From NCBI RefSeq assembly GCF_030269305.1, contig NZ_BSTC01000001.1:757467-821466 (forward strand): a DNA stretch of 64,000 nucleotides, in the 5' to 3' direction. Below are positions 1-64,000 of the stretch, piece after piece; positions within the stretch are counted from its first letter, which is position 1; every line of letters begins with the position of its first letter. Position numbers and translations under genes: made by a program. The DNA comes from Kineosporia sp. NBRC 101731. Lineage in GTDB: Bacteria; Actinomycetota; Actinomycetes; Actinomycetales; Kineosporiaceae. Under the pieces are notes generated by a model that was not told where the DNA came from, ran no database searches, and saw nothing but the letters and a program-made list of their open reading frames with translations.

Positions 1-1340
1 GTCAGGGCGGCGGCGAGAACCCCGGCCTGCCAGGGCCGTGCCCGTAACTGCTCGTGGTGCCGCAGCGGCTGCTCGACCAGGGTATACCCGGCGCAGGCCA
101 GGCCCAGTGCCACCAGGGCAACGAGAAGTTTTTCATAGGTGCTGATCTCGCGCTCCAGGAGATAGGGCGCGATGATCAGGGCGGGCCAGTGCCAGAGGTA
201 GATCGAGTACGACCGGGCCCCGACGAACTGCAGCAACGGCAGGGACAGCACCCGTCCGGGTCCGGCCCGGCCGGCGATGATCACGGCCACGGTGCCCAGC
301 ACCGGGATCGCCGCGGACCATCCCGGGAACGGCGTTGAGCTGTCGAAAGTAACCGCGGCATAAGCAATAGCGCTCAGTCCACCCCAGCGCAGAGCGACCG
401 CACCCCGGCCCAGGGCGCGGGCGGCCCGGCCCGAGACGTCGGCGACCTGGCCCGGGACGTCGGCGGCCCGGCCTGCGGTGTCGGTGACCCGGCCCGGTGC
501 CGCCGTGACCGTGTGCCCCCGAGGTGCGCCCCTCGTCCCCTGTTCGTGATCAGGCAAACCTTCCCCGCCGACCGTTCCGGAACTCGGGGGAGTTTTTGCC
601 TGATCACGCAAGAGCTGGGGGATGACCAGGGCCAGGAGAGCTCCGGCGCCCAGTTCCCAGACCCGGGTCGGTGCGCCGAAATAGGCTGCCACCGAATCCG
701 TCTGACTGGTCACCAGGGAGTCGGCGAACGAGAGGGCGATCAGGGTCGTGAGCAGGGCCGCGAAGGCCGCCCGGCGTCGCAGCAGCACCAGGCAGACCAG
801 GGCAAGCAGGGGGATGGCGAGGTAGAACTGCTCCTCGACCGCCAGCGACCAGAAATGCTGCAGCGGGGAGGGGGAGGCACCGGCCGAGCGGTAGTCGTTT
901 CCGACCTGGATCAGGCGCACGTTGAGCACATAACCGGCCGAGGCCACGGCGTCCCAGGCGATGGCCCGCAGGCGCAGCGGCGGCAGCCAGATCCAGGCGG
1001 CGGCCAGGGTGCACACCAGCACCAGGCTCGCGGCCGGCAGCAGGCGCAGTGCCCGCAGTGCGTAGAAACGGCCGATCCGTAACCGTCCGGTGTCCGCGAC
1101 CTCGCGCGCCAGGTGTGAGGTGATGAGAAACCCGGAGATCACGAAGAAGACGTCCACCCCGACGTAGCCGCCGGTGAAAGTCTTTATCCCACAGTGGTAG
1201 AGCACCACCAGCAGAACGGCCAGGGCGCGCAGGCCCTCGATGTCCGTACGGAAGCCCGGGCGGGGCGCGGGTCTCACGTCGTCCGTCGTGGTGATCCGCA
1301 ACCCTCGCGCCGGGACCGCTTCGATCTCGACATTGCTCAC
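1..1340 (-). CDS. Acyltransferase 3 family membrane protein (OafA/YrhL-like), C-terminus cut by window edge
   Basis: This is an integral membrane acyltransferase of the type that O-acetylates cell-surface or secreted glycans. The frame is open for 446 codons from a GTG at 1340 (GTG at 1361 is an alternative; neither has a strong ribosome site). The N-terminus shows the family pattern FRTDIEGLRALAVLLVVLYH (residues 30-49), then GGYVGVDVFFVISGFLI, RFYALRALRLLPA, a FWSLAVEEQFYL block and a late YSIYLWHWP block. Several hydrophobic segments separate these. Between two membrane segments there is an unusual linker of about 75 residues. It is encoded by a palindromic element (545-608) followed by 21-bp tandem repeats (393-497). 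Family assignment is firm; the substrate is unknown. It is divergent from the flavin operon that starts at 1481. Confidence 0.88.
   Translation of the reverse strand, partial: MSNVEIEAVPARGLRITTTDDVRPAPRPGFRTDIEGLRALAVLLVVLYHCGIKTFTGGYVGVDVFFVISGFLITSHLAREVADTGRLRIGRFYALRALRLLPAASLVLVCTLAAAWIWLPPLRLRAIAWDAVASAGYVLNVRLIQVGNDYRSAGASPSPLQHFWSLAVEEQFYLAIPLLALVCLVLLRRRAAFAALLTTLIALSFADSLVTSQTDSVAAYFGAPTRVWELGAGALLALVIPQLLRDQAKTPPSSGTVGGEGLPDHEQGTRGAPRGHTVTAAPGRVTDTAGRAADVPGQVADVSGRAARALGRGAVALRWGGLSAIAYAAVTFDSSTPFPGWSAAIPVLGTVAVIIAGRAGPGRVLSLPLLQFVGARSYSIYLWHWPALIIAPYLLEREISTYEKLLVALVALGLACAGYTLVEQPLRHHEQLRARPWQAGVLAAAL
393..497 (-). repeat. Five degenerate 21-bp tandem repeats in the acyltransferase linker
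   Basis: Translated on the minus strand, the units are PGRVTDT, AGRAADV, PGQVADV, SGRAARA and LGRGAVA, that is, a seven-residue repeat with a conserved Gly-Arg/Gln core. The unit length of 21 bp keeps the frame. The repeat lies directly after the in-frame palindrome. Confidence 0.7.
545..608. repeat. Diverged member of the CGTGATCA palindrome family, inside a coding region
   Basis: The ends read CGTGATCAGGC and GCCTGATCACG. The arms then run into related C-rich and G-rich blocks (ACCTTCCCC, and GGGGGAGT on the other side) around a TTCCGGAA-like centre. The intergenic family members have CATGC where this copy has CAGGC. The reading frame of the acyltransferase passes through it without a stop. 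Confidence 0.6.
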
Positions 1341-1480
1341 CCGGTTCGGATCGGCACCCACGGGTGCCCACTGACGTCCACCGTTCGGCCCAGATCGCTT
1401 ACAGCTGATCCTCAGACAGCGCGCCGAACCCTCCCAGCCAGGCAGCCCAGAGTTGAGCCAACGACCTGGAGGAGACCTCG

Positions 1481-1744
1481 ATGAACGCTCGCGACACCGC
1501 CCGCCGCACCACGGTGGCCGTGACCTCGGGCCTGGCCGTGGCCGCCCTCGCCACCACCGCCACGGTGGCTCTGGTGGTGGCCCGCGCCGACGGCGCCGAC
1601 GCCACCACGACGACGACCACGTCCACCGGCGATTCCTCCAGCACCGACACCCAAGACCAAAGTCAGTCAGACACCGGCAGCTCCGGCAGTTCGGGCATCA
1701 GCCCCGGCAGCGGTTCCGCCGACGCCACTTCTGGAGGTTCGTGA
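1481..1744 (+). CDS. Small membrane-anchored or secreted Ser/Thr-rich protein at the head of the ApbE operon
   Basis: An 87-residue protein. The N-terminus has basic residues and a hydrophobic segment (about residues 12-35), which could be a membrane anchor or signal peptide. The rest is low-complexity Thr, Ser, Gly and Asp. A strong ribosome site (GGAGGAG) lies six bases before the ATG. The stop overlaps the next gene (TGATG), so it is translationally coupled to apbE. It carries no recognisable FMN-binding domain, but its last residues (DATSGGS) partly resemble the Dxx(S/T)GAT sequence that ApbE modifies. I infer it may be the substrate or a redox scaffold of the operon; this is unproven. 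Confidence 0.75.
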   Translation: MNARDTARRTTVAVTSGLAVAALATTATVALVVARADGADATTTTTTSTGDSSSTDTQDQSQSDTGSSGSSGISPGSGSADATSGGS

Positions 1745-2760
1745 TGCCCCTGCTGGAGACCCTTCCCGTGCGTGACACCGTGCGTCAGTGGCCGGTCTGG
1801 AGCACTACGGCCCGGGTGGTCGTCACCGATGCCGCGGTCGCCGACGAGGCGCAGGAGATCGTGCGGCAGCAGCTGAACGAGGTCGACGAGGCCTGCAGCC
1901 GGTTCCGCGACGACAGCGAGATTACCCGGATTCAGGAGCTTTCCACCGGGAACCGCCCGGTCACCGTCTCCCCGCTGCTGGCCGTGCTGCTGGGCGCGGC
2001 CCTGGATGCCGCCCGGAGTACCGACGGCGATGTCGACCCGACACTGGCCGACGACCTGGCCGCGCTGGGTTACACCGAGGACTACTCGCTGATCCAGGCC
2101 CGGGCCGGCAGCCTGAACATCCCCATCACCCTGAGCCGGCGCGTGCGGCACAGCTGGAAAGACCTCGACCTGACCGGCCGCCGCCTGCGGATGCCGGCGG
2201 GCGTGCGCCTCGACCTCGGCGCCACCGCCAAGGCCTGGGCCGCCGACCGGGCGGCCCGCAGCCTCGCCGACCGGTTCGGCGTGGGCGCCCTGGTCTCCCT
2301 CGGCGGCGACATCGCGACGGCCGGACCGGCCCCGCGGGACGGCTGGCAGGTGCTCGTGCAGGACGGCGTCCACGAGCCGGCCGCGCGGGTCGGCATGGAC
2401 GGCGGCACCGCCGGCCTGGCCACCTCCAGCACCGTGAGCCGGAACTGGCGCAACGGCACCCGCGCCGTGCATCACATCCTGAACCCGGCCAGCGGCCTGC
2501 CCGCCGAGCCGGTCTGGCGCACCGTCTCGGTCGCCGCCGGCACCTGCCTGGAGGCGAACACTCTCTCCACCGCCGCGATCGTGCGGGGTGAGGACACCCG
2601 GCACTGGCTGCGCGGGCAGGGTCACCCGGCCCGGCTGGTCGCGGCGGACGGTTCCGTGACCACCCTGAACGGCTGGCCGACCGAGGAGACCGTCCGGATC
2701 GATGCCGAGCAGGTGCACGAGATTCACCTCCCACGCGAACATCTGACGAGCGCGGCATGA
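1744..2760 (+). CDS. apbE: FAD:protein FMN transferase (ApbE)
   Basis: ApbE enzymes move FMN from FAD onto a Ser or Thr of extracytoplasmic electron-transfer proteins. The 338-residue protein shows the family features: an early EVDEACSRFRDDSEI block, a DVDPTLADDLAALGY block, LDLGATAKAWAADRAA, the glycine-rich SLGGDIATAG (about residue 185) and HHILNPASGLPAE (about residue 242), equivalent to the usual H-x3-P-x-TG metal and FAD site. No clear lipoprotein signal is visible at this ATG, so it may act on the inner side or need another export route. It overlaps the preceding gene by one base and the following gene by four. Confidence 0.93.
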   Translation: MPLLETLPVRDTVRQWPVWSTTARVVVTDAAVADEAQEIVRQQLNEVDEACSRFRDDSEITRIQELSTGNRPVTVSPLLAVLLGAALDAARSTDGDVDPTLADDLAALGYTEDYSLIQARAGSLNIPITLSRRVRHSWKDLDLTGRRLRMPAGVRLDLGATAKAWAADRAARSLADRFGVGALVSLGGDIATAGPAPRDGWQVLVQDGVHEPAARVGMDGGTAGLATSSTVSRNWRNGTRAVHHILNPASGLPAEPVWRTVSVAAGTCLEANTLSTAAIVRGEDTRHWLRGQGHPARLVAADGSVTTLNGWPTEETVRIDAEQVHEIHLPREHLTSAA

Positions 2761-3332
2761 GCACGGAGGCCCTCTGGTACCTGGCCCGGGGCAGCGGCGT
2801 GGTGAGCCTGATCCTCTTCACCGTCGTCGTGGCCCTGGGCATCGGTACCCGGTCCGGCCGCACTTTCGCCGGGATGAACCGGCTCGCGGTGGCGTCGGTG
2901 CATCGCAGCGCGGCCCTGCTCGCCCTCGTCTTCCTGGTGATCCACGTGGTCACCCTGCTCTTCGACCCGTACGCCCAGCTGAACCTCGTCGACATCCTGC
3001 TGCCGTTCGGCTCCGGCTACCGTCCGTTCTGGGTCGGTCTCGGCACCCTGGCGCTCGACCTGGCCCTGGCCGTCACGATCACCAGCCTCCTGCGCGACCG
3101 CATCGGTCTACGGGCCTGGAAAGCCGTGCACTGGCTCGCCTACGCGATGTGGCCGATCGCCCTGGTGCACGGCGTCGGCTCCGGCACCGACCGCAGCTCC
3201 CTCTGGCTGCTCGCCATCGACGCGGTCTGCGTGATCAGCGTGATCGCCGTCGCCGTCAGCTCACACCCCGCCCTTCGGCCCGCCGCCCCGGTCGAGCTGT
3301 CCACCCCGAAAAACCTTGCTCGGAGGGAGTAA
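2757..3332 (+). CDS. Ferric reductase-like transmembrane protein
   Basis: A 191-residue membrane protein with about five or six hydrophobic helices. It resembles the haem-binding membrane core of the ferric reductase/NOX/YedZ family. Histidines that could ligate haem are in VASVHRSAALLALVFLVIH (about residues 47-64) and VHWLAYAMWPIALVHG (about residues 123-138), which gives the paired-helix His arrangement of the family. It starts in an ATGA overlap with apbE. In this operon it probably passes electrons across the membrane between the flavin/iron-sulfur subunits and an extracellular acceptor. The family call is good; the acceptor is unknown. Confidence 0.85.
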   Translation: MSTEALWYLARGSGVVSLILFTVVVALGIGTRSGRTFAGMNRLAVASVHRSAALLALVFLVIHVVTLLFDPYAQLNLVDILLPFGSGYRPFWVGLGTLALDLALAVTITSLLRDRIGLRAWKAVHWLAYAMWPIALVHGVGSGTDRSSLWLLAIDAVCVISVIAVAVSSHPALRPAAPVELSTPKNLARRE

Positions 3333-3334
3333 CG

Positions 3335-4600
3335 ATGACCATGACCGCCATGACACCGGCCCCGGGGCTGAAGATGCCTCCCGAGGGAGCACGGCTCTTC
3401 GCGGCTGCCGACCCGAGCCAGGCCACGCATCTGGCCACCTACGGCATCATCCCCGACGTCACCCCCGCCCAGCTGCTGGAGCAGGTCCGGATGTCCGGGC
3501 TGACCGGCCGCGGCGGCGCAGGATTCCCCACCGCCCGCAAGCTCGAAGCCGTCACATCCGGTAGCAAGGGCCCCGCGGTCGTGGTGGCCAACGGTGCCGA
3601 AGGCGAGCCGGCCAGCCGTAAGGATGCCGAACTGCTGCGCCGGGCACCGCACCTGGTGATCGACGGGATCGAGGTCGCGGCCCGGATCACGGGCGCCCAG
3701 GAGGCCTACGCCTACGTGCGGGCCGAGGTCGTGCCCGATCTGCGGCAGGCCCTGGCCGAGCGCCGGCCCACCGTGAAGATCACCGTCGTGGCCGCCACCG
3801 ACACCTTCGTCAGTGGCCAGGAGACCGCGGTGGTCAGCCGTCTGAACGAGGGCCCGGCGCTGCCCCGGTTCAGTCGCCACCGGATCTTCCAGCGCGGCAT
3901 CGGCGACCGCGCCACGCTGGTACAGAACGTGGAGACCCTGGCCCACCTCGGCCTGATCGCCCGGTACGGCGGCGTCTGGTTCGCCAGCGCCGGAACCCCC
4001 GAGTCCACCGGCACTTTCCTCACCACCGTGCACCCGGTGACCGAACCCCTCACCACCGCGCCCACGGTCTGGGAGGCCGCGCACGGTCTGTCGCTGCGTC
4101 AGCTGATCAGCCCGGCCGCGGGCCGTCCGGTGGAAGAACTGCAGGCCGTCCTGATCGGCGGCTACCACGGCACCTGGGTTCCGCTTCCTGCCGCACTCGA
4201 CGCCCCCCTGTCCCGGGCCGGCCTGGAGCAGTACGGTGCCGATCTCGGCGCCGGGGTGCTCGTCCCGCTCGCGAGCACGGCCTGCGGCCTGGAACTCACC
4301 GCCTCGATCGTGGCCTATCTGGCCCGGCAGTCCGCCCAGCAGTGCGGCCCGTGCCAGTTCGGCCTGCCCGAGCTGGCGCAGAACTTCACTGCGCTCGCGA
4401 CCGGACGGGTCGGGCGCGGCGGGGTGGAGGCCGTCCGGCAGTCCGCCGGCCTGGTCGAGAACCGGGGTGCCTGCAAGCATCCTGACGGCACGACCCGTCT
4501 GGTGCGCAGTGCTCTGCGGGTTTTCGAGAAGGACGTGACGCTGCACCAGTACGGCCGTTGTCTGGCCCGGATCGGTGAGCCCTACGGAGGTGCCCGGTGA
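3335..4600 (+). CDS. NuoF-like (NADH-quinone oxidoreductase 51 kDa-type) flavoprotein
   Basis: A 421-residue relative of the complex I NuoF subunit, which oxidises NADH with FMN. The FMN-binding stretch GRGGAGFPTARK is at about residue 58 and the NADH-site stretch NGAEGEPASRKDAEL at about residue 85. An SLBB-like region follows and a C-terminal iron-sulfur region ends the protein. In that region NuoF normally has SCGxCxPC plus a later Cys. Here the sequence is SAQQCGPC (about residue 336) with a later Cys in RGACKHPD, so the first ligand is Ala. The ATG at 3335 is chosen because GGAGG precedes it; the frame stays open further upstream. It is likely the electron input module of the operon. Confidence 0.87.
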   Translation: MTMTAMTPAPGLKMPPEGARLFAAADPSQATHLATYGIIPDVTPAQLLEQVRMSGLTGRGGAGFPTARKLEAVTSGSKGPAVVVANGAEGEPASRKDAELLRRAPHLVIDGIEVAARITGAQEAYAYVRAEVVPDLRQALAERRPTVKITVVAATDTFVSGQETAVVSRLNEGPALPRFSRHRIFQRGIGDRATLVQNVETLAHLGLIARYGGVWFASAGTPESTGTFLTTVHPVTEPLTTAPTVWEAAHGLSLRQLISPAAGRPVEELQAVLIGGYHGTWVPLPAALDAPLSRAGLEQYGADLGAGVLVPLASTACGLELTASIVAYLARQSAQQCGPCQFGLPELAQNFTALATGRVGRGGVEAVRQSAGLVENRGACKHPDGTTRLVRSALRVFEKDVTLHQYGRCLARIGEPYGGAR

Positions 4601-4806
4601 CGCGTCCTCTGATCGTCGACTGGACGGCCTGCGAGGGCCGCGGCCTGTGCGCCGACCTGCTGCCCGAGGTGCTCACCCAGGACCGGTGGGGTTATCCCCA
4701 GAACCGTCACCCCGGGCCGATTCTGGTGCCGGACGAGCTGGAGGGCCCGGCCCGGCAGGCGGTGCGGATGTGTCCCCGCCTGGCTCTGAGACTGGAGTCC
4801 GCATAA
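4597..4806 (+). CDS. Small ferredoxin
   Basis: A 69-residue ferredoxin, GTG start overlapping the previous stop by four bases. Cysteines are in CEGRGLC (C-x5-C, residues 13 and 19) and a C-terminal CP pair (MCPRLAL), the spacing seen in single-cluster [3Fe-4S]-type actinobacterial ferredoxins. It is the last gene of the operon and probably shuttles electrons to or from the NuoF-like protein. Confidence 0.85.
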   Translation: MTRPLIVDWTACEGRGLCADLLPEVLTQDRWGYPQNRHPGPILVPDELEGPARQAVRMCPRLALRLESA

Positions 4807-4808
4807 TC

Positions 4809-4845
4809 AACACAGGGGGGACGCCGACGGCGTCCCCCCTGTGTT
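4809..4845. terminator. Bidirectional hairpin terminator of the flavin operon
   Basis: A near-perfect 37-bp palindrome: an AACACAGGGGGGACGCC arm, a short ACG-type centre, and GGCGTCCCCCCTGTGTT. It starts three bases after the ferredoxin stop. It also lies 33 bases beyond the 3' end of the convergent secreted-protein gene, so it may serve both. A three-copy direct repeat of TTCAGGAGTG/TTCAGGAATC follows at 4851-4879. Confidence 0.8.
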
Positions 4846-4877
4846 GTGGTTCAGGAGTGTTCAGGAGTGTTCAGGAA

Positions 4878-5960
4878 TCAGGTGAGACGCTTGAACGTGG
4901 TCGAGCCGACCGCGCCGCCCTGCGGATCCACCACCAGGCGGTACGCCCCGTCGGCCGGTGGGTAGAACGGGCACTCGACGGCGCTGCTGGTGAGGGCGCA
5001 GAAACCGATCAGCGTGTCGCTGGCGGCCGGGAAGAGGAACAGGTAGGCCGAGCCGTTCGTGCCCCAGTTCGTCGCCGAGACCGAGATCGGCAGTTCCTCG
5101 CCGGCCTCGCCGTACACGCCGTAGATCGCTCGCGATCCCTTCGCCGTGATCGACGCCGTGACGGCGGTGTTGGTCTGTAGCTGGCCCTTTTTCTGATCCG
5201 CGGCCACCGCGAGGGTGAGGCCACCGACCGCGCCGGCGTCCGGGTCGACCACGAACTTCCAGTAACCGTCGGCGTTCGGGGTGAAGTCGTAGTACGTCGG
5301 GGCGGAGGCCAGTGGCACCGCGTCCACCAGGACCCCGCCCGGCGTGTAGATGTATCCGTTCGCCGTGCCGCCCGTGCCCCAGCCCGAGGCGGTGACATCG
5401 AGACTGATGTGGGCCTTCTCGGCCGCGACGGCCTTGAAGTAGTAGACGATGTTCTGGCCCGGCACGGTGGTCGCGGCCGGCGTCGCGGTATTGACCGCCA
5501 GGGTGCCCTTGTCCACGTCGTTCGCGAACGTGAAGGTCGTGCTGCCCGTGGTGGTCGGGGTGCCCGGCGACACCTGGAGCTTCCAGACACCGGTCGTGTT
5601 CGGGGTGAAGTCGTAGAGAGCGGTCTTGCCCGAGGCCGCGACCCAGGAGTCGGCGAGCACGTACGTGGTCTTGCCGTTGGACGTCACCGGCACGTAGAGG
5701 AACATGCCCGCGCTACCGTTCGCGCTCCAGGTCGAGGCGCTCGTGGAGAAGGCGACGTGCCTGCCCTTCTCCGCCGCGAACGTGTAGGAGACCTGGCGGT
5801 TCGGGACGGTGATCGACGTGGTCACGGCGGTGCCGCTGACCAGGGCGCCGCCGTTGACGACATCGGCCGCGGCGGTGTCGGCCAGAGCCAGCCCGCCGAG
5901 TGTCAGCGCACCGGTCGCGGCTGCGATCACGACACGACGCAGCAATCCGTTCTTCTTCAT
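4878..5960 (-). CDS. Secreted protein with three pre-peptidase C-terminal-like beta domains
   Basis: A 360-residue protein. ATG at 5960 is preceded by GGGGGG. The first 33 residues form a Sec signal peptide (MKKNGLLRR, hydrophobic core, then DTAAA as the likely cleavage region). The mature part is three repeats of roughly 105 residues. Each starts with a V/T-rich strand (ITVPNRQVSYTFAAEKG, ATTVPGQNIVYYFKAVAAE, ASITAKGSRAIYGVYGEAG) and carries W-[GS]-x-[NG]-G-[ST]-A, YDFTP or YPPADGAY, and G-x-W/Y-[KR] blocks. This is the layout of PPC-type beta sandwiches that bind polymers or act as secreted adhesive modules. There is no catalytic domain. Function unknown. Confidence 0.75.
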   Translation of the reverse strand: MKKNGLLRRVVIAAATGALTLGGLALADTAAADVVNGGALVSGTAVTTSITVPNRQVSYTFAAEKGRHVAFSTSASTWSANGSAGMFLYVPVTSNGKTTYVLADSWVAASGKTALYDFTPNTTGVWKLQVSPGTPTTTGSTTFTFANDVDKGTLAVNTATPAATTVPGQNIVYYFKAVAAEKAHISLDVTASGWGTGGTANGYIYTPGGVLVDAVPLASAPTYYDFTPNADGYWKFVVDPDAGAVGGLTLAVAADQKKGQLQTNTAVTASITAKGSRAIYGVYGEAGEELPISVSATNWGTNGSAYLFLFPAASDTLIGFCALTSSAVECPFYPPADGAYRLVVDPQGGAVGSTTFKRLT

Positions 5961-6226
5961 GGTCCCCCCCTGCAATGTGGCCACGCACGGTCCGGCTGAG
6001 GTGTGGCGGGACGTGCGGGACGTGGTGAGAGCGCTCAGCCCGCAAGGCTTCACGTCGGCCGGACCCCCATCCGGCACAGTCGTCACAGTAGTGCGATGCG
6101 GAACCGACATTCCGTGATTGGCGGTACGCCACGCCGATCCCGGGAATGTTCACCGGGTAGATCGAGATTGCCCCACCGGGCGGCGGGGATAGGCTCGCCG
6201 CGAGTGACCACCCGAAGACGGAGAGC
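5961..6226. promoter_or_regulatory. Divergent intergenic region between the secreted protein and the sulfurtransferase
   Basis: A 266-bp spacer between two divergent genes that must hold both promoters. A possible -10 for the rightward gene is the TAGGCT within GGGGATAGGCTCGCC near 6190. No convincing operator, riboswitch or small gene was seen. Confidence 0.35.
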
Positions 6227-7114
6227 ATGATGACCTTGCCTCGCGACACTGACCCGAAGCTGGCCGAGTACGCCCACCCGGAACGACTCGTGACCACCGG
6301 CTGGCTGGAGAAGCATCTCGGGGAACCGGGCCTGGTCGTGGTGGAGAGCGACGAGGACGTGCTGCTGTACGAGACCGGTCACATCCCCGGATCGGTGAAG
6401 GTCGACTGGCACACCGAGCTCAACGACCAGGTCACCCGCGACTACGTGAACGGTGAGCAGTTCGCCGCGCTGATGTCGGCCAAGGGCATCGCCCGCGACG
6501 CCACGGTCGTCATCTACGGCGACCGCAACAACTGGTGGGCCGCCTACGCCCTCTGGGTGTTCACCCTGTTCGGTCACGAAGACGTGCGCCTGCTCGACGG
6601 TGGCCGGGCCGCCTGGATCGCCGAGGGCCGTGACCTCACCGACGTCAAACCCCCGGTCGCGACCATCGACTACCCCGTGGTCGAGCGCGACGACACGAGC
6701 ATCCGGGCCTTCAAGGACGACGTGCTGGCGCACCTGGGCCGGCCACTGGTCGACGTGCGGTCGCCCGGCGAGTACTCCGGCGAGGTCACGCACATGCCCG
6801 ACTACCCGCAGGAGGGTGTGCTGCGCGGGGGCCACATCCCGGGCGCGGCCAGTGTGCCGTGGGCGCGGGCGGCGGCCGACGACGGCCGGTTCCGCTCGCG
6901 CTCGGAGCTCTCTGCCATCTACGAGCAGGAGCAGGGCCTCGCGCAGGGTGACGACGTGATCGCCTACTGCCGGATCGGTGAGCGCTCCAGCCACACCTGG
7001 TTCGTGCTCACGCACCTGCTCGGGTTCGAGAAGGTCCGCAACTACGACGGCTCGTGGACCGAATGGGGCAATTCCGTGCGGGTTCCCGTGGTTCGGGGGA
7101 CCGAGCGAGGCTGA
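6227..7114 (+). CDS. Thiosulfate/3-mercaptopyruvate sulfurtransferase (tandem rhodanese)
   Basis: A 295-residue sulfurtransferase with two rhodanese domains. The inactive N-terminal one contains [13 protein letters not shown] and [10 protein letters not shown], where the catalytic Cys is replaced. The active C-terminal one contains [25 protein letters not shown] and the catalytic loop [14 protein letters not shown] with Cys at about residue 248. The CRIGERS loop is the form found in actinobacterial SseA/CysA proteins. It transfers sulfane sulfur, typically from thiosulfate, to cyanide or to thiol acceptors. It is monocistronic and ends in a palindromic element. Confidence 0.92.
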
Positions 7115-7132
7115 CCGGTCCCCCACCTTGTC

Positions 7133-7185
7133 CGTGATCATGCGATCCCCACCTTCCGGCGGAAGGCGGGGATCGCATGATCACG
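7133..7185. repeat. Palindromic element copy 1 (CGTGATCATGC family), probable terminator
   Basis: A 53-bp palindrome with ends CGTGATCATGC/GCATGATCACG and inner arms GATCCCCACCTTCCG/CGGAAGGCGGGGATC, with one mismatch. It begins 19 bases after the sulfurtransferase stop. Confidence 0.85.
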
Positions 7186-7238
7186 AACAGCCAAGGATGG
7201 GTTGCCATGATGGGGGCCCGACATCCTGAGGAGCCATC

Positions 7239-8225
7239 CTGAACACGCTCGAGAACCGCATCGCCGGAGCCCTGCTCGGCGTCCACGCCGGTGACTCCCT
7301 GGGCGCCAGCCTGGAGTTCATGACCTTCGGGGCCGTGCGTGCCGCCCACCCCGACGGGCTGCGCGAGATCGTCGGCGGCGGACCGTTCGACTGGCCCGCC
7401 GGGCACGCCACCGACGACACCGACCTGACCCGCGCCGTGCTGCTCGCCTACCTGGCCCCGGGCGACGACCTGGTCCGCACCGCCGGTGAGCACATGCTCG
7501 ACTGGTTCGACGGCAACTGGCCCGGTCGCACCCCCGGCAGCCAGCCGTTCGACATCGGTGGGGCCACCACGACGGGCCTCACCCGGTTCCGCGAGACCCG
7601 CGACTGGCGCCGCGCCGGTTCCGGCGCAGGCAGCGCGGGCAACGGTTCGCTGATGCGCTGCATCCCGACCGCCCTGGCCCGGCCCACCGCCGAGCCGGCG
7701 CTGCGGGCGCAGGAGGCCACGGCGATCTCGGCGATCACCCACGACGACCCGCGCTGCGTGCACGCCTGTGTCGCCTACACCGAGATCGTGGTGGCGCTGC
7801 TGGCCGGGGAGAGCCCTCGCGAGGCCGCCGGGGCCGGGCTGCTGGCCATGCGGGCGGTGCGCGGCAGCGATCCGGAAGACGGCGCCGCGGCGGTGGAACT
7901 GGCCATCGGTCAGGGGCTGGACATCGACCTGGAACAGGCCATGGAGCAGGGCGACGCCGGGTTGGCCCACGGCGGCACCGGCTACGTGCTCGACTCCCTC
8001 GCCCTGGCCGTCGCCGCCCTCGTCGACCCGCGCCCGGCCGTCGACCCGCTCGTCGACGTCACCCGCCTCGGCGGTGACACCGACACCAACGGCGCGATCG
8101 CCGGGGGCCTGCTGGGCGCCCGCGACGGTGTCTCCGCATGGCCCGCGTCATGGATTTCGCGGTTGCAGTTCGCCCCCGAGTTCAGGGCCGCAGCCAGCAC
8201 TTTTGCCGCCCGCGCGGAACAGTGA
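7239..8225 (+). CDS. ADP-ribosylglycohydrolase family protein with apparent CTG start
   Basis: A protein of about 328 residues of the ARH/DraG family, which remove ADP-ribose from proteins or small molecules using two Mg ions. Visible motifs are the N-terminal RIAGALLGVHAGDSLGASLE, TDDTDLTRAVLLAYL, GSAGNGSLMRCIPTAL, THDDPRCVHACVAY and the C-terminal metal loop GGDTDTNGAIAGGLLGA. The conserved N-terminus lies upstream of the first ATG (7320). The frame is closed by a TGA at 7227, and no ATG, GTG or TTG lies between. A CTG at 7239 sits five bases after GAGGAG, so it is the best start. The substrate is unknown. Confidence 0.85.
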   Translation: MNTLENRIAGALLGVHAGDSLGASLEFMTFGAVRAAHPDGLREIVGGGPFDWPAGHATDDTDLTRAVLLAYLAPGDDLVRTAGEHMLDWFDGNWPGRTPGSQPFDIGGATTTGLTRFRETRDWRRAGSGAGSAGNGSLMRCIPTALARPTAEPALRAQEATAISAITHDDPRCVHACVAYTEIVVALLAGESPREAAGAGLLAMRAVRGSDPEDGAAAVELAIGQGLDIDLEQAMEQGDAGLAHGGTGYVLDSLALAVAALVDPRPAVDPLVDVTRLGGDTDTNGAIAGGLLGARDGVSAWPASWISRLQFAPEFRAAASTFAARAEQ

Positions 8226-8314
8226 CCGGAACGCTGTGTGCCCCCGGGGGTACCCAGCGTCGGCATCCGCGGCGATACTCGTGAGAGACGCCAGATCGCC
8301 CTAGGGGGTCACGG

Positions 8315-9688
8315 ATGCCGGACAGGGCTCCCGAGGTGGACGACGCGACCTTCGTGTCCGCGTTCGTCTCTCGCTGGGTCGCCGGAAGTCTCGACGTCAC
8401 CCCGCTGACCGAGGCCGACCGTCGTGAGGTCGAGGCGTCGCTGGCCGCGTTGCACGAAGGGCTCGGGCATCGCTGGCACGGCAACGTGGTCTGGGCGCGC
8501 TCGCCCCAGGAACTGCGTCGGTCCCTGACGGGCGCCCCGGCCCTGATGCGCCGGCCCTACCTGGCCTCACGGACCGAGCGCCTCCCCCGGCTCACCCGGG
8601 TCGGTAAGGGGCTCAGCCAGGGCACGATCGTGCTCGGATACTCCTTCCTCGCCACGATGATCACGTTCCTTCCCGCGTACTACGCCGGCTCCCTGATCAA
8701 CTCGCTCAGCGGCCGCCTGCTCGGCCCCGGCGGCGTGGTGATCGTGGTCGCGATCGCCTCCGTACTGGCCGGTCTGTTCTCCGCCCTGGTGCTGAGCCGG
8801 GCCGCGCTCAACTCCGCCCGCCAGGTGTTCGCGCCGATCGGTGAAGATCTCGACCAGCGGCTGCGGCCCCTCCTCACCCAGGGGCGCACCGGCCTTCTCG
8901 ACATCGGGGATCTGGTGCGCCGGGCTGTGGCCGGGCTCTGGGACGAGCGTCTGCTGGAGGGGGCCTGGACCGAGGGCACCCCGGTGCGGGGCTTCCATCG
9001 TGACGGGGTGCTGCACGACCGCGGAGCCGTCGGCGCCGCCCACCAGGCCGCACAGCTCGAGCAGCTCGAGCAGCTCGAGCAGGGGCGGAGGGATGACAGC
9101 GACACCGATCCGCAGATCCAGGCCGCACTGGCCGGTCTGGTCGGTGTGCGCCGGGCCCTGGTCTGGGTGCCCTACACCTGGCTGACCGTGGTGCTGGAAC
9201 CCCCGGTGCAGATCCACACCGAGAAGGCGGGCGACGGCGTGCGGCTGCACCGCGACGACGGCCCGGCGCTGGTCTGGGCCGACGGGCAGGTCGAGTTCTG
9301 CCTGCACGGTGTCCGGATCCCGGCCGCGCTCGCGGCCCGTGAGCCCACCGTGCGCGAGCTGCACACCGAACGGAACTCTGAGGTCCGGCGGGTGCTGATC
9401 GAGAGAGAGGGCTGGGAACACTACGTCACCCGGGCCGGGCTGCAGCTGGTGGGCAGTTCACCCGATCCCGGCAACCCAGGGCGCGAGCTGCGGCTGTACC
9501 GCACCCCGCCGGGAGTGTTCGACTCCGACCGGCTGCTGCTCATGACCAACGGCAGCCCTGACCGCACGGGCACCCTCCGTCACTATGCGGAACTGGTGCC
9601 CGGCACCCTCGACGACCCGGTCGAGGCGGCCGCCTGGCAGTACGGCGTACCGGCCGAGGTGTACCGCGAACTGGCCCGCAGAACCTGA
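8315..9688 (+). CDS. DUF6745-like membrane-associated protein of unknown function
   Basis: A 457-residue protein. There are two hydrophobic helices at about residues 108-132 and 139-163. A Leu-Glu-Gln triplet repeat at about residues 248-256 is encoded by CTCGAGCAG repeats at 9053-9081. The second half carries LHRDDGPALVWADGQVEFCLHGVRIPAAL-type sequence and a TNGSPDRTGTLRHYAELVP block. These match my recollection of the uncharacterised DUF6745 family of actinobacteria, but the name is from memory. It is followed after 38 bases by a small protein gene, probably in one operon. No catalytic motif was recognised. Confidence 0.7.
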   Translation: MPDRAPEVDDATFVSAFVSRWVAGSLDVTPLTEADRREVEASLAALHEGLGHRWHGNVVWARSPQELRRSLTGAPALMRRPYLASRTERLPRLTRVGKGLSQGTIVLGYSFLATMITFLPAYYAGSLINSLSGRLLGPGGVVIVVAIASVLAGLFSALVLSRAALNSARQVFAPIGEDLDQRLRPLLTQGRTGLLDIGDLVRRAVAGLWDERLLEGAWTEGTPVRGFHRDGVLHDRGAVGAAHQAAQLEQLEQLEQGRRDDSDTDPQIQAALAGLVGVRRALVWVPYTWLTVVLEPPVQIHTEKAGDGVRLHRDDGPALVWADGQVEFCLHGVRIPAALAAREPTVRELHTERNSEVRRVLIEREGWEHYVTRAGLQLVGSSPDPGNPGRELRLYRTPPGVFDSDRLLLMTNGSPDRTGTLRHYAELVPGTLDDPVEAAAWQYGVPAEVYRELARRT

Positions 9689-9726
9689 CCGTCACCGGCA
9701 CCGAGAAACCCGAGAAGGAGCACGAC

Positions 9727-10215
9727 ATGCACACATACGGCTCGGCGCTCGCGCTGATCGGCGTCAGCGTGCCCGACCACCTCCAGGCGGGGGCCGGCGT
9801 GCCGGTGCTCCAGGCTCCCCAGGCCCAGGGTGATCTCCTCGTCGTTCCCGTGGCCGACCCCGAGGGCCTGGACCGGTGGCAAGACGTCCCGGACGAGGGG
9901 GAGCAGGTGGTGCACGGCGAGGCCACCGGTAACACCCATTGGCTGCACCACGGTTTCGACTCACCGGGGGTACGCTTCGCCCGGCCCGTCGCCGGCGACC
10001 CGCTGGTGACCTGCTACGTGCAGGTGCCACCGGGGCAGAGCGCGCTGCTCGTGCACACCGATGAACACGGCGCCAACGGTATCGGTGCCGGTACCTACGA
10101 GATCCGCCGCAAGCGCCAGTTCGTGCGCCCCGAGACCGAACTCGGCGCCCACCCGATCACCCGCGGCCTGACTGGCCGTCCCGACGCCAGCGCCTGGGAC
10201 CTGGTCTGGGACTAA
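9727..10215 (+). CDS. Small conserved hypothetical protein, partner of the preceding gene
   Basis: A 162-residue soluble protein, ATG preceded by GAGAAGGAG. Notable stretches are APQAQGDLLVVPVADP, GEATGNTHWLHHG (about residues 64-76), LLVHTDEHGANGIGAGTYEIRRKRQF (about residues 108-133). This pattern of a G-x-TG-x-x-H block followed by a His/Glu/His block and a YEIRRKRQF block recurs in small proteins of actinobacteria and phages; I do not know a function. It ends 11 bases before a perfect palindrome. Confidence 0.75.
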   Translation: MHTYGSALALIGVSVPDHLQAGAGVPVLQAPQAQGDLLVVPVADPEGLDRWQDVPDEGEQVVHGEATGNTHWLHHGFDSPGVRFARPVAGDPLVTCYVQVPPGQSALLVHTDEHGANGIGAGTYEIRRKRQFVRPETELGAHPITRGLTGRPDASAWDLVWD

Positions 10216-10226
10216 CCCCCCAACCC

Positions 10227-10274
10227 TTCGTGATCATGCAAAACCTCCCCGGGGAGGTTTTGCATGATCACGAA
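10227..10274. repeat. Palindromic element copy 2, perfect 48-bp palindrome
   Basis: Each arm is TTCGTGATCATGCAAAACCT plus CCCC, and the two arms are exact reverse complements with no loop. It lies 12 bases after the upstream stop and 57 bases from the convergent helicase stop. Confidence 0.95.
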
Positions 10275-10300
10275 CAGGGAAGAGTGGCGGACGCTTCGTC

Positions 10301-10332
10301 CCCGGCGAGGTCCGGCGAGGTCCGGCGAGGTC
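10301..10332. repeat. Short tandem repeat at the helicase 3' end
   Basis: The 10-bp unit CCGGCGAGGT is repeated about three and a half times just outside and up to the stop codon of the helicase gene. This is probably slippage-type variation with no evident function. Confidence 0.7.
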
Positions 10333-12859
10333 AGGCGTCGCTCAACGGGCCGACGTCGGTGATCGTGATCACCGCGGTTCCCGCCTCGTTGCTGGCCGCC
10401 AGGTCGATGTCGGCACTGATCGCCCAGTCCCGGTCGCCCTCCGGGTCGTCGAGAATCTGACGCACCTGCCACTTATTCGAGAGTTCCTCGATCTGAAGCA
10501 TTTTCGGTCCGCGCGCATCCGGCCCGGTGCCGATCGAGTCGTACTCGTCGAAGTAGTCCTCGATCGCGTCCTGCCACTCGTCGGCGTCCCAGCCGGCCTC
10601 GGCATCGAGCTCGCCCAGCGGGAACCAGGCCCGCTTGGCGAACAGCTCCACCCGGCGGAACATCGCGTTGCGCACGAGAACCATGAAGGCCCGGCGGTTC
10701 GCGGTGACGGGCGGCGGCCCGGTGGGAACCGGGGGACGCGTCGGGTCGAGTTCGTCTTCCGGGTTGCGCAGCGACTCCCACTCGTCGAGCAAGCTGGAGT
10801 CGGTCTGGCGCACCAGCTCGCCCAGCCACTCGGTGAGGTCGGTGATCTCCTCGGTGCGCGCGGTGTCGGGCACGGTCTGCCGCATCGCCTTGAACGCGTC
10901 GGAGAGGTAACGCAGCAGCGTGCCCTCGGAACGGGCCAGCTGGTAGAAGTTGATGTACTCACCGAACGTCATGGCCCGCTCGAACATGTCCCGGGCCACG
11001 GATTTCGGCGAGAGCTCGTGGTCGGCGACCCACGGGTGGTCGGCCCGGTAGATCTCGAAGGCGCCGTCCAGCAGCTCTTCCAGCGGCTTGGGCCAGGTCA
11101 CCTCCTCGAGCAGCTCCATGCGCTCCTCGTACTCGATGCCCTCGGCCTTCATCTGCGCCACGGCCTCGCCGCGGGCCTTGTGCTGCTGCGCCGACAGCAC
11201 CTGGCGCGGGTCGTCGATGGTCGCCTCGATCACCGAGAGCACGTCGAGCGCATAGGTCGGTGCGTCGCGGTCGAGCACCTCGAAAGCGGCCAGTGCGAAC
11301 GGCGACAGCGGCTGGTTCAGCGCGAAGTTCGCGGGCAGGTCGACGGTGAGGCGCACCGTGCGGCCGAGTTCGTCGGGAGTGTCCAGCTTCTCCACCACAC
11401 CGGAGGTGAGCAGGGCCTCCCAGATCGCCTCGGCCTGGTCGAGGTGACGCTGGCGCGAGCCCGGGTCCTCGTCGCTCTCTTCCAGCAGCTTCTGCATGGC
11501 GGAGTAGGCGTCGGCCGGGCGGGCCAGCACGTTCAGCACCATCGAGTGGGTCACGCCGAAGCTCGAGGTCAGCGGCTCGGGCGGGCTGGTGCTCAGCCGG
11601 TCGAACGTGGACCGGCTCCAGGAGACCGAGCCCTCCGGCGGCTTCTTGCGCACGATGCGCTTCTTCTTTTTCTCGTCGTCACCGGCCCGGGCCAGCAGCC
11701 GCTCGTTCTCCACCTCGTGGTCGGGCGCCTGGATGATCACGGTGCCCGCGGTGTCGAACCCGGCCCGGCCCGCGCGCCCGGCGATCTGCATGAACTCGCG
11801 CACCTTCAGGTGCCGCTGGCGCACGCCGTCGTACTTGGACAGGCCGGTGAACACCACCGTGCGGATCGGCACGTTGATGCCGACACCGAGCGTGTCGGTG
11901 CCGCAGACCACCTTCAGCAGACCGGCCTGGGTGAGCTGCTCGACCAGACGCCGGTAGCGGGGCAGCATGCCGGCGTGGTGCACGCCGATGCCGTGCCGCA
12001 CCAGCCGCGACAGCGTCTTGCCGAAGCCCGCGTTGAAGCGGAAGTCGCCGAGGGCCTCGGCGATCTTCTCCTTCTCGGCCTTGGAGGCCATGTTGACGCT
12101 CATCAGCGCCTGAGCCCGCTCCATCGCCGCGGCCTGGGTGAAGTGCACGACGTAGACCGGCGACTGCTTGGTGCTGAGCAGTTCGGTCAGCGTCTCGTGC
12201 ATCGGGGTGGTGACGTAGGAGAAGAACAGCGGCACCGGGCGCTGCTCCGAGCTGACCGTGGCGGACGTGCGCCCGGTGCGCTCGGTCAGCGCCTTCTCGA
12301 ACCGGGTGACATCACCCAGGGTGGCCGACATCAGCAGGAACTGCGCCTTCGGCAGTTCCAGCAGCGGCACCTGCCAGGCCCATCCCCGGTCCGGGTCGGC
12401 GTAGAAGTGGAACTCGTCCATGACGACCTGGGCGATCGGCGCGTCCGCCCCCTGGCGCAGGGCCAGGTTCGCGAGAACCTCAGCCGTGCAGCAGATGATC
12501 GGGGCATCGGCGTTCACGGCGGCGTCGCCGGTCATCATGCCGACGTTGGTCGCCCCGAACGTCTCGATCAGGCTGAAGAACTTCTCCGACACCAGGGCCT
12601 TGATCGGGGCGGTGTAGTAGGTGCGCTCGCCCCGGGCCAGTGCGCTGAAGTGCGCACCCATCGCGACCAGGCTCTTTCCCGAGCCGGTCGGGGTGGCCAG
12701 GATGACGTTCGAGCCGGAGACGATCTCGATCAGCGCCTCCTGCTGCGCCGGGTAGAGGGTGAGCCCTCGCTCGGCCGTCCACTCGGTGAACGCCTCGAAG
12801 ATCTCGTCCGGGTCGGCGTCGGGGCCAGGATTCTTGGGCAGTCGGTCCAGGAGCGTCAT
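10331..12859 (-). CDS. DEAD/DEAH-box superfamily 2 helicase with DUF3516-type C-terminus
   Basis: An 842-residue Ski2/HelY-like helicase. Motifs: ATPTGSGKS (Walker A, about residue 54), TAPIKALVSEKF (Ia), VVMDEFHFY (motif II, DEFH), LMSATLGD (III), HHAGMLPRYRRLVEQL, VVCGTDTLGVGINVPIRTVV (V) and QIAGRAGRAG (VI). The long C-terminal part (about residue 430 onward), with DHELSPKSVARDMFERAMTF and a final nuclear-transport-factor-like segment, matches what I know of the actinobacterial DUF3516 helicases. ATG at 12859 is chosen because the family begins near MTLLDRLPKNPG; upstream in-frame sequence falls inside a palindrome. The substrate is probably RNA, by family. Confidence 0.88.
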   Translation of the reverse strand: MTLLDRLPKNPGPDADPDEIFEAFTEWTAERGLTLYPAQQEALIEIVSGSNVILATPTGSGKSLVAMGAHFSALARGERTYYTAPIKALVSEKFFSLIETFGATNVGMMTGDAAVNADAPIICCTAEVLANLALRQGADAPIAQVVMDEFHFYADPDRGWAWQVPLLELPKAQFLLMSATLGDVTRFEKALTERTGRTSATVSSEQRPVPLFFSYVTTPMHETLTELLSTKQSPVYVVHFTQAAAMERAQALMSVNMASKAEKEKIAEALGDFRFNAGFGKTLSRLVRHGIGVHHAGMLPRYRRLVEQLTQAGLLKVVCGTDTLGVGINVPIRTVVFTGLSKYDGVRQRHLKVREFMQIAGRAGRAGFDTAGTVIIQAPDHEVENERLLARAGDDEKKKKRIVRKKPPEGSVSWSRSTFDRLSTSPPEPLTSSFGVTHSMVLNVLARPADAYSAMQKLLEESDEDPGSRQRHLDQAEAIWEALLTSGVVEKLDTPDELGRTVRLTVDLPANFALNQPLSPFALAAFEVLDRDAPTYALDVLSVIEATIDDPRQVLSAQQHKARGEAVAQMKAEGIEYEERMELLEEVTWPKPLEELLDGAFEIYRADHPWVADHELSPKSVARDMFERAMTFGEYINFYQLARSEGTLLRYLSDAFKAMRQTVPDTARTEEITDLTEWLGELVRQTDSSLLDEWESLRNPEDELDPTRPPVPTGPPPVTANRRAFMVLVRNAMFRRVELFAKRAWFPLGELDAEAGWDADEWQDAIEDYFDEYDSIGTGPDARGPKMLQIEELSNKWQVRQILDDPEGDRDWAISADIDLAASNEAGTAVITITDVGPLSDA

Positions 12860-12929
12860 GATCTGCCCATCCTCCCACCAAGAGGCTCGTCGGCGAGTCA
12901 TCGCCCACTGCGGGGCCACCCGACTGAAG

Positions 12930-12975
12930 GAAGGACGAAGGTGAGCTTCCGGCCGGAAGCTCACCTTCGTCCTTC
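12930..12975. terminator. Perfect 46-bp palindrome after the ABC permease gene
   Basis: Arms of 23 bp (GAAGGACGAAGGTGAGCTTC plus CGG) are exact reverse complements with no loop, ending 15 bases from the permease stop at 12991. It is probably the terminator of the ABC operon. It resembles the dispersed palindromes in size and symmetry but has unrelated ends. Confidence 0.8.
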
Positions 12976-12990
12976 ATCGGGTGGGGTGGA

Positions 12991-15546
12991 TCAGGCGGAC
13001 GCGATCGCCGCCACCGGGGAGATCCGCGCCGCGCGCCGCGACGGAAGCACCGAGGCCAGCGCGCCGGCCACCGTGGCCACCACCAGGATGGCCACCACCT
13101 GCACCACCGGGACAGCGATGTGCACGCCCCCGGAGCTGCCGAGCGCCGCCTTGACCGCCAGCACACCGTAGACCGAACCCAGCACCACGCCGATCGCCGC
13201 CGCCACGCCGGCGATGAGCATCGCCTCCCAGAGCAGCATCCAGCGCAGCTGAGCCCGGGTCAGGCCCAGGGCCCGCAGCACACCCGACTCCCGGCGTCGT
13301 TCCAGCACCGACAGTGCCATGGTGTTGCCGACCCCGATGATCGCGATCACCACGGCCACCGCCAGCAGCCCCAGCACGATCAGCAGCAGGATGTCGATGA
13401 GCTGGTCGAAACTGGCCCGCTCGTCTGCCGAACCGCTCAGCACGCTGTCGGGGGCGACGTCGGCCGCGGCGTTCGAGGCGGCGTCGAGGGCCTCGCCCCG
13501 CTCGTCGTTGTCCAGGTCGTCGGCCAGACGCGCCCAGACCTGCTGGAGTCCGGCGGTGGCATCAAGTTTCGCCAGATCGGTGCTCGAGATCCAAGGGCTG
13601 TCCATACCGCCGCCGGCCAGGTGAGCCTTCAGCGTGACGGTCCGGCGGCCCACCGAGACCTTCACCGGCGCGCCCTCCTTGACCCCGGATCCGTCCTCGT
13701 ACCAGGTCGGCAGGGTGATCGTGCCGTTCGCCGGCACCCGGCCGGCCGCGTCGGAGCGCAGCACCTTGGAGGCCCGGGCCGGGTCGATGCCCAGGACGTA
13801 ACTCTCCTCACCGTTGATCTTCACGGTGCTGCCCGGCACCCCCATCGTCGTGGTCACGTTCGGCACCCCGGCCAGCGTGCTGATCAGGACGGAGGGCAGG
13901 CCCTCCTGGGCGCTGTCGGTGACGATGACATCGGTGGGGTAGCTGTCGTCGATGGCGGCGGACGCGGAGGCCCGGGTGGTGGCGGCGCCCACCACCATCG
14001 TCGTGGTCAGGGTGACCCCGATGATCAGGGCGGTCGCGGTGGCTGCGGTGCGCTGCGGGTTCCGCGTGGCGTTCAGCGCGGCCAGCTTGCCGGGCACCTG
14101 ACCGAGCGGGCCGACGACCCGTCCCACCAGGGCGACCGCGAGCGGCACCAGCCAGCGGGCCAGCAGCAGCACGGCCAGGAAGGTGATCATGCCGCCGACC
14201 GTGGCGAGGAGCAGTTCGCTCTCCTTGCCGCCGTACCAGGCGATCGCGATCCCCGGCACGGCCAGCAGCACACCGGAGATCCGGCGGAACAGCCCGCCCC
14301 GCGTGGTGATCGGGGCCATGTCCATCGGGCGCAGGGCGGCCAGCGGGGCCACCTTCGTCGCCTTCCGGGCCGGGGTGAATGCCGCGACCATGGTGACGAC
14401 GATGCCGACCGCCATCCCGATCAGCACGGGCATCAGGTTCACCGTGACGCCGGCCAGCGGCACCGGCGAGTTCTCATAACTCGAACCGATGGCGGAAACC
14501 CCGGCGGCAAGACCAATTCCGGCCACCACCCCGAGAAGTGAGGCGACCACACCGATCACGAACGACTCCACCAGCACGCCGCGTCGCAGCTGCTTGCCGC
14601 CGGCGCCGATGGCCCGCAGCAGTGCCAGTTCACGCACGCGCTGGGCCAGCAGCACGGCGAACGTGTTGGCGATCACCAGGGCACAGACGAACACCGCGAT
14701 CGCACCGAACACCAACAGCACGGTGGCCAGTTCGGCGTTGTCCGAGGTGAGTTCGTTGGCGATCGACTCGGACTGCTCCTCGCCGGTGCGTACCGTCAGA
14801 CTCTGCGCCGCCCGGTCGTCCCGCAGGATGTCGCGGATCTGGAGGGTGAGCTGGTCGGAGCCCACTCCGGGGGCCGCCTCCACCCGGATCGCGTCGATCT
14901 CCTGCGCGCCCCAGGCGGTGGCCTGCTGCATCGTGGCCCAGAACTGCTGACTGCCGATCGAGGTGATACCCGACGAGCGGTCGGTGATGCCGGTGACCGT
15001 GGCGGTCACGGTCTTCGTGTCGCCCTTCGTGTCGCCCTGGCCGCTGCCCGACCCGTCATCGTCCGTGGGCTGGAGCTGCAGATCGACCGTGGATCCGACC
15101 TCCAGGTTGCGGCCCGGGGCCGCCACCACCTGGTTCGGCCCGTCCGGCCAGGTGCCCGCCTTCAGCTTCTGCCAGCGCAGTTCGCCGTCGCCCAGGCTCT
15201 GCACCTGGGCGTAGCGGTAGCCCTGGCTGCCGGGCAGGCGGGCATTGAGGTAGGCGCTCCGGTCGAGGGCGACCCCGGCGACCCCGGGCAGCTGCTCGAT
15301 CTTCCCGCCGATCCCGGCCATGGCGTCGGCATCGGGCATCTCGCCGGTGCTGGTCTGCCAGTCATAGGCCACGACCGCGTCGGTGTGCAGGTACTGACTC
15401 GAGAGAGCGCCCAGAACGGTGTTCTTCGAGGTGTCGTTGAGGACGAGGGTGGCTACGACGAACCCGACCGCGATGACGATCGCGAGCACGGTGGCCACCA
15501 GGCGGTGGGCCTGGGTGCGCAGCTGCGCGAGGCTCAGCGAGAGCAT
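12991..15546 (-). CDS. MacB/FtsX-family ABC transporter permease
   Basis: An 851-residue permease. It has an N-terminal anchor helix (about residues 14-36), a large extracytoplasmic MacB-like core domain, and an FtsX domain with three helices and the ELALLRAIGAGGKQLRR coupling loop. A second core domain and a second FtsX domain follow, with RRESGVLRALGLTRAQLRWML at the C-terminus. Duplicated architecture of this kind is typical of actinobacterial lipoprotein or peptide exporters and antibiotic-response transporters that work by mechanotransmission. The ATG is two bases after the ATPase stop, with GGGAGG overlapping that stop. It is the partner of the next gene upstream and probably controlled by the adjacent two-component system. 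Confidence 0.92.
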   Translation of the reverse strand: MLSLSLAQLRTQAHRLVATVLAIVIAVGFVVATLVLNDTSKNTVLGALSSQYLHTDAVVAYDWQTSTGEMPDADAMAGIGGKIEQLPGVAGVALDRSAYLNARLPGSQGYRYAQVQSLGDGELRWQKLKAGTWPDGPNQVVAAPGRNLEVGSTVDLQLQPTDDDGSGSGQGDTKGDTKTVTATVTGITDRSSGITSIGSQQFWATMQQATAWGAQEIDAIRVEAAPGVGSDQLTLQIRDILRDDRAAQSLTVRTGEEQSESIANELTSDNAELATVLLVFGAIAVFVCALVIANTFAVLLAQRVRELALLRAIGAGGKQLRRGVLVESFVIGVVASLLGVVAGIGLAAGVSAIGSSYENSPVPLAGVTVNLMPVLIGMAVGIVVTMVAAFTPARKATKVAPLAALRPMDMAPITTRGGLFRRISGVLLAVPGIAIAWYGGKESELLLATVGGMITFLAVLLLARWLVPLAVALVGRVVGPLGQVPGKLAALNATRNPQRTAATATALIIGVTLTTTMVVGAATTRASASAAIDDSYPTDVIVTDSAQEGLPSVLISTLAGVPNVTTTMGVPGSTVKINGEESYVLGIDPARASKVLRSDAAGRVPANGTITLPTWYEDGSGVKEGAPVKVSVGRRTVTLKAHLAGGGMDSPWISSTDLAKLDATAGLQQVWARLADDLDNDERGEALDAASNAAADVAPDSVLSGSADERASFDQLIDILLLIVLGLLAVAVVIAIIGVGNTMALSVLERRRESGVLRALGLTRAQLRWMLLWEAMLIAGVAAAIGVVLGSVYGVLAVKAALGSSGGVHIAVPVVQVVAILVVATVAGALASVLPSRRAARISPVAAIASA

Positions 15547-15548
15547 CG

Positions 15549-16325
15549 TCAGCCTCCCAGGTGCCGCAGCGCGTCGAGCACGCTGTCGGTGGTCGGGGCC
15601 AGCAGTTCGCCGGCGATCGACCCGTCGGCCAGCATCACCACGCGGTCGGCGTAGGAGGCGGCGACCGGGTCGTGCGTCACCATCACCACGGTCTGCCCGG
15701 TCTCGCGCACACTCGAGCGGAGCATGCTCAGCACCTCGGCGCCGGCGGTGGAGTCGAGGTTGCCGGTCGGCTCGTCGGCGAAAACCACGTCGGGGCGGGG
15801 GAGAAGGGCCCGCGCAATGGCCACCCGCTGCTGCTGGCCACCGGAGAGCTCGCTCGGGCGGTGAGTCATCCGCTGCCCCAGGCCCAGGCGATCGACGATC
15901 GAGTCGTACCACTCCTGGTCGGGCTTGCGACGCGCCAGCGTCATCGGCAGTTCGATGTTCGCCCGGGCGTTGAGCGCCGGGATCAGATTGAACGCCTGGA
16001 AGACGAAACCGATGCGATCACGCCGCACCCGGGTCAGTTTCGTGTCGTTCATGCCGGTCAGCTCGGTGTCGCCGAGCCACACCTGCCCGGCGCTCACCGA
16101 GTCCAGCCCGGCGAGAACGTGCATGAGAGTTGATTTCCCGGAACCGGACGGGCCCATGATCGCCGTGAAGGCCGCCTTGTCGAAGCTCACGTCGACCCCG
16201 CGCAGGGCGGGCACCGCGGACTCCCCGCGGCCGTAGACCTTACGCACGCCCTGAGCTCGCACCGCAGACTCGCGGGGCCGCACGGGCTGGGTCTGGGATG
16301 CAGGCTGGGCTGCTGTCCAGGACAT
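15549..16325 (-). CDS. ABC transporter ATP-binding protein (MacB/LolD type)
   Basis: A 258-residue ATPase: GPSGSGKST (Walker A, about residue 58), FQAFNLIPALNARANIELP (Q-loop), LSGGQQQRVAIARALL (signature), VVFADEPTGNLDS (Walker B) and VTHD (switch His). It has an N-terminal extension of about 20 residues before the first strand. It forms the energy-coupling part of the transporter with the downstream permease. The ATG follows GGAGGAGAAGCG. An inverted repeat shared with the kinase promoter lies 95 bases upstream. Confidence 0.94.
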   Translation of the reverse strand: MSWTAAQPASQTQPVRPRESAVRAQGVRKVYGRGESAVPALRGVDVSFDKAAFTAIMGPSGSGKSTLMHVLAGLDSVSAGQVWLGDTELTGMNDTKLTRVRRDRIGFVFQAFNLIPALNARANIELPMTLARRKPDQEWYDSIVDRLGLGQRMTHRPSELSGGQQQRVAIARALLPRPDVVFADEPTGNLDSTAGAEVLSMLRSSVRETGQTVVMVTHDPVAASYADRVVMLADGSIAGELLAPTTDSVLDALRHLGG

Positions 16326-16419
16326 CGCTTCTCCTCCTCAGGCATGGTGTTTCGACTGAGGAAGACGCTACGGGGGCGGGTGGTACCGGCACATCGCGCG
16401 GCGGGATGATCCCGGGGCA

Positions 16420-16435
16420 TCAGACCCTGGTCTGA
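16420..16435. promoter_or_regulatory. Putative response-regulator operator upstream of the ABC operon
   Basis: The sequence TCAGACCCTGGTCTGA has 7-bp arms and a 2-bp centre. The identical 16-mer occurs at 18495-18510 ahead of the adjacent kinase gene. It lies between the regulator stop and the ABC ATPase start. Confidence 0.7.
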
Positions 16436-16458
16436 CACCCCTCCTCCGCCGGGAGGGT

Positions 16459-17262
16459 TCAGGGGCGCACGACACCCAGCTGGTAGGCCAGCACGACGAT
16501 CTGGACCCGGTCGCGGGCAGCGGTTTTCGTCAGTACCCGGCCGACGTGGGTCTTCACGGTGGCTTCGGAGACGACGAAGTACCCGGCGATCTCGGCGTTG
16601 CTCAGGCCGTTGGCCATCAGCACGAACACCTCGTACTCGCGGGGCGTCAGGTCGGCCAGCACACGGGGCAGCGGGTGCTCGGGGTCACCGGAGGGTGGGG
16701 CCTGGAGCAGGGCGGTGCGCGGGTCGGGGGCGGTCGGGGTCCAGTGCGCATTCACCGCCGGCGGCGGTGCGGGCAGACCGGGCTGCGGGGCGATCCCGAG
16801 AATCTCCTGGCTCCTGCCCTGGGCCAGGATCGGCCCGATGTGGTGCAGCAGCTGCCGGGTCGAACTGGCCCCGATCACGGCGTCACCGGCGAACACGGTG
16901 CGCAGTGCGCCGAGCATCTCTTCGGGCGGAGCGTCTTTCAGCAGGAAGCCGCTGGCCCCGGCGCCGATCGCGGACATCACGTACTCGTCCAGGTCGAAGG
17001 TGGTCAGCACGACCACCTTCGGCGCGTGCGGCAGTTCGACGATGCGCCGGGTGGCCTCGATGCCGTCCATCTTCGGCATGCGCACGTCCATCAGCACCAC
17101 GTCGACCTCGGTACCCGCCAGCCGGGCCACGGCCTCCTCGCCGTTGGCCGCCTCGACCACCACCCGCAGGTCGGGCTGGGAGTCGATCACCATCCGGAAT
17201 CCGGCACGAACGAGCTGCTGGTCGTCGACCAGGGCGATCCGGATCGGGGTGGTTTCGCTCAC
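16459..17262 (-). CDS. NarL/LuxR-family response regulator
   Basis: A 267-residue regulator. The receiver domain (residues 1-125) has the acidic pair in LVDDQQLV, the phosphorylatable Asp at residue 59 (LMDVRMPKMDG), Thr in VVLTTFD and Lys in FLLKDAPPEEML. The LuxR DNA-binding helix-turn-helix is C-terminal (about residues 200-265: LTPREYEVFVLMANGLSNAEIAGYF, TVKTHVGRVLTK). Between them is a Pro-rich linker of roughly 55 residues, longer than usual for this family. It overlaps the kinase gene by four bases. It most likely controls its own operon and the ABC operon through the shared inverted repeat. Confidence 0.93.
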   Translation of the reverse strand: MSETTPIRIALVDDQQLVRAGFRMVIDSQPDLRVVVEAANGEEAVARLAGTEVDVVLMDVRMPKMDGIEATRRIVELPHAPKVVVLTTFDLDEYVMSAIGAGASGFLLKDAPPEEMLGALRTVFAGDAVIGASSTRQLLHHIGPILAQGRSQEILGIAPQPGLPAPPPAVNAHWTPTAPDPRTALLQAPPSGDPEHPLPRVLADLTPREYEVFVLMANGLSNAEIAGYFVVSEATVKTHVGRVLTKTAARDRVQIVVLAYQLGVVRP

Positions 17263-18434
17263 GGACGATGACCGTAGGGCAGATAGGCACGAACTCCGAA
17301 CCCGCCTCCCTGACGCGGGCCCGCCTCCAGCTGCCCGCCGTAGAGGGTGGCCCGCTCACGCATGCCGATCAGGCCCTGGCTGCCCGGGGTGGCCGGGGTG
17401 GCCCCGGCCCCGCGGCCGTCGTCCTCGATCCGGATCTCCAGGGCCTCGGTCAGCCAGACCACGCGGATCCAGGCGGTGGCCCCCGGACCGGCATGCTTGA
17501 GGACGTTGGTGAGCGACTCCTGGACGATCCGGTAGGCGGCGAGTCCGGGACCGGCGGGAAGCAGGACGGACTCCCCGAGCACCTCCAGCTCGACGGTGAG
17601 CCCGCTTCCCCGCACCTGCTCCACCAGATCGCTGATCGCCTCGGTGTCCGGCTGTGGGGTGAGCTGTTGTGTGCTGTCGTCCCGCAGCACACCCAGCAGC
17701 GCCCGCATGTCGGCCAGAGCCTGCCGTCCGGTAGCCGCGATGGTCTCAAGTGCGGTGATGGCAGCGGCTGGATTGTGTTGTGCGGCATACCGGCCACCGT
17801 CGGCCTGGGAGATGGTGACGGACAGCGAGTGGGCCACGACGTCGTGCATCTCCCGGGCGATCCGGGCGCGCTCGGCGGTGGCCGCCAGCTGGGCCTGCTG
17901 CTCCGCCTCGGACTCCAGCAGACGGGCCCGTTCGTGCAGGCGCAGCTCGTCCCGCAGCCGTAGGTGGCGCATCCGGCCCAGCGCCCAGGTGCCGAACAAC
18001 ACGGCGGAGAGGAACCCGAGCCCGAGCAGGGCGTCCGCGCCGAGCAGATCCTGGTAGAGCATCACCGTGCTACCGGCGAGCCAGGCCACGCCCATGCCCG
18101 CCCAGCCCGCCCAGGTCGGGCCGTAGGCGCTGACCGAGTAGAGCGAGACCAGCGCCACGACGGTGGCGGGCAGGAGGGCGCTGCTGTCGCCGGAGATCAC
18201 GATGAGTGTCCCGAAGGCGGACACCCCCAGGGCCGAGAGCAGGGGGCGGGTGCGGCGCCAGACCAGGCTTCCGGTCATCAGGGAGGCGAGCAGCCAGGCG
18301 GAGTCACCCGCGGCCAGGAAGGCGACGAGGAACATGAACACCGCCGCGGCCCCGGCCCCGGCCGCGTCGACCTGCTGGGGATGCGTGCGCAGCCAGTTGT
18401 AGGCCGACTCCAGCCGGTAGGTGTCCTCGCTCAC
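17259..18434 (-). CDS. HisKA_3-family sensor histidine kinase
   Basis: A 391-residue kinase with a GTG start. Four to six hydrophobic segments fill residues 25-150, with little extracellular loop, as in intramembrane-sensing kinases that detect transporter or envelope state. The dimerisation box ARIAREMHDVVAHSLSVTISQADGG holds the phospho-His. The ATPase domain has YRIVQESLTNVLKHA (N box), IRIEDDGRG and LIGMRERATLYGG. It pairs with the downstream NarL-type regulator, with which it overlaps by four bases. Confidence 0.93.
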   Translation of the reverse strand: MSEDTYRLESAYNWLRTHPQQVDAAGAGAAAVFMFLVAFLAAGDSAWLLASLMTGSLVWRRTRPLLSALGVSAFGTLIVISGDSSALLPATVVALVSLYSVSAYGPTWAGWAGMGVAWLAGSTVMLYQDLLGADALLGLGFLSAVLFGTWALGRMRHLRLRDELRLHERARLLESEAEQQAQLAATAERARIAREMHDVVAHSLSVTISQADGGRYAAQHNPAAAITALETIAATGRQALADMRALLGVLRDDSTQQLTPQPDTEAISDLVEQVRGSGLTVELEVLGESVLLPAGPGLAAYRIVQESLTNVLKHAGPGATAWIRVVWLTEALEIRIEDDGRGAGATPATPGSQGLIGMRERATLYGGQLEAGPRQGGGFGVRAYLPYGHRP

Positions 18435-18469
18435 CGTGCCACCGTACGTTCGCGGGCCCCGGTCACACG

Positions 18470-18510
18470 TCAGACCGTCGGGGGATCCGCGAGGTCAGAC
18501 CCTGGTCTGA
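18470..18510. promoter_or_regulatory. Putative autoregulatory operator ahead of the kinase gene
   Basis: TCAGACCCTGGTCTGA at 18495-18510 is identical to the site at 16420. One extra half site (TCAGACC) lies at 18470-18476, 36 bases from the kinase start. The arrangement suggests binding by a dimeric NarL-type regulator, with autoregulation. Confidence 0.7.
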
Positions 18511-18600
18511 CAGTGGCCCCACAGTCGCGGGGAGGCCGGACCGGTCCCGGGAGGGTGAGCGGCCCGAATCTCCCCGCGATCCGCTGTGAAGCCCTGTGAA

Positions 18601-19398
18601 TCACCTGTCGGTGCGGGTGCCGAACGGGTTGTCGCGCGCAGCCCGCTGGTCGGCCTCGGCCTGCTGCTGGGCGGCCAGGGCGGACACACCGCGCGGGGCG
18701 TCGGGATCGTTCTTGACACCGGCGTAGAAGACCCGCCAGTTCTCCCGCCAGCCACCGAACGCGTCGGAGTCCAGCTTGTGCTTGCCCTTGCCCAGGAGGC
18801 TGCGGCGCCGTTCCACCGTGTCGAACTGCGACTGCATCATGCGCAGATCCTTGAACAGGAACGTCATCGCCTCGGGCGTGAAGCGCCAGTAGTCCACCGG
18901 GGTCGGGTGATAGCGCCAGCTGAAGAGAGTCGAGTGGTAGGTGAAGCCGCCCGGCCGCAGCAGCCGGACGATCTCGGGGGCGGCCAGCCAGGGCTCCCGG
19001 ATGTGCTCGAACACGTCGACGCTGATGATGGCGTCGAAGCTGCCGGACTCGATCTCCGGGCAGTTGGTGATATCGCCCTGAATCACCCCAGGCTCGGTTA
19101 TCTCGAGATCAAGACAACTATATTCAAAACCGGGGAACCAGTCCTTGTAGGGATTGGCTCGTCCTCCGATTTCAAGAATTCGTCCCCCCTTCACCCCAGA
19201 TTTACCCAGCATCGTCTTGATGTGTTGCCCGATGCGTTCGGTCCGGTGCGGGAATGCCTCGAAATTCTGTTCGAGACGCTGCCGGGCGCGGGCCTGTTCG
19301 AGAAGCTTGACATCCTCAGGGGAAAGGGCTGTCTCGCCGGCCGGAACCTCGGTCTGACCTCGGCGTCTCGTCAGGCGGCGCAACTGCTCGGTCACCAC
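18601..19398 (-). CDS. Class I SAM-dependent methyltransferase
   Basis: A protein of about 265 residues. The Rossmann methyltransferase core shows GGRILEIGGRANPYKD (motif I), YSCLDLEI, GSFDAIISVDVFEHIREPW (motif IV region) and RLLRPGGFTYHSTLFSWRYH. GTG at 19398 (or 19395) is chosen because GGAGG lies six bases upstream; a short in-frame extension to 19509 is less likely. It is divergent from the nonulosonate genes and may modify the glycan or its precursor. That role is inference from position. Confidence 0.82.
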   Translation of the reverse strand: MVTEQLRRLTRRRGQTEVPAGETALSPEDVKLLEQARARQRLEQNFEAFPHRTERIGQHIKTMLGKSGVKGGRILEIGGRANPYKDWFPGFEYSCLDLEITEPGVIQGDITNCPEIESGSFDAIISVDVFEHIREPWLAAPEIVRLLRPGGFTYHSTLFSWRYHPTPVDYWRFTPEAMTFLFKDLRMMQSQFDTVERRRSLLGKGKHKLDSDAFGGWRENWRVFYAGVKNDPDAPRGVSALAAQQQAEADQRAARDNPFGTRTDR

Positions 19399-19485
19399 GT
19401 GAAGCCTCCGCGGGGTTGGTGCAGGAGTGTCATAACTGTCCTGTGTGAATTTGCTGTGAGTGCACAAGGGGACGGCCAAAAACCT

Positions 19486-19491
19486 TACACT
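19486..19491 (+). promoter_or_regulatory. Possible -10 element of a leaderless promoter
   Basis: TACACT ends seven bases before the GTG at 19498. That spacing would put the transcript start at or next to the start codon. No good -35 is visible. Confidence 0.4.
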
Positions 19492-19497
19492 CCGCAG

Positions 19498-20838
19498 GTG
19501 CCCCATCATGTGATCGCTGTTGCGGAATCGGACTCATTCCTGAAATGGGCTGTCAGTCTCCTCGGGCAACTACCGGAGGGAACGCGGACCGAGGTCGTGG
19601 TGGCCTGCTCGCCGGCCAGACCTTCGGCTTCGCAACGGATTGCGGCCCTGAGTGGCACTGCGTACGCAGGCCATGACCCTGAGGTGCTGTCGCCCGGGCA
19701 GCTGATGAAGCGGGTGGAGCGGGACCGGCCCGACGCCGTGCTGCTGGCCCTGACCGGGCCGAGCGTGCACGCCTACCAGGAAGCGCTGAGCAAGTCCTCG
19801 CACCGTCCGGTGCTGCTGACCGGTATCCCCGGTATTGCGATCCCGGCCCGCCGCCGGGCCTGGGGCTACCGCGGCGCCGTCGACCTCTTCGTCGTGCACA
19901 GCCACCGTGAGGTGGAGGACTACGACCAGATCCGCCGGCAGATGGGGATGCACGCCAAGGTGGGGCTCGCCACCATCCCGTTCCTCGCCAAACCTGCCGA
20001 CATTCTCCCCGCGCGCGAGATGACGCAGGAGATGGCGGCCGGAACAACAGCTTTCGAAGCCTCGCGGAACGAGGCGGGAACCAGCGTCGAACCGCTGAAC
20101 CCGGTGGCGGCACCGCAGCGCAACCGGGTGCTGTTCGCCACCCAGGGCAAGGTGCCGCGGGTCAAGAAAGACCGCGTCCAGATCCTCCTGAGCCTGGCCC
20201 GGCTCGCAGCGAACCGGCCTGATCTGGAGGTCGTGGTCAAGACGCGCGGGGCGGTCGGCGAGTTCCACACCCACCACGAGCCGCACCACTACCAGTCCCT
20301 CTGGGACGAGCTGGTGGCGGCGGGTGAGGTGCACGCGCCCGACGCCCTGACCTTCGCGGCCGGGTCGATGGCCGAGCAGCTGGCCAACGCCGTGGCGCTG
20401 GTCACGGTGAGCTCGACGGCCGTCCTCGAAGCGATGGCGCTGGACATTCCGGTGCTGCTCATCGACGAGTTCGGCGTTTCGGAGAACCTGATCAACCAGG
20501 TGTTCGTTGGTAGTGGGGTGATGGGTGGACTGGACGAACTCGAGCGCGGTGACTTCCGTCATCCCGAAACCTGGTGGCTGGCAGACAATTACTTTCATCC
20601 CCGCGGTGACAACTCGTGGATCGGGATGCTCGACGAGCTGGTCGTGCTGAACGCTGCGGGGCAGCTGCCCACCATCGCGTCCGGTCTGAACAAGGGCCGT
20701 TCGGCGAAGCGGCGACGGCTCGACCGGCTGAGGCTGACCCCGGCTGGAAGTGCGATCGTGCGGGCGCGCGTCAGAATGCGTCAACGTGTTCGGGAGTCAT
20801 CACAGACGCTGACTCGTATCTCGGCGCAGAGTTCCTGA
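19498..20838 (+). CDS. Putative glycosyltransferase (DUF6716-like) of the nonulosonate cluster
   Basis: A protein of about 446 residues, GTG start, no membrane segments. It begins with a Rossmann-like start (HHVIAVAESDSFLKWAVSLL). It then has DAVLLALTGPSVHAYQEAL, VLLTGIPGIAIPARRRAWGYR, LFATQGKVPRVKKDRVQILLSL, DLEVVVKTRG, and a GT-B-like C-terminal block VTVSSTAVLEAMALDIPVLLIDEFGVSENL (about residues 302-330). This resembles the nucleotide-sugar site of polymer glycosyltransferases such as CDP-glycerol or Kdo transferases. I recall such proteins, called DUF6716, beside neuB in actinobacteria. It probably transfers the acidic sugar made by the next genes. Confidence 0.7.
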   Translation: MPHHVIAVAESDSFLKWAVSLLGQLPEGTRTEVVVACSPARPSASQRIAALSGTAYAGHDPEVLSPGQLMKRVERDRPDAVLLALTGPSVHAYQEALSKSSHRPVLLTGIPGIAIPARRRAWGYRGAVDLFVVHSHREVEDYDQIRRQMGMHAKVGLATIPFLAKPADILPAREMTQEMAAGTTAFEASRNEAGTSVEPLNPVAAPQRNRVLFATQGKVPRVKKDRVQILLSLARLAANRPDLEVVVKTRGAVGEFHTHHEPHHYQSLWDELVAAGEVHAPDALTFAAGSMAEQLANAVALVTVSSTAVLEAMALDIPVLLIDEFGVSENLINQVFVGSGVMGGLDELERGDFRHPETWWLADNYFHPRGDNSWIGMLDELVVLNAAGQLPTIASGLNKGRSAKRRRLDRLRLTPAGSAIVRARVRMRQRVRESSQTLTRISAQSS

Positions 20839-21022
20839 TCGCGTCGATGACTGGACGCCGTCCGTTCACACAGGTTGTTGATGGGATCCGTAACCTAAAC
20901 TCGCTCTCCGGGATCGTGGCCGACGAGGGGCTGTCCGAATCCTGCCGGTGACCCACACACTTGGGATCACTCCGGGGCAATCCGCCGGAGACTAGAGGGC
21001 CCTCAGGCTTGAAGGAGCAACA

Positions 21023-21919
21023 ATGACTGCTGGACCCAGTAAGACGATCGCGCCGGTTGAGATCGGCGGGAAGCTGGTCGGACCCGACCAGCCCGTGTAC
21101 GTCATCGCCGAGATCGGCCTGAACCACAACGGTGACGTGGCGATCGCCAAGCAGCTGATCGACATCGCCCACGAGGCGGGTTGTGACGCGGTGAAGTTCC
21201 AGAAGCGCACGCCGGAGATCTCGACGCCGGCCGACATGCGTGACGTTCAGCGGGAGACCCCCTGGGGCACCATGAGCTACCTCGACTACCGCTACCGCGT
21301 GGAGTTCGAGGAGGAGCAGTACACCGAGATCGACAACTACTGCTCGAAGCTGGGCATGCACTGGTTCGCCTCGCCGTGGGACGTGCCCTCGGTCGAGTTC
21401 CTGGCGAACCGGTTCGACGTCGTCACGTTCAAGGTGGCCTCGGCCTCGGTGACCGACCTCGAGCTGCTCACCGCGATGAAGAACACCGGCAAGCCGGTCA
21501 TCCTCTCGACGGGTATGTCCACCCTCGAGGAGATCGACAAGGCGGTGGAGACCCTCGGTACCGAGAAGCTCGTGATGATGCACGCGACCTCGACGTACCC
21601 GATGCCCGCCCACGAGGCCAACCTGCGCACGATCAACACGCTGCGCGAGCGCTACGGTGTGCCCATTGGCTACTCCGGCCACGAGCGGGGCCTGCAGATC
21701 AGCCTCGCGGCCGTCGCCCTCGGCGCGGTCACGGTCGAGCGTCACATCACCCTCGACCGCACCATGTGGGGCTCGGACCACTCCGCCTCGCTGGAGCCCG
21801 AAGGCCTGCGTCACCTGGTTCGTGACATCCGGATCATCGAAGAAGCCCTGGGTGACGGCGTGAAGCGCGTCTTCGAGGGTGAGCTCAAGCCGAAGGCTCG
21901 CCTGCGCCGGGTCGGCTGA
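21023..21919 (+). CDS. neuB: NeuB-family sialic acid/Kdn synthase lacking the C-terminal SAF domain
   Basis: A 298-residue synthase that condenses phosphoenolpyruvate with a hexose or hexosamine to form a nonulosonic acid. The TIM-barrel motifs are present: YVIAEIGLNHNGDVAIAKQLI (residues 26-46), DAVKFQKRTPEI, GMHWFASPWDV, KVASASVTDLELL, VILSTGMSTLEEI, GYSGHERGLQISLAAVALGA, VERHITLDRTMWGSDHSASLEP. Bacterial NeuB proteins are usually about 340-350 residues, with an antifreeze-like (SAF) domain that completes the neighbouring active site. Here the protein stops right after the barrel. The product may be Kdn rather than Neu5Ac, as in actinobacterial teichulosonic acids. GAAGGAG lies before the ATG. 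Confidence 0.88.
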   Translation: MTAGPSKTIAPVEIGGKLVGPDQPVYVIAEIGLNHNGDVAIAKQLIDIAHEAGCDAVKFQKRTPEISTPADMRDVQRETPWGTMSYLDYRYRVEFEEEQYTEIDNYCSKLGMHWFASPWDVPSVEFLANRFDVVTFKVASASVTDLELLTAMKNTGKPVILSTGMSTLEEIDKAVETLGTEKLVMMHATSTYPMPAHEANLRTINTLRERYGVPIGYSGHERGLQISLAAVALGAVTVERHITLDRTMWGSDHSASLEPEGLRHLVRDIRIIEEALGDGVKRVFEGELKPKARLRRVG

Positions 21920-21947
21920 CCCCGCTGAACAACGGATAATCATCACC

Positions 21948-22958
21948 GTGACCGACGTCGCCGGAACCGGCACCGTGCAGGCCTGGGTGGAGTCGCCCTT
22001 CCAGCTCCTCGGAGCGTTGGAGGCGCACGCCGCGGGCCGGCTCGGTCGGTGGCTCGTCGTCCTTCCCCGTAAGGACGTCGAGCCACTGGTGACGGCGGTC
22101 GCCGAGGTCACCCGGCTGGGGCTTCCCGCCGGTGTGACCATTCAGCTTCCCTCCGGTCCACCGCGGCACGGCGGCGGCGACCTCGCCGTCGGCGACGCGT
22201 TCTCCGGAGAGGTGCACCGCCTGCTGGTGCAGCACCCACCCCACCGCCTCGTCCTGCTGGACGACGGCCGTTCCACCCGCCGTGTCATGGACGCACTGAT
22301 CGACCCCGACGTGCCCCTGGTGCGCCCGCACGTGCCGCAGCCCCCGCACCGCGCGATCCTGGCCCGGCTGGCCAAGCTGCGGCTGCGCCGGATGATCGCC
22401 CAGGGCCGGGTCCGGGTGATCACCGCGCTGCCGTTGCCCGAGCGGGTGCTGCGGGCCGCCGACGCGATCGGGCTGCCGGTCGAGCCCCACAATTTCGCCT
22501 GGTTGCGGTCGCTCCCGGGAGGTGAGGCCGGTTCTTCCGACCAGGAGAAGACGATCGTGCTCGGCACCTCGATGGTGGCGAACCGGCTCATCAAGGCCCA
22601 GCCGTACCTGTCCTGGATCCGCAGCCTGGCCGACCAGGGCCCGGTCGTCTACCGCGCGCATCGCCGCGAGAACGCTTCCACCCTGAGTCCTCTGACGAAC
22701 TACCCGGGCATCACCATGGTCCGCGGTGAGGTGCCGGCCGAGATCAGTCTGCGAGGGCTGAGTAACCGACACCGATTGGTGTCACTGCCCAGTACGGCCG
22801 TCTCCACGTTGCGACTCATCGTGCCGGAGGCGCAGATCCAGGAGTTCGCGGTTCCCCAGGAGTGGTGGATGCCCAGCACCCCGGACGCCGCCCGGCATCA
22901 CCTGGTTCCTGACGGGGAGTCGGATTCCTTTGAGATTCCCCAGCATTCATCGCATTGA
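21948..22958 (+). CDS. Polysialyltransferase-family (CAZy GT52-like) glycosyltransferase
   Basis: A 336-residue soluble protein starting with GTG. The N-terminus VQAWVESPFQLLGALEAHAAG is characteristic of the polysialyltransferase/GT52 family. Later blocks are HRLVLLDDGRSTRRVM (about residues 93-108), KTIVLGTSMVAN, PVVYRAHRRENAS (about residues 239-251), GEVPAEISLRGLSNRHRLVSLPSTAVSTLRLI and EWWMPST. The HR and SLPST motifs correspond to the CMP-binding His and Ser-Thr motifs of that family. It probably adds the CMP-activated sugar to a cell-wall polymer. It follows neuB by 28 bases. Confidence 0.83.
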   Translation: MTDVAGTGTVQAWVESPFQLLGALEAHAAGRLGRWLVVLPRKDVEPLVTAVAEVTRLGLPAGVTIQLPSGPPRHGGGDLAVGDAFSGEVHRLLVQHPPHRLVLLDDGRSTRRVMDALIDPDVPLVRPHVPQPPHRAILARLAKLRLRRMIAQGRVRVITALPLPERVLRAADAIGLPVEPHNFAWLRSLPGGEAGSSDQEKTIVLGTSMVANRLIKAQPYLSWIRSLADQGPVVYRAHRRENASTLSPLTNYPGITMVRGEVPAEISLRGLSNRHRLVSLPSTAVSTLRLIVPEAQIQEFAVPQEWWMPSTPDAARHHLVPDGESDSFEIPQHSSH

Positions 22959-23086
22959 AGGTACGGAACCGGTACCGCTGGCAGTATTCTGATCATCAGG
23001 GTCCGCTGGGCCCGGCCGGTGCGGTACGGCTGCAGTAGCCGGTCATACCGCTGGGCCTCCATTCGAGCTAGTTCCGAGGACACCTC

Positions 23087-24304
23087 GTGAGTGACGCACC
23101 ACCCGCCAAGCCCCGTCCCCGAGTCGTCGCCGTCATCCCCGCCCGAGGCGGTTCGCAGGGGGTTCCGCTCAAGAACCTCGAACCCGTAGGTGGGCGAAGC
23201 CTTCTCATGCGTGCCGTGACGGCCTGCCGCAAGTCGGAACTCATCGACGAGGTGGTGGTCAGCTCCGACCACGCCGGCATTCAGGAAGAGGCGCGTCGCG
23301 CCGGCGCCACCGTGGTGGTGCGCCCCGCCACCCTCTCCGGTAACACGGCTTCTTCGGAATCTGCTGTGCTGCATGCGATTACCGAGATCCAGGGAGACGG
23401 TGAGGCTCCCGAGGTGACCGTGTTGGTGCAGTGCACCAGCCCGTTCATGGACCCGGAAGACCTGGACGCCGCGGTCGGTCGCGTGCTGGCGGGAGAGGCC
23501 GATTGCGCTTTCTCCGCAGTCGAAAGTCACGCCTTTCTGTGGAAATACGGGCCGGACGGCCTGATCGGTATCAACCACGACCCCAGCTTCCGGCCCCGCC
23601 GGCAAGACCGGGACACCGAATTCCGTGAGACCGGTGCGTTTTACGCGATGCGCACCGACGGCCTGCGCCGTCACGGCCGGCGCTTCTTCGGCACTCTGGT
23701 GGCCCAGCGCGTCAGCGACGATCACGCCATGGAGATCGACACCCCCGATGACCTGCACATCGCCCGGCTGCGGGCGGCGGTGCTCGAGGAGCAGGAGCGC
23801 ATCGACGGGCTGCCGGTGATCGACGTCGACACCCTGGTGATGGACTTCGACGGCGTGCACACCGACGACCGGCTGTTCCTCACCGAGGAGGGCACCGAGA
23901 GTGTGCGGGTCAGCCGGGAAGACGGGATGGGCATCAAGCTCGCCCGTCAGGCCGGGCTGAAGATGCTCATCCTCTCGACCGAGGTGAACCCGGTGGTCGC
24001 CGCGCGCGGTCGCAAGCTGCAGATCCCGGTGATCCACGGCCAGTCCGACAAGGCTCAGGCCCTGAAGGAATGGATTGCGGCCGAGGGTCTCGACCCCGAG
24101 CGCATCGCCTACGTCGGCAACGACGTGAACGACCTGGGCTGCCTGCGCATGGTCGGCTGGCCGATCGCCGTGGCCAACGCCCACCAGGAGGTGATGGACC
24201 TGGCGCGACTTACCCTCACCAAGTCCGGTGGGTCAGGTGCGGTGCGCGAGGTGTGCGAGCTGGTCATCTCGGCGATCAATGCCCGCGAGGCCGGCAAGGC
24301 GTAA
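23087..24304 (+). CDS. neuA: Acylneuraminate (CMP-nonulosonate) cytidylyltransferase fused to HAD phosphatase
   Basis: A 405-residue two-domain enzyme. The cytidylyltransferase (residues 10-235) has VVAVIPARGGSQGVPLKNLEPVGG, VVVSSDHAGI, VLVQCTSPFMDPEDLDAAV, ETGAFYAMRTDGL and MEIDTPDDL, and activates the acid sugar with CTP. The C-terminal HAD domain (about residues 245-400) has MDFDGVHTDDR (catalytic DxDGxxTD), LILSTEVN, HGQSDKAQALKEW and YVGNDVNDLGCL, like KdsC/NeuA C-terminal phosphatases that remove the 9-phosphate. The fusion suggests the synthase upstream makes a 9-phosphate intermediate. GTG start preceded by GAGGA; probably has its own promoter in the 128-base gap. Confidence 0.9.
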   Translation: MSDAPPAKPRPRVVAVIPARGGSQGVPLKNLEPVGGRSLLMRAVTACRKSELIDEVVVSSDHAGIQEEARRAGATVVVRPATLSGNTASSESAVLHAITEIQGDGEAPEVTVLVQCTSPFMDPEDLDAAVGRVLAGEADCAFSAVESHAFLWKYGPDGLIGINHDPSFRPRRQDRDTEFRETGAFYAMRTDGLRRHGRRFFGTLVAQRVSDDHAMEIDTPDDLHIARLRAAVLEEQERIDGLPVIDVDTLVMDFDGVHTDDRLFLTEEGTESVRVSREDGMGIKLARQAGLKMLILSTEVNPVVAARGRKLQIPVIHGQSDKAQALKEWIAAEGLDPERIAYVGNDVNDLGCLRMVGWPIAVANAHQEVMDLARLTLTKSGGSGAVREVCELVISAINAREAGKA

Positions 24305-24434
24305 AGAGGCTGTTGCGGAGCGAGGTCTGCGCCCTCGCTCCGCCCTCTCACTCAGAGGCGCAGAGGCACCCGGGGTGCCACATCGTCCTCCATCAAGCAG
24401 TATTTTGTTGGCAGGACGAATCTGCTAATAGCTA

Positions 24435-24464
24435 TTGACGATTTAATTAGGCTGCTGCGATGAT
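24435..24464 (+). promoter_or_regulatory. Possible promoter of the ABC exporter operon
   Basis: TTGACG at 24435 with GATGAT 18 bases downstream lies in an unusually AT-rich patch (about 24395-24480) of the 182-base gap before the exporter genes. Confidence 0.4.
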
Positions 24465-24486
24465 CCTCGGGCAGTAATGTGTCTGC

Positions 24487-26223
24487 GTGCTCGTCAAATT
24501 ACTTCGCGCACGTCTGCGCCCCTACGCTCCTGCCATTGGCTGGGTAGTTCTGTTCCAGCTGGTGCAGACGGTAGCCACCCTTTATCTCCCCACACTCAAC
24601 GCCGACATCATCGATCGAGGCGTGATCGCTGGGGACACTCACTACATCCTGCGGGTCGGGGCCCTGATGCTCGGCATCAGCCTGATCCAGATCGCCGCGC
24701 TCGCGGTGGCGGTCTACTTCGGCGCCCACACTGCAGCGTCCCTCGGGCGTGACGTGCGAGCCGCTCTCTTCCACCGCGTGCAGTCGTTCTCGACCCGCGA
24801 GGTCGGGCACTTCGGCACCCCGACCCTCATCACGCGCACCACCAACGACGTGCAACAGGTCCAGATGCTGGTCCTGATGACACTGACCTTCATGGTGTCG
24901 GCGCCGATCATGTGTGTCGGCGGCATCATCCTGGCGGTGCGCCTCGATGTGCCGCTGTCGGGCATCGTCGCGGTCGCCGTGCCGGTGCTCGGCGTCCTGG
25001 TCGGCCTGATCATCGCCCGCATGCGGCCGTTGTTCCGGCTCACCCAGCAACGGCTCGACCGCATCAACCAGGTGTTGCGCGAGCAGATCGCCGGGATCCG
25101 GGTGATCCGGGCCTTCGTGCGGGACGACCGCGAGCGTCTGCGCTTCGAGCGGGCCAGCACCGATCTCTACGACGTCTCGCTGTCGATCGGCCGGCTGCTG
25201 GCCCTGATGTTCCCCACCGTGATGCTGGTGCTGAACCTCTCCAGCGTGGCCGTGCTCTGGTGGGGCGGTCACCGCATCGACGCCGGTCAGCTGGAGGTCG
25301 GCGAACTCACCGCGTTCCTCAGCTACCTCATGCAGATCCTCATGTCGGTGATGATGGCGACCTTCATGTTCATGATGGTGCCGCGCGCCGAGGTCTCCGC
25401 CGAGCGCATCGTGGAGGTGCTCGACACCGAGACCAGCGTGGTGCCGCCGGCTCAGCCGCGCGAGACCGGCCAGTTGCACGGGCGTCTGGAACTGCGCGAC
25501 GTGGCCTTCCGCTACCCCGGCGCCGAGCGTTCGGTGGTGGAGGAACTGAACCTGAGCGCCCTGCCGGGTCAGACCACGGCGATCATCGGCAGTACCGGCA
25601 GCGGCAAGACCACGCTGCTGAACCTGGTGCCGCGGTTGTTCGACGCGACCGAGGGCGAGGTGCTGGTCGACGGCGTGAGCGTGCGCGACCTCGACCCGAA
25701 GCGGCTGTCCGAGGCCGTGGCCCTGGTGCCGCAGAAGCCGTACCTGTTCACCGGCACGGTGGCGACGAATCTGCGCTACGGCCGGCCCGAGGCCACCGAC
25801 GACGAGCTCTGGCACGCGCTGGAGATCGCTCAGGCCAAGGACTTCGTCAGCAAGATGCCCGAAGGGCTCGACACGCCCATCGCGCAGGGCGGTACGAACG
25901 TTTCCGGCGGTCAGCGCCAACGGCTCTCGATCGCCCGGGCGCTGGTGCGGCGGCCGGAGATCTACCTGTTCGACGACTCGTTCTCGGCGCTCGACTACGC
26001 CACCGACGCGGCCCTGAGGGCAGCGTTGCAGGCCGAGACCCGTGAGGCGACCGTGGTGATCGTGGCCCAGCGGGTCAGCACCATCCGGGGCGCCGACCAG
26101 ATCATCGTGCTCGACGGCGGGCGCGTGGTGGGCACCGGCAAGCACCGTGACCTGATGGCGCGCAACGAGACCTACCGAGAGATCGTGCTCTCGCAGCTGA
26201 CCGAGAAGGAGGCGGTGGCGTGA
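24487..26223 (+). CDS. Heterodimeric ABC exporter subunit with degenerate Walker B
   Basis: A 578-residue half-transporter: six-helix type I exporter domain (residues 1-310), then an ATPase with STGSGKTT (Walker A), VPQKPYLFTGT (Q-loop), VSGGQRQRLSIARAL (signature) and IYLFDDSFSALD. In the last motif the catalytic Glu after Walker B is Asp, and the switch residue is Gln (VAQRVST) instead of His. These changes mark the inactive site of asymmetric exporters such as TM287/288 or LmrCD. It overlaps its partner by four bases. Substrate unknown, probably drugs or lipids. Confidence 0.93.
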   Translation: MLVKLLRARLRPYAPAIGWVVLFQLVQTVATLYLPTLNADIIDRGVIAGDTHYILRVGALMLGISLIQIAALAVAVYFGAHTAASLGRDVRAALFHRVQSFSTREVGHFGTPTLITRTTNDVQQVQMLVLMTLTFMVSAPIMCVGGIILAVRLDVPLSGIVAVAVPVLGVLVGLIIARMRPLFRLTQQRLDRINQVLREQIAGIRVIRAFVRDDRERLRFERASTDLYDVSLSIGRLLALMFPTVMLVLNLSSVAVLWWGGHRIDAGQLEVGELTAFLSYLMQILMSVMMATFMFMMVPRAEVSAERIVEVLDTETSVVPPAQPRETGQLHGRLELRDVAFRYPGAERSVVEELNLSALPGQTTAIIGSTGSGKTTLLNLVPRLFDATEGEVLVDGVSVRDLDPKRLSEAVALVPQKPYLFTGTVATNLRYGRPEATDDELWHALEIAQAKDFVSKMPEGLDTPIAQGGTNVSGGQRQRLSIARALVRRPEIYLFDDSFSALDYATDAALRAALQAETREATVVIVAQRVSTIRGADQIIVLDGGRVVGTGKHRDLMARNETYREIVLSQLTEKEAVA

Positions 26224-28124
26224 GCTCCGAAACTCAGGAAGAGACTCCGTCGGGCGTTCAGGAGAAGGCTCCGGCCCGGGGTCCCGGCCCGACCGGTCCC
26301 CGCCCGGGTGGTGGTCCGGGCGCGTTCATGGCCGGTGCCTCCACCGAGAAGGCGCTCGATTTCACCGGTTCGGCCAAGCGTCTGCTGGGCCGGCTGTCGC
26401 CGCAGAAGCATCTGCTGATCGGCGCGATGGTGCTCGGCATCGGCTCGGTGACGTGCAGTGTGATCGGGCCGAAGCTGCTCGGCGACGCCACCGACGCGAT
26501 CGTCGACGGGGTGCTGCCCCCGGCCACCGGTATCGACTTCGGCCGCGTCGGTGACCTGGTGATGCAGGTGCTCGCGGTGTATCTGGCCGCGTTCGTGCTC
26601 AGCCTGGCGCAGGGCCGGTTCGTCGCGGCGATGGTGCAGAAGGTGATCTTCGCGCTGCGGGCCGACACCCAGGCCAAACTGGCCCGGCTGCCGCTCAGCT
26701 ACTTCGACCAGCAGCCGCGCGGTGAGGTGCTGAGTCGCGTCACCAACGACATCGACAACCTTCAGCAGTCGATCCAGCAGACCTTCAGCCAGATCGTCAC
26801 CTCCCTGCTGACGATCATCGGTGTGCTGGCGATGATGTTCTGGATCTCCCCGCTGCTGGCCCTCATCGCGCTGGTCACCGTGCCGGTGTCGGTGCTGGTC
26901 ACCGGCCTCATCGGCAAGCAGGCGCAGCCGCAGTTCGTGAAGCAGTGGGGCACCACCGGGCGTCTGAACGGCCACATCGAGGAGATGTACACAGGGCACG
27001 CCCTGGTCAGCGTGTTCGGTCGTCAGGACGAGGCCCGCCGCACCTTCGACGAGCACAACGAGGCGCTGTTCCAGGCCACTTTCCGGTCGCAGTTCATCTC
27101 CGGCCTGATCCAGCCGTCGATGATGTTCATCAGCAACATCAACTACGTGCTGGTCGCCGTGGTCGGGGGCATCCGGGTGGCCAACGGGCACCTGTCGATC
27201 GGTGAGGTGACGGCGTTCATCACCTACAGCCGGCAGTTCAGCCAGCCGCTGGCCCAGGTGGCGAGCATGGCCAACCTGCTGCAGTCGGCGATCGCCTCGG
27301 CCGAGCGGATCTTCGCGCTACTCGACGCCCAGGAGCAGGACCCTGACCCGGTCCCGGCCGATCACCCCGAAACGGTGAGCGGGCTGGTCGAGTTCGACAA
27401 TGTCTCGTTCCGCTACACGGACGACCGGCCCCTGATCGAAGGGCTCTCGCTGCGGGTCGAGCCGGGGCAGACGGTCGCCATCGTCGGGCCCACCGGCGCC
27501 GGAAAGACCACCCTGGTGAACCTGCTCATGCGGTTCTACGAGCTGAAGAGTGGGCACATCCGGCTGGACGGTGTGGACACGGCCCGGATGACCCGTGACG
27601 ACCTGCGCGAACAGTTCGGCATGGTGCTGCAGGACGCCTGGCTGTTCGGGGGCACCATCGCCGACAACATCGCCTACGGGGCCGACGAGGCCACGCACGA
27701 CGAGATCGTCGCGGCGGCGCAGGCCACCCACGTGGACGCGTTCGTGCGCACGCTGCCGGCCGGTTACGACACGGTTCTCGACGACGAGGGCTCGGACGTG
27801 AGTGCCGGTGAGCGGCAGCTGATCACGATTGCCCGGGCCTTCCTGGCCCGGCCGCAGATCCTGATTCTGGACGAGGCCACCAGTTCGGTGGACACCCGCA
27901 CCGAGGTGCTCATCCAGCAGGCGATGGGCTCGCTGCGCCGGGGGCGCACGAGTTTCGTGATCGCGCACCGTCTCTCGACCATCCGCGACGCCGACGTGAT
28001 CCTGGTGATGGAGTCGGGCAGCATCGTCGAGCAGGGCAACCACGAGACGCTGCTGGAGCAGCAGGGCGCTTACGCACGGCTCTACGCGGCGCAGTTCGCC
28101 CAGCCCGCCGACGCTATCGAGTAA
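26220..28124 (+). CDS. Heterodimeric ABC exporter subunit with canonical catalytic site
   Basis: A 634-residue partner of the preceding gene with a soluble N-terminal extension of about 45 residues rich in Pro and Gly. Membrane domain about residues 50-350. The ATPase has PTGAGKTT, VLQDAWLFGGT, a changed signature (VSAGERQLITIARAF, with SAGE in place of SGGQ), ILILDEATSSVD with the catalytic Glu, and the switch His in IAHRLST. Combined with the first subunit, one ATP site would be canonical and the other degenerate. It starts at a GTG in a GTGA overlap and ends ten bases before a palindromic element. Confidence 0.93.
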   Translation: MSSETQEETPSGVQEKAPARGPGPTGPRPGGGPGAFMAGASTEKALDFTGSAKRLLGRLSPQKHLLIGAMVLGIGSVTCSVIGPKLLGDATDAIVDGVLPPATGIDFGRVGDLVMQVLAVYLAAFVLSLAQGRFVAAMVQKVIFALRADTQAKLARLPLSYFDQQPRGEVLSRVTNDIDNLQQSIQQTFSQIVTSLLTIIGVLAMMFWISPLLALIALVTVPVSVLVTGLIGKQAQPQFVKQWGTTGRLNGHIEEMYTGHALVSVFGRQDEARRTFDEHNEALFQATFRSQFISGLIQPSMMFISNINYVLVAVVGGIRVANGHLSIGEVTAFITYSRQFSQPLAQVASMANLLQSAIASAERIFALLDAQEQDPDPVPADHPETVSGLVEFDNVSFRYTDDRPLIEGLSLRVEPGQTVAIVGPTGAGKTTLVNLLMRFYELKSGHIRLDGVDTARMTRDDLREQFGMVLQDAWLFGGTIADNIAYGADEATHDEIVAAAQATHVDAFVRTLPAGYDTVLDDEGSDVSAGERQLITIARAFLARPQILILDEATSSVDTRTEVLIQQAMGSLRRGRTSFVIAHRLSTIRDADVILVMESGSIVEQGNHETLLEQQGAYARLYAAQFAQPADAIE

Positions 28125-28133
28125 ACCCTGGTT

Positions 28134-28178
28134 CGTGATCATGCGAAGTGTCCCCCGGGGACACTTCGCATGATCACG
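28134..28178. repeat. Palindromic element copy 3, probable terminator
   Basis: A 45-bp palindrome with 22-bp perfect arms and one central base: CGTGATCATGCGAAGTGTCC plus CC, then its reverse complement. It begins ten bases after the exporter stop. Confidence 0.95.
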
Positions 28179-28209
28179 GAGCCGGTGCTGCTCGCTCTCG
28201 TCCGCTGTC

Positions 28210-28222
28210 TAGAGTTGCCCTG
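28210..28222 (+). promoter_or_regulatory. Leaderless-type -10 of galM
   Basis: TAGAGT at 28210-28215 ends six bases before the GTG at 28222, the spacing of a leaderless transcript. The same hexamer occupies an equivalent place before pgeF (32211). Confidence 0.5.
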
Positions 28223-29355
28223 TGACCTCAACTGACATCTCCGCGGGTACCTCTGACAACTCCGACGCCTCCGGCGGGATCGTGTACGAACGGTCCGCCT
28301 TCGGGGTCACCTCCGCCGGGGAGCCCGTGGAGCGGTGGACGCTGGACGACGGCACCCTGCGGGTGAGCGTGCTCACCTACGGCGGCAACATCCAGAAGCT
28401 CGAGGTTCCCGCCGGTCCGGACGGGCAGGAGCGGGTGGACGTGGTGCTCGGCTTCGACGACATCGCCGGCTACGAGGGGACGAAGGCCTACATCAGTGCG
28501 CTGATCGGCCGCGTCGCCAACCGCCTGACCAACTCGACGTTCACCCTGGACGGCACCGAGTACAAGATCACCGCGAACGAGGCCCCGAACTCACTGCACG
28601 GCGGTGTGGACGGCTTCAACCGGCGGATCTGGGCCGCGGAACCGATCGAGGGCGGCCTGCGGCTGAGCCTGACCAGCCCCGACGGCGACCAGGGCTACCC
28701 GGGCGAGCTGACCGTGACGGTCGACTACCTGCTGCTGCCGGGTGGCACCTTCCGCATTCGCTACGACGCCACGACGAGCGCCCCGACCCTGATCAACCTG
28801 ACCCAGCACGCCTACTTCAACCTGGGCGGGGTCAACGGCACCCCGAGTATCGACGGCCAGACCCTGCAGGTGGCCTCCGGCCACTACACCCCGGTCGACC
28901 AGGCCCTGCTGCCCTCCGGCGAGATCGCCCACGTGGTCGGCACGCCGATGGACCTGCGCACCCCGCAGCCCCTCGACTTCCTCAGTCTCGACCACAACCT
29001 GGTGCTCGACGAGCAGGAGGAGACCGAGGCCGGTCACGGTCACGGTCACGGCCACACCGCCACCGAAGCCCACGACGACCTGCCCGCCCGGCACTTCGCG
29101 GCCAAGCTCAGGCACGAGGCCAGCGGCCGCACCCTGACCGTCTCCACCAGCGAGCCCGCGATCCAGGTCTACACCGGCAGCAAGCTCGACGGTTCGGACA
29201 CCGGCAAGGGCGGCGTGGTCTACGGCGCTTCGGCGGGCGTCTGCCTGGAGACCCAGAACTTCCCCGACGCCCCGAACCACGAGGACTTCCCCTCGATCGT
29301 GCTGCGTCCCGGTGAGCAGTACCTGACCGTGACCGACTGGGCGTTCAGCGTCTGA
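28222..29355 (+). CDS. galM: Aldose 1-epimerase (galactose mutarotase)
   Basis: A 377-residue mutarotase that interconverts alpha and beta anomers of hexoses. Family motifs: LTYGGNIQKLEVP, IGRVANRL, NSLHGGVDGFNRRIW (substrate His at about residue 114), LTQHAYFNLGG (catalytic His, about residue 196), SLDHNLVLD, and CLETQNFPDAPNH (catalytic Glu). Between SLDHNLVLD and the next strand there is an insert with four Gly-His dipeptides and acidic flanks (about residues 263-286) that the family does not normally have. The start is GTG at 28222, immediately downstream of a -10-like element. Confidence 0.94.
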   Translation: MTSTDISAGTSDNSDASGGIVYERSAFGVTSAGEPVERWTLDDGTLRVSVLTYGGNIQKLEVPAGPDGQERVDVVLGFDDIAGYEGTKAYISALIGRVANRLTNSTFTLDGTEYKITANEAPNSLHGGVDGFNRRIWAAEPIEGGLRLSLTSPDGDQGYPGELTVTVDYLLLPGGTFRIRYDATTSAPTLINLTQHAYFNLGGVNGTPSIDGQTLQVASGHYTPVDQALLPSGEIAHVVGTPMDLRTPQPLDFLSLDHNLVLDEQEETEAGHGHGHGHTATEAHDDLPARHFAAKLRHEASGRTLTVSTSEPAIQVYTGSKLDGSDTGKGGVVYGASAGVCLETQNFPDAPNHEDFPSIVLRPGEQYLTVTDWAFSV

Positions 29356-29364
29356 GGCACGGCC

Positions 29365-29401
29365 TGTCCGGCTGCTGTCACGAAACGACGGCAGCCGGAC
29401 A
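29365..29401. terminator. Hairpin after galM
   Basis: TGTCCGGCTGCTGTC (29365-29379) pairs with GACGGCAGCCGGACA (29387-29401) with one G-T position and a 7-base loop. It ends six bases before the sigma-factor start, so it may also shape that leader. Confidence 0.7.
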
Positions 29402-29406
29402 TGTAG

Positions 29407-29976
29407 GTGTTTGTGGGGACCTCTGGCGACAGTAGCTTCCGGCGTCTCTACGCCGACAATTTCGCCGCGATCCTGAGTTACGCGCTGCGCCGGGTCGGTG
29501 GCCTGGACGACGCGGCCGATCTGGTCGCCGAGATCTTCCTGATCGCCTGGCGCCGCCGGGCCGAGATGCCACCGGACGAGCAGGCCCGGTTGTGGCTCTT
29601 CGGTGTGGCCCGGCTGGTACTGGCCAATCACCACCGTGGTGAGCAGCGGCGTCACCAATTGGGTGAGAGGCTCCGCCTGGAACTGCATGAACACCTGATC
29701 GAGCACGACCCGACCGGTGACCTGGTCGAGGTGCGGGCCGTGCGGCAAGTGATGGCCGGGCTGGAGCCCGCCGACCGTGAGGTGCTGGAGCTGACCGTGT
29801 GGGAGCAGCTCGCCCCGCGCGAGATCGCCGTCGCACTGGATCTTTCGCCGCAGGTGGTGCGCACCCGCCTGTCCCGGGCCCGGGCCCGGATGCGCGCCCT
29901 GCTCGAATCCTCGCCGGACGTCGGACCTGAACCGGGTCATCGGGTCGGCATCGCTCCCGAGGAGGGGAAGGCATGA
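29407..29976 (+). CDS. ECF-type RNA polymerase sigma factor
   Basis: A 189-residue protein with sigma region 2 (FRRLYADNFAAILSYALRRVGGLDDAADLVAEIFLIAWRR, residues 10-50) and region 4 (LEPADREVLELTVWEQLAPREIAVALDLSPQVVRTRLSRARARM, about residues 118-162). GTG at 29407, with another in-frame GTG at 29413. The stop overlaps the next gene by four bases. The partner gene encodes a single-pass membrane protein and may act as the anti-sigma or sensing component. Confidence 0.9.
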   Translation: MFVGTSGDSSFRRLYADNFAAILSYALRRVGGLDDAADLVAEIFLIAWRRRAEMPPDEQARLWLFGVARLVLANHHRGEQRRHQLGERLRLELHEHLIEHDPTGDLVEVRAVRQVMAGLEPADREVLELTVWEQLAPREIAVALDLSPQVVRTRLSRARARMRALLESSPDVGPEPGHRVGIAPEEGKA

Positions 29977-31055
29977 ACGACCACGAGCTCGACCGGTTGC
30001 TGCGGCGCGCGCAGCCAGCGTCCGCGGCCCGGGTCCCGGCCGTCCTGCCCCTGCTCCGTGCCGGTGGGCTGGAGCTCCTGGGCGACATCGAGGACGAAAA
30101 CTTCTATCCGACAGGGGAGAACGAGATTGTCTCGGTGTCCCGTCGGCGAAGTCCTTCGAGGTCGGTGCGATGGCTGCTCGGTGCCGTGGCCGCCGTTGCG
30201 GTGGTACTCGCGGTGTTGCTGCCGATGCGGTTCTTCGGCGGGCGCCCGGAGAGCGCTTCCCCTACCGGCGGAAACGCGCGGATTCTCGCCGACCGGCTTC
30301 CACAGACCGCATTGAAGGGCAGAGGGCTCCCGTTCTTCGTGCTGGACGACCCGAACTGGAGCCTGAGCCACCTCCAGATCCTCAGCGACAGGGGCGACCT
30401 GGTGATGGCGGAGAAGGGTTCCTCCCGAACCCTGCAGATCAAGTGGACGAAGCGCTCGGGCGAATGGCGCGAGGGGGCGGAGCCGGTGACGGTGTTCGGG
30501 ACCGAGGGGGAACTACGTCACCGCAACGGCGACCCCGGATATCTCCTCGCGTTCCAGCACGGGAACTACGTGATGAGCTTCTCCGGTGACGGGTTCGCGG
30601 AGGTCGGGCAGTACGCCGATGTGATCGCGAAGATGCACCAGGTCGGCGAGAAGAAGTGGCACGCGAGCATGCCGGACTGGGTGATTACGCCGGAACAGGT
30701 CGATGCGATGATGGCCGCGATCCTGCGCGACGTTCCGGTGCCCGGTGACCAGGAGTTCTACAAGCTCTCGACCAAGTGGCCCACGCCGTACAGCGTTCTG
30801 GGGAAAGGCATTGCCTCGGACCTGGGTTGCGCCTGGCTGGGTGAGTACGACCAGGCGTATCAGGAGAAGGACGAAGCGGGAATGGCTCACGCCGTGGAGA
30901 TCCTGCGGGGCAGCCGGCGGTGGAAGGTGGTCCAGCAGATCGACGGGCGAAAGGAATGGCTCCGGACCGTCCAGAAATCCGTGGACAAGATGGTGGAGCG
31001 CAAGCCGGTGACGGAGGAGGCCGACTTCCTGCCTCTGTGCGGGGAAGAACTCTGA
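29973..31055 (+). CDS. Single-pass membrane protein cotranscribed with the ECF sigma factor
   Basis: A 360-residue protein. A cytoplasmic part of about 65 residues starts with MNDHELDRLLRRAQPAS, a form often seen in proteins coupled to ECF sigma factors. One hydrophobic helix follows (about residues 66-84), then a predicted extracytoplasmic domain of 270 residues. That domain has no motif I recognise; it is rich in Trp, Lys and Glu, with FFVLDDPNWSLSHLQ and MPDWVITPEQVDAMMAAIL. No zinc-binding anti-sigma His-Cys motif is visible. Its position suggests regulation of the sigma factor; the function is unproven. Confidence 0.75.
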   Translation: MNDHELDRLLRRAQPASAARVPAVLPLLRAGGLELLGDIEDENFYPTGENEIVSVSRRRSPSRSVRWLLGAVAAVAVVLAVLLPMRFFGGRPESASPTGGNARILADRLPQTALKGRGLPFFVLDDPNWSLSHLQILSDRGDLVMAEKGSSRTLQIKWTKRSGEWREGAEPVTVFGTEGELRHRNGDPGYLLAFQHGNYVMSFSGDGFAEVGQYADVIAKMHQVGEKKWHASMPDWVITPEQVDAMMAAILRDVPVPGDQEFYKLSTKWPTPYSVLGKGIASDLGCAWLGEYDQAYQEKDEAGMAHAVEILRGSRRWKVVQQIDGRKEWLRTVQKSVDKMVERKPVTEEADFLPLCGEEL

Positions 31056-31160
31056 GGACTTCCGTGCGCCGCCCGGTCAAGGGTGAACGACCAGCAGATC
31101 TTCGACTGCGGTCAGCCCTAGGCCCGACATCTCCCGGTGTTACCTCTATGGTGAACGACC

Positions 31161-32162
31161 ATGACCGAAGTGCTTCGCTGGGGGATCATCGGTACCGGGG
31201 GAATTGCCTCGAGGTTCGCGGCTGATACGGCGTTCCTGGACGAGGCGGTCGTCACGGCGGTGGGGTCGCGGACGGCGGAACGGGCCGCCGGGTTCGCCTC
31301 CACCTGGAACGTGCCGACCAGTCACGACAGCTACGAGGGCCTGGTGTCGGACCCGGAGGTGGACGCGGTCTACGTGGCCAGTCCGCATCCGTTCCACGCC
31401 GAGCACGCCCTGCTGGCGATCGGCGCGGGCAAGCACGTGCTGGTGGAGAAGCCTTTCACGATGAACGCCGTGGAGGCCCGCACCGTGGCCGAGGCCGCGC
31501 GCAAGGCCGGGGTGTTCTGCATGGAGGCCATGTGGACCCGCTTCCTGCCGCACATGGCTCACGTGCGCGAGCTGCTGGCCGCCGGCGCGATCGGCGAGTT
31601 GATGGCGCTCGGGGTCGACCAGGGCATGCGGTTCGAGCAGAACCCCGACCACCGGCTGTTCTCCTTCGAGCTGGGCGGCGGTGCCCTGCTCGACCTGGGC
31701 ATCTACCCCTTCTCGTTCGCCTCGATGGTGTTCGGCACCCCACAGACCGTGCGGGCCTCGGCCAGCCCGGCCTTCACCGGCGTCGACGGCACCACCTCGG
31801 CCGTGCTCACGTACGGCAACGGGGCGCACGCCACGATCCTGTGCAGCGCGATGGTCGCCACCCCGATGAAGGCGTGGATCGCGGGTACCGAAGGGCGCAT
31901 CGAGCTGGACCGGCAGTGGTACACCGCCAGCAGTGCTGTGACCCTGACGAAAGCTGATGGGTCCACCGAGCGGTTCGAGCCCCGGCCCGAGCTGATCCAG
32001 GGCCGGGCCAAGGGCATGAAGTTCATGGTGGCCGAGGCGACCCGCTGCATCCAGGCAGGTCAGGCCGAGAGCACGGTCATGCCGCTGGACGAGACGATCA
32101 TGATCATGGGCATTCTGGACGAGGTGCGCGACCAGATCGGTCTGGTGTACCCCCCGGCCTGA
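31161..32162 (+). CDS. Gfo/Idh/MocA-family NAD(P)-dependent oxidoreductase
   Basis: A 333-residue oxidoreductase: Rossmann motif WGIIGTGGIASRFA (residues 7-20), VGSRTAERAAGFA, DAVYVASPHPFHAEHALLAI, the EKPFTMN motif (catalytic Lys in EKP, residue about 99), then MEAMWTRFLPHMAHVRELL and LLDLGIYPFSF in the C-terminal substrate domain. Family members reduce or oxidise sugars, cyclitols or dihydrodiols; the substrate cannot be told. A near copy of GGTGAACGACCA occurs twice upstream (31080 and 31150); TATGGT at 31147 could be a -10. Confidence 0.9.
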   Translation: MTEVLRWGIIGTGGIASRFAADTAFLDEAVVTAVGSRTAERAAGFASTWNVPTSHDSYEGLVSDPEVDAVYVASPHPFHAEHALLAIGAGKHVLVEKPFTMNAVEARTVAEAARKAGVFCMEAMWTRFLPHMAHVRELLAAGAIGELMALGVDQGMRFEQNPDHRLFSFELGGGALLDLGIYPFSFASMVFGTPQTVRASASPAFTGVDGTTSAVLTYGNGAHATILCSAMVATPMKAWIAGTEGRIELDRQWYTASSAVTLTKADGSTERFEPRPELIQGRAKGMKFMVAEATRCIQAGQAESTVMPLDETIMIMGILDEVRDQIGLVYPPA

Positions 32163-32190
32163 GGAGTCGCTTTGCTGCGCAGTCCTCAGG
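32158..32190. terminator. Hairpin overlapping the oxidoreductase stop
   Basis: CCTGAGGA (32158-32165) pairs with TCCTCAGG (32183-32190). The stem includes the stop codon. It separates this gene from the pgeF operon. Confidence 0.55.
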
Positions 32191-32210
32191 AACTGGCGCG
32201 GCATCGTTAG

Positions 32211-32226
32211 TAGAGTGGCGCCATCA
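32211..32226 (+). promoter_or_regulatory. -10 element of the pgeF-murL-murD2 operon
   Basis: TAGAGT at 32211-32216, ten bases before the ATG, would give a leader of only a few bases. It is the same hexamer as before galM. Confidence 0.45.
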
Positions 32227-33026
32227 TGATTGCCGGAACCGCGACGGACGTCCCTCTGCTGAAGTGGTCGATCTTCGTCGGTCACGGTGTGCACGCGGTG
32301 GTGACCACGCGTGATGGCGGCGTGAGTTCGGGGCGATACGAATCGCTCAATCTCGGCCTGCACGTCGACGACGACCCGGAGGCCGTGCGGGTCAACCGTG
32401 AGCGTGTCGCGAAAGCCTTCGGCGCCACCCTCGACGACCTGGTGTTCGCGAAGCAGGTGCACGGGGCCGAAGTGGCCACGGTCACCTCGCGCGGCCAGGT
32501 GATCGAAGCCGACGCCATGATCGCCACCGAGCCCGGCCCGGTGCTGGTGATCATGGTGGCCGACTGTGTGCCCCTGGTGCTGTTCGACCCGGTGCGCCGG
32601 GTGGCCGCCGCAGTCCATGCGGGATGGCCCGGCACCGTCGCCGGCATCAGCACGGCGACCGTCCAGGAGCTCCAGGCCGCCGGCTCCGACCCGGCCGACC
32701 TGCTCGTCGGCATCGGCCCCTCCATCTCACCCGACCGCTACCAGGTCGGGGCGGATGTCGAGGCGAAGGCCCGGCAGCGGTTCGGCGACCGCGCGCACGA
32801 GGTGATCCGGCCCGACGGCACCGGCAAATGGCTCTTCGATCTGTGGCGCGCCAACATCATTCAGCTCACCGAGGCCGGTGTGCGGCCGGAGTCGATCGAA
32901 CTGGCCGCCCTCGACACCGGCCCGGGCACCCCGTTCTTCAGTCATCGATCGCAGGGCCCTACCGGCCGTTTCGCAGCGCTAGTCCAGCTGTCCCCTCAAG
33001 ACCAGTCCGAAGAGGATCCCCGATGA
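32226..33026 (+). CDS. pgeF: Peptidoglycan editing factor PgeF (YfiH/laccase-domain family)
   Basis: A 266-residue member of the YfiH/YlmD family. The metal-site residues are in KQVHGAEVA (His), VADCVPLVLFD (Cys) and AAVHAGWPGTVAG (His). Family members hydrolyse UDP-MurNAc-L-Ser, which keeps Ser out of position 1 of the peptidoglycan stem, and have also been reported to act on purine nucleosides. A position directly ahead of two peptidoglycan-precursor genes, with a four-base overlap, strongly favours the editing role here. Sequences DLLVGIGPSISPDRYQVG and ALDTGPGTPFFSHR are also family-like. Confidence 0.9.
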   Translation: MIAGTATDVPLLKWSIFVGHGVHAVVTTRDGGVSSGRYESLNLGLHVDDDPEAVRVNRERVAKAFGATLDDLVFAKQVHGAEVATVTSRGQVIEADAMIATEPGPVLVIMVADCVPLVLFDPVRRVAAAVHAGWPGTVAGISTATVQELQAAGSDPADLLVGIGPSISPDRYQVGADVEAKARQRFGDRAHEVIRPDGTGKWLFDLWRANIIQLTEAGVRPESIELAALDTGPGTPFFSHRSQGPTGRFAALVQLSPQDQSEEDPR

Positions 33027-34411
33027 GCACATCCCCGGCGGCGAACGCCGACGAGCGCAAGGAGCCCCGGCGCGCCGAGCGTTTCACCTACGCCGGCTTC
33101 GACATCGAGCCCGAGGCCAACCGTGTGGTCTGCCGTTACCGGCTCGACGATCTCGAATTCGCCGAGGTGGTGAGCTTTCCCGGTGGTGGGGACTGGACGG
33201 GTCCGGCGGTGACCGAGGCCGCCCGCATCCTGTTCCTGCTGACCGGCGTCTCGTACTACAAGGCCGGTGCCCCGCCGGTGGTCGACCTCGGCGAAACCGC
33301 GCTGACGAAGACCGAACTCGCCTTCCTGACCAGCTTCTACCTGGACGGCCTGGGCGAGTTCGCCTACCGCAACGGCATCGACCTGAGCGGTCTGGAGTTC
33401 GTCGCCCCCGAACTGCAGCGAGAGAGCACGGCCAACTACACCCCCCGCCGTAACAGCCCGCTGGTCCCCTTCGGCGGTGGCGTCGACTCGATCGTCAGCG
33501 TCGAGCAGATCCGGCCCTTCGTCGAGGACACGAACGACGCGGCGCTGTTCGTGGTGACCCGCCCCGGCGACCGGTTCGAGGCGATCGAGGAGCCGGCCCA
33601 GGTCACCGGCTGGCCGATGGTGCGGGCCGAGCGCTCGATCGACCCGACCGTGCTGCGCTCGCGCGAGCTCGGTTTCCTGAACGGTCACGTGCCGGTCACC
33701 GGCATCATCTCCGCGATCACCGTGCTCGCGGCGGTGCTGGAGGGCCGCGACGCGGTGGTGCTGTCGAACGAGTGGTCGGCCTCGTCGGCCACGCTGTTCG
33801 ACAAGGGCCGCCCGGTGAACCACCAGTTCTCCAAGAGCGAGACGTTCGAGGCCGGCTTCCGCGAGGTGCTGTCCGATGCGCTGGGTGACGGCCTGCAGTA
33901 CTTCTCCCTGCTGCGCCCGCTGAGCGAGGTCTGGATCGCCGAGCGGTTCGCCGAGCAGCCCCAGTACTTCGACCATTTCCGCAGCTGCAACAAGGCTTTC
34001 CTGATCGACACGACCAAGCGGTTCGACCACTGGTGCGGTGTCTGCGACAAGTGCGCGTTCATCGACCTGGTGCTGGCGCCGTTCGTCAGCAAGGCCGACC
34101 TGCAGAAGATCTTCGCCGTGGCCGGTGAGCCGCTGCAGAAGCCCGAACTGCTCGACACCTTCCGCCGCCTGCTGGGTTTCGTGCCCGACTCCAAGCCCTG
34201 GGAGTGCGTGGGCGACGTCAGCGAGAGCCGGGTGGCGGCCCGTCTGGCCGCGGCCCGGCCCGATCGCGCCGATGACCAGATGCTGCAGACGCTGGTCACG
34301 GCCGCCGCCGGCTACAAAGACCCGGCCCCCGAAGAACTGCTGAAACCGCTCAGCCGGCACTTCGTGCCCGAGCGCTACCAGCCCGAGATCCTCAGAACCG
34401 CTCATGAGTGA
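33023..34411 (+). CDS. murL: UDP-MurNAc-L-Ala-L-Glu epimerase (MurL)
   Basis: A 462-residue protein of the MurL family. MurL uses ATP to epimerise the terminal L-Glu of UDP-MurNAc-L-Ala-L-Glu to D-Glu. It replaces the usual route in which glutamate racemase supplies D-Glu to MurD. The PP-loop-like ATP motif is PFGGGVDSIVSVEQI (about residues 148-162). Other stretches are VVLSNEWSASSATLFDKGRPVNHQFSKS (about residue 246), FRSCNKAF, and a Cys cluster CGVCDKCAF (about residues 337-345). The ATG overlaps the pgeF stop and the next gene overlaps by eight bases. The pairing with a MurD2-type ligase is the family's diagnostic context. Confidence 0.88.
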   Translation: MSTSPAANADERKEPRRAERFTYAGFDIEPEANRVVCRYRLDDLEFAEVVSFPGGGDWTGPAVTEAARILFLLTGVSYYKAGAPPVVDLGETALTKTELAFLTSFYLDGLGEFAYRNGIDLSGLEFVAPELQRESTANYTPRRNSPLVPFGGGVDSIVSVEQIRPFVEDTNDAALFVVTRPGDRFEAIEEPAQVTGWPMVRAERSIDPTVLRSRELGFLNGHVPVTGIISAITVLAAVLEGRDAVVLSNEWSASSATLFDKGRPVNHQFSKSETFEAGFREVLSDALGDGLQYFSLLRPLSEVWIAERFAEQPQYFDHFRSCNKAFLIDTTKRFDHWCGVCDKCAFIDLVLAPFVSKADLQKIFAVAGEPLQKPELLDTFRRLLGFVPDSKPWECVGDVSESRVAARLAAARPDRADDQMLQTLVTAAAGYKDPAPEELLKPLSRHFVPERYQPEILRTAHE

Positions 34412-35747
34412 CGCGCTGTCCTGGGACGATCTCGCCGGGGCCCGGATCGGCATCTACGGCCTGGGCCGCGAGGGCGAGGCTTCGCTGCGCGCCTGCCAGG
34501 CCCGGGGCATCGAGCCGTTGCTGGTCGACGACAACCCGCCGACCGGTGACATCGAGGGCCGCAAGGTGCTGGCGACGGCCGAGGGTGGCGCGCAGGCACT
34601 GGCCGTCTGCGAGATCGTGATCAAGTCACCGGGGATCAGCCGGTACGCGGAGAACGTGACCAGCCTGATCAACCAGGGTGTGCAGGTGGTCGGCGGGCTC
34701 GGGCTGTGGGTGCAGGGCGCCGACCCGGAGAAGGTCGTGCTGATCACCGGCACCAAGGGCAAGAGCACCACGGCCTCGATCACTGGTCACCTGCTCAAGG
34801 GCCTGGGATACCGCACCCTGGTCGGCGGCAACATCGGCGTGCCGCCCTTCGACCCGGCGCTCGACCCGGCCGTGGGCGGTCCCGATCAGGACTTCTGGGT
34901 GATCGAGGTGTCCAGTTACCAGGCCACCGACATCCTCACCGTTCCGCACGTGGTCGGGGTGACCTCGCTGAACCCCGACCACCTGCCCTGGCACGGGAAC
35001 GACCTGGAGACCTACTACCGCGACAAGCTGAGCCTGGCCGGCCGGCCCGGGGCCCGCTGGACCGTGGCGAACGGCGACAGCACGGAGATCCGTGAGCGCA
35101 GTGGTCTGCTCGGCCCGCAGGTCGAGTGGGTCACGGCGCAGGATGCCGCCCAGTCGTGGATCGACGAGCTCGGTCTTCTCGGGGTGCACAACCGCCGCAA
35201 TGCCGCCATCGCCCGCGTCCTCCTGCAGAAACTCGGGGTGCCGGCGGCGGACGACGAGGCCGCTCTGCGCCGGGCCGCCACCGGTTTCGCCGGGCTGGAG
35301 AGCCGTCTGCAGCAGGTCGGCATGATCGACCAGGTGGGCTTCGTCGACGACGGGCTGTCCACCAACGTGCTGCCGACGCTGGCCGCGGTGGAGGCGTTCG
35401 ACGGCCGCCGGGTCGCCCTGATCGTCGGTGGGCAGGACCGGGGCATCGACTACCGGCCGCTGGCCGAGGGCCTGCGGGGCCGCGACACCGAGGTGCTGGT
35501 ACTGACCACCCCGGACAACGGCCCCCGCATCGCCGCCGAGCTGAACCAGACCGGCTCCGGGCCCAACGTTACGGTGAAGGAGACCGCCGACCTGGACGAG
35601 GCGGTGGAGGAGGGTTACGCCTGGGCTCGCCCCAACGGCGTGGTCCTGCTCTCCCCGGCCGCGCCCAGCTTCGGTCGTTTCCGCGACTACCGGCACCGCG
35701 GTGAGGCATTCGTCGAGGCGATGAACCGGATCTCCCGCCGGGGCTGA
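34404..35747 (+). CDS. murD2: UDP-MurNAc-L-Ala:L-glutamate ligase (MurD2)
   Basis: A 447-residue Mur ligase. N-terminal UDP-binding Rossmann part IGIYGLGREGEASLRAC, ATP loop TGTKGKSTTA (about residues 115-124), VIEVSSYQATDI, TSLNPDHLPWHG, LGVHNRRNAAIARVLLQ, and the C-terminal GLESRLQQVG and ALIVGGQDRGIDY blocks. It resembles MurD but belongs next to MurL, where it adds L-Glu rather than D-Glu to UDP-MurNAc-L-Ala; that specificity is inferred from the neighbour. It starts eight bases inside murL. Confidence 0.87.
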   Translation: MSDALSWDDLAGARIGIYGLGREGEASLRACQARGIEPLLVDDNPPTGDIEGRKVLATAEGGAQALAVCEIVIKSPGISRYAENVTSLINQGVQVVGGLGLWVQGADPEKVVLITGTKGKSTTASITGHLLKGLGYRTLVGGNIGVPPFDPALDPAVGGPDQDFWVIEVSSYQATDILTVPHVVGVTSLNPDHLPWHGNDLETYYRDKLSLAGRPGARWTVANGDSTEIRERSGLLGPQVEWVTAQDAAQSWIDELGLLGVHNRRNAAIARVLLQKLGVPAADDEAALRRAATGFAGLESRLQQVGMIDQVGFVDDGLSTNVLPTLAAVEAFDGRRVALIVGGQDRGIDYRPLAEGLRGRDTEVLVLTTPDNGPRIAAELNQTGSGPNVTVKETADLDEAVEEGYAWARPNGVVLLSPAAPSFGRFRDYRHRGEAFVEAMNRISRRG

Positions 35748-35778
35748 TCCACCGCTGATCCACCGCTGATCCACCCTG
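35746..35778. repeat. Three-copy 11-bp tandem repeat after murD2
   Basis: GCTGATCCACC is present three times in a row starting at the murD2 stop, so the stop region itself is part of the repeat. Confidence 0.75.
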
Positions 35779-35780
35779 GA

Positions 35781-35815
35781 CGCCCGGCTCACCCGATCGG
35801 GGGGTTGGCCGGGCG
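35781..35815. terminator. Hairpin after the murL operon
   Basis: CGCCCGGC (35781-35788) pairs with GCCGGGCG (35808-35815). Confidence 0.55.
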
Positions 35816-35880
35816 GCCGTAGGGGTCGAGTCACCTGGAAGGGCTGATCAGGTCCTCAGTGAACCCGGGAGGACAGCGAC

Positions 35881-36822
35881 ATGTCGGCAGGTAAGTTTCG
35901 GCTGGTCACGCGCAGCGACTTCGACGGCCTGGTCTGTGCGGTGCTGCTGCGGGCGCTCGACATGATCGACGAGATCACCTTCGTGCACCCGAAGGACGTG
36001 CAGGACGGTCAGGTCGAGGTGACCGGCAATGACATTCTGACCAACCTGCCGTACGCAGCGCAGGCGCACCTGGTGTTCGATCATCACCACAGCGAGACGT
36101 TGCGCATCGGTGGCACCCCGGACAACCACATCATCATCGAGGAAGCGCCCTCGGCGGCCCGGGTGGTCTACGACCACTTCGGCGGGGCGCCGGCCTTCCC
36201 GATGGTCTCGGACGAGCTGATGCGGGCCGTCGATCAGGCGGACTCGGCCGATTACGCGCTCCACGACATCCTTGAGCCCAAGGACTGGACGCTGCTGAAC
36301 TTCCTGATGGACAGTCGCACCGGTCTGGGGCGCTTCCGGGATTTCCGGATCTCCAACTACCAGCTGATGATGCAGCTCATCGACAGCGTGCTGAACGAGG
36401 CGACGGTGCAGGACATCCTGGCCGAGCCCGACGTGGCCGAGCGGGTGGAACTGTTCACCGAGCAGACCGCGATGTTCGTGGCTCAGCTGCGGCGGGTCTG
36501 CACGGTGCGCGGTGACCTGGTCGTGGTGGATCTACGCGACGAGGAGATCATCCATGCGGGCAACCGGTTCATGGTCTATGCCCTGTTCCCGCAGTGCCGC
36601 GTCTCCGCGCACATCATCATGGGCCGGCAGGGCAAGAACACGGTCTTCGCCGTGGGCAAGTCGATCCTCGATCGCACCTCGCCCGTCGACATCGGCCAGC
36701 TGATGCTGAAGTACGGCGGTGGCGGTCACCATGCTGCGGGCACCTGTCAGGTCGCCCACGAGGACAGCGAGCGGGTGCTGAACGAGATCGCGGCGGCGGT
36801 GAACGAGTCGGTCCACGTCTGA
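35881..36822 (+). CDS. DHH/DHHA1-family phosphoesterase (exopolyphosphatase-like)
   Basis: A 313-residue soluble protein. DHH motifs: TRSDFDGLVCAVLL (residues 10-23), VFDHHHSE (about residue 64), DQADSADY (about residue 117), and the DHHA1 glycine-rich LKYGGGGHHAAGTCQV near the C-terminus (about residues 280-295). Relatives cleave short polyphosphates, oligoribonucleotides (NrnA) or cyclic-di-AMP products; this one has no membrane or extra domain, so its substrate is open. ATG preceded by GGGAGGACAGCG. Separate transcription unit from the Mur genes. Confidence 0.85.
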   Translation: MSAGKFRLVTRSDFDGLVCAVLLRALDMIDEITFVHPKDVQDGQVEVTGNDILTNLPYAAQAHLVFDHHHSETLRIGGTPDNHIIIEEAPSAARVVYDHFGGAPAFPMVSDELMRAVDQADSADYALHDILEPKDWTLLNFLMDSRTGLGRFRDFRISNYQLMMQLIDSVLNEATVQDILAEPDVAERVELFTEQTAMFVAQLRRVCTVRGDLVVVDLRDEEIIHAGNRFMVYALFPQCRVSAHIIMGRQGKNTVFAVGKSILDRTSPVDIGQLMLKYGGGGHHAAGTCQVAHEDSERVLNEIAAAVNESVHV

Positions 36823-36829
36823 AAGAGCT

Positions 36830-37792
36830 TTACCTTGAGGTCCCCCAGCGTGCCCTCCCCCTTGGTGGGGGAGGGCACGCGACGTCCATGGAGAGCCACT
36901 CCAGAATGCGCGCGGACGTCCAGGACGGGGCCTCGAGCATCGGCACATGACCGATGTTGGTGGCGGGGAAGAACGACCAGTGCGGGTTCGCCGCCGCGGC
37001 CACCCGCGCCACCCGGAAGGGCACGAGCCGGTCTCGGGTGCCGTGGATCAGCAGCACCGGCTTCTCGATGGAGCGCAGGAGTTTCGCGTAGGTGCGACGG
37101 CGGGCGAAGGTGAAGACCATGGAGCGCCCGGCCAGTGCGAAGTCGCGCGCCGTCTCTTCCACGAAGCCGCGCCGCTCGGCCAGGGCCAGATGCACGTCGA
37201 TGACGTCTTCGGTGACCCGGTCGGGGTCGTCGCAGCACAACGTGACCAGTTGCATGGCCGCGCGCTCGCGGGGAATCATGCCGCGCCGGTCGGCCAGGGC
37301 CATGCGGGCCCGCAGGGGCAGCGCCGCCTGCAGCACGTTCGCGGTGACCAGCCGGTCAGGCAGGGCGGCCGTGAGGGGCAGAACCGGATCGAGCAGTGCC
37401 AGCCCTCGCACCGCCTCCGGGTGGGCGTTGGTCAGCAGCGCACCGATCATGCCGCCCATCGAGTTGCCGACCAGTACCACCGGCTCGGGCGACAGCGCGG
37501 TGACGAAGCGGTACAGCAGATCGGCGTTGCCCGACACGCTGGAGGGACGCGGGCCGGCCGGGGTCAGGCCGAAACCGGCCAGGTCGACAGCCACCACCCG
37601 CAGGTCGGCGGTGAGGAGTGGAGCCAGGGCGGCCCAGTTGGCGTGCGACCCGCCGAGACCGTGCACGAGCACGGCCAGCGGGGCGCCGTCCGGTCCGCCA
37701 TGATCGACGTAGTGCACCGGGCCGTCAGCGAGGTCGGCCCATTTCGACTCCCCGGCGGGCCGGGCGTCGGGGCCCACGGAGATCTGCGTCAT
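36830..37792 (-). CDS. Alpha/beta-fold hydrolase
   Basis: A 320-residue serine hydrolase. The oxyanion stretch is LVHGLGGSHANW (residues 42-53), the nucleophile elbow VGNSMGGMIG (Ser at about residue 111), the acid is in LLIHGTRDRLVPF, and the catalytic His in NIGHVPMLE (about residue 285). Substrate unknown. The last 15 or so residues (CPPPPRGRARWGTSR) are encoded by the terminator hairpin, so the frame runs through its own terminator and the stop lies only seven bases from the convergent DHH gene stop. Confidence 0.88.
   Translation of the reverse strand: MTQISVGPDARPAGESKWADLADGPVHYVDHGGPDGAPLAVLVHGLGGSHANWAALAPLLTADLRVVAVDLAGFGLTPAGPRPSSVSGNADLLYRFVTALSPEPVVLVGNSMGGMIGALLTNAHPEAVRGLALLDPVLPLTAALPDRLVTANVLQAALPLRARMALADRRGMIPRERAAMQLVTLCCDDPDRVTEDVIDVHLALAERRGFVEETARDFALAGRSMVFTFARRRTYAKLLRSIEKPVLLIHGTRDRLVPFRVARVAAAANPHWSFFPATNIGHVPMLEAPSWTSARILEWLSMDVACPPPPRGRARWGTSR
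36848..36880. terminator. Strong bidirectional hairpin inside the 3' end of the hydrolase gene
   Basis: A 14-bp perfect stem (GCGTGCCCTCCCCC/GGGGGAGGGCACGC) with a TTGGT loop. It sits 26 bases after the DHH gene stop. It overlaps the last codons of the convergent hydrolase. Confidence 0.85.
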
Positions 37793-37865
37793 CAGATGTT
37801 TGTACCTCCGGCCCCACCGATCAGCAAGATGGCGTTCTCCTAGATGTTCGAAAGAGGCAACGCAC

Positions 37866-39938
37866 GTGACACCGAAAAGTTCCCTCGACCCGGCGAACCC
37901 TTTCGCTCGTCCCAGCGATTTCCCTTACGGGCTGCCACCGTTCGGTGCCGTCCGGGAGGAACACTATCTGCCCGCGTTCCGGGCCGGCGTGGCGGAGCAC
38001 CGGCGTGAGGTGGAGGCGATCGCCGCCGACGAGCGCCCCGTCTCACCCGCCACCGTGCTCGATCCGCTGGAGGCCTCCGGCGCCCTGCTGACCCGGGTGT
38101 CGGCGGTGTTCTTCAACCTGATCGGCTCCTCGATGACCGACGGCCTGCGCGAGATCGAGGCCGAGGTGAACCCGCTGCTGGCCGCTCACCGCGACCGCAT
38201 CGTGATGGACCCGGCCCTGTTCGCGCGGATCAGCGCCCTGCACGCGCAACGCGACGAGATCCCCGACGAGGAGACCCGGCGGCTGCTGCAGCGTCAGTAC
38301 GACGACATGGTGCGGGCCGGGGCGGCGCTGTCGTCCGCCGATCAGGAACGGCTGAAGGCGATCAATCAGGAGCTCGTCCAGCTCGCCTCGACCTTCCGCG
38401 AAGACCTGCGCTCGGACGCCAACGAGCTGGCCCTGCACCTCGAGGACGAGGCCCGGCTGGAGGGACTGCCCGCCGATGCGCTCGCCGCCGCGAAGGCCGC
38501 GGCCCAGGGGCGTGGTCTACCCGGATACCTGCTCACCCTGCGCCTGCCCAGCGGTCAGCCGGCCCTGGCCACCCTGACCGACCGTGACGTGCGTCGGAGC
38601 CTGTACCTGGCCTCGACGTCCCGCGGCCGCCGCGACAACGCCTACGACACCCGGCCCACGCTGACCCGCACGGTGGCTCTGCGCGCCGAGCGGGCGGCGC
38701 TGCTGGGGTTCGTGAGTCACGCCGCGTACGTCGCCGCCGACCAGACCGCTCAGACCGTCGACTCGGTGATGCAACTGCTCACCGGCCTGGTCGGGCCGGC
38801 CGTGCAGAACGCGCAGCAGGAACGCGCCGAGCTCACGCAGCGCCTGCACGCCGACGGGGTGGCTGGTGACCTGGAGCCCTGGGACTGGGCCTACTACGCC
38901 GATATGGTTGCCCGGGAACGCTTCTCGCGCGACTCGGCGGCCCTGAGGCCGTACTTCGAACTGGACTCGGTGCTGCAGCGGGGCATCTTCGCCGCGGCCA
39001 CCGGCCTCTACGGACTGCGGTTCACGCACCGCGAGGATCTGCGTGGCTACGACGAAGACGTCGACGTGTACGAGGTGTTCGACGAATCCGGCCGGGGCCT
39101 CGGCCTGGTGCTGGCCGACTGGTACTCGCGTGACGCCAAACGCGGCGGTGCCTGGATGAACTCGTTCGCCACCCAGTCGCACCTGCTCGACCGCGCCCCG
39201 GTGATCGTCCTCAATCTGAACCTCGGCCGCCCACCGGCCGGCTCACCGACGCTGCTCACGCTGGACGAGGTGGGCACCGCGTTCCACGAGTTCGGGCACG
39301 TATTGCACGGACTGCTGTCAGGCGTCCGCTATCCGCGCCTGTCGGGCACCCGGGTGCCCCGCGACTTCGTCGAGTTCCCCTCCCAGGTCAACGAGATGTG
39401 GGCGTGGCAACCCGAACTGCTGCGCAACTACGCCCGGCACCACGCCACCGGGGAGCCGCTGCCCGAGAACGCCCTGGACGCACTGGTCTCCGCCCAGTCG
39501 TACGGTCAGGGCTTCCTGATGGTCGAGATGCTCGCCGCCAGCCTGCTCGACCAGGCCTGGCACCAGCGCGGCGCCGGTGACCCGGTGATCACCCCGGAGC
39601 AGGTGAACACGTTCGAGCACCAGGTGCTGGCCGCACACGGACTGGACCTCGCCACCGTCCCGCCGCGCTACGGCAGCACGTACTTCGAGCACATCTTCGG
39701 CGGTGACTACAGCGCCGGGTACTACTCCTACCTCTGGAGCGAGGTGCTCGACGCCGATACGGTCGAGTGGTTCCTCGAGCACGGCGGCCTGAACCGCGCG
39801 GCCGGGGCGAAGTTCCGCGACCACCTGCTCTCGCGGGGTGGTGCGGTCGACCCGATGGCCGCACTGGAGAAGGTGCTGGGCCGCCCGCCCCGGCTGGAAC
39901 CGTTGCTGGAGAGGCGAGGCCTGCTCCCGGTGACGTAA
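37866..39938 (+). CDS. M3-family metallopeptidase (peptidyl-dipeptidase Dcp-like)
   Basis: A 690-residue zinc peptidase. The zinc site is AFHEFGHVLHGLL (HEFGH at residues 474-478) with the third ligand Glu in VEFPSQVNEMW about 27 residues later. The C-terminal YFEHIFGGDYSAGYYSYLWSEVLDAD motif is typical of Dcp/oligopeptidase A. It lacks a signal peptide and is likely cytoplasmic, trimming dipeptides from peptides. GTG at 37866 is chosen for its position behind AAAGAGG and for matching the family N-terminus (NPFARPSDFPYGLPPF); a longer in-frame start exists at 37800. Confidence 0.92.
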   Translation: MTPKSSLDPANPFARPSDFPYGLPPFGAVREEHYLPAFRAGVAEHRREVEAIAADERPVSPATVLDPLEASGALLTRVSAVFFNLIGSSMTDGLREIEAEVNPLLAAHRDRIVMDPALFARISALHAQRDEIPDEETRRLLQRQYDDMVRAGAALSSADQERLKAINQELVQLASTFREDLRSDANELALHLEDEARLEGLPADALAAAKAAAQGRGLPGYLLTLRLPSGQPALATLTDRDVRRSLYLASTSRGRRDNAYDTRPTLTRTVALRAERAALLGFVSHAAYVAADQTAQTVDSVMQLLTGLVGPAVQNAQQERAELTQRLHADGVAGDLEPWDWAYYADMVARERFSRDSAALRPYFELDSVLQRGIFAAATGLYGLRFTHREDLRGYDEDVDVYEVFDESGRGLGLVLADWYSRDAKRGGAWMNSFATQSHLLDRAPVIVLNLNLGRPPAGSPTLLTLDEVGTAFHEFGHVLHGLLSGVRYPRLSGTRVPRDFVEFPSQVNEMWAWQPELLRNYARHHATGEPLPENALDALVSAQSYGQGFLMVEMLAASLLDQAWHQRGAGDPVITPEQVNTFEHQVLAAHGLDLATVPPRYGSTYFEHIFGGDYSAGYYSYLWSEVLDADTVEWFLEHGGLNRAAGAKFRDHLLSRGGAVDPMAALEKVLGRPPRLEPLLERRGLLPVT

Positions 39939-39952
39939 CAACAAACTTCGTT

Positions 39953-40035
39953 CGTGATCATGCAAAACCTCCCCGGCGTTCTAGAACTGTTCCCTTCAGA
40001 GTTCTAGAACGCTGGGGAGGTTTTGCATGATCACG
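39953..40035. repeat. Palindromic element copy 4 with internal GTTCTAGAAC
   Basis: An 83-bp palindrome. Outer arms CGTGATCATGCAAAACCTCC match the other copies. Inner arms carry GCGTTCTAGAACT on each side, with a short unpaired centre. It lies 15 bases after the peptidase stop and 13 bases from the convergent ohr stop. Confidence 0.93.
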
Positions 40036-40047
40036 GAAGGGGTTTGC

Positions 40048-40482
40048 TCAGTCGCTCTCGGACCCCAGCAGCAGCACTTCCTGGCTGATGTTGCCCCGGG
40101 TGGCGCGGGAGTAGGGGCACCTCTCGTGGGCCAGTTGCAGCAGGTGCTGCGCGGTCGCCGTGTCCACCCCGCCGATCTGGGCCTCGATGCGGGCGGCCAG
40201 GTCGAGGCCGGTCTCCCGGCTGCCGACCAGGCTGATCGTCACCGACACCGCGGAGTCGCTGACATCGACCTTCTCCGCCCGGGCGGCACTCTTCAGCGCA
40301 CTGTGGAAGCAGGCCGCGTAGCCGGTGGCGAAGAGCTGCTCGGGATTGGTGCCCGGACCGTCGTCCCCACCCAGCCCGGCGGGCATCGACAGGGGAACGT
40401 CGATGCGCCCGTCGGACGACGCGGCCCGTCCCTCGCGGCCTCCCCAGGCCGTCGATGTCGCGCTGTAAAGAGCTTCCGCCAT
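40048..40482 (-). CDS. ohr: Organic hydroperoxide resistance protein (Ohr/OsmC family)
   Basis: A 144-residue thiol peroxidase that reduces organic hydroperoxides. The two catalytic cysteines are Cys58 in FATGYAACFHSAL and Cys122 in ERCPYSRATRGN, the Ohr subgroup pattern. The conserved Arg lies in GGREGRAASSDGRIDVPL. No OhrR regulator gene is adjacent; the neighbour upstream is a divergent LuxR-type regulator, 123 bases away. Confidence 0.94.
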   Translation of the reverse strand: MAEALYSATSTAWGGREGRAASSDGRIDVPLSMPAGLGGDDGPGTNPEQLFATGYAACFHSALKSAARAEKVDVSDSAVSVTISLVGSRETGLDLAARIEAQIGGVDTATAQHLLQLAHERCPYSRATRGNISQEVLLLGSESD

Positions 40483-40592
40483 CAGTGTTTCCTCGTTCCA
40501 CAGGTGGTCCCGGATGGTGCAACCGCTATCCTTCCGGACCTTGGCGGCACCGGCACATCCTGAGGTCTGATAACTCTATGTCGCCACCCTGC

Positions 40593-40606
40593 TACGTTTT
40601 GTGGTG
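40593..40606 (+). promoter_or_regulatory. Possible leaderless -10 of the LuxR-type regulator
   Basis: TACGTT at 40593-40598 ends seven bases before the GTG at 40606. GTG triplets at 40601 and 40604 are also possible starts in other registers. Confidence 0.35.
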
Positions 40607-43173
40607 TGGGGGAGCAGGGGTCAAGAGTCTGGCGTCACGACGAACCCGCCGGTCCGGTTGTTACGGGTGGGGCGGACGATGGTTGGTGGTTCCGGGATGC
40701 CGTGCTGCGCCTGCCGCAGACGCATCCCGGGCGCGACGTGCTCGTCGTCGGCGCCCCGCCCGGTTCCGGCCGCACGCGGCTGGTGCGGCGCTGGCTGGAG
40801 ACGGCTGGGGCGGCGTGGAGCTGGGTCGAGCTGTCGGGTGCGGTCACCTCGCCGATGACGGACGTTGTCGGCCCCGCGGTCCGTGGTCACCTCGACCGGG
40901 ACGGACCGGGCGGGTTCCTCGTGGTGGAAGCCGTCGACGTGCTGAGCCCGGCCGAGCTGGAAGAGCTGGTCCCGGCGGCGGCCGGGCTGCGCCTGGTGCT
41001 GCTGGGGCGGGGTGACGTACTGCCGTCCGGCCTGGCGGTGCGGCTCGCCGGCCGCGTCGCGCGGGTGCGGGGAGAAGACCTGTGGTGGCCGGCCGAGCGG
41101 GTGCAGTCGCAGGTGGCAGCGCTGACCGGCGCCCACATCGACATCGCCCGCGCCGACCGCATCCATCGCCTCACCGCCGGCTGGCCCGCCGGTGTGCTCT
41201 CCCTCGGCGCCCGTTCCCGGGTGCCCGCCCCCCGCCGCGACGCCGACACGGGCCCGGTCACGCAGGAGGGGGTCGTCGACGACCTGGTCCTGCGCGGGAT
41301 CCCCGCGCCGCTCCTGGAATTCGTGCTCGCCACCAGTCTGCTGCCCGGCCGGGCGCCCGACCCGGAGCTGTGCGCGGCCCTCGTACCCGGTGCCAACCCC
41401 GCCCGCCTGCTCGACGAGGCCCGGCGCTGGGGGCTGACGGCCGATCGCTGGCCGTTCACCGATCCGGATGTCCTGCCCGGCAGCGTCTATCACCCACTGG
41501 TCGCGGCGGCCGCCCGGCGGATGCGGGCCCGTCGGGGCGCCGGTGACGCCGAGAATCTCCGCCACGCCGGTGTGGCGGCCTCCGCGCTGGGGCGTAGTCC
41601 GCTGGCGGTCGACCTCTTCCGGGCCGCAGGAGCCTGGCAGCAGGTTCTGGTCGAATTGGAAGGCTCTGCGCCGCAAGGATTCCAGGGATGGGAGGGGGCG
41701 CATCTGCATGAGGTCATCCAAGCCCTGCCCGCACCGGTGTGGGCTGCCGGGGCCCAGGGCCGGGCCCTGGTCGCCTTCGCCGCCGCGATCTGCGGGGACC
41801 ACCTGATGGCGGCCGAGGTGCTGACCCCCGCCCCGCCGGTGGAATGGTGGCCGGCCGTGACCGGTCTGATCGGTGCCCTGGGTGGATCCACCGATGCCTG
41901 GAATCCCGAGAACGCATCTCCCTTGGAATGTTTCGGCATTCGCGACGGCTATGCCCTGAACGCCACGATCGAGGTGCTGGCTGCCCGGTCGGCCGCGTTC
42001 GCCGGCGACCAGGGCGCGGCCGCCCGGCACCTCGCGTCTGCCTGGGAAACCGGTGCCGACCGGCTGCCGCGCTACGTGCTGCTCGCCGGCCTCGGCGTGG
42101 ATGCGCTGGTCGCAGCCTGGGCGGGCGAGCTCTCCGCCGCCGGGCGGCTGGCCGATCGGGCATTCCGGCTTGCCGCTCAGGCCGGTCTGGACGGGCACCC
42201 GCTGCTCACCACGGCCGTACTGGCCCAGGCCGAGGTCCTGCGTTCCCGGGGCGAAGCCGCGGCCGCCCTGGAAGGTCTCACCGCAGCCGCCGGGATCCTC
42301 GGCGCCGGAGCCGACTTCGTGGTCACCGCGGCCGGGGGAGCCGCCCCTGCCCAGGCCCATCGGGTGCTGCGGGCCCGGCTTCTGCTCGACCTCGGCGACC
42401 GGGCCGCGGCGCGGGACGAGCTCGCCGCCCTGCACGCCGACGGCGACGAGCACCTGCCGCCCGCACTCGCCGTGCGACTGGCCCTGGCCCACGCCCGGCT
42501 CGCCGAGCTCGACGGCGACCTGGCCGCCGCCCAGTCCCGGCTGGAGGCCGCGCCCGGCGTGCCCGCGATCACCTCGGCCCTGCTGTTCGTCACCCTCCAG
42601 CGTCAGGACCAGCACGAGACCGCCGCCGTGATGGCCCGGTTCCCCGCCGATGCCGGTCCGGAAGACCGCCTGCGCCGCATCCTGTCCCAGGCCGCGCAGG
42701 CGCTCGCCGAAGGCCGTCGCGGCGCGGCGAACGACCTGGTCAACGAGGCCCTGGTGGCGGCCGAGCCGGACGGCCACCTGCGGGTCTTCCTGGATGTCCC
42801 AGCTGCGTTGCGGATGCTGATCTCGACCACGCTGCGCCGGGCGCCGGACGCTTCGCACTGGCGCCGTTGCCTGACCTCCCGGCTCGACGACGCCGGGGCC
42901 GACGACGACACCGTCGGCGTGACCCGGCGCGAGCTGGTGGTGCTCGAGCAGCTCACGACCGACCTGACACACGCCCAGATCGCGGCCGGGCTGTTCGTCT
43001 CGGAGAACACCCTCAAGTCGCACTGCCGCAATCTCTACCGAAAGCTCGGCGTCCACAGCCGGGAGGAAGCGGTCCGGATCGCCCGGGTCAAGGGCTGGCT
43101 GAGTTCCTCGCCCCGGGGTGACTCGGTGATCGATGTCAATATCACCCCGACGCCTGAGGTCATCGAACTGTGA
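40606..43173 (+). CDS. Large LuxR-family transcriptional regulator with a degenerate ATPase
   Basis: An 855-residue MalT/LAL-like regulator. The N-terminal nucleotide-binding region has VVGAPPGSGRTRLVRRWL (about residues 46-63), where the Walker A Lys is Arg. The usual Walker B aspartates are replaced (GGFLVVEAVDVL). A long helical, Ala/Leu-rich middle (about residues 230-740) looks like TPR-type repeats. The C-terminal LuxR helix-turn-helix is GVTRRELVVLEQLTTDLTHAQIAAGLFVSENTLKSHCRNLYRKL (about residues 769-812). It probably binds DNA in response to a ligand or partner, without full ATPase switching. It is transcribed toward the receiver/kinase pair and may control it. Confidence 0.87.
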   Translation: MGEQGSRVWRHDEPAGPVVTGGADDGWWFRDAVLRLPQTHPGRDVLVVGAPPGSGRTRLVRRWLETAGAAWSWVELSGAVTSPMTDVVGPAVRGHLDRDGPGGFLVVEAVDVLSPAELEELVPAAAGLRLVLLGRGDVLPSGLAVRLAGRVARVRGEDLWWPAERVQSQVAALTGAHIDIARADRIHRLTAGWPAGVLSLGARSRVPAPRRDADTGPVTQEGVVDDLVLRGIPAPLLEFVLATSLLPGRAPDPELCAALVPGANPARLLDEARRWGLTADRWPFTDPDVLPGSVYHPLVAAAARRMRARRGAGDAENLRHAGVAASALGRSPLAVDLFRAAGAWQQVLVELEGSAPQGFQGWEGAHLHEVIQALPAPVWAAGAQGRALVAFAAAICGDHLMAAEVLTPAPPVEWWPAVTGLIGALGGSTDAWNPENASPLECFGIRDGYALNATIEVLAARSAAFAGDQGAAARHLASAWETGADRLPRYVLLAGLGVDALVAAWAGELSAAGRLADRAFRLAAQAGLDGHPLLTTAVLAQAEVLRSRGEAAAALEGLTAAAGILGAGADFVVTAAGGAAPAQAHRVLRARLLLDLGDRAAARDELAALHADGDEHLPPALAVRLALAHARLAELDGDLAAAQSRLEAAPGVPAITSALLFVTLQRQDQHETAAVMARFPADAGPEDRLRRILSQAAQALAEGRRGAANDLVNEALVAAEPDGHLRVFLDVPAALRMLISTTLRRAPDASHWRRCLTSRLDDAGADDDTVGVTRRELVVLEQLTTDLTHAQIAAGLFVSENTLKSHCRNLYRKLGVHSREEAVRIARVKGWLSSSPRGDSVIDVNITPTPEVIEL

Positions 43174-43214
43174 TTATCTGGGAGCATTCTCGCCGGACAG
43201 CGCAACGAATCGTG

Positions 43215-43226
43215 CTGTTCGAACAG
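43215..43226. promoter_or_regulatory. Perfect 12-bp palindrome CTGTTCGAACAG, possible operator
   Basis: It lies in the 171-base gap between the LuxR-type regulator and the receiver gene, about 120 bases ahead of the latter. It may be a regulator site; there is no second copy to support this. Confidence 0.3.
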
Positions 43227-43344
43227 TGCCGACGGGGGAATCGGCCGGCCCCGGCTTCGTGCCGCGAGGGAGATCATTGGGGGGCGGGCGGCACATGAGA
43301 ACTTCTTGCACGACAACGGTGACGGTCTGGCCGGGGGCACTGTG

Positions 43345-43827
43345 GTGACACAGGGGCACACAGACTGGATCCTGCTCGTCGACGACTCGGCCGAAGACCG
43401 TGAGCTGCTCCAGCACACGCTGCGGCGCAACAAGTTCCATGGCCGCGTCGAAGAGGCCCGGGACGGTCTGGAAGCGATCGACCGGCTCTGCTGCCGCGGC
43501 CGCTGGGCGGACTCCGACCCGAACGACCTACCACGGGCCATCTTTCTCGATGTGAAGATGCCACGGATGTCCGGTGTCGAGGTGCTGCGCGAGCTGCGCT
43601 CCGTACCGCAACTGGCCGTCGTGCCGGTGGTGATGCTCACGTCTTCCGCCGAGGAGCGGGACATCCTCGACAGTTATGCCCTCGGCGCCAACAGCTACGT
43701 CGTCAAGCCGGTCGACATGGACGAGTACTTCCGGTCCATCGCGGACGTCGGACGTTACTGGGTCGCCCTGAACCGAACACCGACGGAGTACCCACGTGCC
43801 AACACCACTGCGCCTGCTGGTCGCTGA
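43345..43827 (+). CDS. Single-domain response regulator (Rcp1-like)
   Basis: A receiver-only protein of about 160 residues: ILLVDDSAEDRELLQHTL, phospho-Asp in AIFLDVKMPRMSGVEVL, VVMLTSSAEERDI, and the conserved Lys in ANSYVVKPVDMDEYF. The proline after Lys and the long loop before the Asp are typical of Rcp1-type regulators partnered with cytosolic kinases. GTG at 43345 (or 43342) follows GGGGG. Its 3' end overlaps the kinase gene by 32 bases, so it is probably the kinase's phosphotransfer partner. Confidence 0.88.
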   Translation: MTQGHTDWILLVDDSAEDRELLQHTLRRNKFHGRVEEARDGLEAIDRLCCRGRWADSDPNDLPRAIFLDVKMPRMSGVEVLRELRSVPQLAVVPVVMLTSSAEERDILDSYALGANSYVVKPVDMDEYFRSIADVGRYWVALNRTPTEYPRANTTAPAGR

Positions 43828-45280
43828 GGACTTCCCGCCGGACGCCGAGCTCATTCTCTCGGAGGTCCGGCGGGCCGGATACGACCCGGTGGCGACCGTG
43901 GTCGACACGGCGGGCAAGTTCCTGCGTGCTCTCGACGACGAGCCCGAGGTCGTGATCTGCGACTACACGCTGCCCACGATGACGGCGCCCGACGCGCTGG
44001 CCATTCTCCAGGCCAAATCGCCCGACCTGCCGCTGATCGTCGTCTCCGGCACGATGGACGAGGCGACGTGCGTGAACTCCCTGCGCCTGGGGGCCGCCGA
44101 CTACCTGCTGAAAGACCGGCTGTCCCGGCTCGGGCCGGCCATCGACCACGCCCTGGCCCGGCGGGAGCTCGACCGGGTGGCCCGGCTGGCCGAGCAGCGT
44201 CGCGACGAGACCATGAACATCCTGCTCGGCCTGGTCGAGAACTCGGTCGCCGCTATCAGTGTGCAGAACCTCAGCGGCAACACGATGGTCAGCAACGACC
44301 TGTACAAACAGCTGTCCACCGACCATCCGCCGCTGGCCAGCGCCGCCCCGATCCGCACAGCGGGTGTCGAGGTGCTGCAGCGGCAGGAACTGTTCACGGT
44401 CGACGGCGAGCAGCGCACGTTCCACGCCGTGCGGTATCCCGTGCGCGACGGCACCGACACGGTGTTCGCGGTCGGCTCGATCCTCGTCGACATCACCGAG
44501 CAGAAACGGATCGAGGCCGATCTGCGCAAGGCCCGCACCGAGCTGGAGGGCCGCAACGAGCAGCTCGACGTGGCCAACGCCGAGCTGCGGGAGGTCGACC
44601 GTCTGAAGACCGAATTCGTCGCGTCGGTCAGCCACGAGCTGCGCACCCCGCTGACCAGTATCCGCGGCTACGCCGAGCTGCTGCTCGACGAGGCGGACGA
44701 GGGCGACACCCAGACCACGAAGATGCTCGACATCATCGACCGCAACGCCCGTCGGTTGCTGAGCCTGGTCGAAGACCTGCTGCTGCTCTCGAAGATCGAC
44801 TCGCGCACGCTCACGCACGAGTTCGTCGAGGTCGACCTGACCGATCTGGCCGAGGGCGCCCTGCTGGTGCTGCGACCCAGCGCGGAGACCGCCGATGTCC
44901 GGCTGGCCCTCGAGGCGTCCGGCGTGCTACCGGTGCTCGGAGACCGATCGCAGCTGGAGCGGGTGCTTCTCAACCTCCTGAGCAATGCCATCAAGTTCTC
45001 CCAGAAGGGTGGGGACGTCGTGGTCAGGGGCGAGGTCAGCGGGAGTGAGGTGGTGATCAAGGTGGTCGACTCCGGACTCGGCGTCTCCGCCGAGGAGCTG
45101 CCGAAACTCTTCAACCGCTTCTTCCGCTCGGCCAGCGATGCCGCCCACAAGATCCCGGGCACCGGCCTCGGCCTGGCCGTGGTCCGCGAGATCGTCGAGA
45201 ACCACGGCGGTTCGGTGGGAATGGAATCGGTTCTGGGAGAGGGAAGCACGGTCACCGTGCGGCTGCCCCGGCGGAAGTGA
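43796..45280 (+). CDS. Hybrid cytosolic sensor: receiver-PAS-histidine kinase
   Basis: A 494-residue protein, GTG start, no membrane segment. Receiver domain (residues 1-125): LLVAEDFPPDAELIL, VVICDYTLPTM (phospho-Asp), VVSGTMDE, DYLLKDRL. A PAS-like region (about residues 140-240) ends in SILVDITEQKRIEADL. A coiled coil leads into HisKA VSHELRTPLTSIRGYAELLL (phospho-His) and HATPase (NLLSNAIKFSQKG, VVDSGLGVSAEELPKLFNRFFR, GTGLGLAVVREIVENHGG). It is a paralogue of the kinase at 51138. Confidence 0.92.
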   Translation: MPTPLRLLVAEDFPPDAELILSEVRRAGYDPVATVVDTAGKFLRALDDEPEVVICDYTLPTMTAPDALAILQAKSPDLPLIVVSGTMDEATCVNSLRLGAADYLLKDRLSRLGPAIDHALARRELDRVARLAEQRRDETMNILLGLVENSVAAISVQNLSGNTMVSNDLYKQLSTDHPPLASAAPIRTAGVEVLQRQELFTVDGEQRTFHAVRYPVRDGTDTVFAVGSILVDITEQKRIEADLRKARTELEGRNEQLDVANAELREVDRLKTEFVASVSHELRTPLTSIRGYAELLLDEADEGDTQTTKMLDIIDRNARRLLSLVEDLLLLSKIDSRTLTHEFVEVDLTDLAEGALLVLRPSAETADVRLALEASGVLPVLGDRSQLERVLLNLLSNAIKFSQKGGDVVVRGEVSGSEVVIKVVDSGLGVSAEELPKLFNRFFRSASDAAHKIPGTGLGLAVVREIVENHGGSVGMESVLGEGSTVTVRLPRRK

Positions 45281-45288
45281 CGCCCAGC

Positions 45289-45323
45289 GACCCGGACACG
45301 ACGTCGTCCGTCGTGTCCGGGTC
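45289..45323. terminator. Bidirectional hairpin between the convergent kinase and GT2 genes
   Basis: A 15-bp perfect stem GACCCGGACACGACG/CGTCGTGTCCGGGTC with a five-base loop. Confidence 0.85.
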
Positions 45324-45329
45324 TTCCGC

Positions 45330-46766
45330 TCAACTGGCCGATGCCCCGCTCGTCTCCTTGAATCCGACCCGGGGCATCTCACCCCAGGCCGCGTTCGAGC
45401 CGCGGATGCCCGACCACAGACCCCGCAGACGCCAGAAGGCGTGCAGCTGACGGAATCCGAAGTTCTCCAGGAAGGCGGCGACCAGCAGGATGCCGAGATC
45501 CTTCCAGCGGCGGTAGGTCTGGTACGACAGGTCGTCGACCACGATCGCGACGACCGAGAGCAGGATGCCGTAGCCGATGGCCACCAGCGCGTAGAGCACG
45601 GCCGCCTGCCAGTTCAGGATGCCGAAAGCGATCCCGAGGGGGAGGCAGATCAGGCCGAGGATCTCCACGACCGGCGTGAGCAGCTCGAAGACCACGTAGT
45701 ACGGCAGCACCAGCAGGCCCATCCGGCCGTAGCGGGGGTTGGCGATCATGCCGCGGAAGCGCCACAGCACCTCGAGCAGACCGTGCGACCACCGGCGACG
45801 CTGCCGGCCGAGAATTTTCAGGTTCTCCGGAACCTCGGTCCAGCACACCGGGTGCGGTACGAAAACAATCCGGTAGTCCTGCTTCTCGTGACGCAGTCGG
45901 TGATGCAGGCTGTTCACCAGGTCGGCGTCCTCGGCCAGCGAGTCGGCGGTCAGGCCACCGATCTGCTGCACCAGGTCGCGACGGAACAGGCCGAACGCGC
46001 CAGAGATGATCATCAGGCCGTTGAACGCCGACCAGCCGACCCGGCCGAGCAGGAACGAGCGCAAGTACTCGACCACCTGGATGCGGGGTGCCCAGGCCTT
46101 CGGGAGGCGCTTCTCGAGAATCATGCCGCGCTCGGTGGGACAGCCGTTGATCGGGCGAATGGCGCCGCCGGTGGCGGCCACTCGTTCCGGGTCGTCGACG
46201 AAGGGCCGCACCACGTGCATCAGTGCATCCTTCTCCAGCACCGAGTCGGCGTCGATCATGCAGACCAGCGGATAGCGGGAGTACTCCAGCGCGACGTTCA
46301 GGGCGTCACCGCGGCGACGGGCGTTCTCCTTGCGGATGACCACGATCTGGCCGTCCCGGGAGATGTGCACGGAGTTCACCGTGCCCACGGTCTCCACCAC
46401 ACCGGCTGCGACCCGGGTGCTGGGCTGGAGCTCGAACTCCTCCTGGAGAACATCGAAGGTGCCGTCGGTGGAACCGTCGTCGACGATCACCACCTCGAGC
46501 TGGGGGTACCGCAGGTCGAGGATCGAGTGCACGCTCGACACGATGCTCGGTTCCTCGTTGTAGGCGGGGACGAGGACCGACACGCCGGGAGTCAGCGGGT
46601 TGGCGAACAGGTCTTCCAGGGCCGTCTCCGACGACATCCGCTGGGCGCGCCGCTGCGCCCGGGACGCGATCAGCACGATCACCAGGTAGAGCGAGTTCAG
46701 TGCCAGGAAATAGATGATGACGAACGAGTTGAACCCGATGACGGCGGATTCCAGGAAATCTCTCAT
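45330..46766 (-). CDS. Membrane glycosyltransferase family 2 (processive BcsA/NodC-like)
   Basis: A 478-residue protein. N-terminal membrane helix (about residues 8-33), GT-A domain with LVPAYNEEPSIVSSV, VVIVDDGSTDGTF, CMIDADSVLEKDAL (DxD), LAEDADLVNSL (catalytic Asp) and the QRRRW motif (GRQRRRWSHGLLEVL), then three or four C-terminal helices (about residues 335-425). This is the arrangement of polysaccharide synthases that extrude a beta-linked chain. The N-terminus lacks a PilZ or other c-di-GMP domain. It is the last gene of the receiver-HEAT-GT2 operon, 11 bases after the HEAT gene. Confidence 0.9.
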   Translation of the reverse strand: MRDFLESAVIGFNSFVIIYFLALNSLYLVIVLIASRAQRRAQRMSSETALEDLFANPLTPGVSVLVPAYNEEPSIVSSVHSILDLRYPQLEVVIVDDGSTDGTFDVLQEEFELQPSTRVAAGVVETVGTVNSVHISRDGQIVVIRKENARRRGDALNVALEYSRYPLVCMIDADSVLEKDALMHVVRPFVDDPERVAATGGAIRPINGCPTERGMILEKRLPKAWAPRIQVVEYLRSFLLGRVGWSAFNGLMIISGAFGLFRRDLVQQIGGLTADSLAEDADLVNSLHHRLRHEKQDYRIVFVPHPVCWTEVPENLKILGRQRRRWSHGLLEVLWRFRGMIANPRYGRMGLLVLPYYVVFELLTPVVEILGLICLPLGIAFGILNWQAAVLYALVAIGYGILLSVVAIVVDDLSYQTYRRWKDLGILLVAAFLENFGFRQLHAFWRLRGLWSGIRGSNAAWGEMPRVGFKETSGASAS

Positions 46767-46777
46767 GAGTGGCCCCT

Positions 46778-47875
46778 CTACAGCGAGATCAGCGGCGTGG
46801 TGTTCGTGGCGATCGAGTTCCTCGCAAGGACCTCCCGGGCCGCGTCACCACCCTCGGCGTCCCGCTGCGCAATCTCGCGCAGCCGGTCGAGACCGGTCTC
46901 CCCGAACGGCACCAGAGCCATGGCGGCAGCCACCCGGACGGTGGGGTGCGGATGTGCGACCGCCTGTTCCAGCTCGGGCATGGAGGCCGGATCGATGATC
47001 CGGCCGAGTGCGGTGCACGCCGCGGCGAGGACCTCGACGTCCTCCTCCGTGCGCAGCATCGCGGTCAGGTCGTCGACCGAGCTGGGCAGGCTGAGACGAC
47101 CGAGGGCGTGGGTGGCGCCGAGTCGCACCGAGACACTGGGATCGACCCGCATCCGGATCTGCAGCTCGGACACCGCGGGGTAGACACCCAGCACACCGAG
47201 CACCTCCGCGGCGATGGTGCGGACCTCGACCTGTTCCGCGTTCAGCGCCTGGGTCAGCGCCTGGGTGGCGTCGGCCCCGATGCGCAGCAGCGCCATGGTC
47301 ACCGGGTGGGGCGGAAGCGGGTACTTCTGCCCCACCTCGGAGTCCAGGTGCTCCAGCAGGGCGGTGCCGGCCTCACCGGTGCCGATCCGGCCCAGAGCCC
47401 GCACGGCGGCGAGCCGCACATCGGTGCTGTGGTCGGCCAGCAGCTTCGCCGCCTCCGGGACCCCTTCACCGACCCCGGCCGCGCCGAGCAGCTCGACGGC
47501 GCGGTACCGCCGCACGGCGACCCGTGACGACGTGTTCTGCCGGGCCGCGTCGATCGTGCCGCGTCGCCGCAGGATGTCGACCAGAACACTCCGGTCGGCA
47601 CCCCGCAGCTTCGGCAGCAGGCCCGCCACCAGTTCCTCGAACGAGGTGGTGACGCCGTGGTACCCGATGAGCATGTCGGCGAGGTCGTGCGCATCGCCGT
47701 CCTCCCAGGTGGCCAGGTACCGCATCATCACCGGCCGGAGCTGGGCCAGCTCCTCCTCATGATGCTTGGCGCGGCGTTCGCGGCGGGCCTTCAGCAGGGC
47801 CGTGCTCAGGGAGAGCCCGATGATCAGGGCCAGGTTGAGAGTCGCGGCGACCAGAAGGACCGCCTCGGTACTCAC
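46778..47875 (-). CDS. Membrane-anchored HEAT-repeat protein
   Basis: A 365-residue protein. One N-terminal membrane helix (about residues 4-25) is followed by a basic, helical stretch (LLKARRERRAKHHEEELAQL). Repeated HEAT units follow, such as VRLAAVRALGRIGTGEAGTALLEHL, VRTIAAEVLGVLGVYPAVSEL, VRLGATHALGRLSLPSSVDDL, VLAAACTALGRIIDPASMPEL and VRVAAAMALVPFGETGLDRL. HEAT arrays are protein scaffolds. It starts at a GTG overlapping the receiver gene stop by four bases. I infer that it links the receiver to the membrane glycosyltransferase. Confidence 0.87.
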   Translation of the reverse strand: MSTEAVLLVAATLNLALIIGLSLSTALLKARRERRAKHHEEELAQLRPVMMRYLATWEDGDAHDLADMLIGYHGVTTSFEELVAGLLPKLRGADRSVLVDILRRRGTIDAARQNTSSRVAVRRYRAVELLGAAGVGEGVPEAAKLLADHSTDVRLAAVRALGRIGTGEAGTALLEHLDSEVGQKYPLPPHPVTMALLRIGADATQALTQALNAEQVEVRTIAAEVLGVLGVYPAVSELQIRMRVDPSVSVRLGATHALGRLSLPSSVDDLTAMLRTEEDVEVLAAACTALGRIIDPASMPELEQAVAHPHPTVRVAAAMALVPFGETGLDRLREIAQRDAEGGDAAREVLARNSIATNTTPLISL

Positions 47876-48246
47876 CTCGGGGTCCGGGCCAGCAGCGCGT
47901 CGATCCGGCTGGACAGCTCGCGCGGACTGAAGGGTTTGATCACGTAGTCGTTGCCGCCGGCGGCAAAACCCCGCTGGACGTCTGACTCCTGGGCCTTCGC
48001 GGTGAGGAAGAGCACCGGGATGTCGGCCATCGATGGGTCTTTGCGCAGTTCCAGGCAGACCTCGATGCCGCTCATGCGCGGCATCATCCAGTCCAGCACC
48101 ACGACGTCCGGTCGGACGTCCATGATGGCGGCCAGTCCGGCCTCCCCGTCGGCCTCGGCGGTCACCGTGTGACCGGCCGCAGACAGCTTGAATTCCAGCA
48201 GACCCCGGATGTCGGAGTCGTCGTCCACAACGACGATGCTGCTCAT
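47872..48246 (-). CDS. Single-domain response regulator (CheY-like)
   Basis: A 124-residue receiver: IVVVDDDSDIRGLLEF (acidic pocket), phospho-Asp52 in VVVLDWMMPRMSGIEV, VLFLTAKAQESD, and the Lys in DYVIKPFSPREL. There is no output domain, so it acts through a protein partner. ATG at 48246 follows GAGGAGACCGAC. First gene of the operon with the HEAT protein and GT2 synthase. Confidence 0.92.
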   Translation of the reverse strand: MSSIVVVDDDSDIRGLLEFKLSAAGHTVTAEADGEAGLAAIMDVRPDVVVLDWMMPRMSGIEVCLELRKDPSMADIPVLFLTAKAQESDVQRGFAAGGNDYVIKPFSPRELSSRIDALLARTPR

Positions 48247-48389
48247 GTCGGTCTCCTCGGTCGTACGACGGTTTACCGCCGGAGGGCAACCTGCCTCCCG
48301 ACTCCCCACCGCATCGACGTAAGCCCGAATGGGCTACAGGGTGAACTAGCAACAGCCCGCCCCTCACCCAAGTGCTAGCCCACCCTTGC

Positions 48390-48478
48390 CGTGATCATGC
48401 AAATCCCCCAGCCTTCGGCCGGGAGGTGCCCCCACTCCCCAGAGTTCTAGAACTCTGGGGAGGTTTTGCATGATCACG
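48390..48478. repeat. Palindromic element copy 5, asymmetric with one long arm
   Basis: Ends are CGTGATCATGC and GCATGATCACG. The right half has the short-arm form (GGGGAGGTTTTGCATGATCA). The left half has the long-arm form with an inserted CCCCCAGCCTTCGGCCGGGA block. The centre CCCCAGAGTTCT/AGAACTCTGGGG is a perfect palindrome. It lies ten bases beyond the queA stop. Confidence 0.92.
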
Positions 48479-48487
48479 AACGGTTTT

Positions 48488-49525
48488 TCAGGGCAGGAGC
48501 AGGCAGCTGTCGCCGAACTCGTGCCAGCGGTATCCGCTGCTCGCGGCCCGCTCGTACGCCGCCTGCACCAACTCCGCCCCGCCCACGGCCTCGAGCATGA
48601 GCAGGTGCGAGGCTTCCGGGTCGTGCCAGCCGGTGATCAGGCCGTCCACCGTGCGCACCGGACGGGCGGGCGAGATGACCAGATCCGTCCACCCTCGCGC
48701 GGGTCGTACTCGGCCGTCCGGCCCGGTGGCCGCCTCCAGCGCACGGGTGACGGTGGTACCCACAGCGACCACGCGGCCACCCGTCCGGCGGGTCCAGTTC
48801 ACCAGGGCCGCGGTCGATTCCGGCACCCGATAGGGCTCGGCCGGGGGTGCCTCACCGGTCTCCAGCGACGAGACCCCGGCGTGCAGGGTGATCGGGGCCA
48901 GCCGAATTCCCGCAGTTACCAGCCGGGTCACCAGCTCGTTGGTGAACGGACGCCCGGCACTGGGCATCTCGGCGCTCGCGCCGGGATCGCGCGGGTCGGC
49001 GAACACCGTCTGGTAACTCTCCAGAGGCCAGGGGTGCTTCAGGTAGCCGTAGCGGATCGGCCGGGCCGCGGGGAACAAGGGGACGCCGGTGAGCGGCTCG
49101 GTGCGCCAGAGCCGGGTTCCGTGGCGGTGGTCGGAGCGGCCGTGCGGGGCCGTCAGCCGGACCTGCGGTCCACCGGCCAGCCGGATCCGGTCGCCGGGCA
49201 CGCACGTCCGTACTTGCCCGGCGCCGTCCGGGGCGCTGCGCACCTCCACCACCCACGCGCCGTCGGGTAGTTCGGTGGACAGGTGCACGACCACCGGCCC
49301 GAGGCGGTGGTGCTCACCGTCGAGGGCTGCCGCCCGGGTCGCGGAGGTGTTGACCACGAGTAGGTCGCCAGGACGCAGGTGGTCGCCGATCCGGTGGAAC
49401 GTCGTGTCGTGCAGTTGGTTCCGGTCGGCCACCAGGAGGCGGACGTGGTCCCGGGCGATACCCCGGGCCTCCGGCGGCTCGGTCGCCTCGGCGTCGTGCG
49501 GAAGGGCGAAGGTGATGGCGCTCAT
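48488..49525 (-). CDS. queA: QueA-family S-adenosylmethionine:tRNA ribosyltransferase-isomerase
   Basis: A 345-residue QueA homologue. QueA builds the cyclopentene-diol ring of queuosine on tRNA using the ribosyl part of SAM. Motifs: RLLVADRNQLHDTTFHRIGDHLRPGDLLVVNTSATRAAAL, GDRIRLAGG, PIRYGYLKHPWPLESYQTVFADPRDPGASAEMPSAGRPFTNELV, ITLHAGVSSLETGEAPPAEPY, GRVVAVGTTVTRALEAA, and GWTDLVISP. No other queuosine gene is in the window. The pairing with an SDR under a SoxR-side promoter is unusual for tRNA modification. ATG overlaps the SDR stop by four bases. Confidence 0.87.
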   Translation of the reverse strand: MSAITFALPHDAEATEPPEARGIARDHVRLLVADRNQLHDTTFHRIGDHLRPGDLLVVNTSATRAAALDGEHHRLGPVVVHLSTELPDGAWVVEVRSAPDGAGQVRTCVPGDRIRLAGGPQVRLTAPHGRSDHRHGTRLWRTEPLTGVPLFPAARPIRYGYLKHPWPLESYQTVFADPRDPGASAEMPSAGRPFTNELVTRLVTAGIRLAPITLHAGVSSLETGEAPPAEPYRVPESTAALVNWTRRTGGRVVAVGTTVTRALEAATGPDGRVRPARGWTDLVISPARPVRTVDGLITGWHDPEASHLLMLEAVGGAELVQAAYERAASSGYRWHEFGDSCLLLP

Positions 49526-50217
49526 GCCGTCGCCCCCACGTGTTCCCCGGCGGACGCCAGGTAGCGCCCGTTCGGCGGGCGCTGTGCGATCAGCTGCAGG
49601 AGGGCCGGCGCCACGGTCTCCGGAAGCGGCCGGTCGGAGATGTCCTCGTCCGGAAAGGCCGCTTGATGCATGGGCGTTCGGAGGTCTCCGGGGTCGAACG
49701 CGTAAACCCGGACGCTGCCGGTGCACTCCGCGCCGAGCACCGCGCTGATCTGCTCGAGCGCGGCCTTCGTGGAACCGTAGCCTCCCCAGCCCGGGTAGAC
49801 GGCACTGGCCGCGTCCGAGGTGATGTTGACGATCGTGCCGTGTCGTTCGGCCAGCACCGGCACCGCGAGCTGGATCAGTCCCAGCGGTGCGATCACGTTG
49901 ACCCGGAACAGGTCTTCCAGTGAGCTGAGCGGGAACTCGGCCAGTGACGGCAGCGGACTCGGGCCGAGCCCGCCGGCATTGTTGACGAGCAGGTCGAGGC
50001 CGCCGAGCTCAGTGCAGGCAGAGAGCAGTTCGCGACGGTGGCGGGCATCGGTCACATCGCCCGGATGAAGGTGTACGCGGGGCAGGTCGCCGACCGCGTG
50101 GGCCAGCCGGGAGGCGCCCCGGGCATCGACGACGACCTCCCACCCCTCCTGGGACAGGGCGGTGGTCAGGGCCTGGCCGAGACCGCTGGAGGCACCGGTG
50201 ATGAGTGCGACGGGCAT
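49522..50217 (-). CDS. Short-chain dehydrogenase/reductase
   Basis: A 231-residue SDR: NAD(P)-binding LITGASSGLGQALTTAL (residues 5-21), GDVTDARHRRELL, LVNNAGGLGPSPLPSL, IVNITSDAASAVYPGWGGYGSTKAALEQI, with the catalytic Ser-Tyr-Lys as S, Y and K of the latter, and DPGDLRTPM. Substrate unknown. It is the first gene of an SDR-queA operon divergent from soxR, so it is probably under SoxR control. Confidence 0.9.
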   Translation of the reverse strand: MPVALITGASSGLGQALTTALSQEGWEVVVDARGASRLAHAVGDLPRVHLHPGDVTDARHRRELLSACTELGGLDLLVNNAGGLGPSPLPSLAEFPLSSLEDLFRVNVIAPLGLIQLAVPVLAERHGTIVNITSDAASAVYPGWGGYGSTKAALEQISAVLGAECTGSVRVYAFDPGDLRTPMHQAAFPDEDISDRPLPETVAPALLQLIAQRPPNGRYLASAGEHVGATA

Positions 50218-50258
50218 GTCTTCTCCCGATGTCGAATGGTTTTCGCTTCGTCAACATC

Positions 50259-50290
50259 TTGCTAGTTGAAGTCAACTTCAGGTCTAGTAC
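50259..50290 (+). promoter_or_regulatory. SoxR-type promoter with operator in a 20-bp spacer
   Basis: TTGCTA (50259-50264) and TAGTAC (50285-50290) are separated by 20 bases, the long spacer typical of MerR-family promoters. The spacer holds the inverted repeat TGAAGTCAACTTCA (50267-50280). It sits between soxR and the divergent SDR gene and may control both. Confidence 0.6.
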
Positions 50291-50299
50291 CCTGATCGC

Positions 50300-50779
50300 A
50301 TGACTTCCGACGAGAAGCCACGGGCCGATCAGCTGCTCACGATCGGCGAACTGACCCGGCGCAGTGGCCTGGCCGCCTCGGCGCTGCGCTTCTACGAGCG
50401 GGAGGGTCTGATCTCGGCCACCCGCACCTCCGGGGGCCAGCGGCGCTACGAGCGGGCGGTGCTGCGCCGCCTGGCGTTCATCCGGGCGGCCCGCAGCGTC
50501 GGTCTCTCGCTGGAAGAGGTGCGTGACGCGATGGATCGCCTTCCCGCCGCCCGCACCCCGACCAAGGCCGACTGGACCGGTATCTCGCGGTCGTGGTCGC
50601 GGCGCCTGGACGAGCAGATCGAGGCACTCACCGCCCTGCGCGACAAGCTGGACTCCTGCATCGGGTGCGGCTGTCTCTCCCTGGCCCGCTGCCGCATCTC
50701 CAACGCCGAAGACCTGGCGGCCCAGACCGGCCCGGGCGCGGCCTACCTACCCCCGGCCCTACGCCGCCCCGCGCAGTAA
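50300..50779 (+). CDS. soxR: Redox-sensitive transcriptional activator SoxR
   Basis: A 159-residue MerR-family regulator. The DNA-binding domain has LTIGELTRRSGLAASALRFYEREGLI (residues 13-38). The [2Fe-2S] site is Cys120, Cys123, Cys125 and Cys131 (C-x2-C-x-C-x5-C, CIGCGCLSLARC), the SoxR signature. It switches transcription when its cluster is oxidised by redox-cycling compounds. In actinobacteria SoxR commonly controls oxidoreductases and exporters linked to secondary metabolites; here the divergent SDR-queA pair is the likely target. Confidence 0.94.
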   Translation: MTSDEKPRADQLLTIGELTRRSGLAASALRFYEREGLISATRTSGGQRRYERAVLRRLAFIRAARSVGLSLEEVRDAMDRLPAARTPTKADWTGISRSWSRRLDEQIEALTALRDKLDSCIGCGCLSLARCRISNAEDLAAQTGPGAAYLPPALRRPAQ

Positions 50780-50792
50780 CCCCCCTTTCTCC

Positions 50793-50904
50793 CGTGATCA
50801 TGCAAAACCTCCCCGGTGTTCTAGAACTCTCACGATGACAGTTCTAGAACTCTGGGGAGTGGGGGCACCTCCCGGCCGAAGGCTGGGGGATTTGCATGAT
50901 CACG
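50793..50904. repeat. Palindromic element copy 6, longest copy
   Basis: A 112-bp element. The left arm has the short form (CGTGATCATGCAAAACCTCC, then GTTCTAGAAC). The right arm is the long form. Read in reverse complement it matches the left arm of copy 5 base for base over about 64 bases. It begins 14 bases after the soxR stop. Confidence 0.93.
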
Positions 50905-51064
50905 AAAGGTTGGGCGGTGGGTGGTCCATCGACCCTGGTTCGGCGATTCGGCCCGGCCGATCCGGTGACCGGGTGTTTACTGGTCACCGCGTCCGCCGGC
51001 GGCCGGTCCAACGACCTGGCCTGCACCGACGACGCCGGCGCAACACACGGACGAGGGGTTCACC

Positions 51065-51145
51065 GTGCTTGCACAGGTGGTCGCGGGTGTGGTCGGGTTG
51101 CTGCGGCCGGATCGGATCAAACGGGGGAAAGCGTTTCGTGAGTAG
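51065..51145 (+). CDS. Possible 26-residue leader peptide coupled to the sensor kinase
   Basis: The GTG lies seven bases after GAGGGG, a good ribosome site, and the frame reads MLAQVVAGVVGLLRPDRIKR followed by GKAFRE. Its stop overlaps the kinase start (GTGAGTAG) by eight bases, and the kinase has no clear ribosome site of its own. It could be a small membrane-active peptide, or only a translational coupler. Confidence 0.45.
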   Translation: MLAQVVAGVVGLLRPDRIKRGKAFRE

Positions 51146-52715
51146 GAGTTTTCGGCTGCTCATCATCGAGGACCAGCCGGTTGACGCGGAGCTGATGGTG
51201 GCGGAACTGGTCCGCGCCGGCTTCGGCCCGGACTGGACCCGGGTGGACAGTATGGACACGATGCTGGCCGCCCTCGATCCGCCGCCCGGCGTGATTCTCT
51301 GTGACTACTCGCTTCCCGGTCTCGACGCGCCGACCGTGCTGGCCACCCTGAACGAGCTGCACCTCGAGGTGCCGGTGATCGTGGTCAGTGGGGCCATGGA
51401 CGAGGAGACCTGCGTGAAGTCGCTGCGCCTGGGCGCTGTCGACTATCTGCTGAAAGACCGTCTGGCCCGGCTCGGCCCGGCCATCGAACACGCTCTGGAG
51501 ACCCGCCGCCTCACCGCCGAGAAGCGGGAGGCGCAGCGCCGCGAGCGGGAGACCTCCGCGATCCTGGCCGGGCTGGTGAAGAACTCCCCGGCGGCGATCA
51601 GCGTGAAGGCGGTGGACGGGCGCTACCTGCTGGCCAACCGGCAGTTCGAGATGCTCTTCGACATGGCCCCGCACAGCCTGCTCGGCAAGATCGACGCGGA
51701 GATCTTCCCGGCCGAGAAGGCCCGCGAGATGACCGAACTGGATGCCCGCTGCCTGCACACGTCGATCGTGGTGGAGCGCGAGGAGGAGTTCCGGGGGCCC
51801 GAGGGGGCGCGCAACCTGCTCTGCGTGCGTTACCCGATCAGCGACGACGACGGCGACATCTTCGGGATCGGAGCGATCTATACCGAGATCACGAAGCAGA
51901 AGCGGGTGGAGCACGACCTGCGGGCGGCCCGGGCCGACATCATGTCCCGCGCCGAGCAACTTGCGGCCGGCAATCACCAGCTGCGCGAGATGGACCGGAT
52001 GAAGACCGATTTCCTCGCCGCCGTGAGTCACGAGCTACGCAACCCGCTGGCCTCGGTGCGGGGCTACGTGGAGATGCTGCGCGAGGGCGGGCCGGGAATG
52101 GATCCCGAACTCAACCACCGGTTCCTGGACATCATCGACCGGAACAGTGCGAACGTCCTCCATTTGCTCGAAGATCTTCTGGTGCTCTCCCGGACCGAGG
52201 CCGGGCCGGCGGGATCGGGCCAGTTCCAGGCCATCTCGTTCCCCGACCTGGTGGAGTCGTCGGTCGCCACGGTGGATCCGGCGGCCCGTCAGGCCGGTCT
52301 GACGATCCAGGTGCGGCTGGCCGATCGGCTGCCGGTCGTGATGGGCGACCCCTCGCAACTGGAACGCATGCTGGTGAACCTGCTGGACAACGCCGTGAAG
52401 TTCTCCCCTCGGCCCGAGCGTTCCGGCCCCCGCCCACTTGGGCACCACCCGGACGTCGTGGTGCTGGAGGTGTCCGCGATCCCGATGGGAGTGCGGCTGG
52501 AGGTGCGTGACCAGGGCATCGGCATCTCGCAGGCGGAACAGGCGAAGCTCTTCACCCGATTCTTCCGCGCCCGGTCGGCGACGGAACGTGGCATTCCCGG
52601 CACCGGACTGGGCCTGGCCGTGGTGAAGGGGGTGGTCGACGCGCACCGCGGTGCGATCCGCGTCGACTCCGCCCCGGGTCGAGGCACCACGGTGGCCGTG
52701 GACCTGCCCGCCTGA
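51138..52715 (+). CDS. Hybrid cytosolic sensor: receiver-PAS-histidine kinase (paralogue)
   Basis: A protein of 525 residues, GTG start. Receiver: LLIIEDQPVDAELMV, VILCDYSLPGLDAPT (phospho-Asp), VVSGAMDEETCVKSLRLGAVDYLLKDRLARLGPAIEHAL. PAS domain (about residues 145-260): SPAAISVKAVDGRYLLANRQFEMLF to IYTEITKQKRVEHDL. Kinase: AVSHELRNPLASVRGYVEML (phospho-His), NLLDNAVKFSPRP, VRDQGIGISQAEQAKLF and GTGLGLAVVKGVVDAHRG. Same architecture and many shared stretches as the kinase at 43796. No regulator gene follows, so its output partner is encoded elsewhere or is shared. Confidence 0.92.
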   Translation: MSRSFRLLIIEDQPVDAELMVAELVRAGFGPDWTRVDSMDTMLAALDPPPGVILCDYSLPGLDAPTVLATLNELHLEVPVIVVSGAMDEETCVKSLRLGAVDYLLKDRLARLGPAIEHALETRRLTAEKREAQRRERETSAILAGLVKNSPAAISVKAVDGRYLLANRQFEMLFDMAPHSLLGKIDAEIFPAEKAREMTELDARCLHTSIVVEREEEFRGPEGARNLLCVRYPISDDDGDIFGIGAIYTEITKQKRVEHDLRAARADIMSRAEQLAAGNHQLREMDRMKTDFLAAVSHELRNPLASVRGYVEMLREGGPGMDPELNHRFLDIIDRNSANVLHLLEDLLVLSRTEAGPAGSGQFQAISFPDLVESSVATVDPAARQAGLTIQVRLADRLPVVMGDPSQLERMLVNLLDNAVKFSPRPERSGPRPLGHHPDVVVLEVSAIPMGVRLEVRDQGIGISQAEQAKLFTRFFRARSATERGIPGTGLGLAVVKGVVDAHRGAIRVDSAPGRGTTVAVDLPA

Positions 52716-52742
52716 GACCTGCTGAAACTCGCTGAGACCGGC

Positions 52743-54437
52743 CTACATCCGCGCCGCGAAGCTCGTCGCGGTGGCGGCCTCTTCGTAGTCGAGCTGTTCC
52801 AGCAGGTCGCGCAGCACCTCGTCGTCGAGGTTGCCGGCGTCGCGCTCGGCGATCAGCGCCTGGCGCTGGGCCGTGAGCATGCGCTGACGCAGCAGGCGCA
52901 CGCCCCGGGTCAGGTCTTTACGGGCCAGTTCCCGCAGGGCGGGATCGTCCTCGTCGTCCGGGAGCAGGTCTTCACGGGTCTCCTGGGCGTGCCGGAAGCG
53001 CTCGGCGATGCCTTCCAGCAGAGCCGGATCACACCCGTCCGGCGGATCGGCCAGCGTGTCCTTCACCGCCTGACGCGAGGCGGCCCGGGACACCTCCCGG
53101 GCGTAGGTGCGTTCCTGCATCTCCTTGGCGTGCTCGGCCTCGCTGGAGATGTCCAGCTTCTTCACCAGGATCGGCAGGGTGAGGCCCTGGATGAGCAGGG
53201 TGCCGACGGCCACCACGAACGCGGTGAACTGGATGACCGAGCGGCCCGGGAACGGCTCACCGGTCTCGGTCAGCACGGGAACACCGGCCGCGGCGGCCAG
53301 GGTGACCACGCCCCGCATGCCGGTCCAGGAGAGCAGAGCGTTGGTCTGCCAGGTCGCGCCGCGGGTGCCGGCCTTGTCGGTGGCCAGTTTGAGCCCGGAG
53401 GCGATGCGCTGGTTCTCCGGTGCGGGAGCGGTGCGCAGCCCCTGACGGATGAGCTTCTTCCCACTGGCGAAGGCGAAGATCCACACCGGTCGGATGGCCA
53501 TCACCGTGAGCAGGACGAACAGCGAAGCGCTGAGCACCAGGCCGACCGGCTCGTGGTGGGTGGTGAACACGTCGTCGATGATGAACTTCATCTGCAGGCC
53601 CATGTAGGCGAAGACGAAGGCCTCGAGCAGGGCGTCGATGCTGCTCCAGAGCTGACGTTCCTGCAGGCGGGTGGCGTAGCCGGAGGTGGTCGAGTTGTGC
53701 CCGACCCAGAAGCCGGCCATCACCACGGCCAGCACACCGGAACCGTGCAGCTCCTCGGCCAGCAGGTAGGCGGAGAACGGCACGACCAGGCCGAGCACCG
53801 TCTCCAGACCCGGATCGTGCAGGCGCTTGCGGATCCAGAGCACCACCACGGCCAGCACCAGGCCGACCAGGGTGCCGACGACCGAGGTGTAGACGAAGAA
53901 CAGCACCGGGTTGTCGACCACGGTGTGGCTGCCGGTGACCGCGGCGACCCCCACGCTGAACAGCGTCAGCGCGGCGGCGTCGTTGATCAGGCTCTCTCCG
54001 GTGAGGATCGTCATCACCCGGTTCGGCACGCCGAGCGAACGCCCGATCGCCACCGCGGTCACGGCGTCGGGGGGCCCGACCACCGCGCCCAGCACCAGGG
54101 CGGCACCGAAGGTCATCTCCGGCACCGCGTAGAAGGCGACGCCGCCCACCGCGAACGCCGTCACCAGCACCAGAACGACACCCAGGCGCAGGATCGGCTG
54201 GATGTTCTGCACGAAGGTGGGCACCGAGAAGTCCAGCGCCGTGGAGTAGAGCAGCGGGGGAAGGACGATGCCGAGGATGATGTGAGGTTCGAGCTCGAGC
54301 TGCGGCATACCGGGGATGAACGAGGCGGCAAGCCCCACGACCAGCACCACCAACGGAGGCTGTAGCCCTTTTCGGTGGGCCAGTCCGGTCACCGCGATGG
54401 CCGCGATCACCACGAGCAGTAGCTGAACGCCGTTCAT
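52743..54437 (-). CDS. CPA1-family Na+/H+ antiporter
   Basis: A 564-residue antiporter. It has about 12 membrane helices (residues 1-420) with the CPA1 landmarks: VLPPLLYSTALDF, VLGAVVGPPDAVTAVAIGRSLGVP, ILTGESLINDAAALTLFSVG (transport-site ND), LLAEELHGSGVLAVVMAGFWVG and SWTGMRGVVTLAAAAGVP. A charged, helical cytoplasmic tail of about 130 residues follows. It exchanges Na+ or K+ for protons in pH and salt homeostasis. Convergent with the kinase gene, only 27 bases apart and with no evident terminator between. Confidence 0.93.
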   Translation of the reverse strand: MNGVQLLLVVIAAIAVTGLAHRKGLQPPLVVLVVGLAASFIPGMPQLELEPHIILGIVLPPLLYSTALDFSVPTFVQNIQPILRLGVVLVLVTAFAVGGVAFYAVPEMTFGAALVLGAVVGPPDAVTAVAIGRSLGVPNRVMTILTGESLINDAAALTLFSVGVAAVTGSHTVVDNPVLFFVYTSVVGTLVGLVLAVVVLWIRKRLHDPGLETVLGLVVPFSAYLLAEELHGSGVLAVVMAGFWVGHNSTTSGYATRLQERQLWSSIDALLEAFVFAYMGLQMKFIIDDVFTTHHEPVGLVLSASLFVLLTVMAIRPVWIFAFASGKKLIRQGLRTAPAPENQRIASGLKLATDKAGTRGATWQTNALLSWTGMRGVVTLAAAAGVPVLTETGEPFPGRSVIQFTAFVVAVGTLLIQGLTLPILVKKLDISSEAEHAKEMQERTYAREVSRAASRQAVKDTLADPPDGCDPALLEGIAERFRHAQETREDLLPDDEDDPALRELARKDLTRGVRLLRQRMLTAQRQALIAERDAGNLDDEVLRDLLEQLDYEEAATATSFAARM

Positions 54438-54635
54438 TGTTCTCGTCCTCCCGAGGGCCGTGACGGGTCATCGAAGTCCGAGCAGGACCCAAGTCATCTC
54501 CGGGGAGTGGGAGAGAGGTCCGCTGTGCCGGGGACGGATCACCCGGACGCCGACACTTCAGATGGGCCTCTGACCAGGCTCAAAGCCTACCGGTCGACGA
54601 GCGGTGGCGCGCGGGCGGGGTCCGGGGCGGCTCCG

Positions 54636-55325
54636 TCAGTCACCGGTGGTGGCGAGGACACCGCTGATCAAGGTGTCTACCATCCACCGCCGCCGCTCTT
54701 CGCGGTTCTCCTCACCGAGGGTGGTGAACTCCTCGGCCACGTCGTGAAGATGCGGGTACATCTGCGGATCCAGCGCCCGGAAGTGCTGCATCGTGCGCTC
54801 GTCCTGCCCCGGGTCCTTCCCGGCGGCGCGGATCGCCTCCTCCGAGGCGGTCGAGGCGATGTACAGCGCGATCAGGTCACCGGCCCAGACCCGCGCGCGT
54901 CGCGAAAGACCGCCTTCCGCGAGGAGTCCCAGCATCGCCTCGGACAGTCTCAGAGAGTTCGGCCCGAGGGCTGACTGCGTGATCATCGGGCTGGCCGAGG
55001 CCAGGTCGCGGTGCTGGGACAGCGTCTCGATCGAGGTCAGGGCCAGCTGGCTCAACCGTTCCCGCCAGTCGCCGGAATCGACTGCGGGCAGCACGATATC
55101 GCCGGCTACCCGATCCCAGAGCAGCTCGATCAGCTCCTCGCGGTTGCGCACGTAGACGTAGAGCGAGGCGGCGCCGGTGTCGAGCTTCTGGGCCACCCGG
55201 CGCATGCTCACGCCGTCCAGGCCCTCCGCGTCGAGCAGTTCCAGCGCGGCATCCACGATCGCGACCTGACTGAGAGCCGGCTTCGCCGGACGTTCCCGAC
55301 GGCTCACCGGTGCTCGTTCTGCCAT
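54636..55325 (-). CDS. TetR-family transcriptional regulator of the adjacent MFS gene
   Basis: A 229-residue repressor. The N-terminal helix-turn-helix is AIVDAALELLDAEGLDGVSMRRVAQKLDTGAASLYVYVRNREELIELLWDRV (residues 22-72). The ligand domain has a TetR_C-like pattern (DWRERLSQLALTSIETLSQHRDLA). It is divergent from the MFS transporter gene across 106 bases that hold inverted repeats, the usual layout for local repression relieved by the exported drug. Confidence 0.92.
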   Translation of the reverse strand: MAERAPVSRRERPAKPALSQVAIVDAALELLDAEGLDGVSMRRVAQKLDTGAASLYVYVRNREELIELLWDRVAGDIVLPAVDSGDWRERLSQLALTSIETLSQHRDLASASPMITQSALGPNSLRLSEAMLGLLAEGGLSRRARVWAGDLIALYIASTASEEAIRAAGKDPGQDERTMQHFRALDPQMYPHLHDVAEEFTTLGEENREERRRWMVDTLISGVLATTGD

Positions 55326-55348
55326 CCCCGCAGCATATGGCCTCGGCG

Positions 55349-55400
55349 TTGAACGAACAGCGTACGTGCCGTACGGTGTTTGTCACGAACACTGTTCGTT
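55349..55400 (+). promoter_or_regulatory. MFS promoter overlapped by TetR-type inverted repeats
   Basis: -35 TTGAAC (55349-55354) and -10 TACGGT (55372-55377) have a 17-base spacer. Two inverted repeats overlap them: AACGAACAG (55352-55360) with CTGTTCGTT (55392-55400), and CGTACGTGCCGTACG (55361-55375) inside the spacer and -10. Confidence 0.65.
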
Positions 55401-55431
55401 GAGTATCGGTGCAGGTCAAGGAGGTATGGGG

Positions 55432-56883
55432 ATGAGCAAAATGGTGGACGTCGATGACGCCCGAGCGGTCGGGTCCGGGTTGGTCACGGACAACCGACTG
55501 ACACTGATCAGCGCCGTTCTCGCTCTCGGCGCGTTCGTCACCCTGCTCGACACCACGATCGTCAACATCGCTCTCGATCACCTGCGCCTGACTTTCGGCG
55601 CCTCGGTGTCACAGACGCAGTGGGTCTCGACCGGCTACCTGCTGGCCTTCGTCTCGGTGATCCCGCTCAGCGGCTGGCTGTCGGAGCGTTTCGGCGGGCG
55701 CAACGCCTGGCTGCTGGCGATCGGGGTGTTCGGTGCCGGCTCGCTGCTGTGTGGTCTGGCCGGGTCGCTCGACCAGCTGATCGTGGCCCGGGTGCTGCAG
55801 GGGGCCGGTGGCGGCATGGTCATGCCGGTCACCATGTCGATCGCCACCCGGGCGGCCGGGCCGGAGCGTCTGGGCAAGGCCACGGCCGCGGTCGCGCTGC
55901 CCGGCCTGCTCGGCCCGATGCTGGGCAACGTGCTGGGTGGCGCCATCGTCGAGTCGCTGAGCTGGCACTGGCTGTTCTTCGTGAACGTGCCGGTCTGTCT
56001 GGTCGCCCTGGTGGTGGGCCCGATGATGCTGCCCACCGAGCCCGGTCACCGGGGGCACCGTTTCGACCTGCCCGGTTTCCTGCTCCTCACGCCCGGCGTG
56101 GTGGCCGTGGCCCTGGGGATCAGCCAGGCCACGGGTGATCAGGGCTTCGCCGCGAACGGCGCCTGGGGTCCGCTCGTCGTCGGTGTCGCTCTGCTGGCGG
56201 TCTTCGTCACCTACTCACTGCGGGCCCCCGGTGCCGCCATCGTCGACGTGCGTCTGTTCGCGCGTCCCAGTTTCGGGATCGGCAGCGTGATCACCTTCGC
56301 CGGCGGGTTCTCCACCTACGCCCTGTCGTTCCTGCTTCCGCTCTATTACCAGCAGGTGCGGGGCGAGTCGGTGATGCACACCGGTGTCCTGCTCATCACC
56401 CAGGGCCTCGGCACGATCTTCTTCGTCCTCGTCGTCCGGGTTCCCGCCCAGCGCCTGGACGGTCGGTTCGTGGTGGCCGGCGGGGTGCTGCTGACCGCGC
56501 TCGGCGCCGTGCCGTTCGCCCTGGCCGCTTCGACGCCGTGGCTGCTGGCCGCGCAGTTCGCCCAGGGCCTGGGGTTCGCCGCCACCACCTTCCCGGTGAT
56601 GGAGCTCGCGTTCTCGAACCTGAGCCACGCCGAGATCCCGAGGGGTAGTGCCGCTTTCAGTGTGGTGCAGCGGGTCGGGGCGCCGTTCGGCGTGGCCGTG
56701 GTGGCCGTGATCCTGCAGCGCCTGCTGAACAACGCGACCGCGCCCGTCGATGCCTTCGCCACGACGTTCTGGTGGATCGTCGGGCTGAGTGCCGTACCGC
56801 TGGTGCTGTCGTTCTTCATCCCGTCCGGGCGGGGTGGAAAGCCGCTGACCGAGCCGGTAGTGGGCCCGCCGGCAGCACGCTGA
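55432..56883 (+). CDS. DHA2-family MFS multidrug exporter
   Basis: A 483-residue transporter of the 14-helix DHA2 (EmrB/QacA) type. Landmarks: helix 1 LGAFVTLLDTTIVNIAL, motif A GWLSERFGGRNAWL, motif C region GPMLGNVLGGAIVESLSWHWLFFVNVPV, and LPLYYQQVRGESVMHTGVLL in the second half. It exports drugs or metabolites by proton antiport. AAGGAGG is seven bases before the ATG at 55432; an in-frame extension to 55366 lies upstream of the promoter's transcript start and is rejected. Confidence 0.93.
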   Translation: MSKMVDVDDARAVGSGLVTDNRLTLISAVLALGAFVTLLDTTIVNIALDHLRLTFGASVSQTQWVSTGYLLAFVSVIPLSGWLSERFGGRNAWLLAIGVFGAGSLLCGLAGSLDQLIVARVLQGAGGGMVMPVTMSIATRAAGPERLGKATAAVALPGLLGPMLGNVLGGAIVESLSWHWLFFVNVPVCLVALVVGPMMLPTEPGHRGHRFDLPGFLLLTPGVVAVALGISQATGDQGFAANGAWGPLVVGVALLAVFVTYSLRAPGAAIVDVRLFARPSFGIGSVITFAGGFSTYALSFLLPLYYQQVRGESVMHTGVLLITQGLGTIFFVLVVRVPAQRLDGRFVVAGGVLLTALGAVPFALAASTPWLLAAQFAQGLGFAATTFPVMELAFSNLSHAEIPRGSAAFSVVQRVGAPFGVAVVAVILQRLLNNATAPVDAFATTFWWIVGLSAVPLVLSFFIPSGRGGKPLTEPVVGPPAAR

Positions 56884-56901
56884 GGGGGGTCTGACCGGGC
56901 G

Positions 56902-57525
56902 TCAGTGCGCCATGGTGGTGAGCATGCGGGCGACGTCGCTGAGTCTTCGCAGGGCGGCCTCGGAATCCTTGTCCACCAGCCATCTCAGGGTGGCGCCGTC
57001 GATGGCCATCACGGCCAGGCTCGAGACCTCTTCCACGTCGCGGTCCCAGGTGGCGCCGACCAGGTCGGCCACGTGTTGCAGCACCCCGCCGCACGACCGC
57101 ACCGCGGTGTCGTACTGGAGCTGGGCCACGTCGTTCAGCCGGGGCTCGCGCAGGGCCCGGGTGGTGATCTCGTAGGTCAGGAGCTGGCGCCCGGGAGCAG
57201 CCTCGTGCAGGTCCCACAGCCGTTTCAGGGCCGCGTTCAGGGCCCGCTCCAATTCGCTGGACCGCTCTTCGGGCACGGAGTCGCGCGGGGCGAGCTGGAG
57301 TGGTTCGTCCGCCACCTCGGCCGTGTCCTCGGCGATGCGCTGGGCCATGGCGACCGTCAGATCGTCCTTGGTGGCGAAGCAGTAGGAGACGAGGCCCAGG
57401 GAGACACCGGCCTCCGAGGCGACCCGGCGTGCGGTCACCGCAGCCACGCCTTCCCTCTCGCCGATGGCCAGACCGGTGTCGATGAGTTGTCGACGCCGGT
57501 CAGCGATCGGTCGGTATGCCCGCAT
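56902..57525 (-). CDS. TetR-family transcriptional regulator
   Basis: A 207-residue regulator with N-terminal helix-turn-helix RRRQLIDTGLAIGEREGVAAVTARRVASEAGVSLGLVSYCFATKDDLTVAMAQRI (residues 10-64) and a TetR_C_6-like ligand domain. The C-terminal stretch VSSLAVMAIDGATLRWLVD is common in regulators of fatty acid or betaine-type genes. No likely target neighbour is apparent; it is convergent with the MFS gene and probably represses itself through the inverted repeat just upstream. Confidence 0.88.
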   Translation of the reverse strand: MRAYRPIADRRRQLIDTGLAIGEREGVAAVTARRVASEAGVSLGLVSYCFATKDDLTVAMAQRIAEDTAEVADEPLQLAPRDSVPEERSSELERALNAALKRLWDLHEAAPGRQLLTYEITTRALREPRLNDVAQLQYDTAVRSCGGVLQHVADLVGATWDRDVEEVSSLAVMAIDGATLRWLVDKDSEAALRRLSDVARMLTTMAH

Positions 57526-57910
57526 GGCGCCAGTCAAGACTTGAACGTCCGTGCAAGTCAATGATGGTTTTACCCCGTCTATGGTCGTCCGGTTGTCGGT
57601 CAAACCGGCCCGTCATGGCCGGATGTGACAATCAAGTCGCGGAAAGTGATGGACCGAACTGGCGGACTTCTCTCCTTCCGTACCGTCCGGGGCTCAGGAA
57701 ATCGGCTGAGTCGACCGAATGAGTTTCCACTGGCCCCCTTTTCCTGGTCGCTGGTCAAGTGCGGAACCGGGGAAAACATCGTGACAACGTGGCCAGTCGC
57801 GGAATCGTCATTCTGGGGCCCGGCCGATAATTCGGTGGAGTCCGAAAAAGAGGGGGAACTGAAATGTGTCAGGCTTTGACGGGACCGTCGGAAAGCGAAA
57901 ATATATAGCC
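57526..57910. promoter_or_regulatory. 385-base intergenic region with TetR operator and lsr2 promoter
   Basis: Near 57538 an inverted repeat GACTTG/CAAGTC with ten bases between (57538-57559) lies 13 bases before the TetR start and may be its operator. The rest is noticeably less GC-rich than its surroundings, with GATAAT at 57825 and AAATATATAG right before the lsr2 ATG. Lsr2 proteins bind such AT-rich DNA, so autoregulation is plausible. The in-frame open stretch 57625-57879 does not look coding. Confidence 0.5.
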
Positions 57911-58234
57911 ATGGCGACCAGGACAGTAACTGAGCTGCTCGATGACATGACCGGGCAGCAGGCCGACGAAACCGTGACTTTCAGCCTCGATGGTGTCGAG
58001 TACGAGATCGATATGACCAAGAAGAATGCAGCAGCCCTGCGTAAGGCCTTCGCGCCGTGGCAGGATGCCGCGCGCCGGGTCGGGGGGCGTAAACAGTCCG
58101 CTCTGAAGCGGGTCTCGACCGGTGTCGACAACCGCGCCGTGCGGGCCTGGGCGGCGAGCAACGGATACGAACTCTCTGAGCGGGGCCGTATTCCTGCTCA
58201 CGTGATCGAGCAGTACCAGGCCGCCGGGAACTGA
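57911..58234 (+). CDS. lsr2: Lsr2-family nucleoid-associated protein
   Basis: A 107-residue histone-like xenogeneic silencer. The N-terminal dimerisation domain has TELLDDMTGQQADETVTFSLDGVEYEIDMTKKNAAALRKAF, and the C-terminal DNA-binding domain VRAWAASNGYELSERGRIPAHVIEQY, with the RGR loop that inserts into AT-rich minor grooves. ATG at 57911 matches the usual family start. Actinobacteria often have two or more lsr2 genes; whether this is the main copy cannot be told. Confidence 0.94.
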   Translation: MATRTVTELLDDMTGQQADETVTFSLDGVEYEIDMTKKNAAALRKAFAPWQDAARRVGGRKQSALKRVSTGVDNRAVRAWAASNGYELSERGRIPAHVIEQYQAAGN

Positions 58235-58294
58235 CAGGCTTTTCCACCACCAGTCCACCACCAGGTCGCCGGAGCACCATCGACCGATGCTGTT

Positions 58295-58328
58295 CGTGCC
58301 TCCCGATGCGTCCGCACCGGGAGGCACG
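58295..58328. terminator. Hairpin after lsr2
   Basis: CGTGCCTCCCG and CGGGAGGCACG form an 11-bp perfect stem with a 12-base loop, 61 bases after the lsr2 stop and before the kinase gene. Confidence 0.65.
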
Positions 58329-58456
58329 TCCTGGTCCGCTCCCTCACCGCCGACGCCGGCAGACTCCCGGTCGGGGGGCGGGGAACCTCCCGAAGTGCCG
58401 TCCCCATCGATCACCGGCACAGTGACAACCGCGGACGGACTCGCGGAGGAGGCAGC

Positions 58457-59689
58457 GTGCAGGACACCCTTGAGCCTGAGCCCCCCTTGCTCGCCGGCCG
58501 GTACGCGCTCGGGGACGTGATCGGTAAAGGCGGGATGGGCCTGGTCTACCGGGCCAGGGACTGTGCACGTCAGCAGGATGTGGCGCTGAAGGTGCTGCAC
58601 CAGATGGCGTTGGAGGACGAGGTGAACCGGGCCCGGTTCACCTCGGAGGCCGCCACGCTGGCGGGTCTGGATCACCCGGGCCTCGTGGCGCTCTACGACG
58701 CCGCGACCCTCGGCGACGAGCCGTACATCGCGATGGAACTGGTCGAGGGCGAGACGCTGAGCCGTCGATGCCGCCCGGAACCGATGTCCGCGCACGACGT
58801 CAGCCTGGTCGGTGCGAGTCTCGGCGAGGCCCTCGACTACGTGCACTCCCAGCGCATCGTGCACCGCGATCTCAAGCCCAGCAATGTCCTCCTCGGCAAC
58901 GACGGCACGATCAAGCTCGGTGACTTCGGCGTGGCCCGGGCCCTCGACTGTGCCGAGCGGCTCACCGGTACCGGCCTGACCATGGGCACGGCCGGGTACC
59001 TCTCGCCGGAGCAGGTGCGGGGAGAGGAGATCCGCGAGTCCAGCGACATCTACTCGCTCGGGCTGGTGCTCATCGAGGCGCTCAGCGGCCGGCCGGCCTT
59101 CGACGGTGACCCGGTGGTCGTGGCGGTCGCCCGGCTGCACAACCCGCCGCGCATCGACGTCGACATCCCCGCGGGACTGGCCGGGCTGCTCACGGCCATG
59201 ACCGACAGCGACCCCGCACTGCGGCCGGACGCCGGTGAGGTGGCCGGTCACCTGCGTCAGTTCCACGAACTGGGCGAGGACGCCACCGGGTACCACGTGA
59301 CCCAGCTGGTGAACCTGCCCGCGCCCCTACGGACTGCGCCCGAGGTACCCGATTCGCCCGACGTCGGAGTGCCCGCGCCGTCGCGGCACCGGCACCTGCT
59401 CCAGACGGCGGGTGCTCCCGGCGCGCTGGAAGACCTGGCCGCCGACTTCGGGATCCCGTCCCTGCTCGACCCGACCGTGGAGCCGATGCCGGCTCCTCTG
59501 GGGCGACATGCCTCCTCCAGCAGGCGTCAGCGATCGGTGCCCCGCACCGATCCGCACGGGTTACCTCACCGTCGTGACCTGCGGGGACGTCGTCGTTCTC
59601 GTCAGCGCCGGGCCGTGGTCGGTGTGGCGGCGTTCAGCGTGGCTACGCTCGGCTCGGTGCTGGCGGTGGCGCTGCCCTTCATCCACTGA
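58457..59689 (+). CDS. PknB-type serine/threonine protein kinase
   Basis: A 410-residue membrane-anchored kinase. Gly-loop VIGKGGMGLVYRA, Lys45 in VALKVL, HRDLKPSNVLL (about residue 135), DFG in KLGDFGVARAL, GTAGYLSPEQVRGE activation-segment end, and SSDIYSLGLVLIEALSGRPAF. A juxtamembrane segment of about 110 residues rich in Pro, Arg and His leads to one helix at the very C-terminus (about residues 388-408). Unlike PknB it has no extracellular sensor domain. GTG preceded by GGAGGCAGC. Targets unknown. Confidence 0.92.
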   Translation: MQDTLEPEPPLLAGRYALGDVIGKGGMGLVYRARDCARQQDVALKVLHQMALEDEVNRARFTSEAATLAGLDHPGLVALYDAATLGDEPYIAMELVEGETLSRRCRPEPMSAHDVSLVGASLGEALDYVHSQRIVHRDLKPSNVLLGNDGTIKLGDFGVARALDCAERLTGTGLTMGTAGYLSPEQVRGEEIRESSDIYSLGLVLIEALSGRPAFDGDPVVVAVARLHNPPRIDVDIPAGLAGLLTAMTDSDPALRPDAGEVAGHLRQFHELGEDATGYHVTQLVNLPAPLRTAPEVPDSPDVGVPAPSRHRHLLQTAGAPGALEDLAADFGIPSLLDPTVEPMPAPLGRHASSSRRQRSVPRTDPHGLPHRRDLRGRRRSRQRRAVVGVAAFSVATLGSVLAVALPFIH

Positions 59690-59708
59690 GCCGTCGGGAG
59701 GCATCGGG

Positions 59709-59729
59709 ACCCGGCGTCAGGGGCCGGGT
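59709..59729. terminator. Weak hairpin between the kinase and azoreductase genes
   Basis: ACCCGGC and GCCGGGT with a seven-base loop lie between two convergent genes 62 bases apart. Confidence 0.4.
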
Positions 59730-59751
59730 TCCGTGGTGGTCCAGTGGTGAT

Positions 59752-60399
59752 CTAGCGGTTGCCCAGGCTCTTGGCCAGGTCGGTCATCGCGGCGGCGGCC
59801 TTCTCCATCTCGTCCGCGGCCTGGCCGGCGAACTCGTGCAGGGCCGGCAGACGCGTGGCCAGGGTCAGCTGGGTGGTGACCACGGTGACGTCCATACCCA
59901 TCGAGGTCCCCAGGGACTGGATGATGCTGGGGATCTCGTGGTCGATCGGCTCGCCCGGTGCACCCGCCCCGTACGCGGCCCCGCGGGTGGAGACCACGAC
60001 CACCGGCTTGCCCGCCAGCGGCTGGGTGGGCCTGTCGATGGACGAGGTGACGCCGCCGACGTGTACGTAGTCGATCCACGCCTTGAGCGTGGACGGCATG
60101 CTCCAGTTGTACATCGGGGCGCCGATCAGCACGACGTCCGCGTTGAGCAGCTCGCTGATGAGGACCTGCTGCAGCTGCTCGGCGTCGGCGGGCACGACCT
60201 CCTCGGGGGTCCGCAGCCGGGGCGCCCAGTGCAGCGCGCTGGTCGGCAGGTGCGGCAGCGGGTCGAGGTGGAGGTCGCGGCGCACGACCAGGTGATCGGT
60301 GCTGTTCTCGGTCCAGGCGGTGGCGAAACGGGCGGTCAGGGCACGGCTGACGGAGTTCTTCAGGTCGGCGGAGGAGTCGAGATGCAGCAGGGTCGGCAC
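59752..60399 (-). CDS. FMN-dependent NADH-azoreductase (AzoR, flavodoxin-like fold)
   Basis: A 215-residue flavodoxin-fold enzyme. FMN phosphate site LLHLDSSADLKNSVSRAL (residues 4-21), the IGAPMYNWSMPSTLKAWIDYV segment (about residues 92-112) and VVVSTRGAAYGAG are typical of AzoR. Such proteins reduce quinones and azo compounds with NADH and guard against electrophile stress. The start is GTG at 60399. Confidence 0.9.
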   Translation of the reverse strand: MPTLLHLDSSADLKNSVSRALTARFATAWTENSTDHLVVRRDLHLDPLPHLPTSALHWAPRLRTPEEVVPADAEQLQQVLISELLNADVVLIGAPMYNWSMPSTLKAWIDYVHVGGVTSSIDRPTQPLAGKPVVVVSTRGAAYGAGAPGEPIDHEIPSIIQSLGTSMGMDVTVVTTQLTLATRLPALHEFAGQAADEMEKAAAAMTDLAKSLGNR

Positions 60400-60663
60400 G
60401 GATGCAGTCCTAACTCGTGGGTGGAATTGCCGCCGACTTTGCCACGAATTTGTGCCAACTTCGCGCCGGTCAGGTGTGGACGAGTGGGCCCCTGATCAGG
60501 TTCTCTGGTTCTCGACCACGCCGTTAGATCCATATCGTCTGATTGATGGAGCTACGGCACCGTTACGCTAGGCTAGCGACAGTTCCATTCGTGCTTGTGA
60601 GGATGGGGTTCAAGCCATCCGTGTCATTGTGCTGCGTTCTGTCGAGCAGGCCGGGAGGGCTCG
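60400..60663. other. Divergent intergenic region
   Basis: A 264-base gap between divergent genes. It contains a T-arm-like hairpin (60601-60620) but no full tRNA, and a short region of lower GC around 60520-60600 that could hold the promoter of the rightward gene. No clear operator was found. Confidence 0.35.
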
Positions 60664-63600
60664 ATGAACCTCGTCGGCTATGCAGTGGGTTTGCTGGTCG
60701 CGATTGCGCTCGCGATTCAGGCCATCCGGGCGATCGGGCATGCGCTCGGTGGGTTGTTCGGGGCGATCGGCGACGCGTTGCTCCTTGTGGTGCAGGTGGG
60801 GGCCACGTTCTGCGTCATCCTGGCCCTGCTCCTGCTCTGGCGTCGTCTGCTGCCCTACTTCCGCGGTAGCTACAACGGGCTGCGGACCAACCCGGCCTCG
60901 CGGGTCGCCCTCGGGCGCGACGAGCAGTTGAGCCGGGCGGCCGACGAAGGGTCGCTCTCGGGGCTCCTGCCCGTGCGCATCACATTGCAGCCCGAAGACC
61001 GGGTGGTGGAGCACGAAGAGAAATTTGTGGACGCGTCCCGCCTCCCCCGGTTGCGTCGCGGCCCGGGGAACTCGTGGCGGCACAAGGGCGATTGGGCGCC
61101 GCCCGGGGAAGAGCCCGAACCCCGGCGTGGAGTCGTTCCCGGTGAGCAGTCCCGAGTAACGGAACGCCCTGCTCACGACGATGAACCCGGCGCGCGCAGG
61201 CCGGTTGTCGATCGGTCGGGCTCCGGTGAGTCAGTGGACGACGACCGCACCGGATCGGTGCGCGACGGGGTATCCGGACATCGTTCGACGGGAGCACCCG
61301 CGGCGGGTGTCACGGGTGCGGGTACAGCCGACCCGATGGGTCCGGGGGCCAGTGGCCCGGCCACCGGTGCGATCAATATCGGCCCCGGAGCCGTAGCCCG
61401 GCAGCGGAACCCCGAGCCCACCGACCCCACTGCCCTGACCGATCCTTCGAGCCCTCCAGACGAGAAACGTCCGAAGACACCGGAGCCGGACCACCGCACG
61501 ACCAGAACCCCGGACGCTTCTCCGGTGCCCGGGGCGGGCCGGACCGGGCCGACCGGCCGGACCGGTAAGGCCGGATTCGCCGGTCTGATGGCCGGAGCCG
61601 CGGCTGCGTTCTCCCGATTCAGGTCGTCCGGCCCGGAAGAGCAGTCAGCCCCAGGAGCCACCGAGCAGTCGGCAGCCGGCTCTGCCCAGCAGTCACCAGC
61701 CGGCCCGGCCGAGCGTGGGTCCGTGCGACCGGAACCGTCCGGACGCCGTGAACCCAGGCGCCCTGAGCTCACAGGTCGCGAGCCCGCGAATCCAGCCGCG
61801 GGAACAAGCTCAGATCGAGCCGGGACACCGGCGCAAAGCATCGACAAGCTCGGCCGGGAGCGGTTTGGCGCCGATCCGACCGCCGCCGAAAGCTCTGGCC
61901 CCGAGCGGTCCGCCATCGAGCAGCAAGGTACTGAGCGCCCGGGTGTTGAGAGGCCGGGTACTGAGCAGCCCAGTGTCGAGCAGTCGGGTATCGAGAAGCC
62001 GGGTGTCGAGAAGCCGAGTGTCGAGCGGTCCGGCGTCGGCAAGCCCGCGGCCCCGACGGAGTCCGCTCCCCGCGACACCCCTCAGCCCGACATCATCGTC
62101 GACATCACGCATGCCCAGCCGCTGCCCCAACGTCGTGTGGGGAAGTCGGGGGCGGCAGAGGCGTCCGAACCGCTGCGTGATCGGGTAGTCAGCTCCCGGG
62201 ACAGCGATACGTCTCAGCGCCCCGAACCAGCAGATCGGCCAACCGTCCGGAACGACGAGCAGGATGAGCGTCGCAGCCCGCAGCCGTACGCCGACGACAG
62301 CGCCGGCCCAGACCACTCAGACCGCCCGGGCAAGACCGGCGTGATCACCGGTGCTGCGGCAGCTGTGGCCGGGGCTCTGGCCGGACGCCGCGGCGCGGAA
62401 CCGGATGAACCTTCCACCCCGGAACCGGAAAGGCGTCGCCCATCTGAATCGGTGGACGAACGCGGAGCCGAGCCGACGGGGCGTTCCCCCCTCGAGTCCG
62501 GAGAAGACCGCAGGACTGGGTCGGAAGAACGGCGCCCGGCTGAGTCGGACGAGAGCCGTCGGACCGCGGTGGACGGTCCTCGTTCGTCCGCGCCGGTGGG
62601 GAGCCGAAAGCCCGAACCGGTCAGGCGGCGCTGGGCCGAACTGGAAGACCAGCGTCGGGCTGACCAGGAGGCGCGACGCAAGGCTGAACTGGAAGACCAG
62701 CGTCGGGCTGACCAGGAGGCGCGACGCAAGGCTGAACTGGAAGACCAGCGCCGGGCTGACCAGGAAGCGCGAGGCAAGGCGGAGCTGGACGACAGTCGCC
62801 GAGCCGAATCGGGACGAGTTCTCGGAGCCGAACCGGAACGACTTCGCGCCACTGAGCCGCATCGGAACGAGGTCGGGCCGGTGCCCGGCCGTCCGTCCGG
62901 CTCGTGTGCGGATACTTCGGCCGGTTCCGGTTCCGGTTCCGGTTCCGGTTCCGGGTCCGGGGTCGCGAGTGAGGCCGGGCCGGTCCCGGGTCAGACCCTT
63001 GATCCCGCGGTGGCTCGCTCGACCGAGCCGGAGTCGGCCGACCCCGCCGAGTCGAGGTCGGGCCGCGGTGCTGAGCCGGGTTCGGGTCCCGCGATCGAGT
63101 TGAGGTCGGGCCGCGGTGCTGAGCCGGGTTCGGGTCCCGCGATCCAGTCGAGGCCGGATCGCGATGCTGACTCCCGGTCGAGCGACCGCATGCAGTCGCA
63201 GCCGGAACGAGTGGCCGGGCCCCCTCAGATCGATCAGGGGTCCGCCACGGCTTCCTCCTCGGATTCACCGCCGCTGGGTGAGAAAGCCGGACCGGTCGTC
63301 GTTCCGCAGATGCTCCCGACGCCCGCGAAGCCGAAGGCCGGGGGACGTTCGGAGCTCGGTGGAGTTCCGGTGCTCGGGGCTGCGGATGATGACGACCGAC
63401 GGGCCGACCAGGAACTGGACCAGGAGGACGAGCAGGCGGCCGAGGCCTCTACCGGCCAGGGCCCGACGCCGTCACCCGCACCGATCAGCGCCCTGCGTCG
63501 CCGGCCGGCATCACCCCCGGCCCGGCGCAGTCAGGAGCCGTACGACCCGTCGAAACATCCCTACCAAGACTCCGACAGCCCCGACGACGATCTTCCGGTG

Positions 63601-64000
63601 CCGCGTCTCTCGCAGCTCCTGTCGCAGTCCAAGCGCCGGGTGATGGACCGGGCCCGCAAGGTGCTACCGGGTTCGGACCCTGACGAGGCGAACGAGACGC
63701 CGAAGCCCACGACGGGCACCCCCACCGGGACGACACGGGCCCGGATGAACGAAAAACCCGAGCCGACAAAGAATGCGACACCCGAGACGCCACGGGCCCG
63801 GATGGACGAGGCTCGCAAGCCCGCATCCGGTGTGTCCACCGGGGCCGCAGAAGTTCGCGCGGACGAGACCTCCGATCCGCGAACAGCCACCGCTGATCAG
63901 GCATCTGAAGGCACGGGACACCATGGCCCGGCGGCAGCACTCAGTGCGGCCGCGGCGGAGGGTGCTGCGATCGACGCTGATCGCCAGGACGCCGATCGTC
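60664..64000 (+). CDS. Giant membrane-anchored, disordered repeat protein (3' end beyond window)
   Basis: The frame is open for 1112 codons from ATG 60664 to the window end. Two hydrophobic segments (about residues 3-27 and 38-59) are followed by a basic motif. A short conserved-looking region (NGLRTNPASRVALGRDEQ) comes next, then more than 950 residues of Pro, Glu, Arg, Ser and Gly-rich sequence with no domain I recognise. Repeats include five-residue G-x-E-x-P units (about residues 420-455), three 16-residue AELEDQRRADQEARRK units (a charged helix, residues 658-705), six Gly-Ser pairs and two 16-residue RSGRGAEP units. Hydrophobic Ala-rich patches (AGLMAGAAAAF, VITGAAAAVAGALAG) occur twice. 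It could be a scaffold or polar-growth protein. Confidence 0.75.
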   Translation, partial: MNLVGYAVGLLVAIALAIQAIRAIGHALGGLFGAIGDALLLVVQVGATFCVILALLLLWRRLLPYFRGSYNGLRTNPASRVALGRDEQLSRAADEGSLSGLLPVRITLQPEDRVVEHEEKFVDASRLPRLRRGPGNSWRHKGDWAPPGEEPEPRRGVVPGEQSRVTERPAHDDEPGARRPVVDRSGSGESVDDDRTGSVRDGVSGHRSTGAPAAGVTGAGTADPMGPGASGPATGAINIGPGAVARQRNPEPTDPTALTDPSSPPDEKRPKTPEPDHRTTRTPDASPVPGAGRTGPTGRTGKAGFAGLMAGAAAAFSRFRSSGPEEQSAPGATEQSAAGSAQQSPAGPAERGSVRPEPSGRREPRRPELTGREPANPAAGTSSDRAGTPAQSIDKLGRERFGADPTAAESSGPERSAIEQQGTERPGVERPGTEQPSVEQSGIEKPGVEKPSVERSGVGKPAAPTESAPRDTPQPDIIVDITHAQPLPQRRVGKSGAAEASEPLRDRVVSSRDSDTSQRPEPADRPTVRNDEQDERRSPQPYADDSAGPDHSDRPGKTGVITGAAAAVAGALAGRRGAEPDEPSTPEPERRRPSESVDERGAEPTGRSPLESGEDRRTGSEERRPAESDESRRTAVDGPRSSAPVGSRKPEPVRRRWAELEDQRRADQEARRKAELEDQRRADQEARRKAELEDQRRADQEARGKAELDDSRRAESGRVLGAEPERLRATEPHRNEVGPVPGRPSGSCADTSAGSGSGSGSGSGSGVASEAGPVPGQTLDPAVARSTEPESADPAESRSGRGAEPGSGPAIELRSGRGAEPGSGPAIQSRPDRDADSRSSDRMQSQPERVAGPPQIDQGSATASSSDSPPLGEKAGPVVVPQMLPTPAKPKAGGRSELGGVPVLGAADDDDRRADQELDQEDEQAAEASTGQGPTPSPAPISALRRRPASPPARRSQEPYDPSKHPYQDSDSPDDDLPVPRLSQLLSQSKRRVMDRARKVLPGSDPDEANETPKPTTGTPTGTTRARMNEKPEPTKNATPETPRARMDEARKPASGVSTGAAEVRADETSDPRTATADQASEGTGHHGPAAALSAAAAEGAAIDADRQDADR
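62635..62778 (+). repeat. Three 48-bp tandem repeats in the giant protein gene
   Basis: Units at 62635-62682, 62683-62730 and 62731-62778 encode AELEDQRRADQEARRK. The first two differ by one base; the third carries a few changes. A decayed fourth unit follows. Confidence 0.9.
62923..62958 (+). repeat. Hexanucleotide repeat GGTTCC
   Basis: Five GGTTCC units plus GGGTCC encode six Gly-Ser pairs. Changes in copy number would stay in frame. Confidence 0.9.
63049..63144 (+). repeat. Two 48-bp tandem repeats in the giant protein gene
   Basis: Units at 63049-63096 and 63097-63144 encode E-[SL]-RSGRGAEPGSGPAI, with a decayed third unit. They are unrelated in sequence to the 62635 repeats but have the same 16-codon length. 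Confidence 0.85.

Follow-up and report, generated by a model that had tools for sequence, protein, structure and literature searches.

The GTAG and CGTC classes of REPs combine a short tag that is common across species with stems that differ between them (PMC3733652). The tagged REPs described in the accessible part of that paper carry GTAG or CGTC and derive mostly from Proteobacteria, and RAYT is proposed there for the GTAG class only. REPINs are inverted doublets that form a hairpin with a spacer in between and are over-represented in their genome (PMC3116915, accessible part). I-shaped or U-lacking terminators, as presented for S. clavuligerus in the accessible part of PMC8269248, are GC-rich stem-loops at transcript ends that have no U-tract.

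The palindromes analyzed here come from the soil actinobacterium Kineosporia sp. NBRC 101731 (8.26-Mb genome, G000), in which they were noticed in a stretch of 64,000 nucleotides (the window). They resemble the GTAG/CGTC REPs in their cross-species tag with differing stems, in their position after genes in convergent or unidirectional gaps, and in their occurrence as head-to-head dimers, as single units, and in clusters; a dedicated transposase is likewise missing from the CGTC class (PMC3733652, accessible part). As expected of REPs, they are present in high copy number, extragenic, and downstream of tandem or convergent genes. However, their tag is 11 bp long and paired within the dimer, whereas the described tags are unpaired tetranucleotides. 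The tested monomers do not fold, whereas the described 20–40 bp unit is itself a stem-loop, and the host belongs to the actinobacteria, a group absent from the phyla given for the two classes in that part of the paper (PMC3733652). Since the monomers do not fold and no Y1 domain is found in seven tag-rich genomes, the elements are not assigned to the GTAG/CGTC REPs. The same two properties separate them from the REPIN/RAYT system, with which they share over-represented inverted doublets with conserved ends (PMC3116915, accessible part). With the I-shaped terminators of GC-rich bacteria they share a GC-rich stem-loop without U-tract; those are defined by structure in the accessible part of PMC8269248, whereas here hundreds of copies carry a common 11-bp word and half-stem.

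Seven tagged palindromes in the window

A sequence-only reading of the window had described six palindromes with common ends, and all twelve of their half-sites are exact. Allowing up to one mismatch, the tag matches the window 21 times (1.63 expected), a number reached in none of 100 shuffles. Together with the reversed-tag controls given below, this excludes chance and upholds the view that these are not independent look-alike terminators. The first element (7133–7185, 53 bp, interior starting with GATCCCC) lies in a tandem gap, 18 nt after the stop of a rhodanese-like gene (6227–7114); the orthologous site in the sister species K. mesophila (G003) retains a single tag with one mismatch. The second (10227–10274) measures 44 bp from tag to tag, or 48 bp with the adjoining TT/AA. 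It is built from two AAAACCTCCCC half units in a convergent gap, 13 nt from the nearest stop (11 nt from 10227), and the K. mesophila site holds the element with one symmetric change. In the third (28134–28178, 45 bp, tandem, 9 nt from the stop), the half unit is GAAGTGTCCCC; both arms read CGACCTTCCCC in K. mesophila, with flanks that are 96–97% identical.

The larger elements are layered. The 83-bp palindrome at 39953–40035 (convergent, 14 nt from the nearest stop) has a AAAACCTCCCC stem followed by an inner stem, GTTCTAGAAC, and its counterpart in the Kineosporia congener G5 consists of two tags in direct repeat between the same flanking sequences. The 89-bp composite at 48390–48478 follows the minus-strand gene on its right (48488–49525) at a distance of 9 nt from the stop, and it precedes the next gene on that strand by 143 nt; a hairpin in one of its arms also occurs in Streptomyces, and K. 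mesophila carries an 83-bp form at the site. The 112-bp composite at 50793–50904 follows a MerR-type gene (50300–50779) in tandem at a distance of 13 nt and is missing in K. mesophila along with ~40 nt of flank. The Streptomyces hairpin GTGGGGGCACCTCCCGGCCGAAGGCTGGGGGA, found on plasmids, matches the piece queried from the 112-bp element in 32/32 bases. Unlike the elements, it has no CGTGATCATGC in the matching stretch, and here it forms one arm of a composite; we take it to be dispersed in Streptomyces chromosomes. A seventh, degenerate element at 545–608 (C1:758011–758074) is bounded by two inverted one-mismatch tags, CGTGATCAGGC and GCCTGATCACG, and its K. mesophila counterpart is degenerate too.

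Several details of the first description shift slightly. Its length range of 45–112 bp is right at the upper end, but the extra TT/AA had been counted at 10227–10274, and the distances to the stop are 9–18 nt rather than 10–19 nt. The statement that the window contains no transposase agrees with a check limited to ten element-adjoining proteins (excluding those at 40048–40386 and 51138–52715), none of which is a transposase and one of which has no Pfam match. Two full palindromes that were folded are far more stable than their shuffles (z −10.3 and −13.0), and Rfam at gathering thresholds gives no match in the window.

Unit structure and distribution

The repeat unit comprises ~22 nt, in which the tag CGTGATCATGC precedes a half-stem specific to the lineage. 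The tag is near-fixed, although its conservation is partly forced in aligned tag sets, which were chosen on the tag (≤2 mismatches). Between 14 orthologous pairs of Kineosporia sp. NBRC 101731 and K. mesophila, identity is 97.7% in the tag and 74.0% in the interior. The stem inside the tag varies through paired substitutions: 276/297 inner-stem cells are paired, compared to 232.9 ± 4.4 in shuffles (maximum 246). In all six lineages profiled, the unit starts with CGTGATCATGC and is preceded by a C/T-rich variable flank, and whole half-stems are common to many loci within one genome. Seven monomers folded as DNA reach only 0 to −2.7 kcal/mol; one has a z of −2.0 and the rest stay within 0.9 sd of their shuffles. 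Pairing of the outer flanks with their own partner relative to reshuffled partners differs between genomes. It is better in G007 (−20.80 versus −18.18 ± 0.53, n = 28) and in Kineosporia sp. NBRC 101731 (−11.33 versus −10.36 ± 0.39, n = 36, although the best shuffle reached −11.46), is weak in K. mesophila (−11.33 versus −10.69 ± 0.43, n = 50), shows no gain in G269 or G042 (n = 5 each), and is reversed in G105 (−16.50 versus −17.98 ± 0.85, n = 12).

The claim of a dispersed palindromic family is confirmed by the genome-wide count. Kineosporia sp. NBRC 101731 contains 454 exact tags (~55 per Mb; reversed control 0) and K. mesophila 426, far above four other congeners with 10–39. Elsewhere, there are 151 tags in G007, 294 in the 3.1 Mb of G042, and 301 in G105 versus 3 in its congener G058; the reversed tag occurs 0–1 times per strand across the counted genomes. 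In a de novo hairpin scan that did not use the tag as input, GATCATGC was the commonest arm 8-mer of the Kineosporia sp. NBRC 101731 genome (19/88 hairpins), and TGATCATGC was present in 22/88. In G5, GATCATGC occurred in 0/15 hairpins and no 8-mer in more than two.

Placement relative to genes was determined in 1.26 Mb of the genome (C1:1–1261466) with our own gene calls. Inverted pairs hold 72/86 tags, and +− doublets make up 31/49 exact-tag clusters. Thirty-seven of the 43 intergenic elements are found in tandem or convergent gaps, and for 31 of these 37 a stop codon is no more than 40 nt away. The median distance of the elements from the preceding stop is 16 nt. The convergent setting accounts for 20/43 elements (four of these lie where no genes were called) versus 87/606 gaps. 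The remaining 6/43 lie between divergent genes; the assertion that the elements never occur within a promoter is true of the original six. Where less than 4.5 kb separates two elements, the intervening genes appear unremarkable by eye.

Exact tag pairs also occur in 7/394 class genomes and 14/198 order genomes, two draws that overlap, with none for the control. A T-variant, GTGATCTTGC, forms exact pairs in 3/158 class genomes (three pairs in G153, a single pair in each of the other two). Outside Kineosporia, the tag-bounded stems differ lineage by lineage, and the ~22-nt unit is also found single and in tandem, as in REP/BIME repeats. The same 11-bp ends on differently built repeats in distant relatives point to an undescribed small-repeat family that is spread by some factor. 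Among the matches listed in the PMC literature, no paper appears to describe the repeat, and the listed ones with GTGATCATGC or its complement look unrelated by title. A phage origin was rejected: IMG/VR holds no match to the exact tag-pair pattern, 11 contigs with the 22-mer half pattern have no inverted tag partner nearby, and phage records yield two weak matches only. By eye these 11 contigs resemble coding DNA, and we estimate their number to be about that expected by chance for 16 specified bases.

Site turnover and a possible terminator role

Comparison between relatives gives a mixed picture, in which sites are mostly common to both sister species and contents often differ. Among 21 sites placed in K. 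mesophila, three have no element, one has a single one-mismatch tag, and one was left uncalled; conversely, of 17 distinct sites in K. mesophila, one lacks an element in Kineosporia sp. NBRC 101731. As most placed sites are common to both, insertion is slow or the expansion is older than their split. Five aligned presence/absence sites include no clean empty site and no target duplication, and their junctions are ragged. In 360 kb of G5, all six exact tags lie at three sites that hold elements in Kineosporia sp. NBRC 101731, differently arranged. Mosaic or chimeric arms occur (e.g., G3:287270), and where 83-bp and 106–112-bp forms occupy the same site, the change is confined to an arm.

The elements may have been recruited as terminators. 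Position and structure are consistent with this part of the sequence-only reading: the hairpin lies just past a stop codon in 31/37 cases, with two elements folded. But the six carry no U-rich tract after the stem (right flanks are, e.g., AACAGCC and GAAGGGG), and orthologous gene ends in G5 have a strong hairpin in 7/14 cases versus 17/51 controls (51 placed among 90 tried), which is no clear difference. The same test in the congeners G1, G2, and G4 gives 2/11 with z below −2, and 9/25 in all with G5. A U-tailed consensus scan of window positions 38000–52000 returned three sites (3.4 expected), one of which is an inner hairpin of the 48390 element.

Proposed origin and spread of the repeat

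On balance, and with little to spare, we think it probable that the elements make up a superfamily of non-autonomous, REP-like repeats whose 11-bp tag serves for recognition, and that they spread in trans and are kept as terminator or 3′-end protector. Each element would be an inverted dimer of the ~22-nt unit. The tag would be what a trans-acting factor recognises when it copies units or exchanges them, this activity would come in bursts that are not the same in every lineage, and copies just after stops would be kept because the 44–112 bp hairpin serves as bidirectional, U-less terminator or 3′-end protector. The elements would be mobile, and mobility in trans, as first suggested, is possible; the first interpretation as a whole is partly supported.

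In the tag-rich genomes tested, the factor would not be a Y1 (RAYT-type) transposase. Y1 (PF01797) has no match in seven tag-rich genomes with 66–454 tags (G000, G003, G007, G042, G105, G269, and G040; G516 was left out) or in G170, so that RAYT mobilization is rejected for the seven. Y1 is present in G153 and G389, with one exact tag pair each, and in the tag-poor G001 and G009. IS110, the other transposase family searched, was likewise discarded as mobilizer, being found in 4/8 tag-rich and 4/6 tag-poor genomes and absent from Kineosporia sp. NBRC 101731 and K. mesophila.

The tag could instead be the binding site of a conserved DNA- or RNA-binding protein (a termination, nucleoid, or 3′-end factor), with selection keeping or re-evolving hairpins without any mobility. 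A near-fixed tag beside variable stems, its recurrence in distant lineages, and the reorganised tags at common sites in G5 would all suit such a site. We nevertheless consider it rather unlikely, as a range of 3 to 301 tags between two congeners and of 10 to 454 within Kineosporia is uneven for a housekeeping site, and selection on an 11-mer would not yield half-stems common to many loci of one genome. Similarly improbable is that no dedicated enzyme is involved and that ectopic recombination, gene conversion, and template switching act among hundreds of hairpin copies descended from few ancestors. Mosaic arms, symmetric replacement at common sites, the arm-only change between 83-bp and 106–112-bp forms, and ragged junctions are what such exchange would leave, but it explains neither the 11-bp conservation across orders beside a free stem nor how new sites are reached without homology.

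A MITE, that is, a deleted insertion sequence with the tag as terminal inverted repeat, would account for 11-bp inverted ends, short length, and dispersed copies. It is very improbable given five aligned junction sites without target duplication, units that are also single or in direct repeats, and no transposase-like gene seen by eye in the intervals of under 4.5 kb that separate copies across 1.26 Mb. Independent intrinsic terminators whose likeness is due to chance or composition, or a DNA-uptake word that doubles as terminator, would fit the position after genes, and terminator hairpins made of uptake words exist in other bacteria, but the controls exclude chance, and the tag density, the predominance of inverted pairs, and the very uneven counts between congeners make an uptake word scarcely credible.

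A further-reaching version of the preferred reading, a recognition tag acted on in trans, is more tentative. CGTGATCATGC may mark a third large superfamily of tagged repeats across Actinomycetia that is spread or exchanged by an undescribed non-RAYT enzyme recognising the paired tag as DNA or hairpin. With units exchanged by such an enzyme, terminators would turn into exchangeable cassettes, with sites that persist longer than what they contain. An actinobacterial 11-bp-tag superfamily with lineage-specific stems and no Y1 in the tag-rich genomes tested would suggest that tagged palindromic repeats have more than one origin, and would point to a new mobilizing or conversion activity, for which G105/G058 (301 versus 3 tags) and the pair of Kineosporia sp. 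NBRC 101731 and K. mesophila are ready systems.

Architecture of the tagged palindromes

All six palindromes that the sequence-only reading described are present in the window (7133-7185, 10227-10274, 28134-28178, 39953-40035, 48390-48478 and 50793-50904), lying 18, 13, 9, 14, 9 and 13 nt, respectively, from a stop codon, and a seventh, degenerate element lies at 545-608. Each ends in an inverted pair of a nearly fixed 11-bp word, the tag, which together with its half-stem forms a unit of ~22 nt. With at most one mismatch, the tag is matched 21 times in the window compared to 1.63 expected, which rules out chance.

The 44-bp form is built, from the outside inward, of the tag (11 bp), six variable pairs, and an almost invariant TCCCC/GGGGA core. 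In the 27 distinct 44-mers of this genome and its sister species Kineosporia mesophila, each variable pair takes on three to four Watson-Crick types, and 276 of 297 inner cells are paired versus 232.9 ± 4.4 with the right halves reshuffled (maximum 246 in 500 shuffles). The 42-mers of G007, from another genus of the Kineosporiaceae, vary too little for such a test (124/150 versus 125.8 ± 1.8). Monomer units showed no meaningful fold (n = 7, one at z −2.0), whereas dimers folded at z −10.3 and −13.0 (n = 2).

Among the longer forms, the 83-bp one has an added GTTCTAGAAC inner stem. In the 106-112-bp forms, one arm carries an extra hairpin known from Streptomyces, identical to a Streptomyces plasmid at 32 of 32 bases; a plasmid search with the 112-mer (E ≤ 10) matched 14 records, 11 of them from Streptomyces. 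Because this hairpin, GTGGGGGCACCTCCCGGCCGAAGGCTGGGGGA, sits inside one arm of the 89-112-bp elements (window 48390-48478 and 50793-50904; C1:598211-598322), two kinds of repeat appear to be fused in them.

A hairpin scan run without the tag as input returned the tag's own 8-mers as the commonest in this genome (GATCATGC in 19/88 hairpins, TGATCATGC in 22/88) and in K. mesophila (12/21). In the congener G005, they occurred in 0/15 hairpins, and every 8-mer in at most two. The scanned stretches of G007 and of the more distant actinobacterial genomes G105, G042, and G269 were chosen around elements and are a biased sample. At C1:356061-356094 and 616776-616819, reversed pairs are found, in which the tags face each other (GCATGATCACG...CGTGATCATGC) with the usual half-stems outside, that is, tail-to-tail.

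Distribution across genomes

The 8.26-Mb Kineosporia genome (window at C1:757467-821466) holds 454 exact tags on both strands and K. mesophila 426, followed by G007 with 151, the congeners G005, G002, G001, and G004 with 39, 31, 17, and 10, and the six remaining family genomes with 6-13 each; the reversed-pattern control gave 0 everywhere except K. mesophila (1). In K. mesophila, the tags of 42 exact pairs stand 10-40 nt apart; among the named genomes, it alone matches the 44-bp pattern (JCM 16902, 27 loci). Exact pairs 8-38 nt apart occur in 7 of 394 genomes of the class and in 14 of 198 genomes and 9 of 72 genera of the order (controls 0); the two draws overlap, and five of the 14 belong to the window's own family.

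The half-stem is specific to the lineage: ACTTTCGA in G007, A[CG][AG]TCCTGGG in G105, AATCCCGCCACC in G042, ACGCCAGCGCA in G269, AGG[TG]A in G516, and others besides. The unit is frequently single or directly repeated in G105, G042, and G269. The 98 tags listed on G105 C1 fall into 47 clusters, of which 23 are single tags, 8 are inverted pairs, 3 are direct, and 13 are larger. In G269, the 100 tags listed of 109 give 64 clusters: 35 single tags, 11 inverted, 5 reversed, and 6 direct arrangements, and 7 larger groups. Inverted pairs prevail in the window's genome (31/49 clusters) and make up 24/33 clusters in G007, in stretches chosen around pairs. Tag number differs between congeners, with 301 in G105 versus 3 in G058.

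On contigs C1, C4, and C5 of the tag-rich genome G040, several tags are directly repeated at exactly 22 bp, or about two helical turns, a spacing that would be compatible with a protein contacting a single face of the helix. In a further genome, G153 (L137, ~9350-9600), CGTGATCTTGC and GTGATCTTGTAGTTTGTCGCA occur as inverted copies on either side of a tagged palindrome; the enclosing repeat, which also contains GTGATC, is of a different kind.

Genomic setting and orthologous sites

The contiguous stretch C1:1-1261466, chosen irrespective of elements and with 1064 called genes, contains 45 elements at up to two mismatches summed over both tags, 33 of them with exact tags. Twenty are convergent, 17 tandem, 6 divergent, and 2 within called genes; convergent gaps make up 87 of all 606 gaps of at least 60 nt. 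For 31 of the 37 non-divergent intergenic elements, the start is no more than 40 nt from a stop codon (median 16 nt; three overlap the called gene end by 5). Four of the other six sit in a ~10-kb stretch without any called gene, where C1:259430-266381 holds four elements in ~7 kb, three with two tag mismatches. The long stretches C1:280000-465000 and 1004135-1261466 have few tags and zero full elements and were perhaps acquired after the expansion.

C1:520001-981466 contains 29 elements, and for 21 of them the matching position in the K. mesophila stretch was located: 16 sites have an element there (several with tag mismatches), three have none, one retains a lone tag with one mismatch, and 618778 was left unclassed. 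The converse comparison located 22 of 60 rows, or 17 distinct sites once same-locus duplicates were removed; 16 of these hold an element in the window's genome, including a degenerate one and one that the alignment clips, and one is empty. In the 14 pairs with both elements recognized, clipped, degenerate, and empty cases being dropped, mean identity was 92.9% in the flanks, 97.7% in the tags, and 74.0% in the interior (32 to 98%), a contrast that is indicative only, since the flanks are mostly coding and the tags were preselected at up to two mismatches. The flanks at 785600 share 96-97% identity, yet five of the six variable positions differ on both arms, and subfamily arms are combined within one element, for example at 287270 in K. 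mesophila. Where presence and absence could be aligned, ~35-145 nt of flank changed together with the element at four of five sites, and no target duplication was seen at the five. In G005, 22 sites were placed, and three of them carry tags. These account for all six exact tags in its 360 kb and take the form of one 34-bp pair, one reversed pair, and one direct repeat. These other layouts, together with shared sites of differing contents, indicate from sequence comparison that some sites predate their current contents.

Relation to tagged REPs and likely origin

The closest described kind is the tagged repetitive palindrome (REP), which, as far as its description goes, has in common with these repeats a shared short tag, differing stems, dimers, and a location past genes (PMC3733652). 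The repeat behaves like a REP or an inverted REP doublet (REPIN) yet is not classed as one, because the unpaired GTAG/CGTC tag and the self-folding monomer that define tagged REPs in that account are both absent (PMC3733652). Groups named in that account include Proteobacteria, Cyanobacteria, Chloroflexi, PVC, Chlorobi, Bacteroidetes, Spirochaetes, and Thermotogae, and none of its words begins with "actino" (PMC3733652). A search of seven tag-rich genomes turned up no RAYT-type Y1 transposase (PF01797). IS110 was rejected as the driver, as its presence does not track tag number (4 of 8 tag-rich and 4 of 6 tag-poor genomes).

The preservation of the 11-bp word across orders next to freely varying stems argues for sequence-specific recognition, and bursts of copies sharing one half-stem argue for copying. 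Factor-driven copying with recombinational exchange between copies fits best: units would be copied by a factor acting in trans, and the copies would swap sequence by recombination among themselves. In Streptomyces clavuligerus, transcript ends that are highly structured and lack a U-tract reportedly outnumber U-rich ones by 353 to 182 (PMC8269248). Elements may be retained 3′ of stop codons as terminators or for 3′-end protection, either of which agrees with their retention past stop codons, and we infer a terminator function for them.
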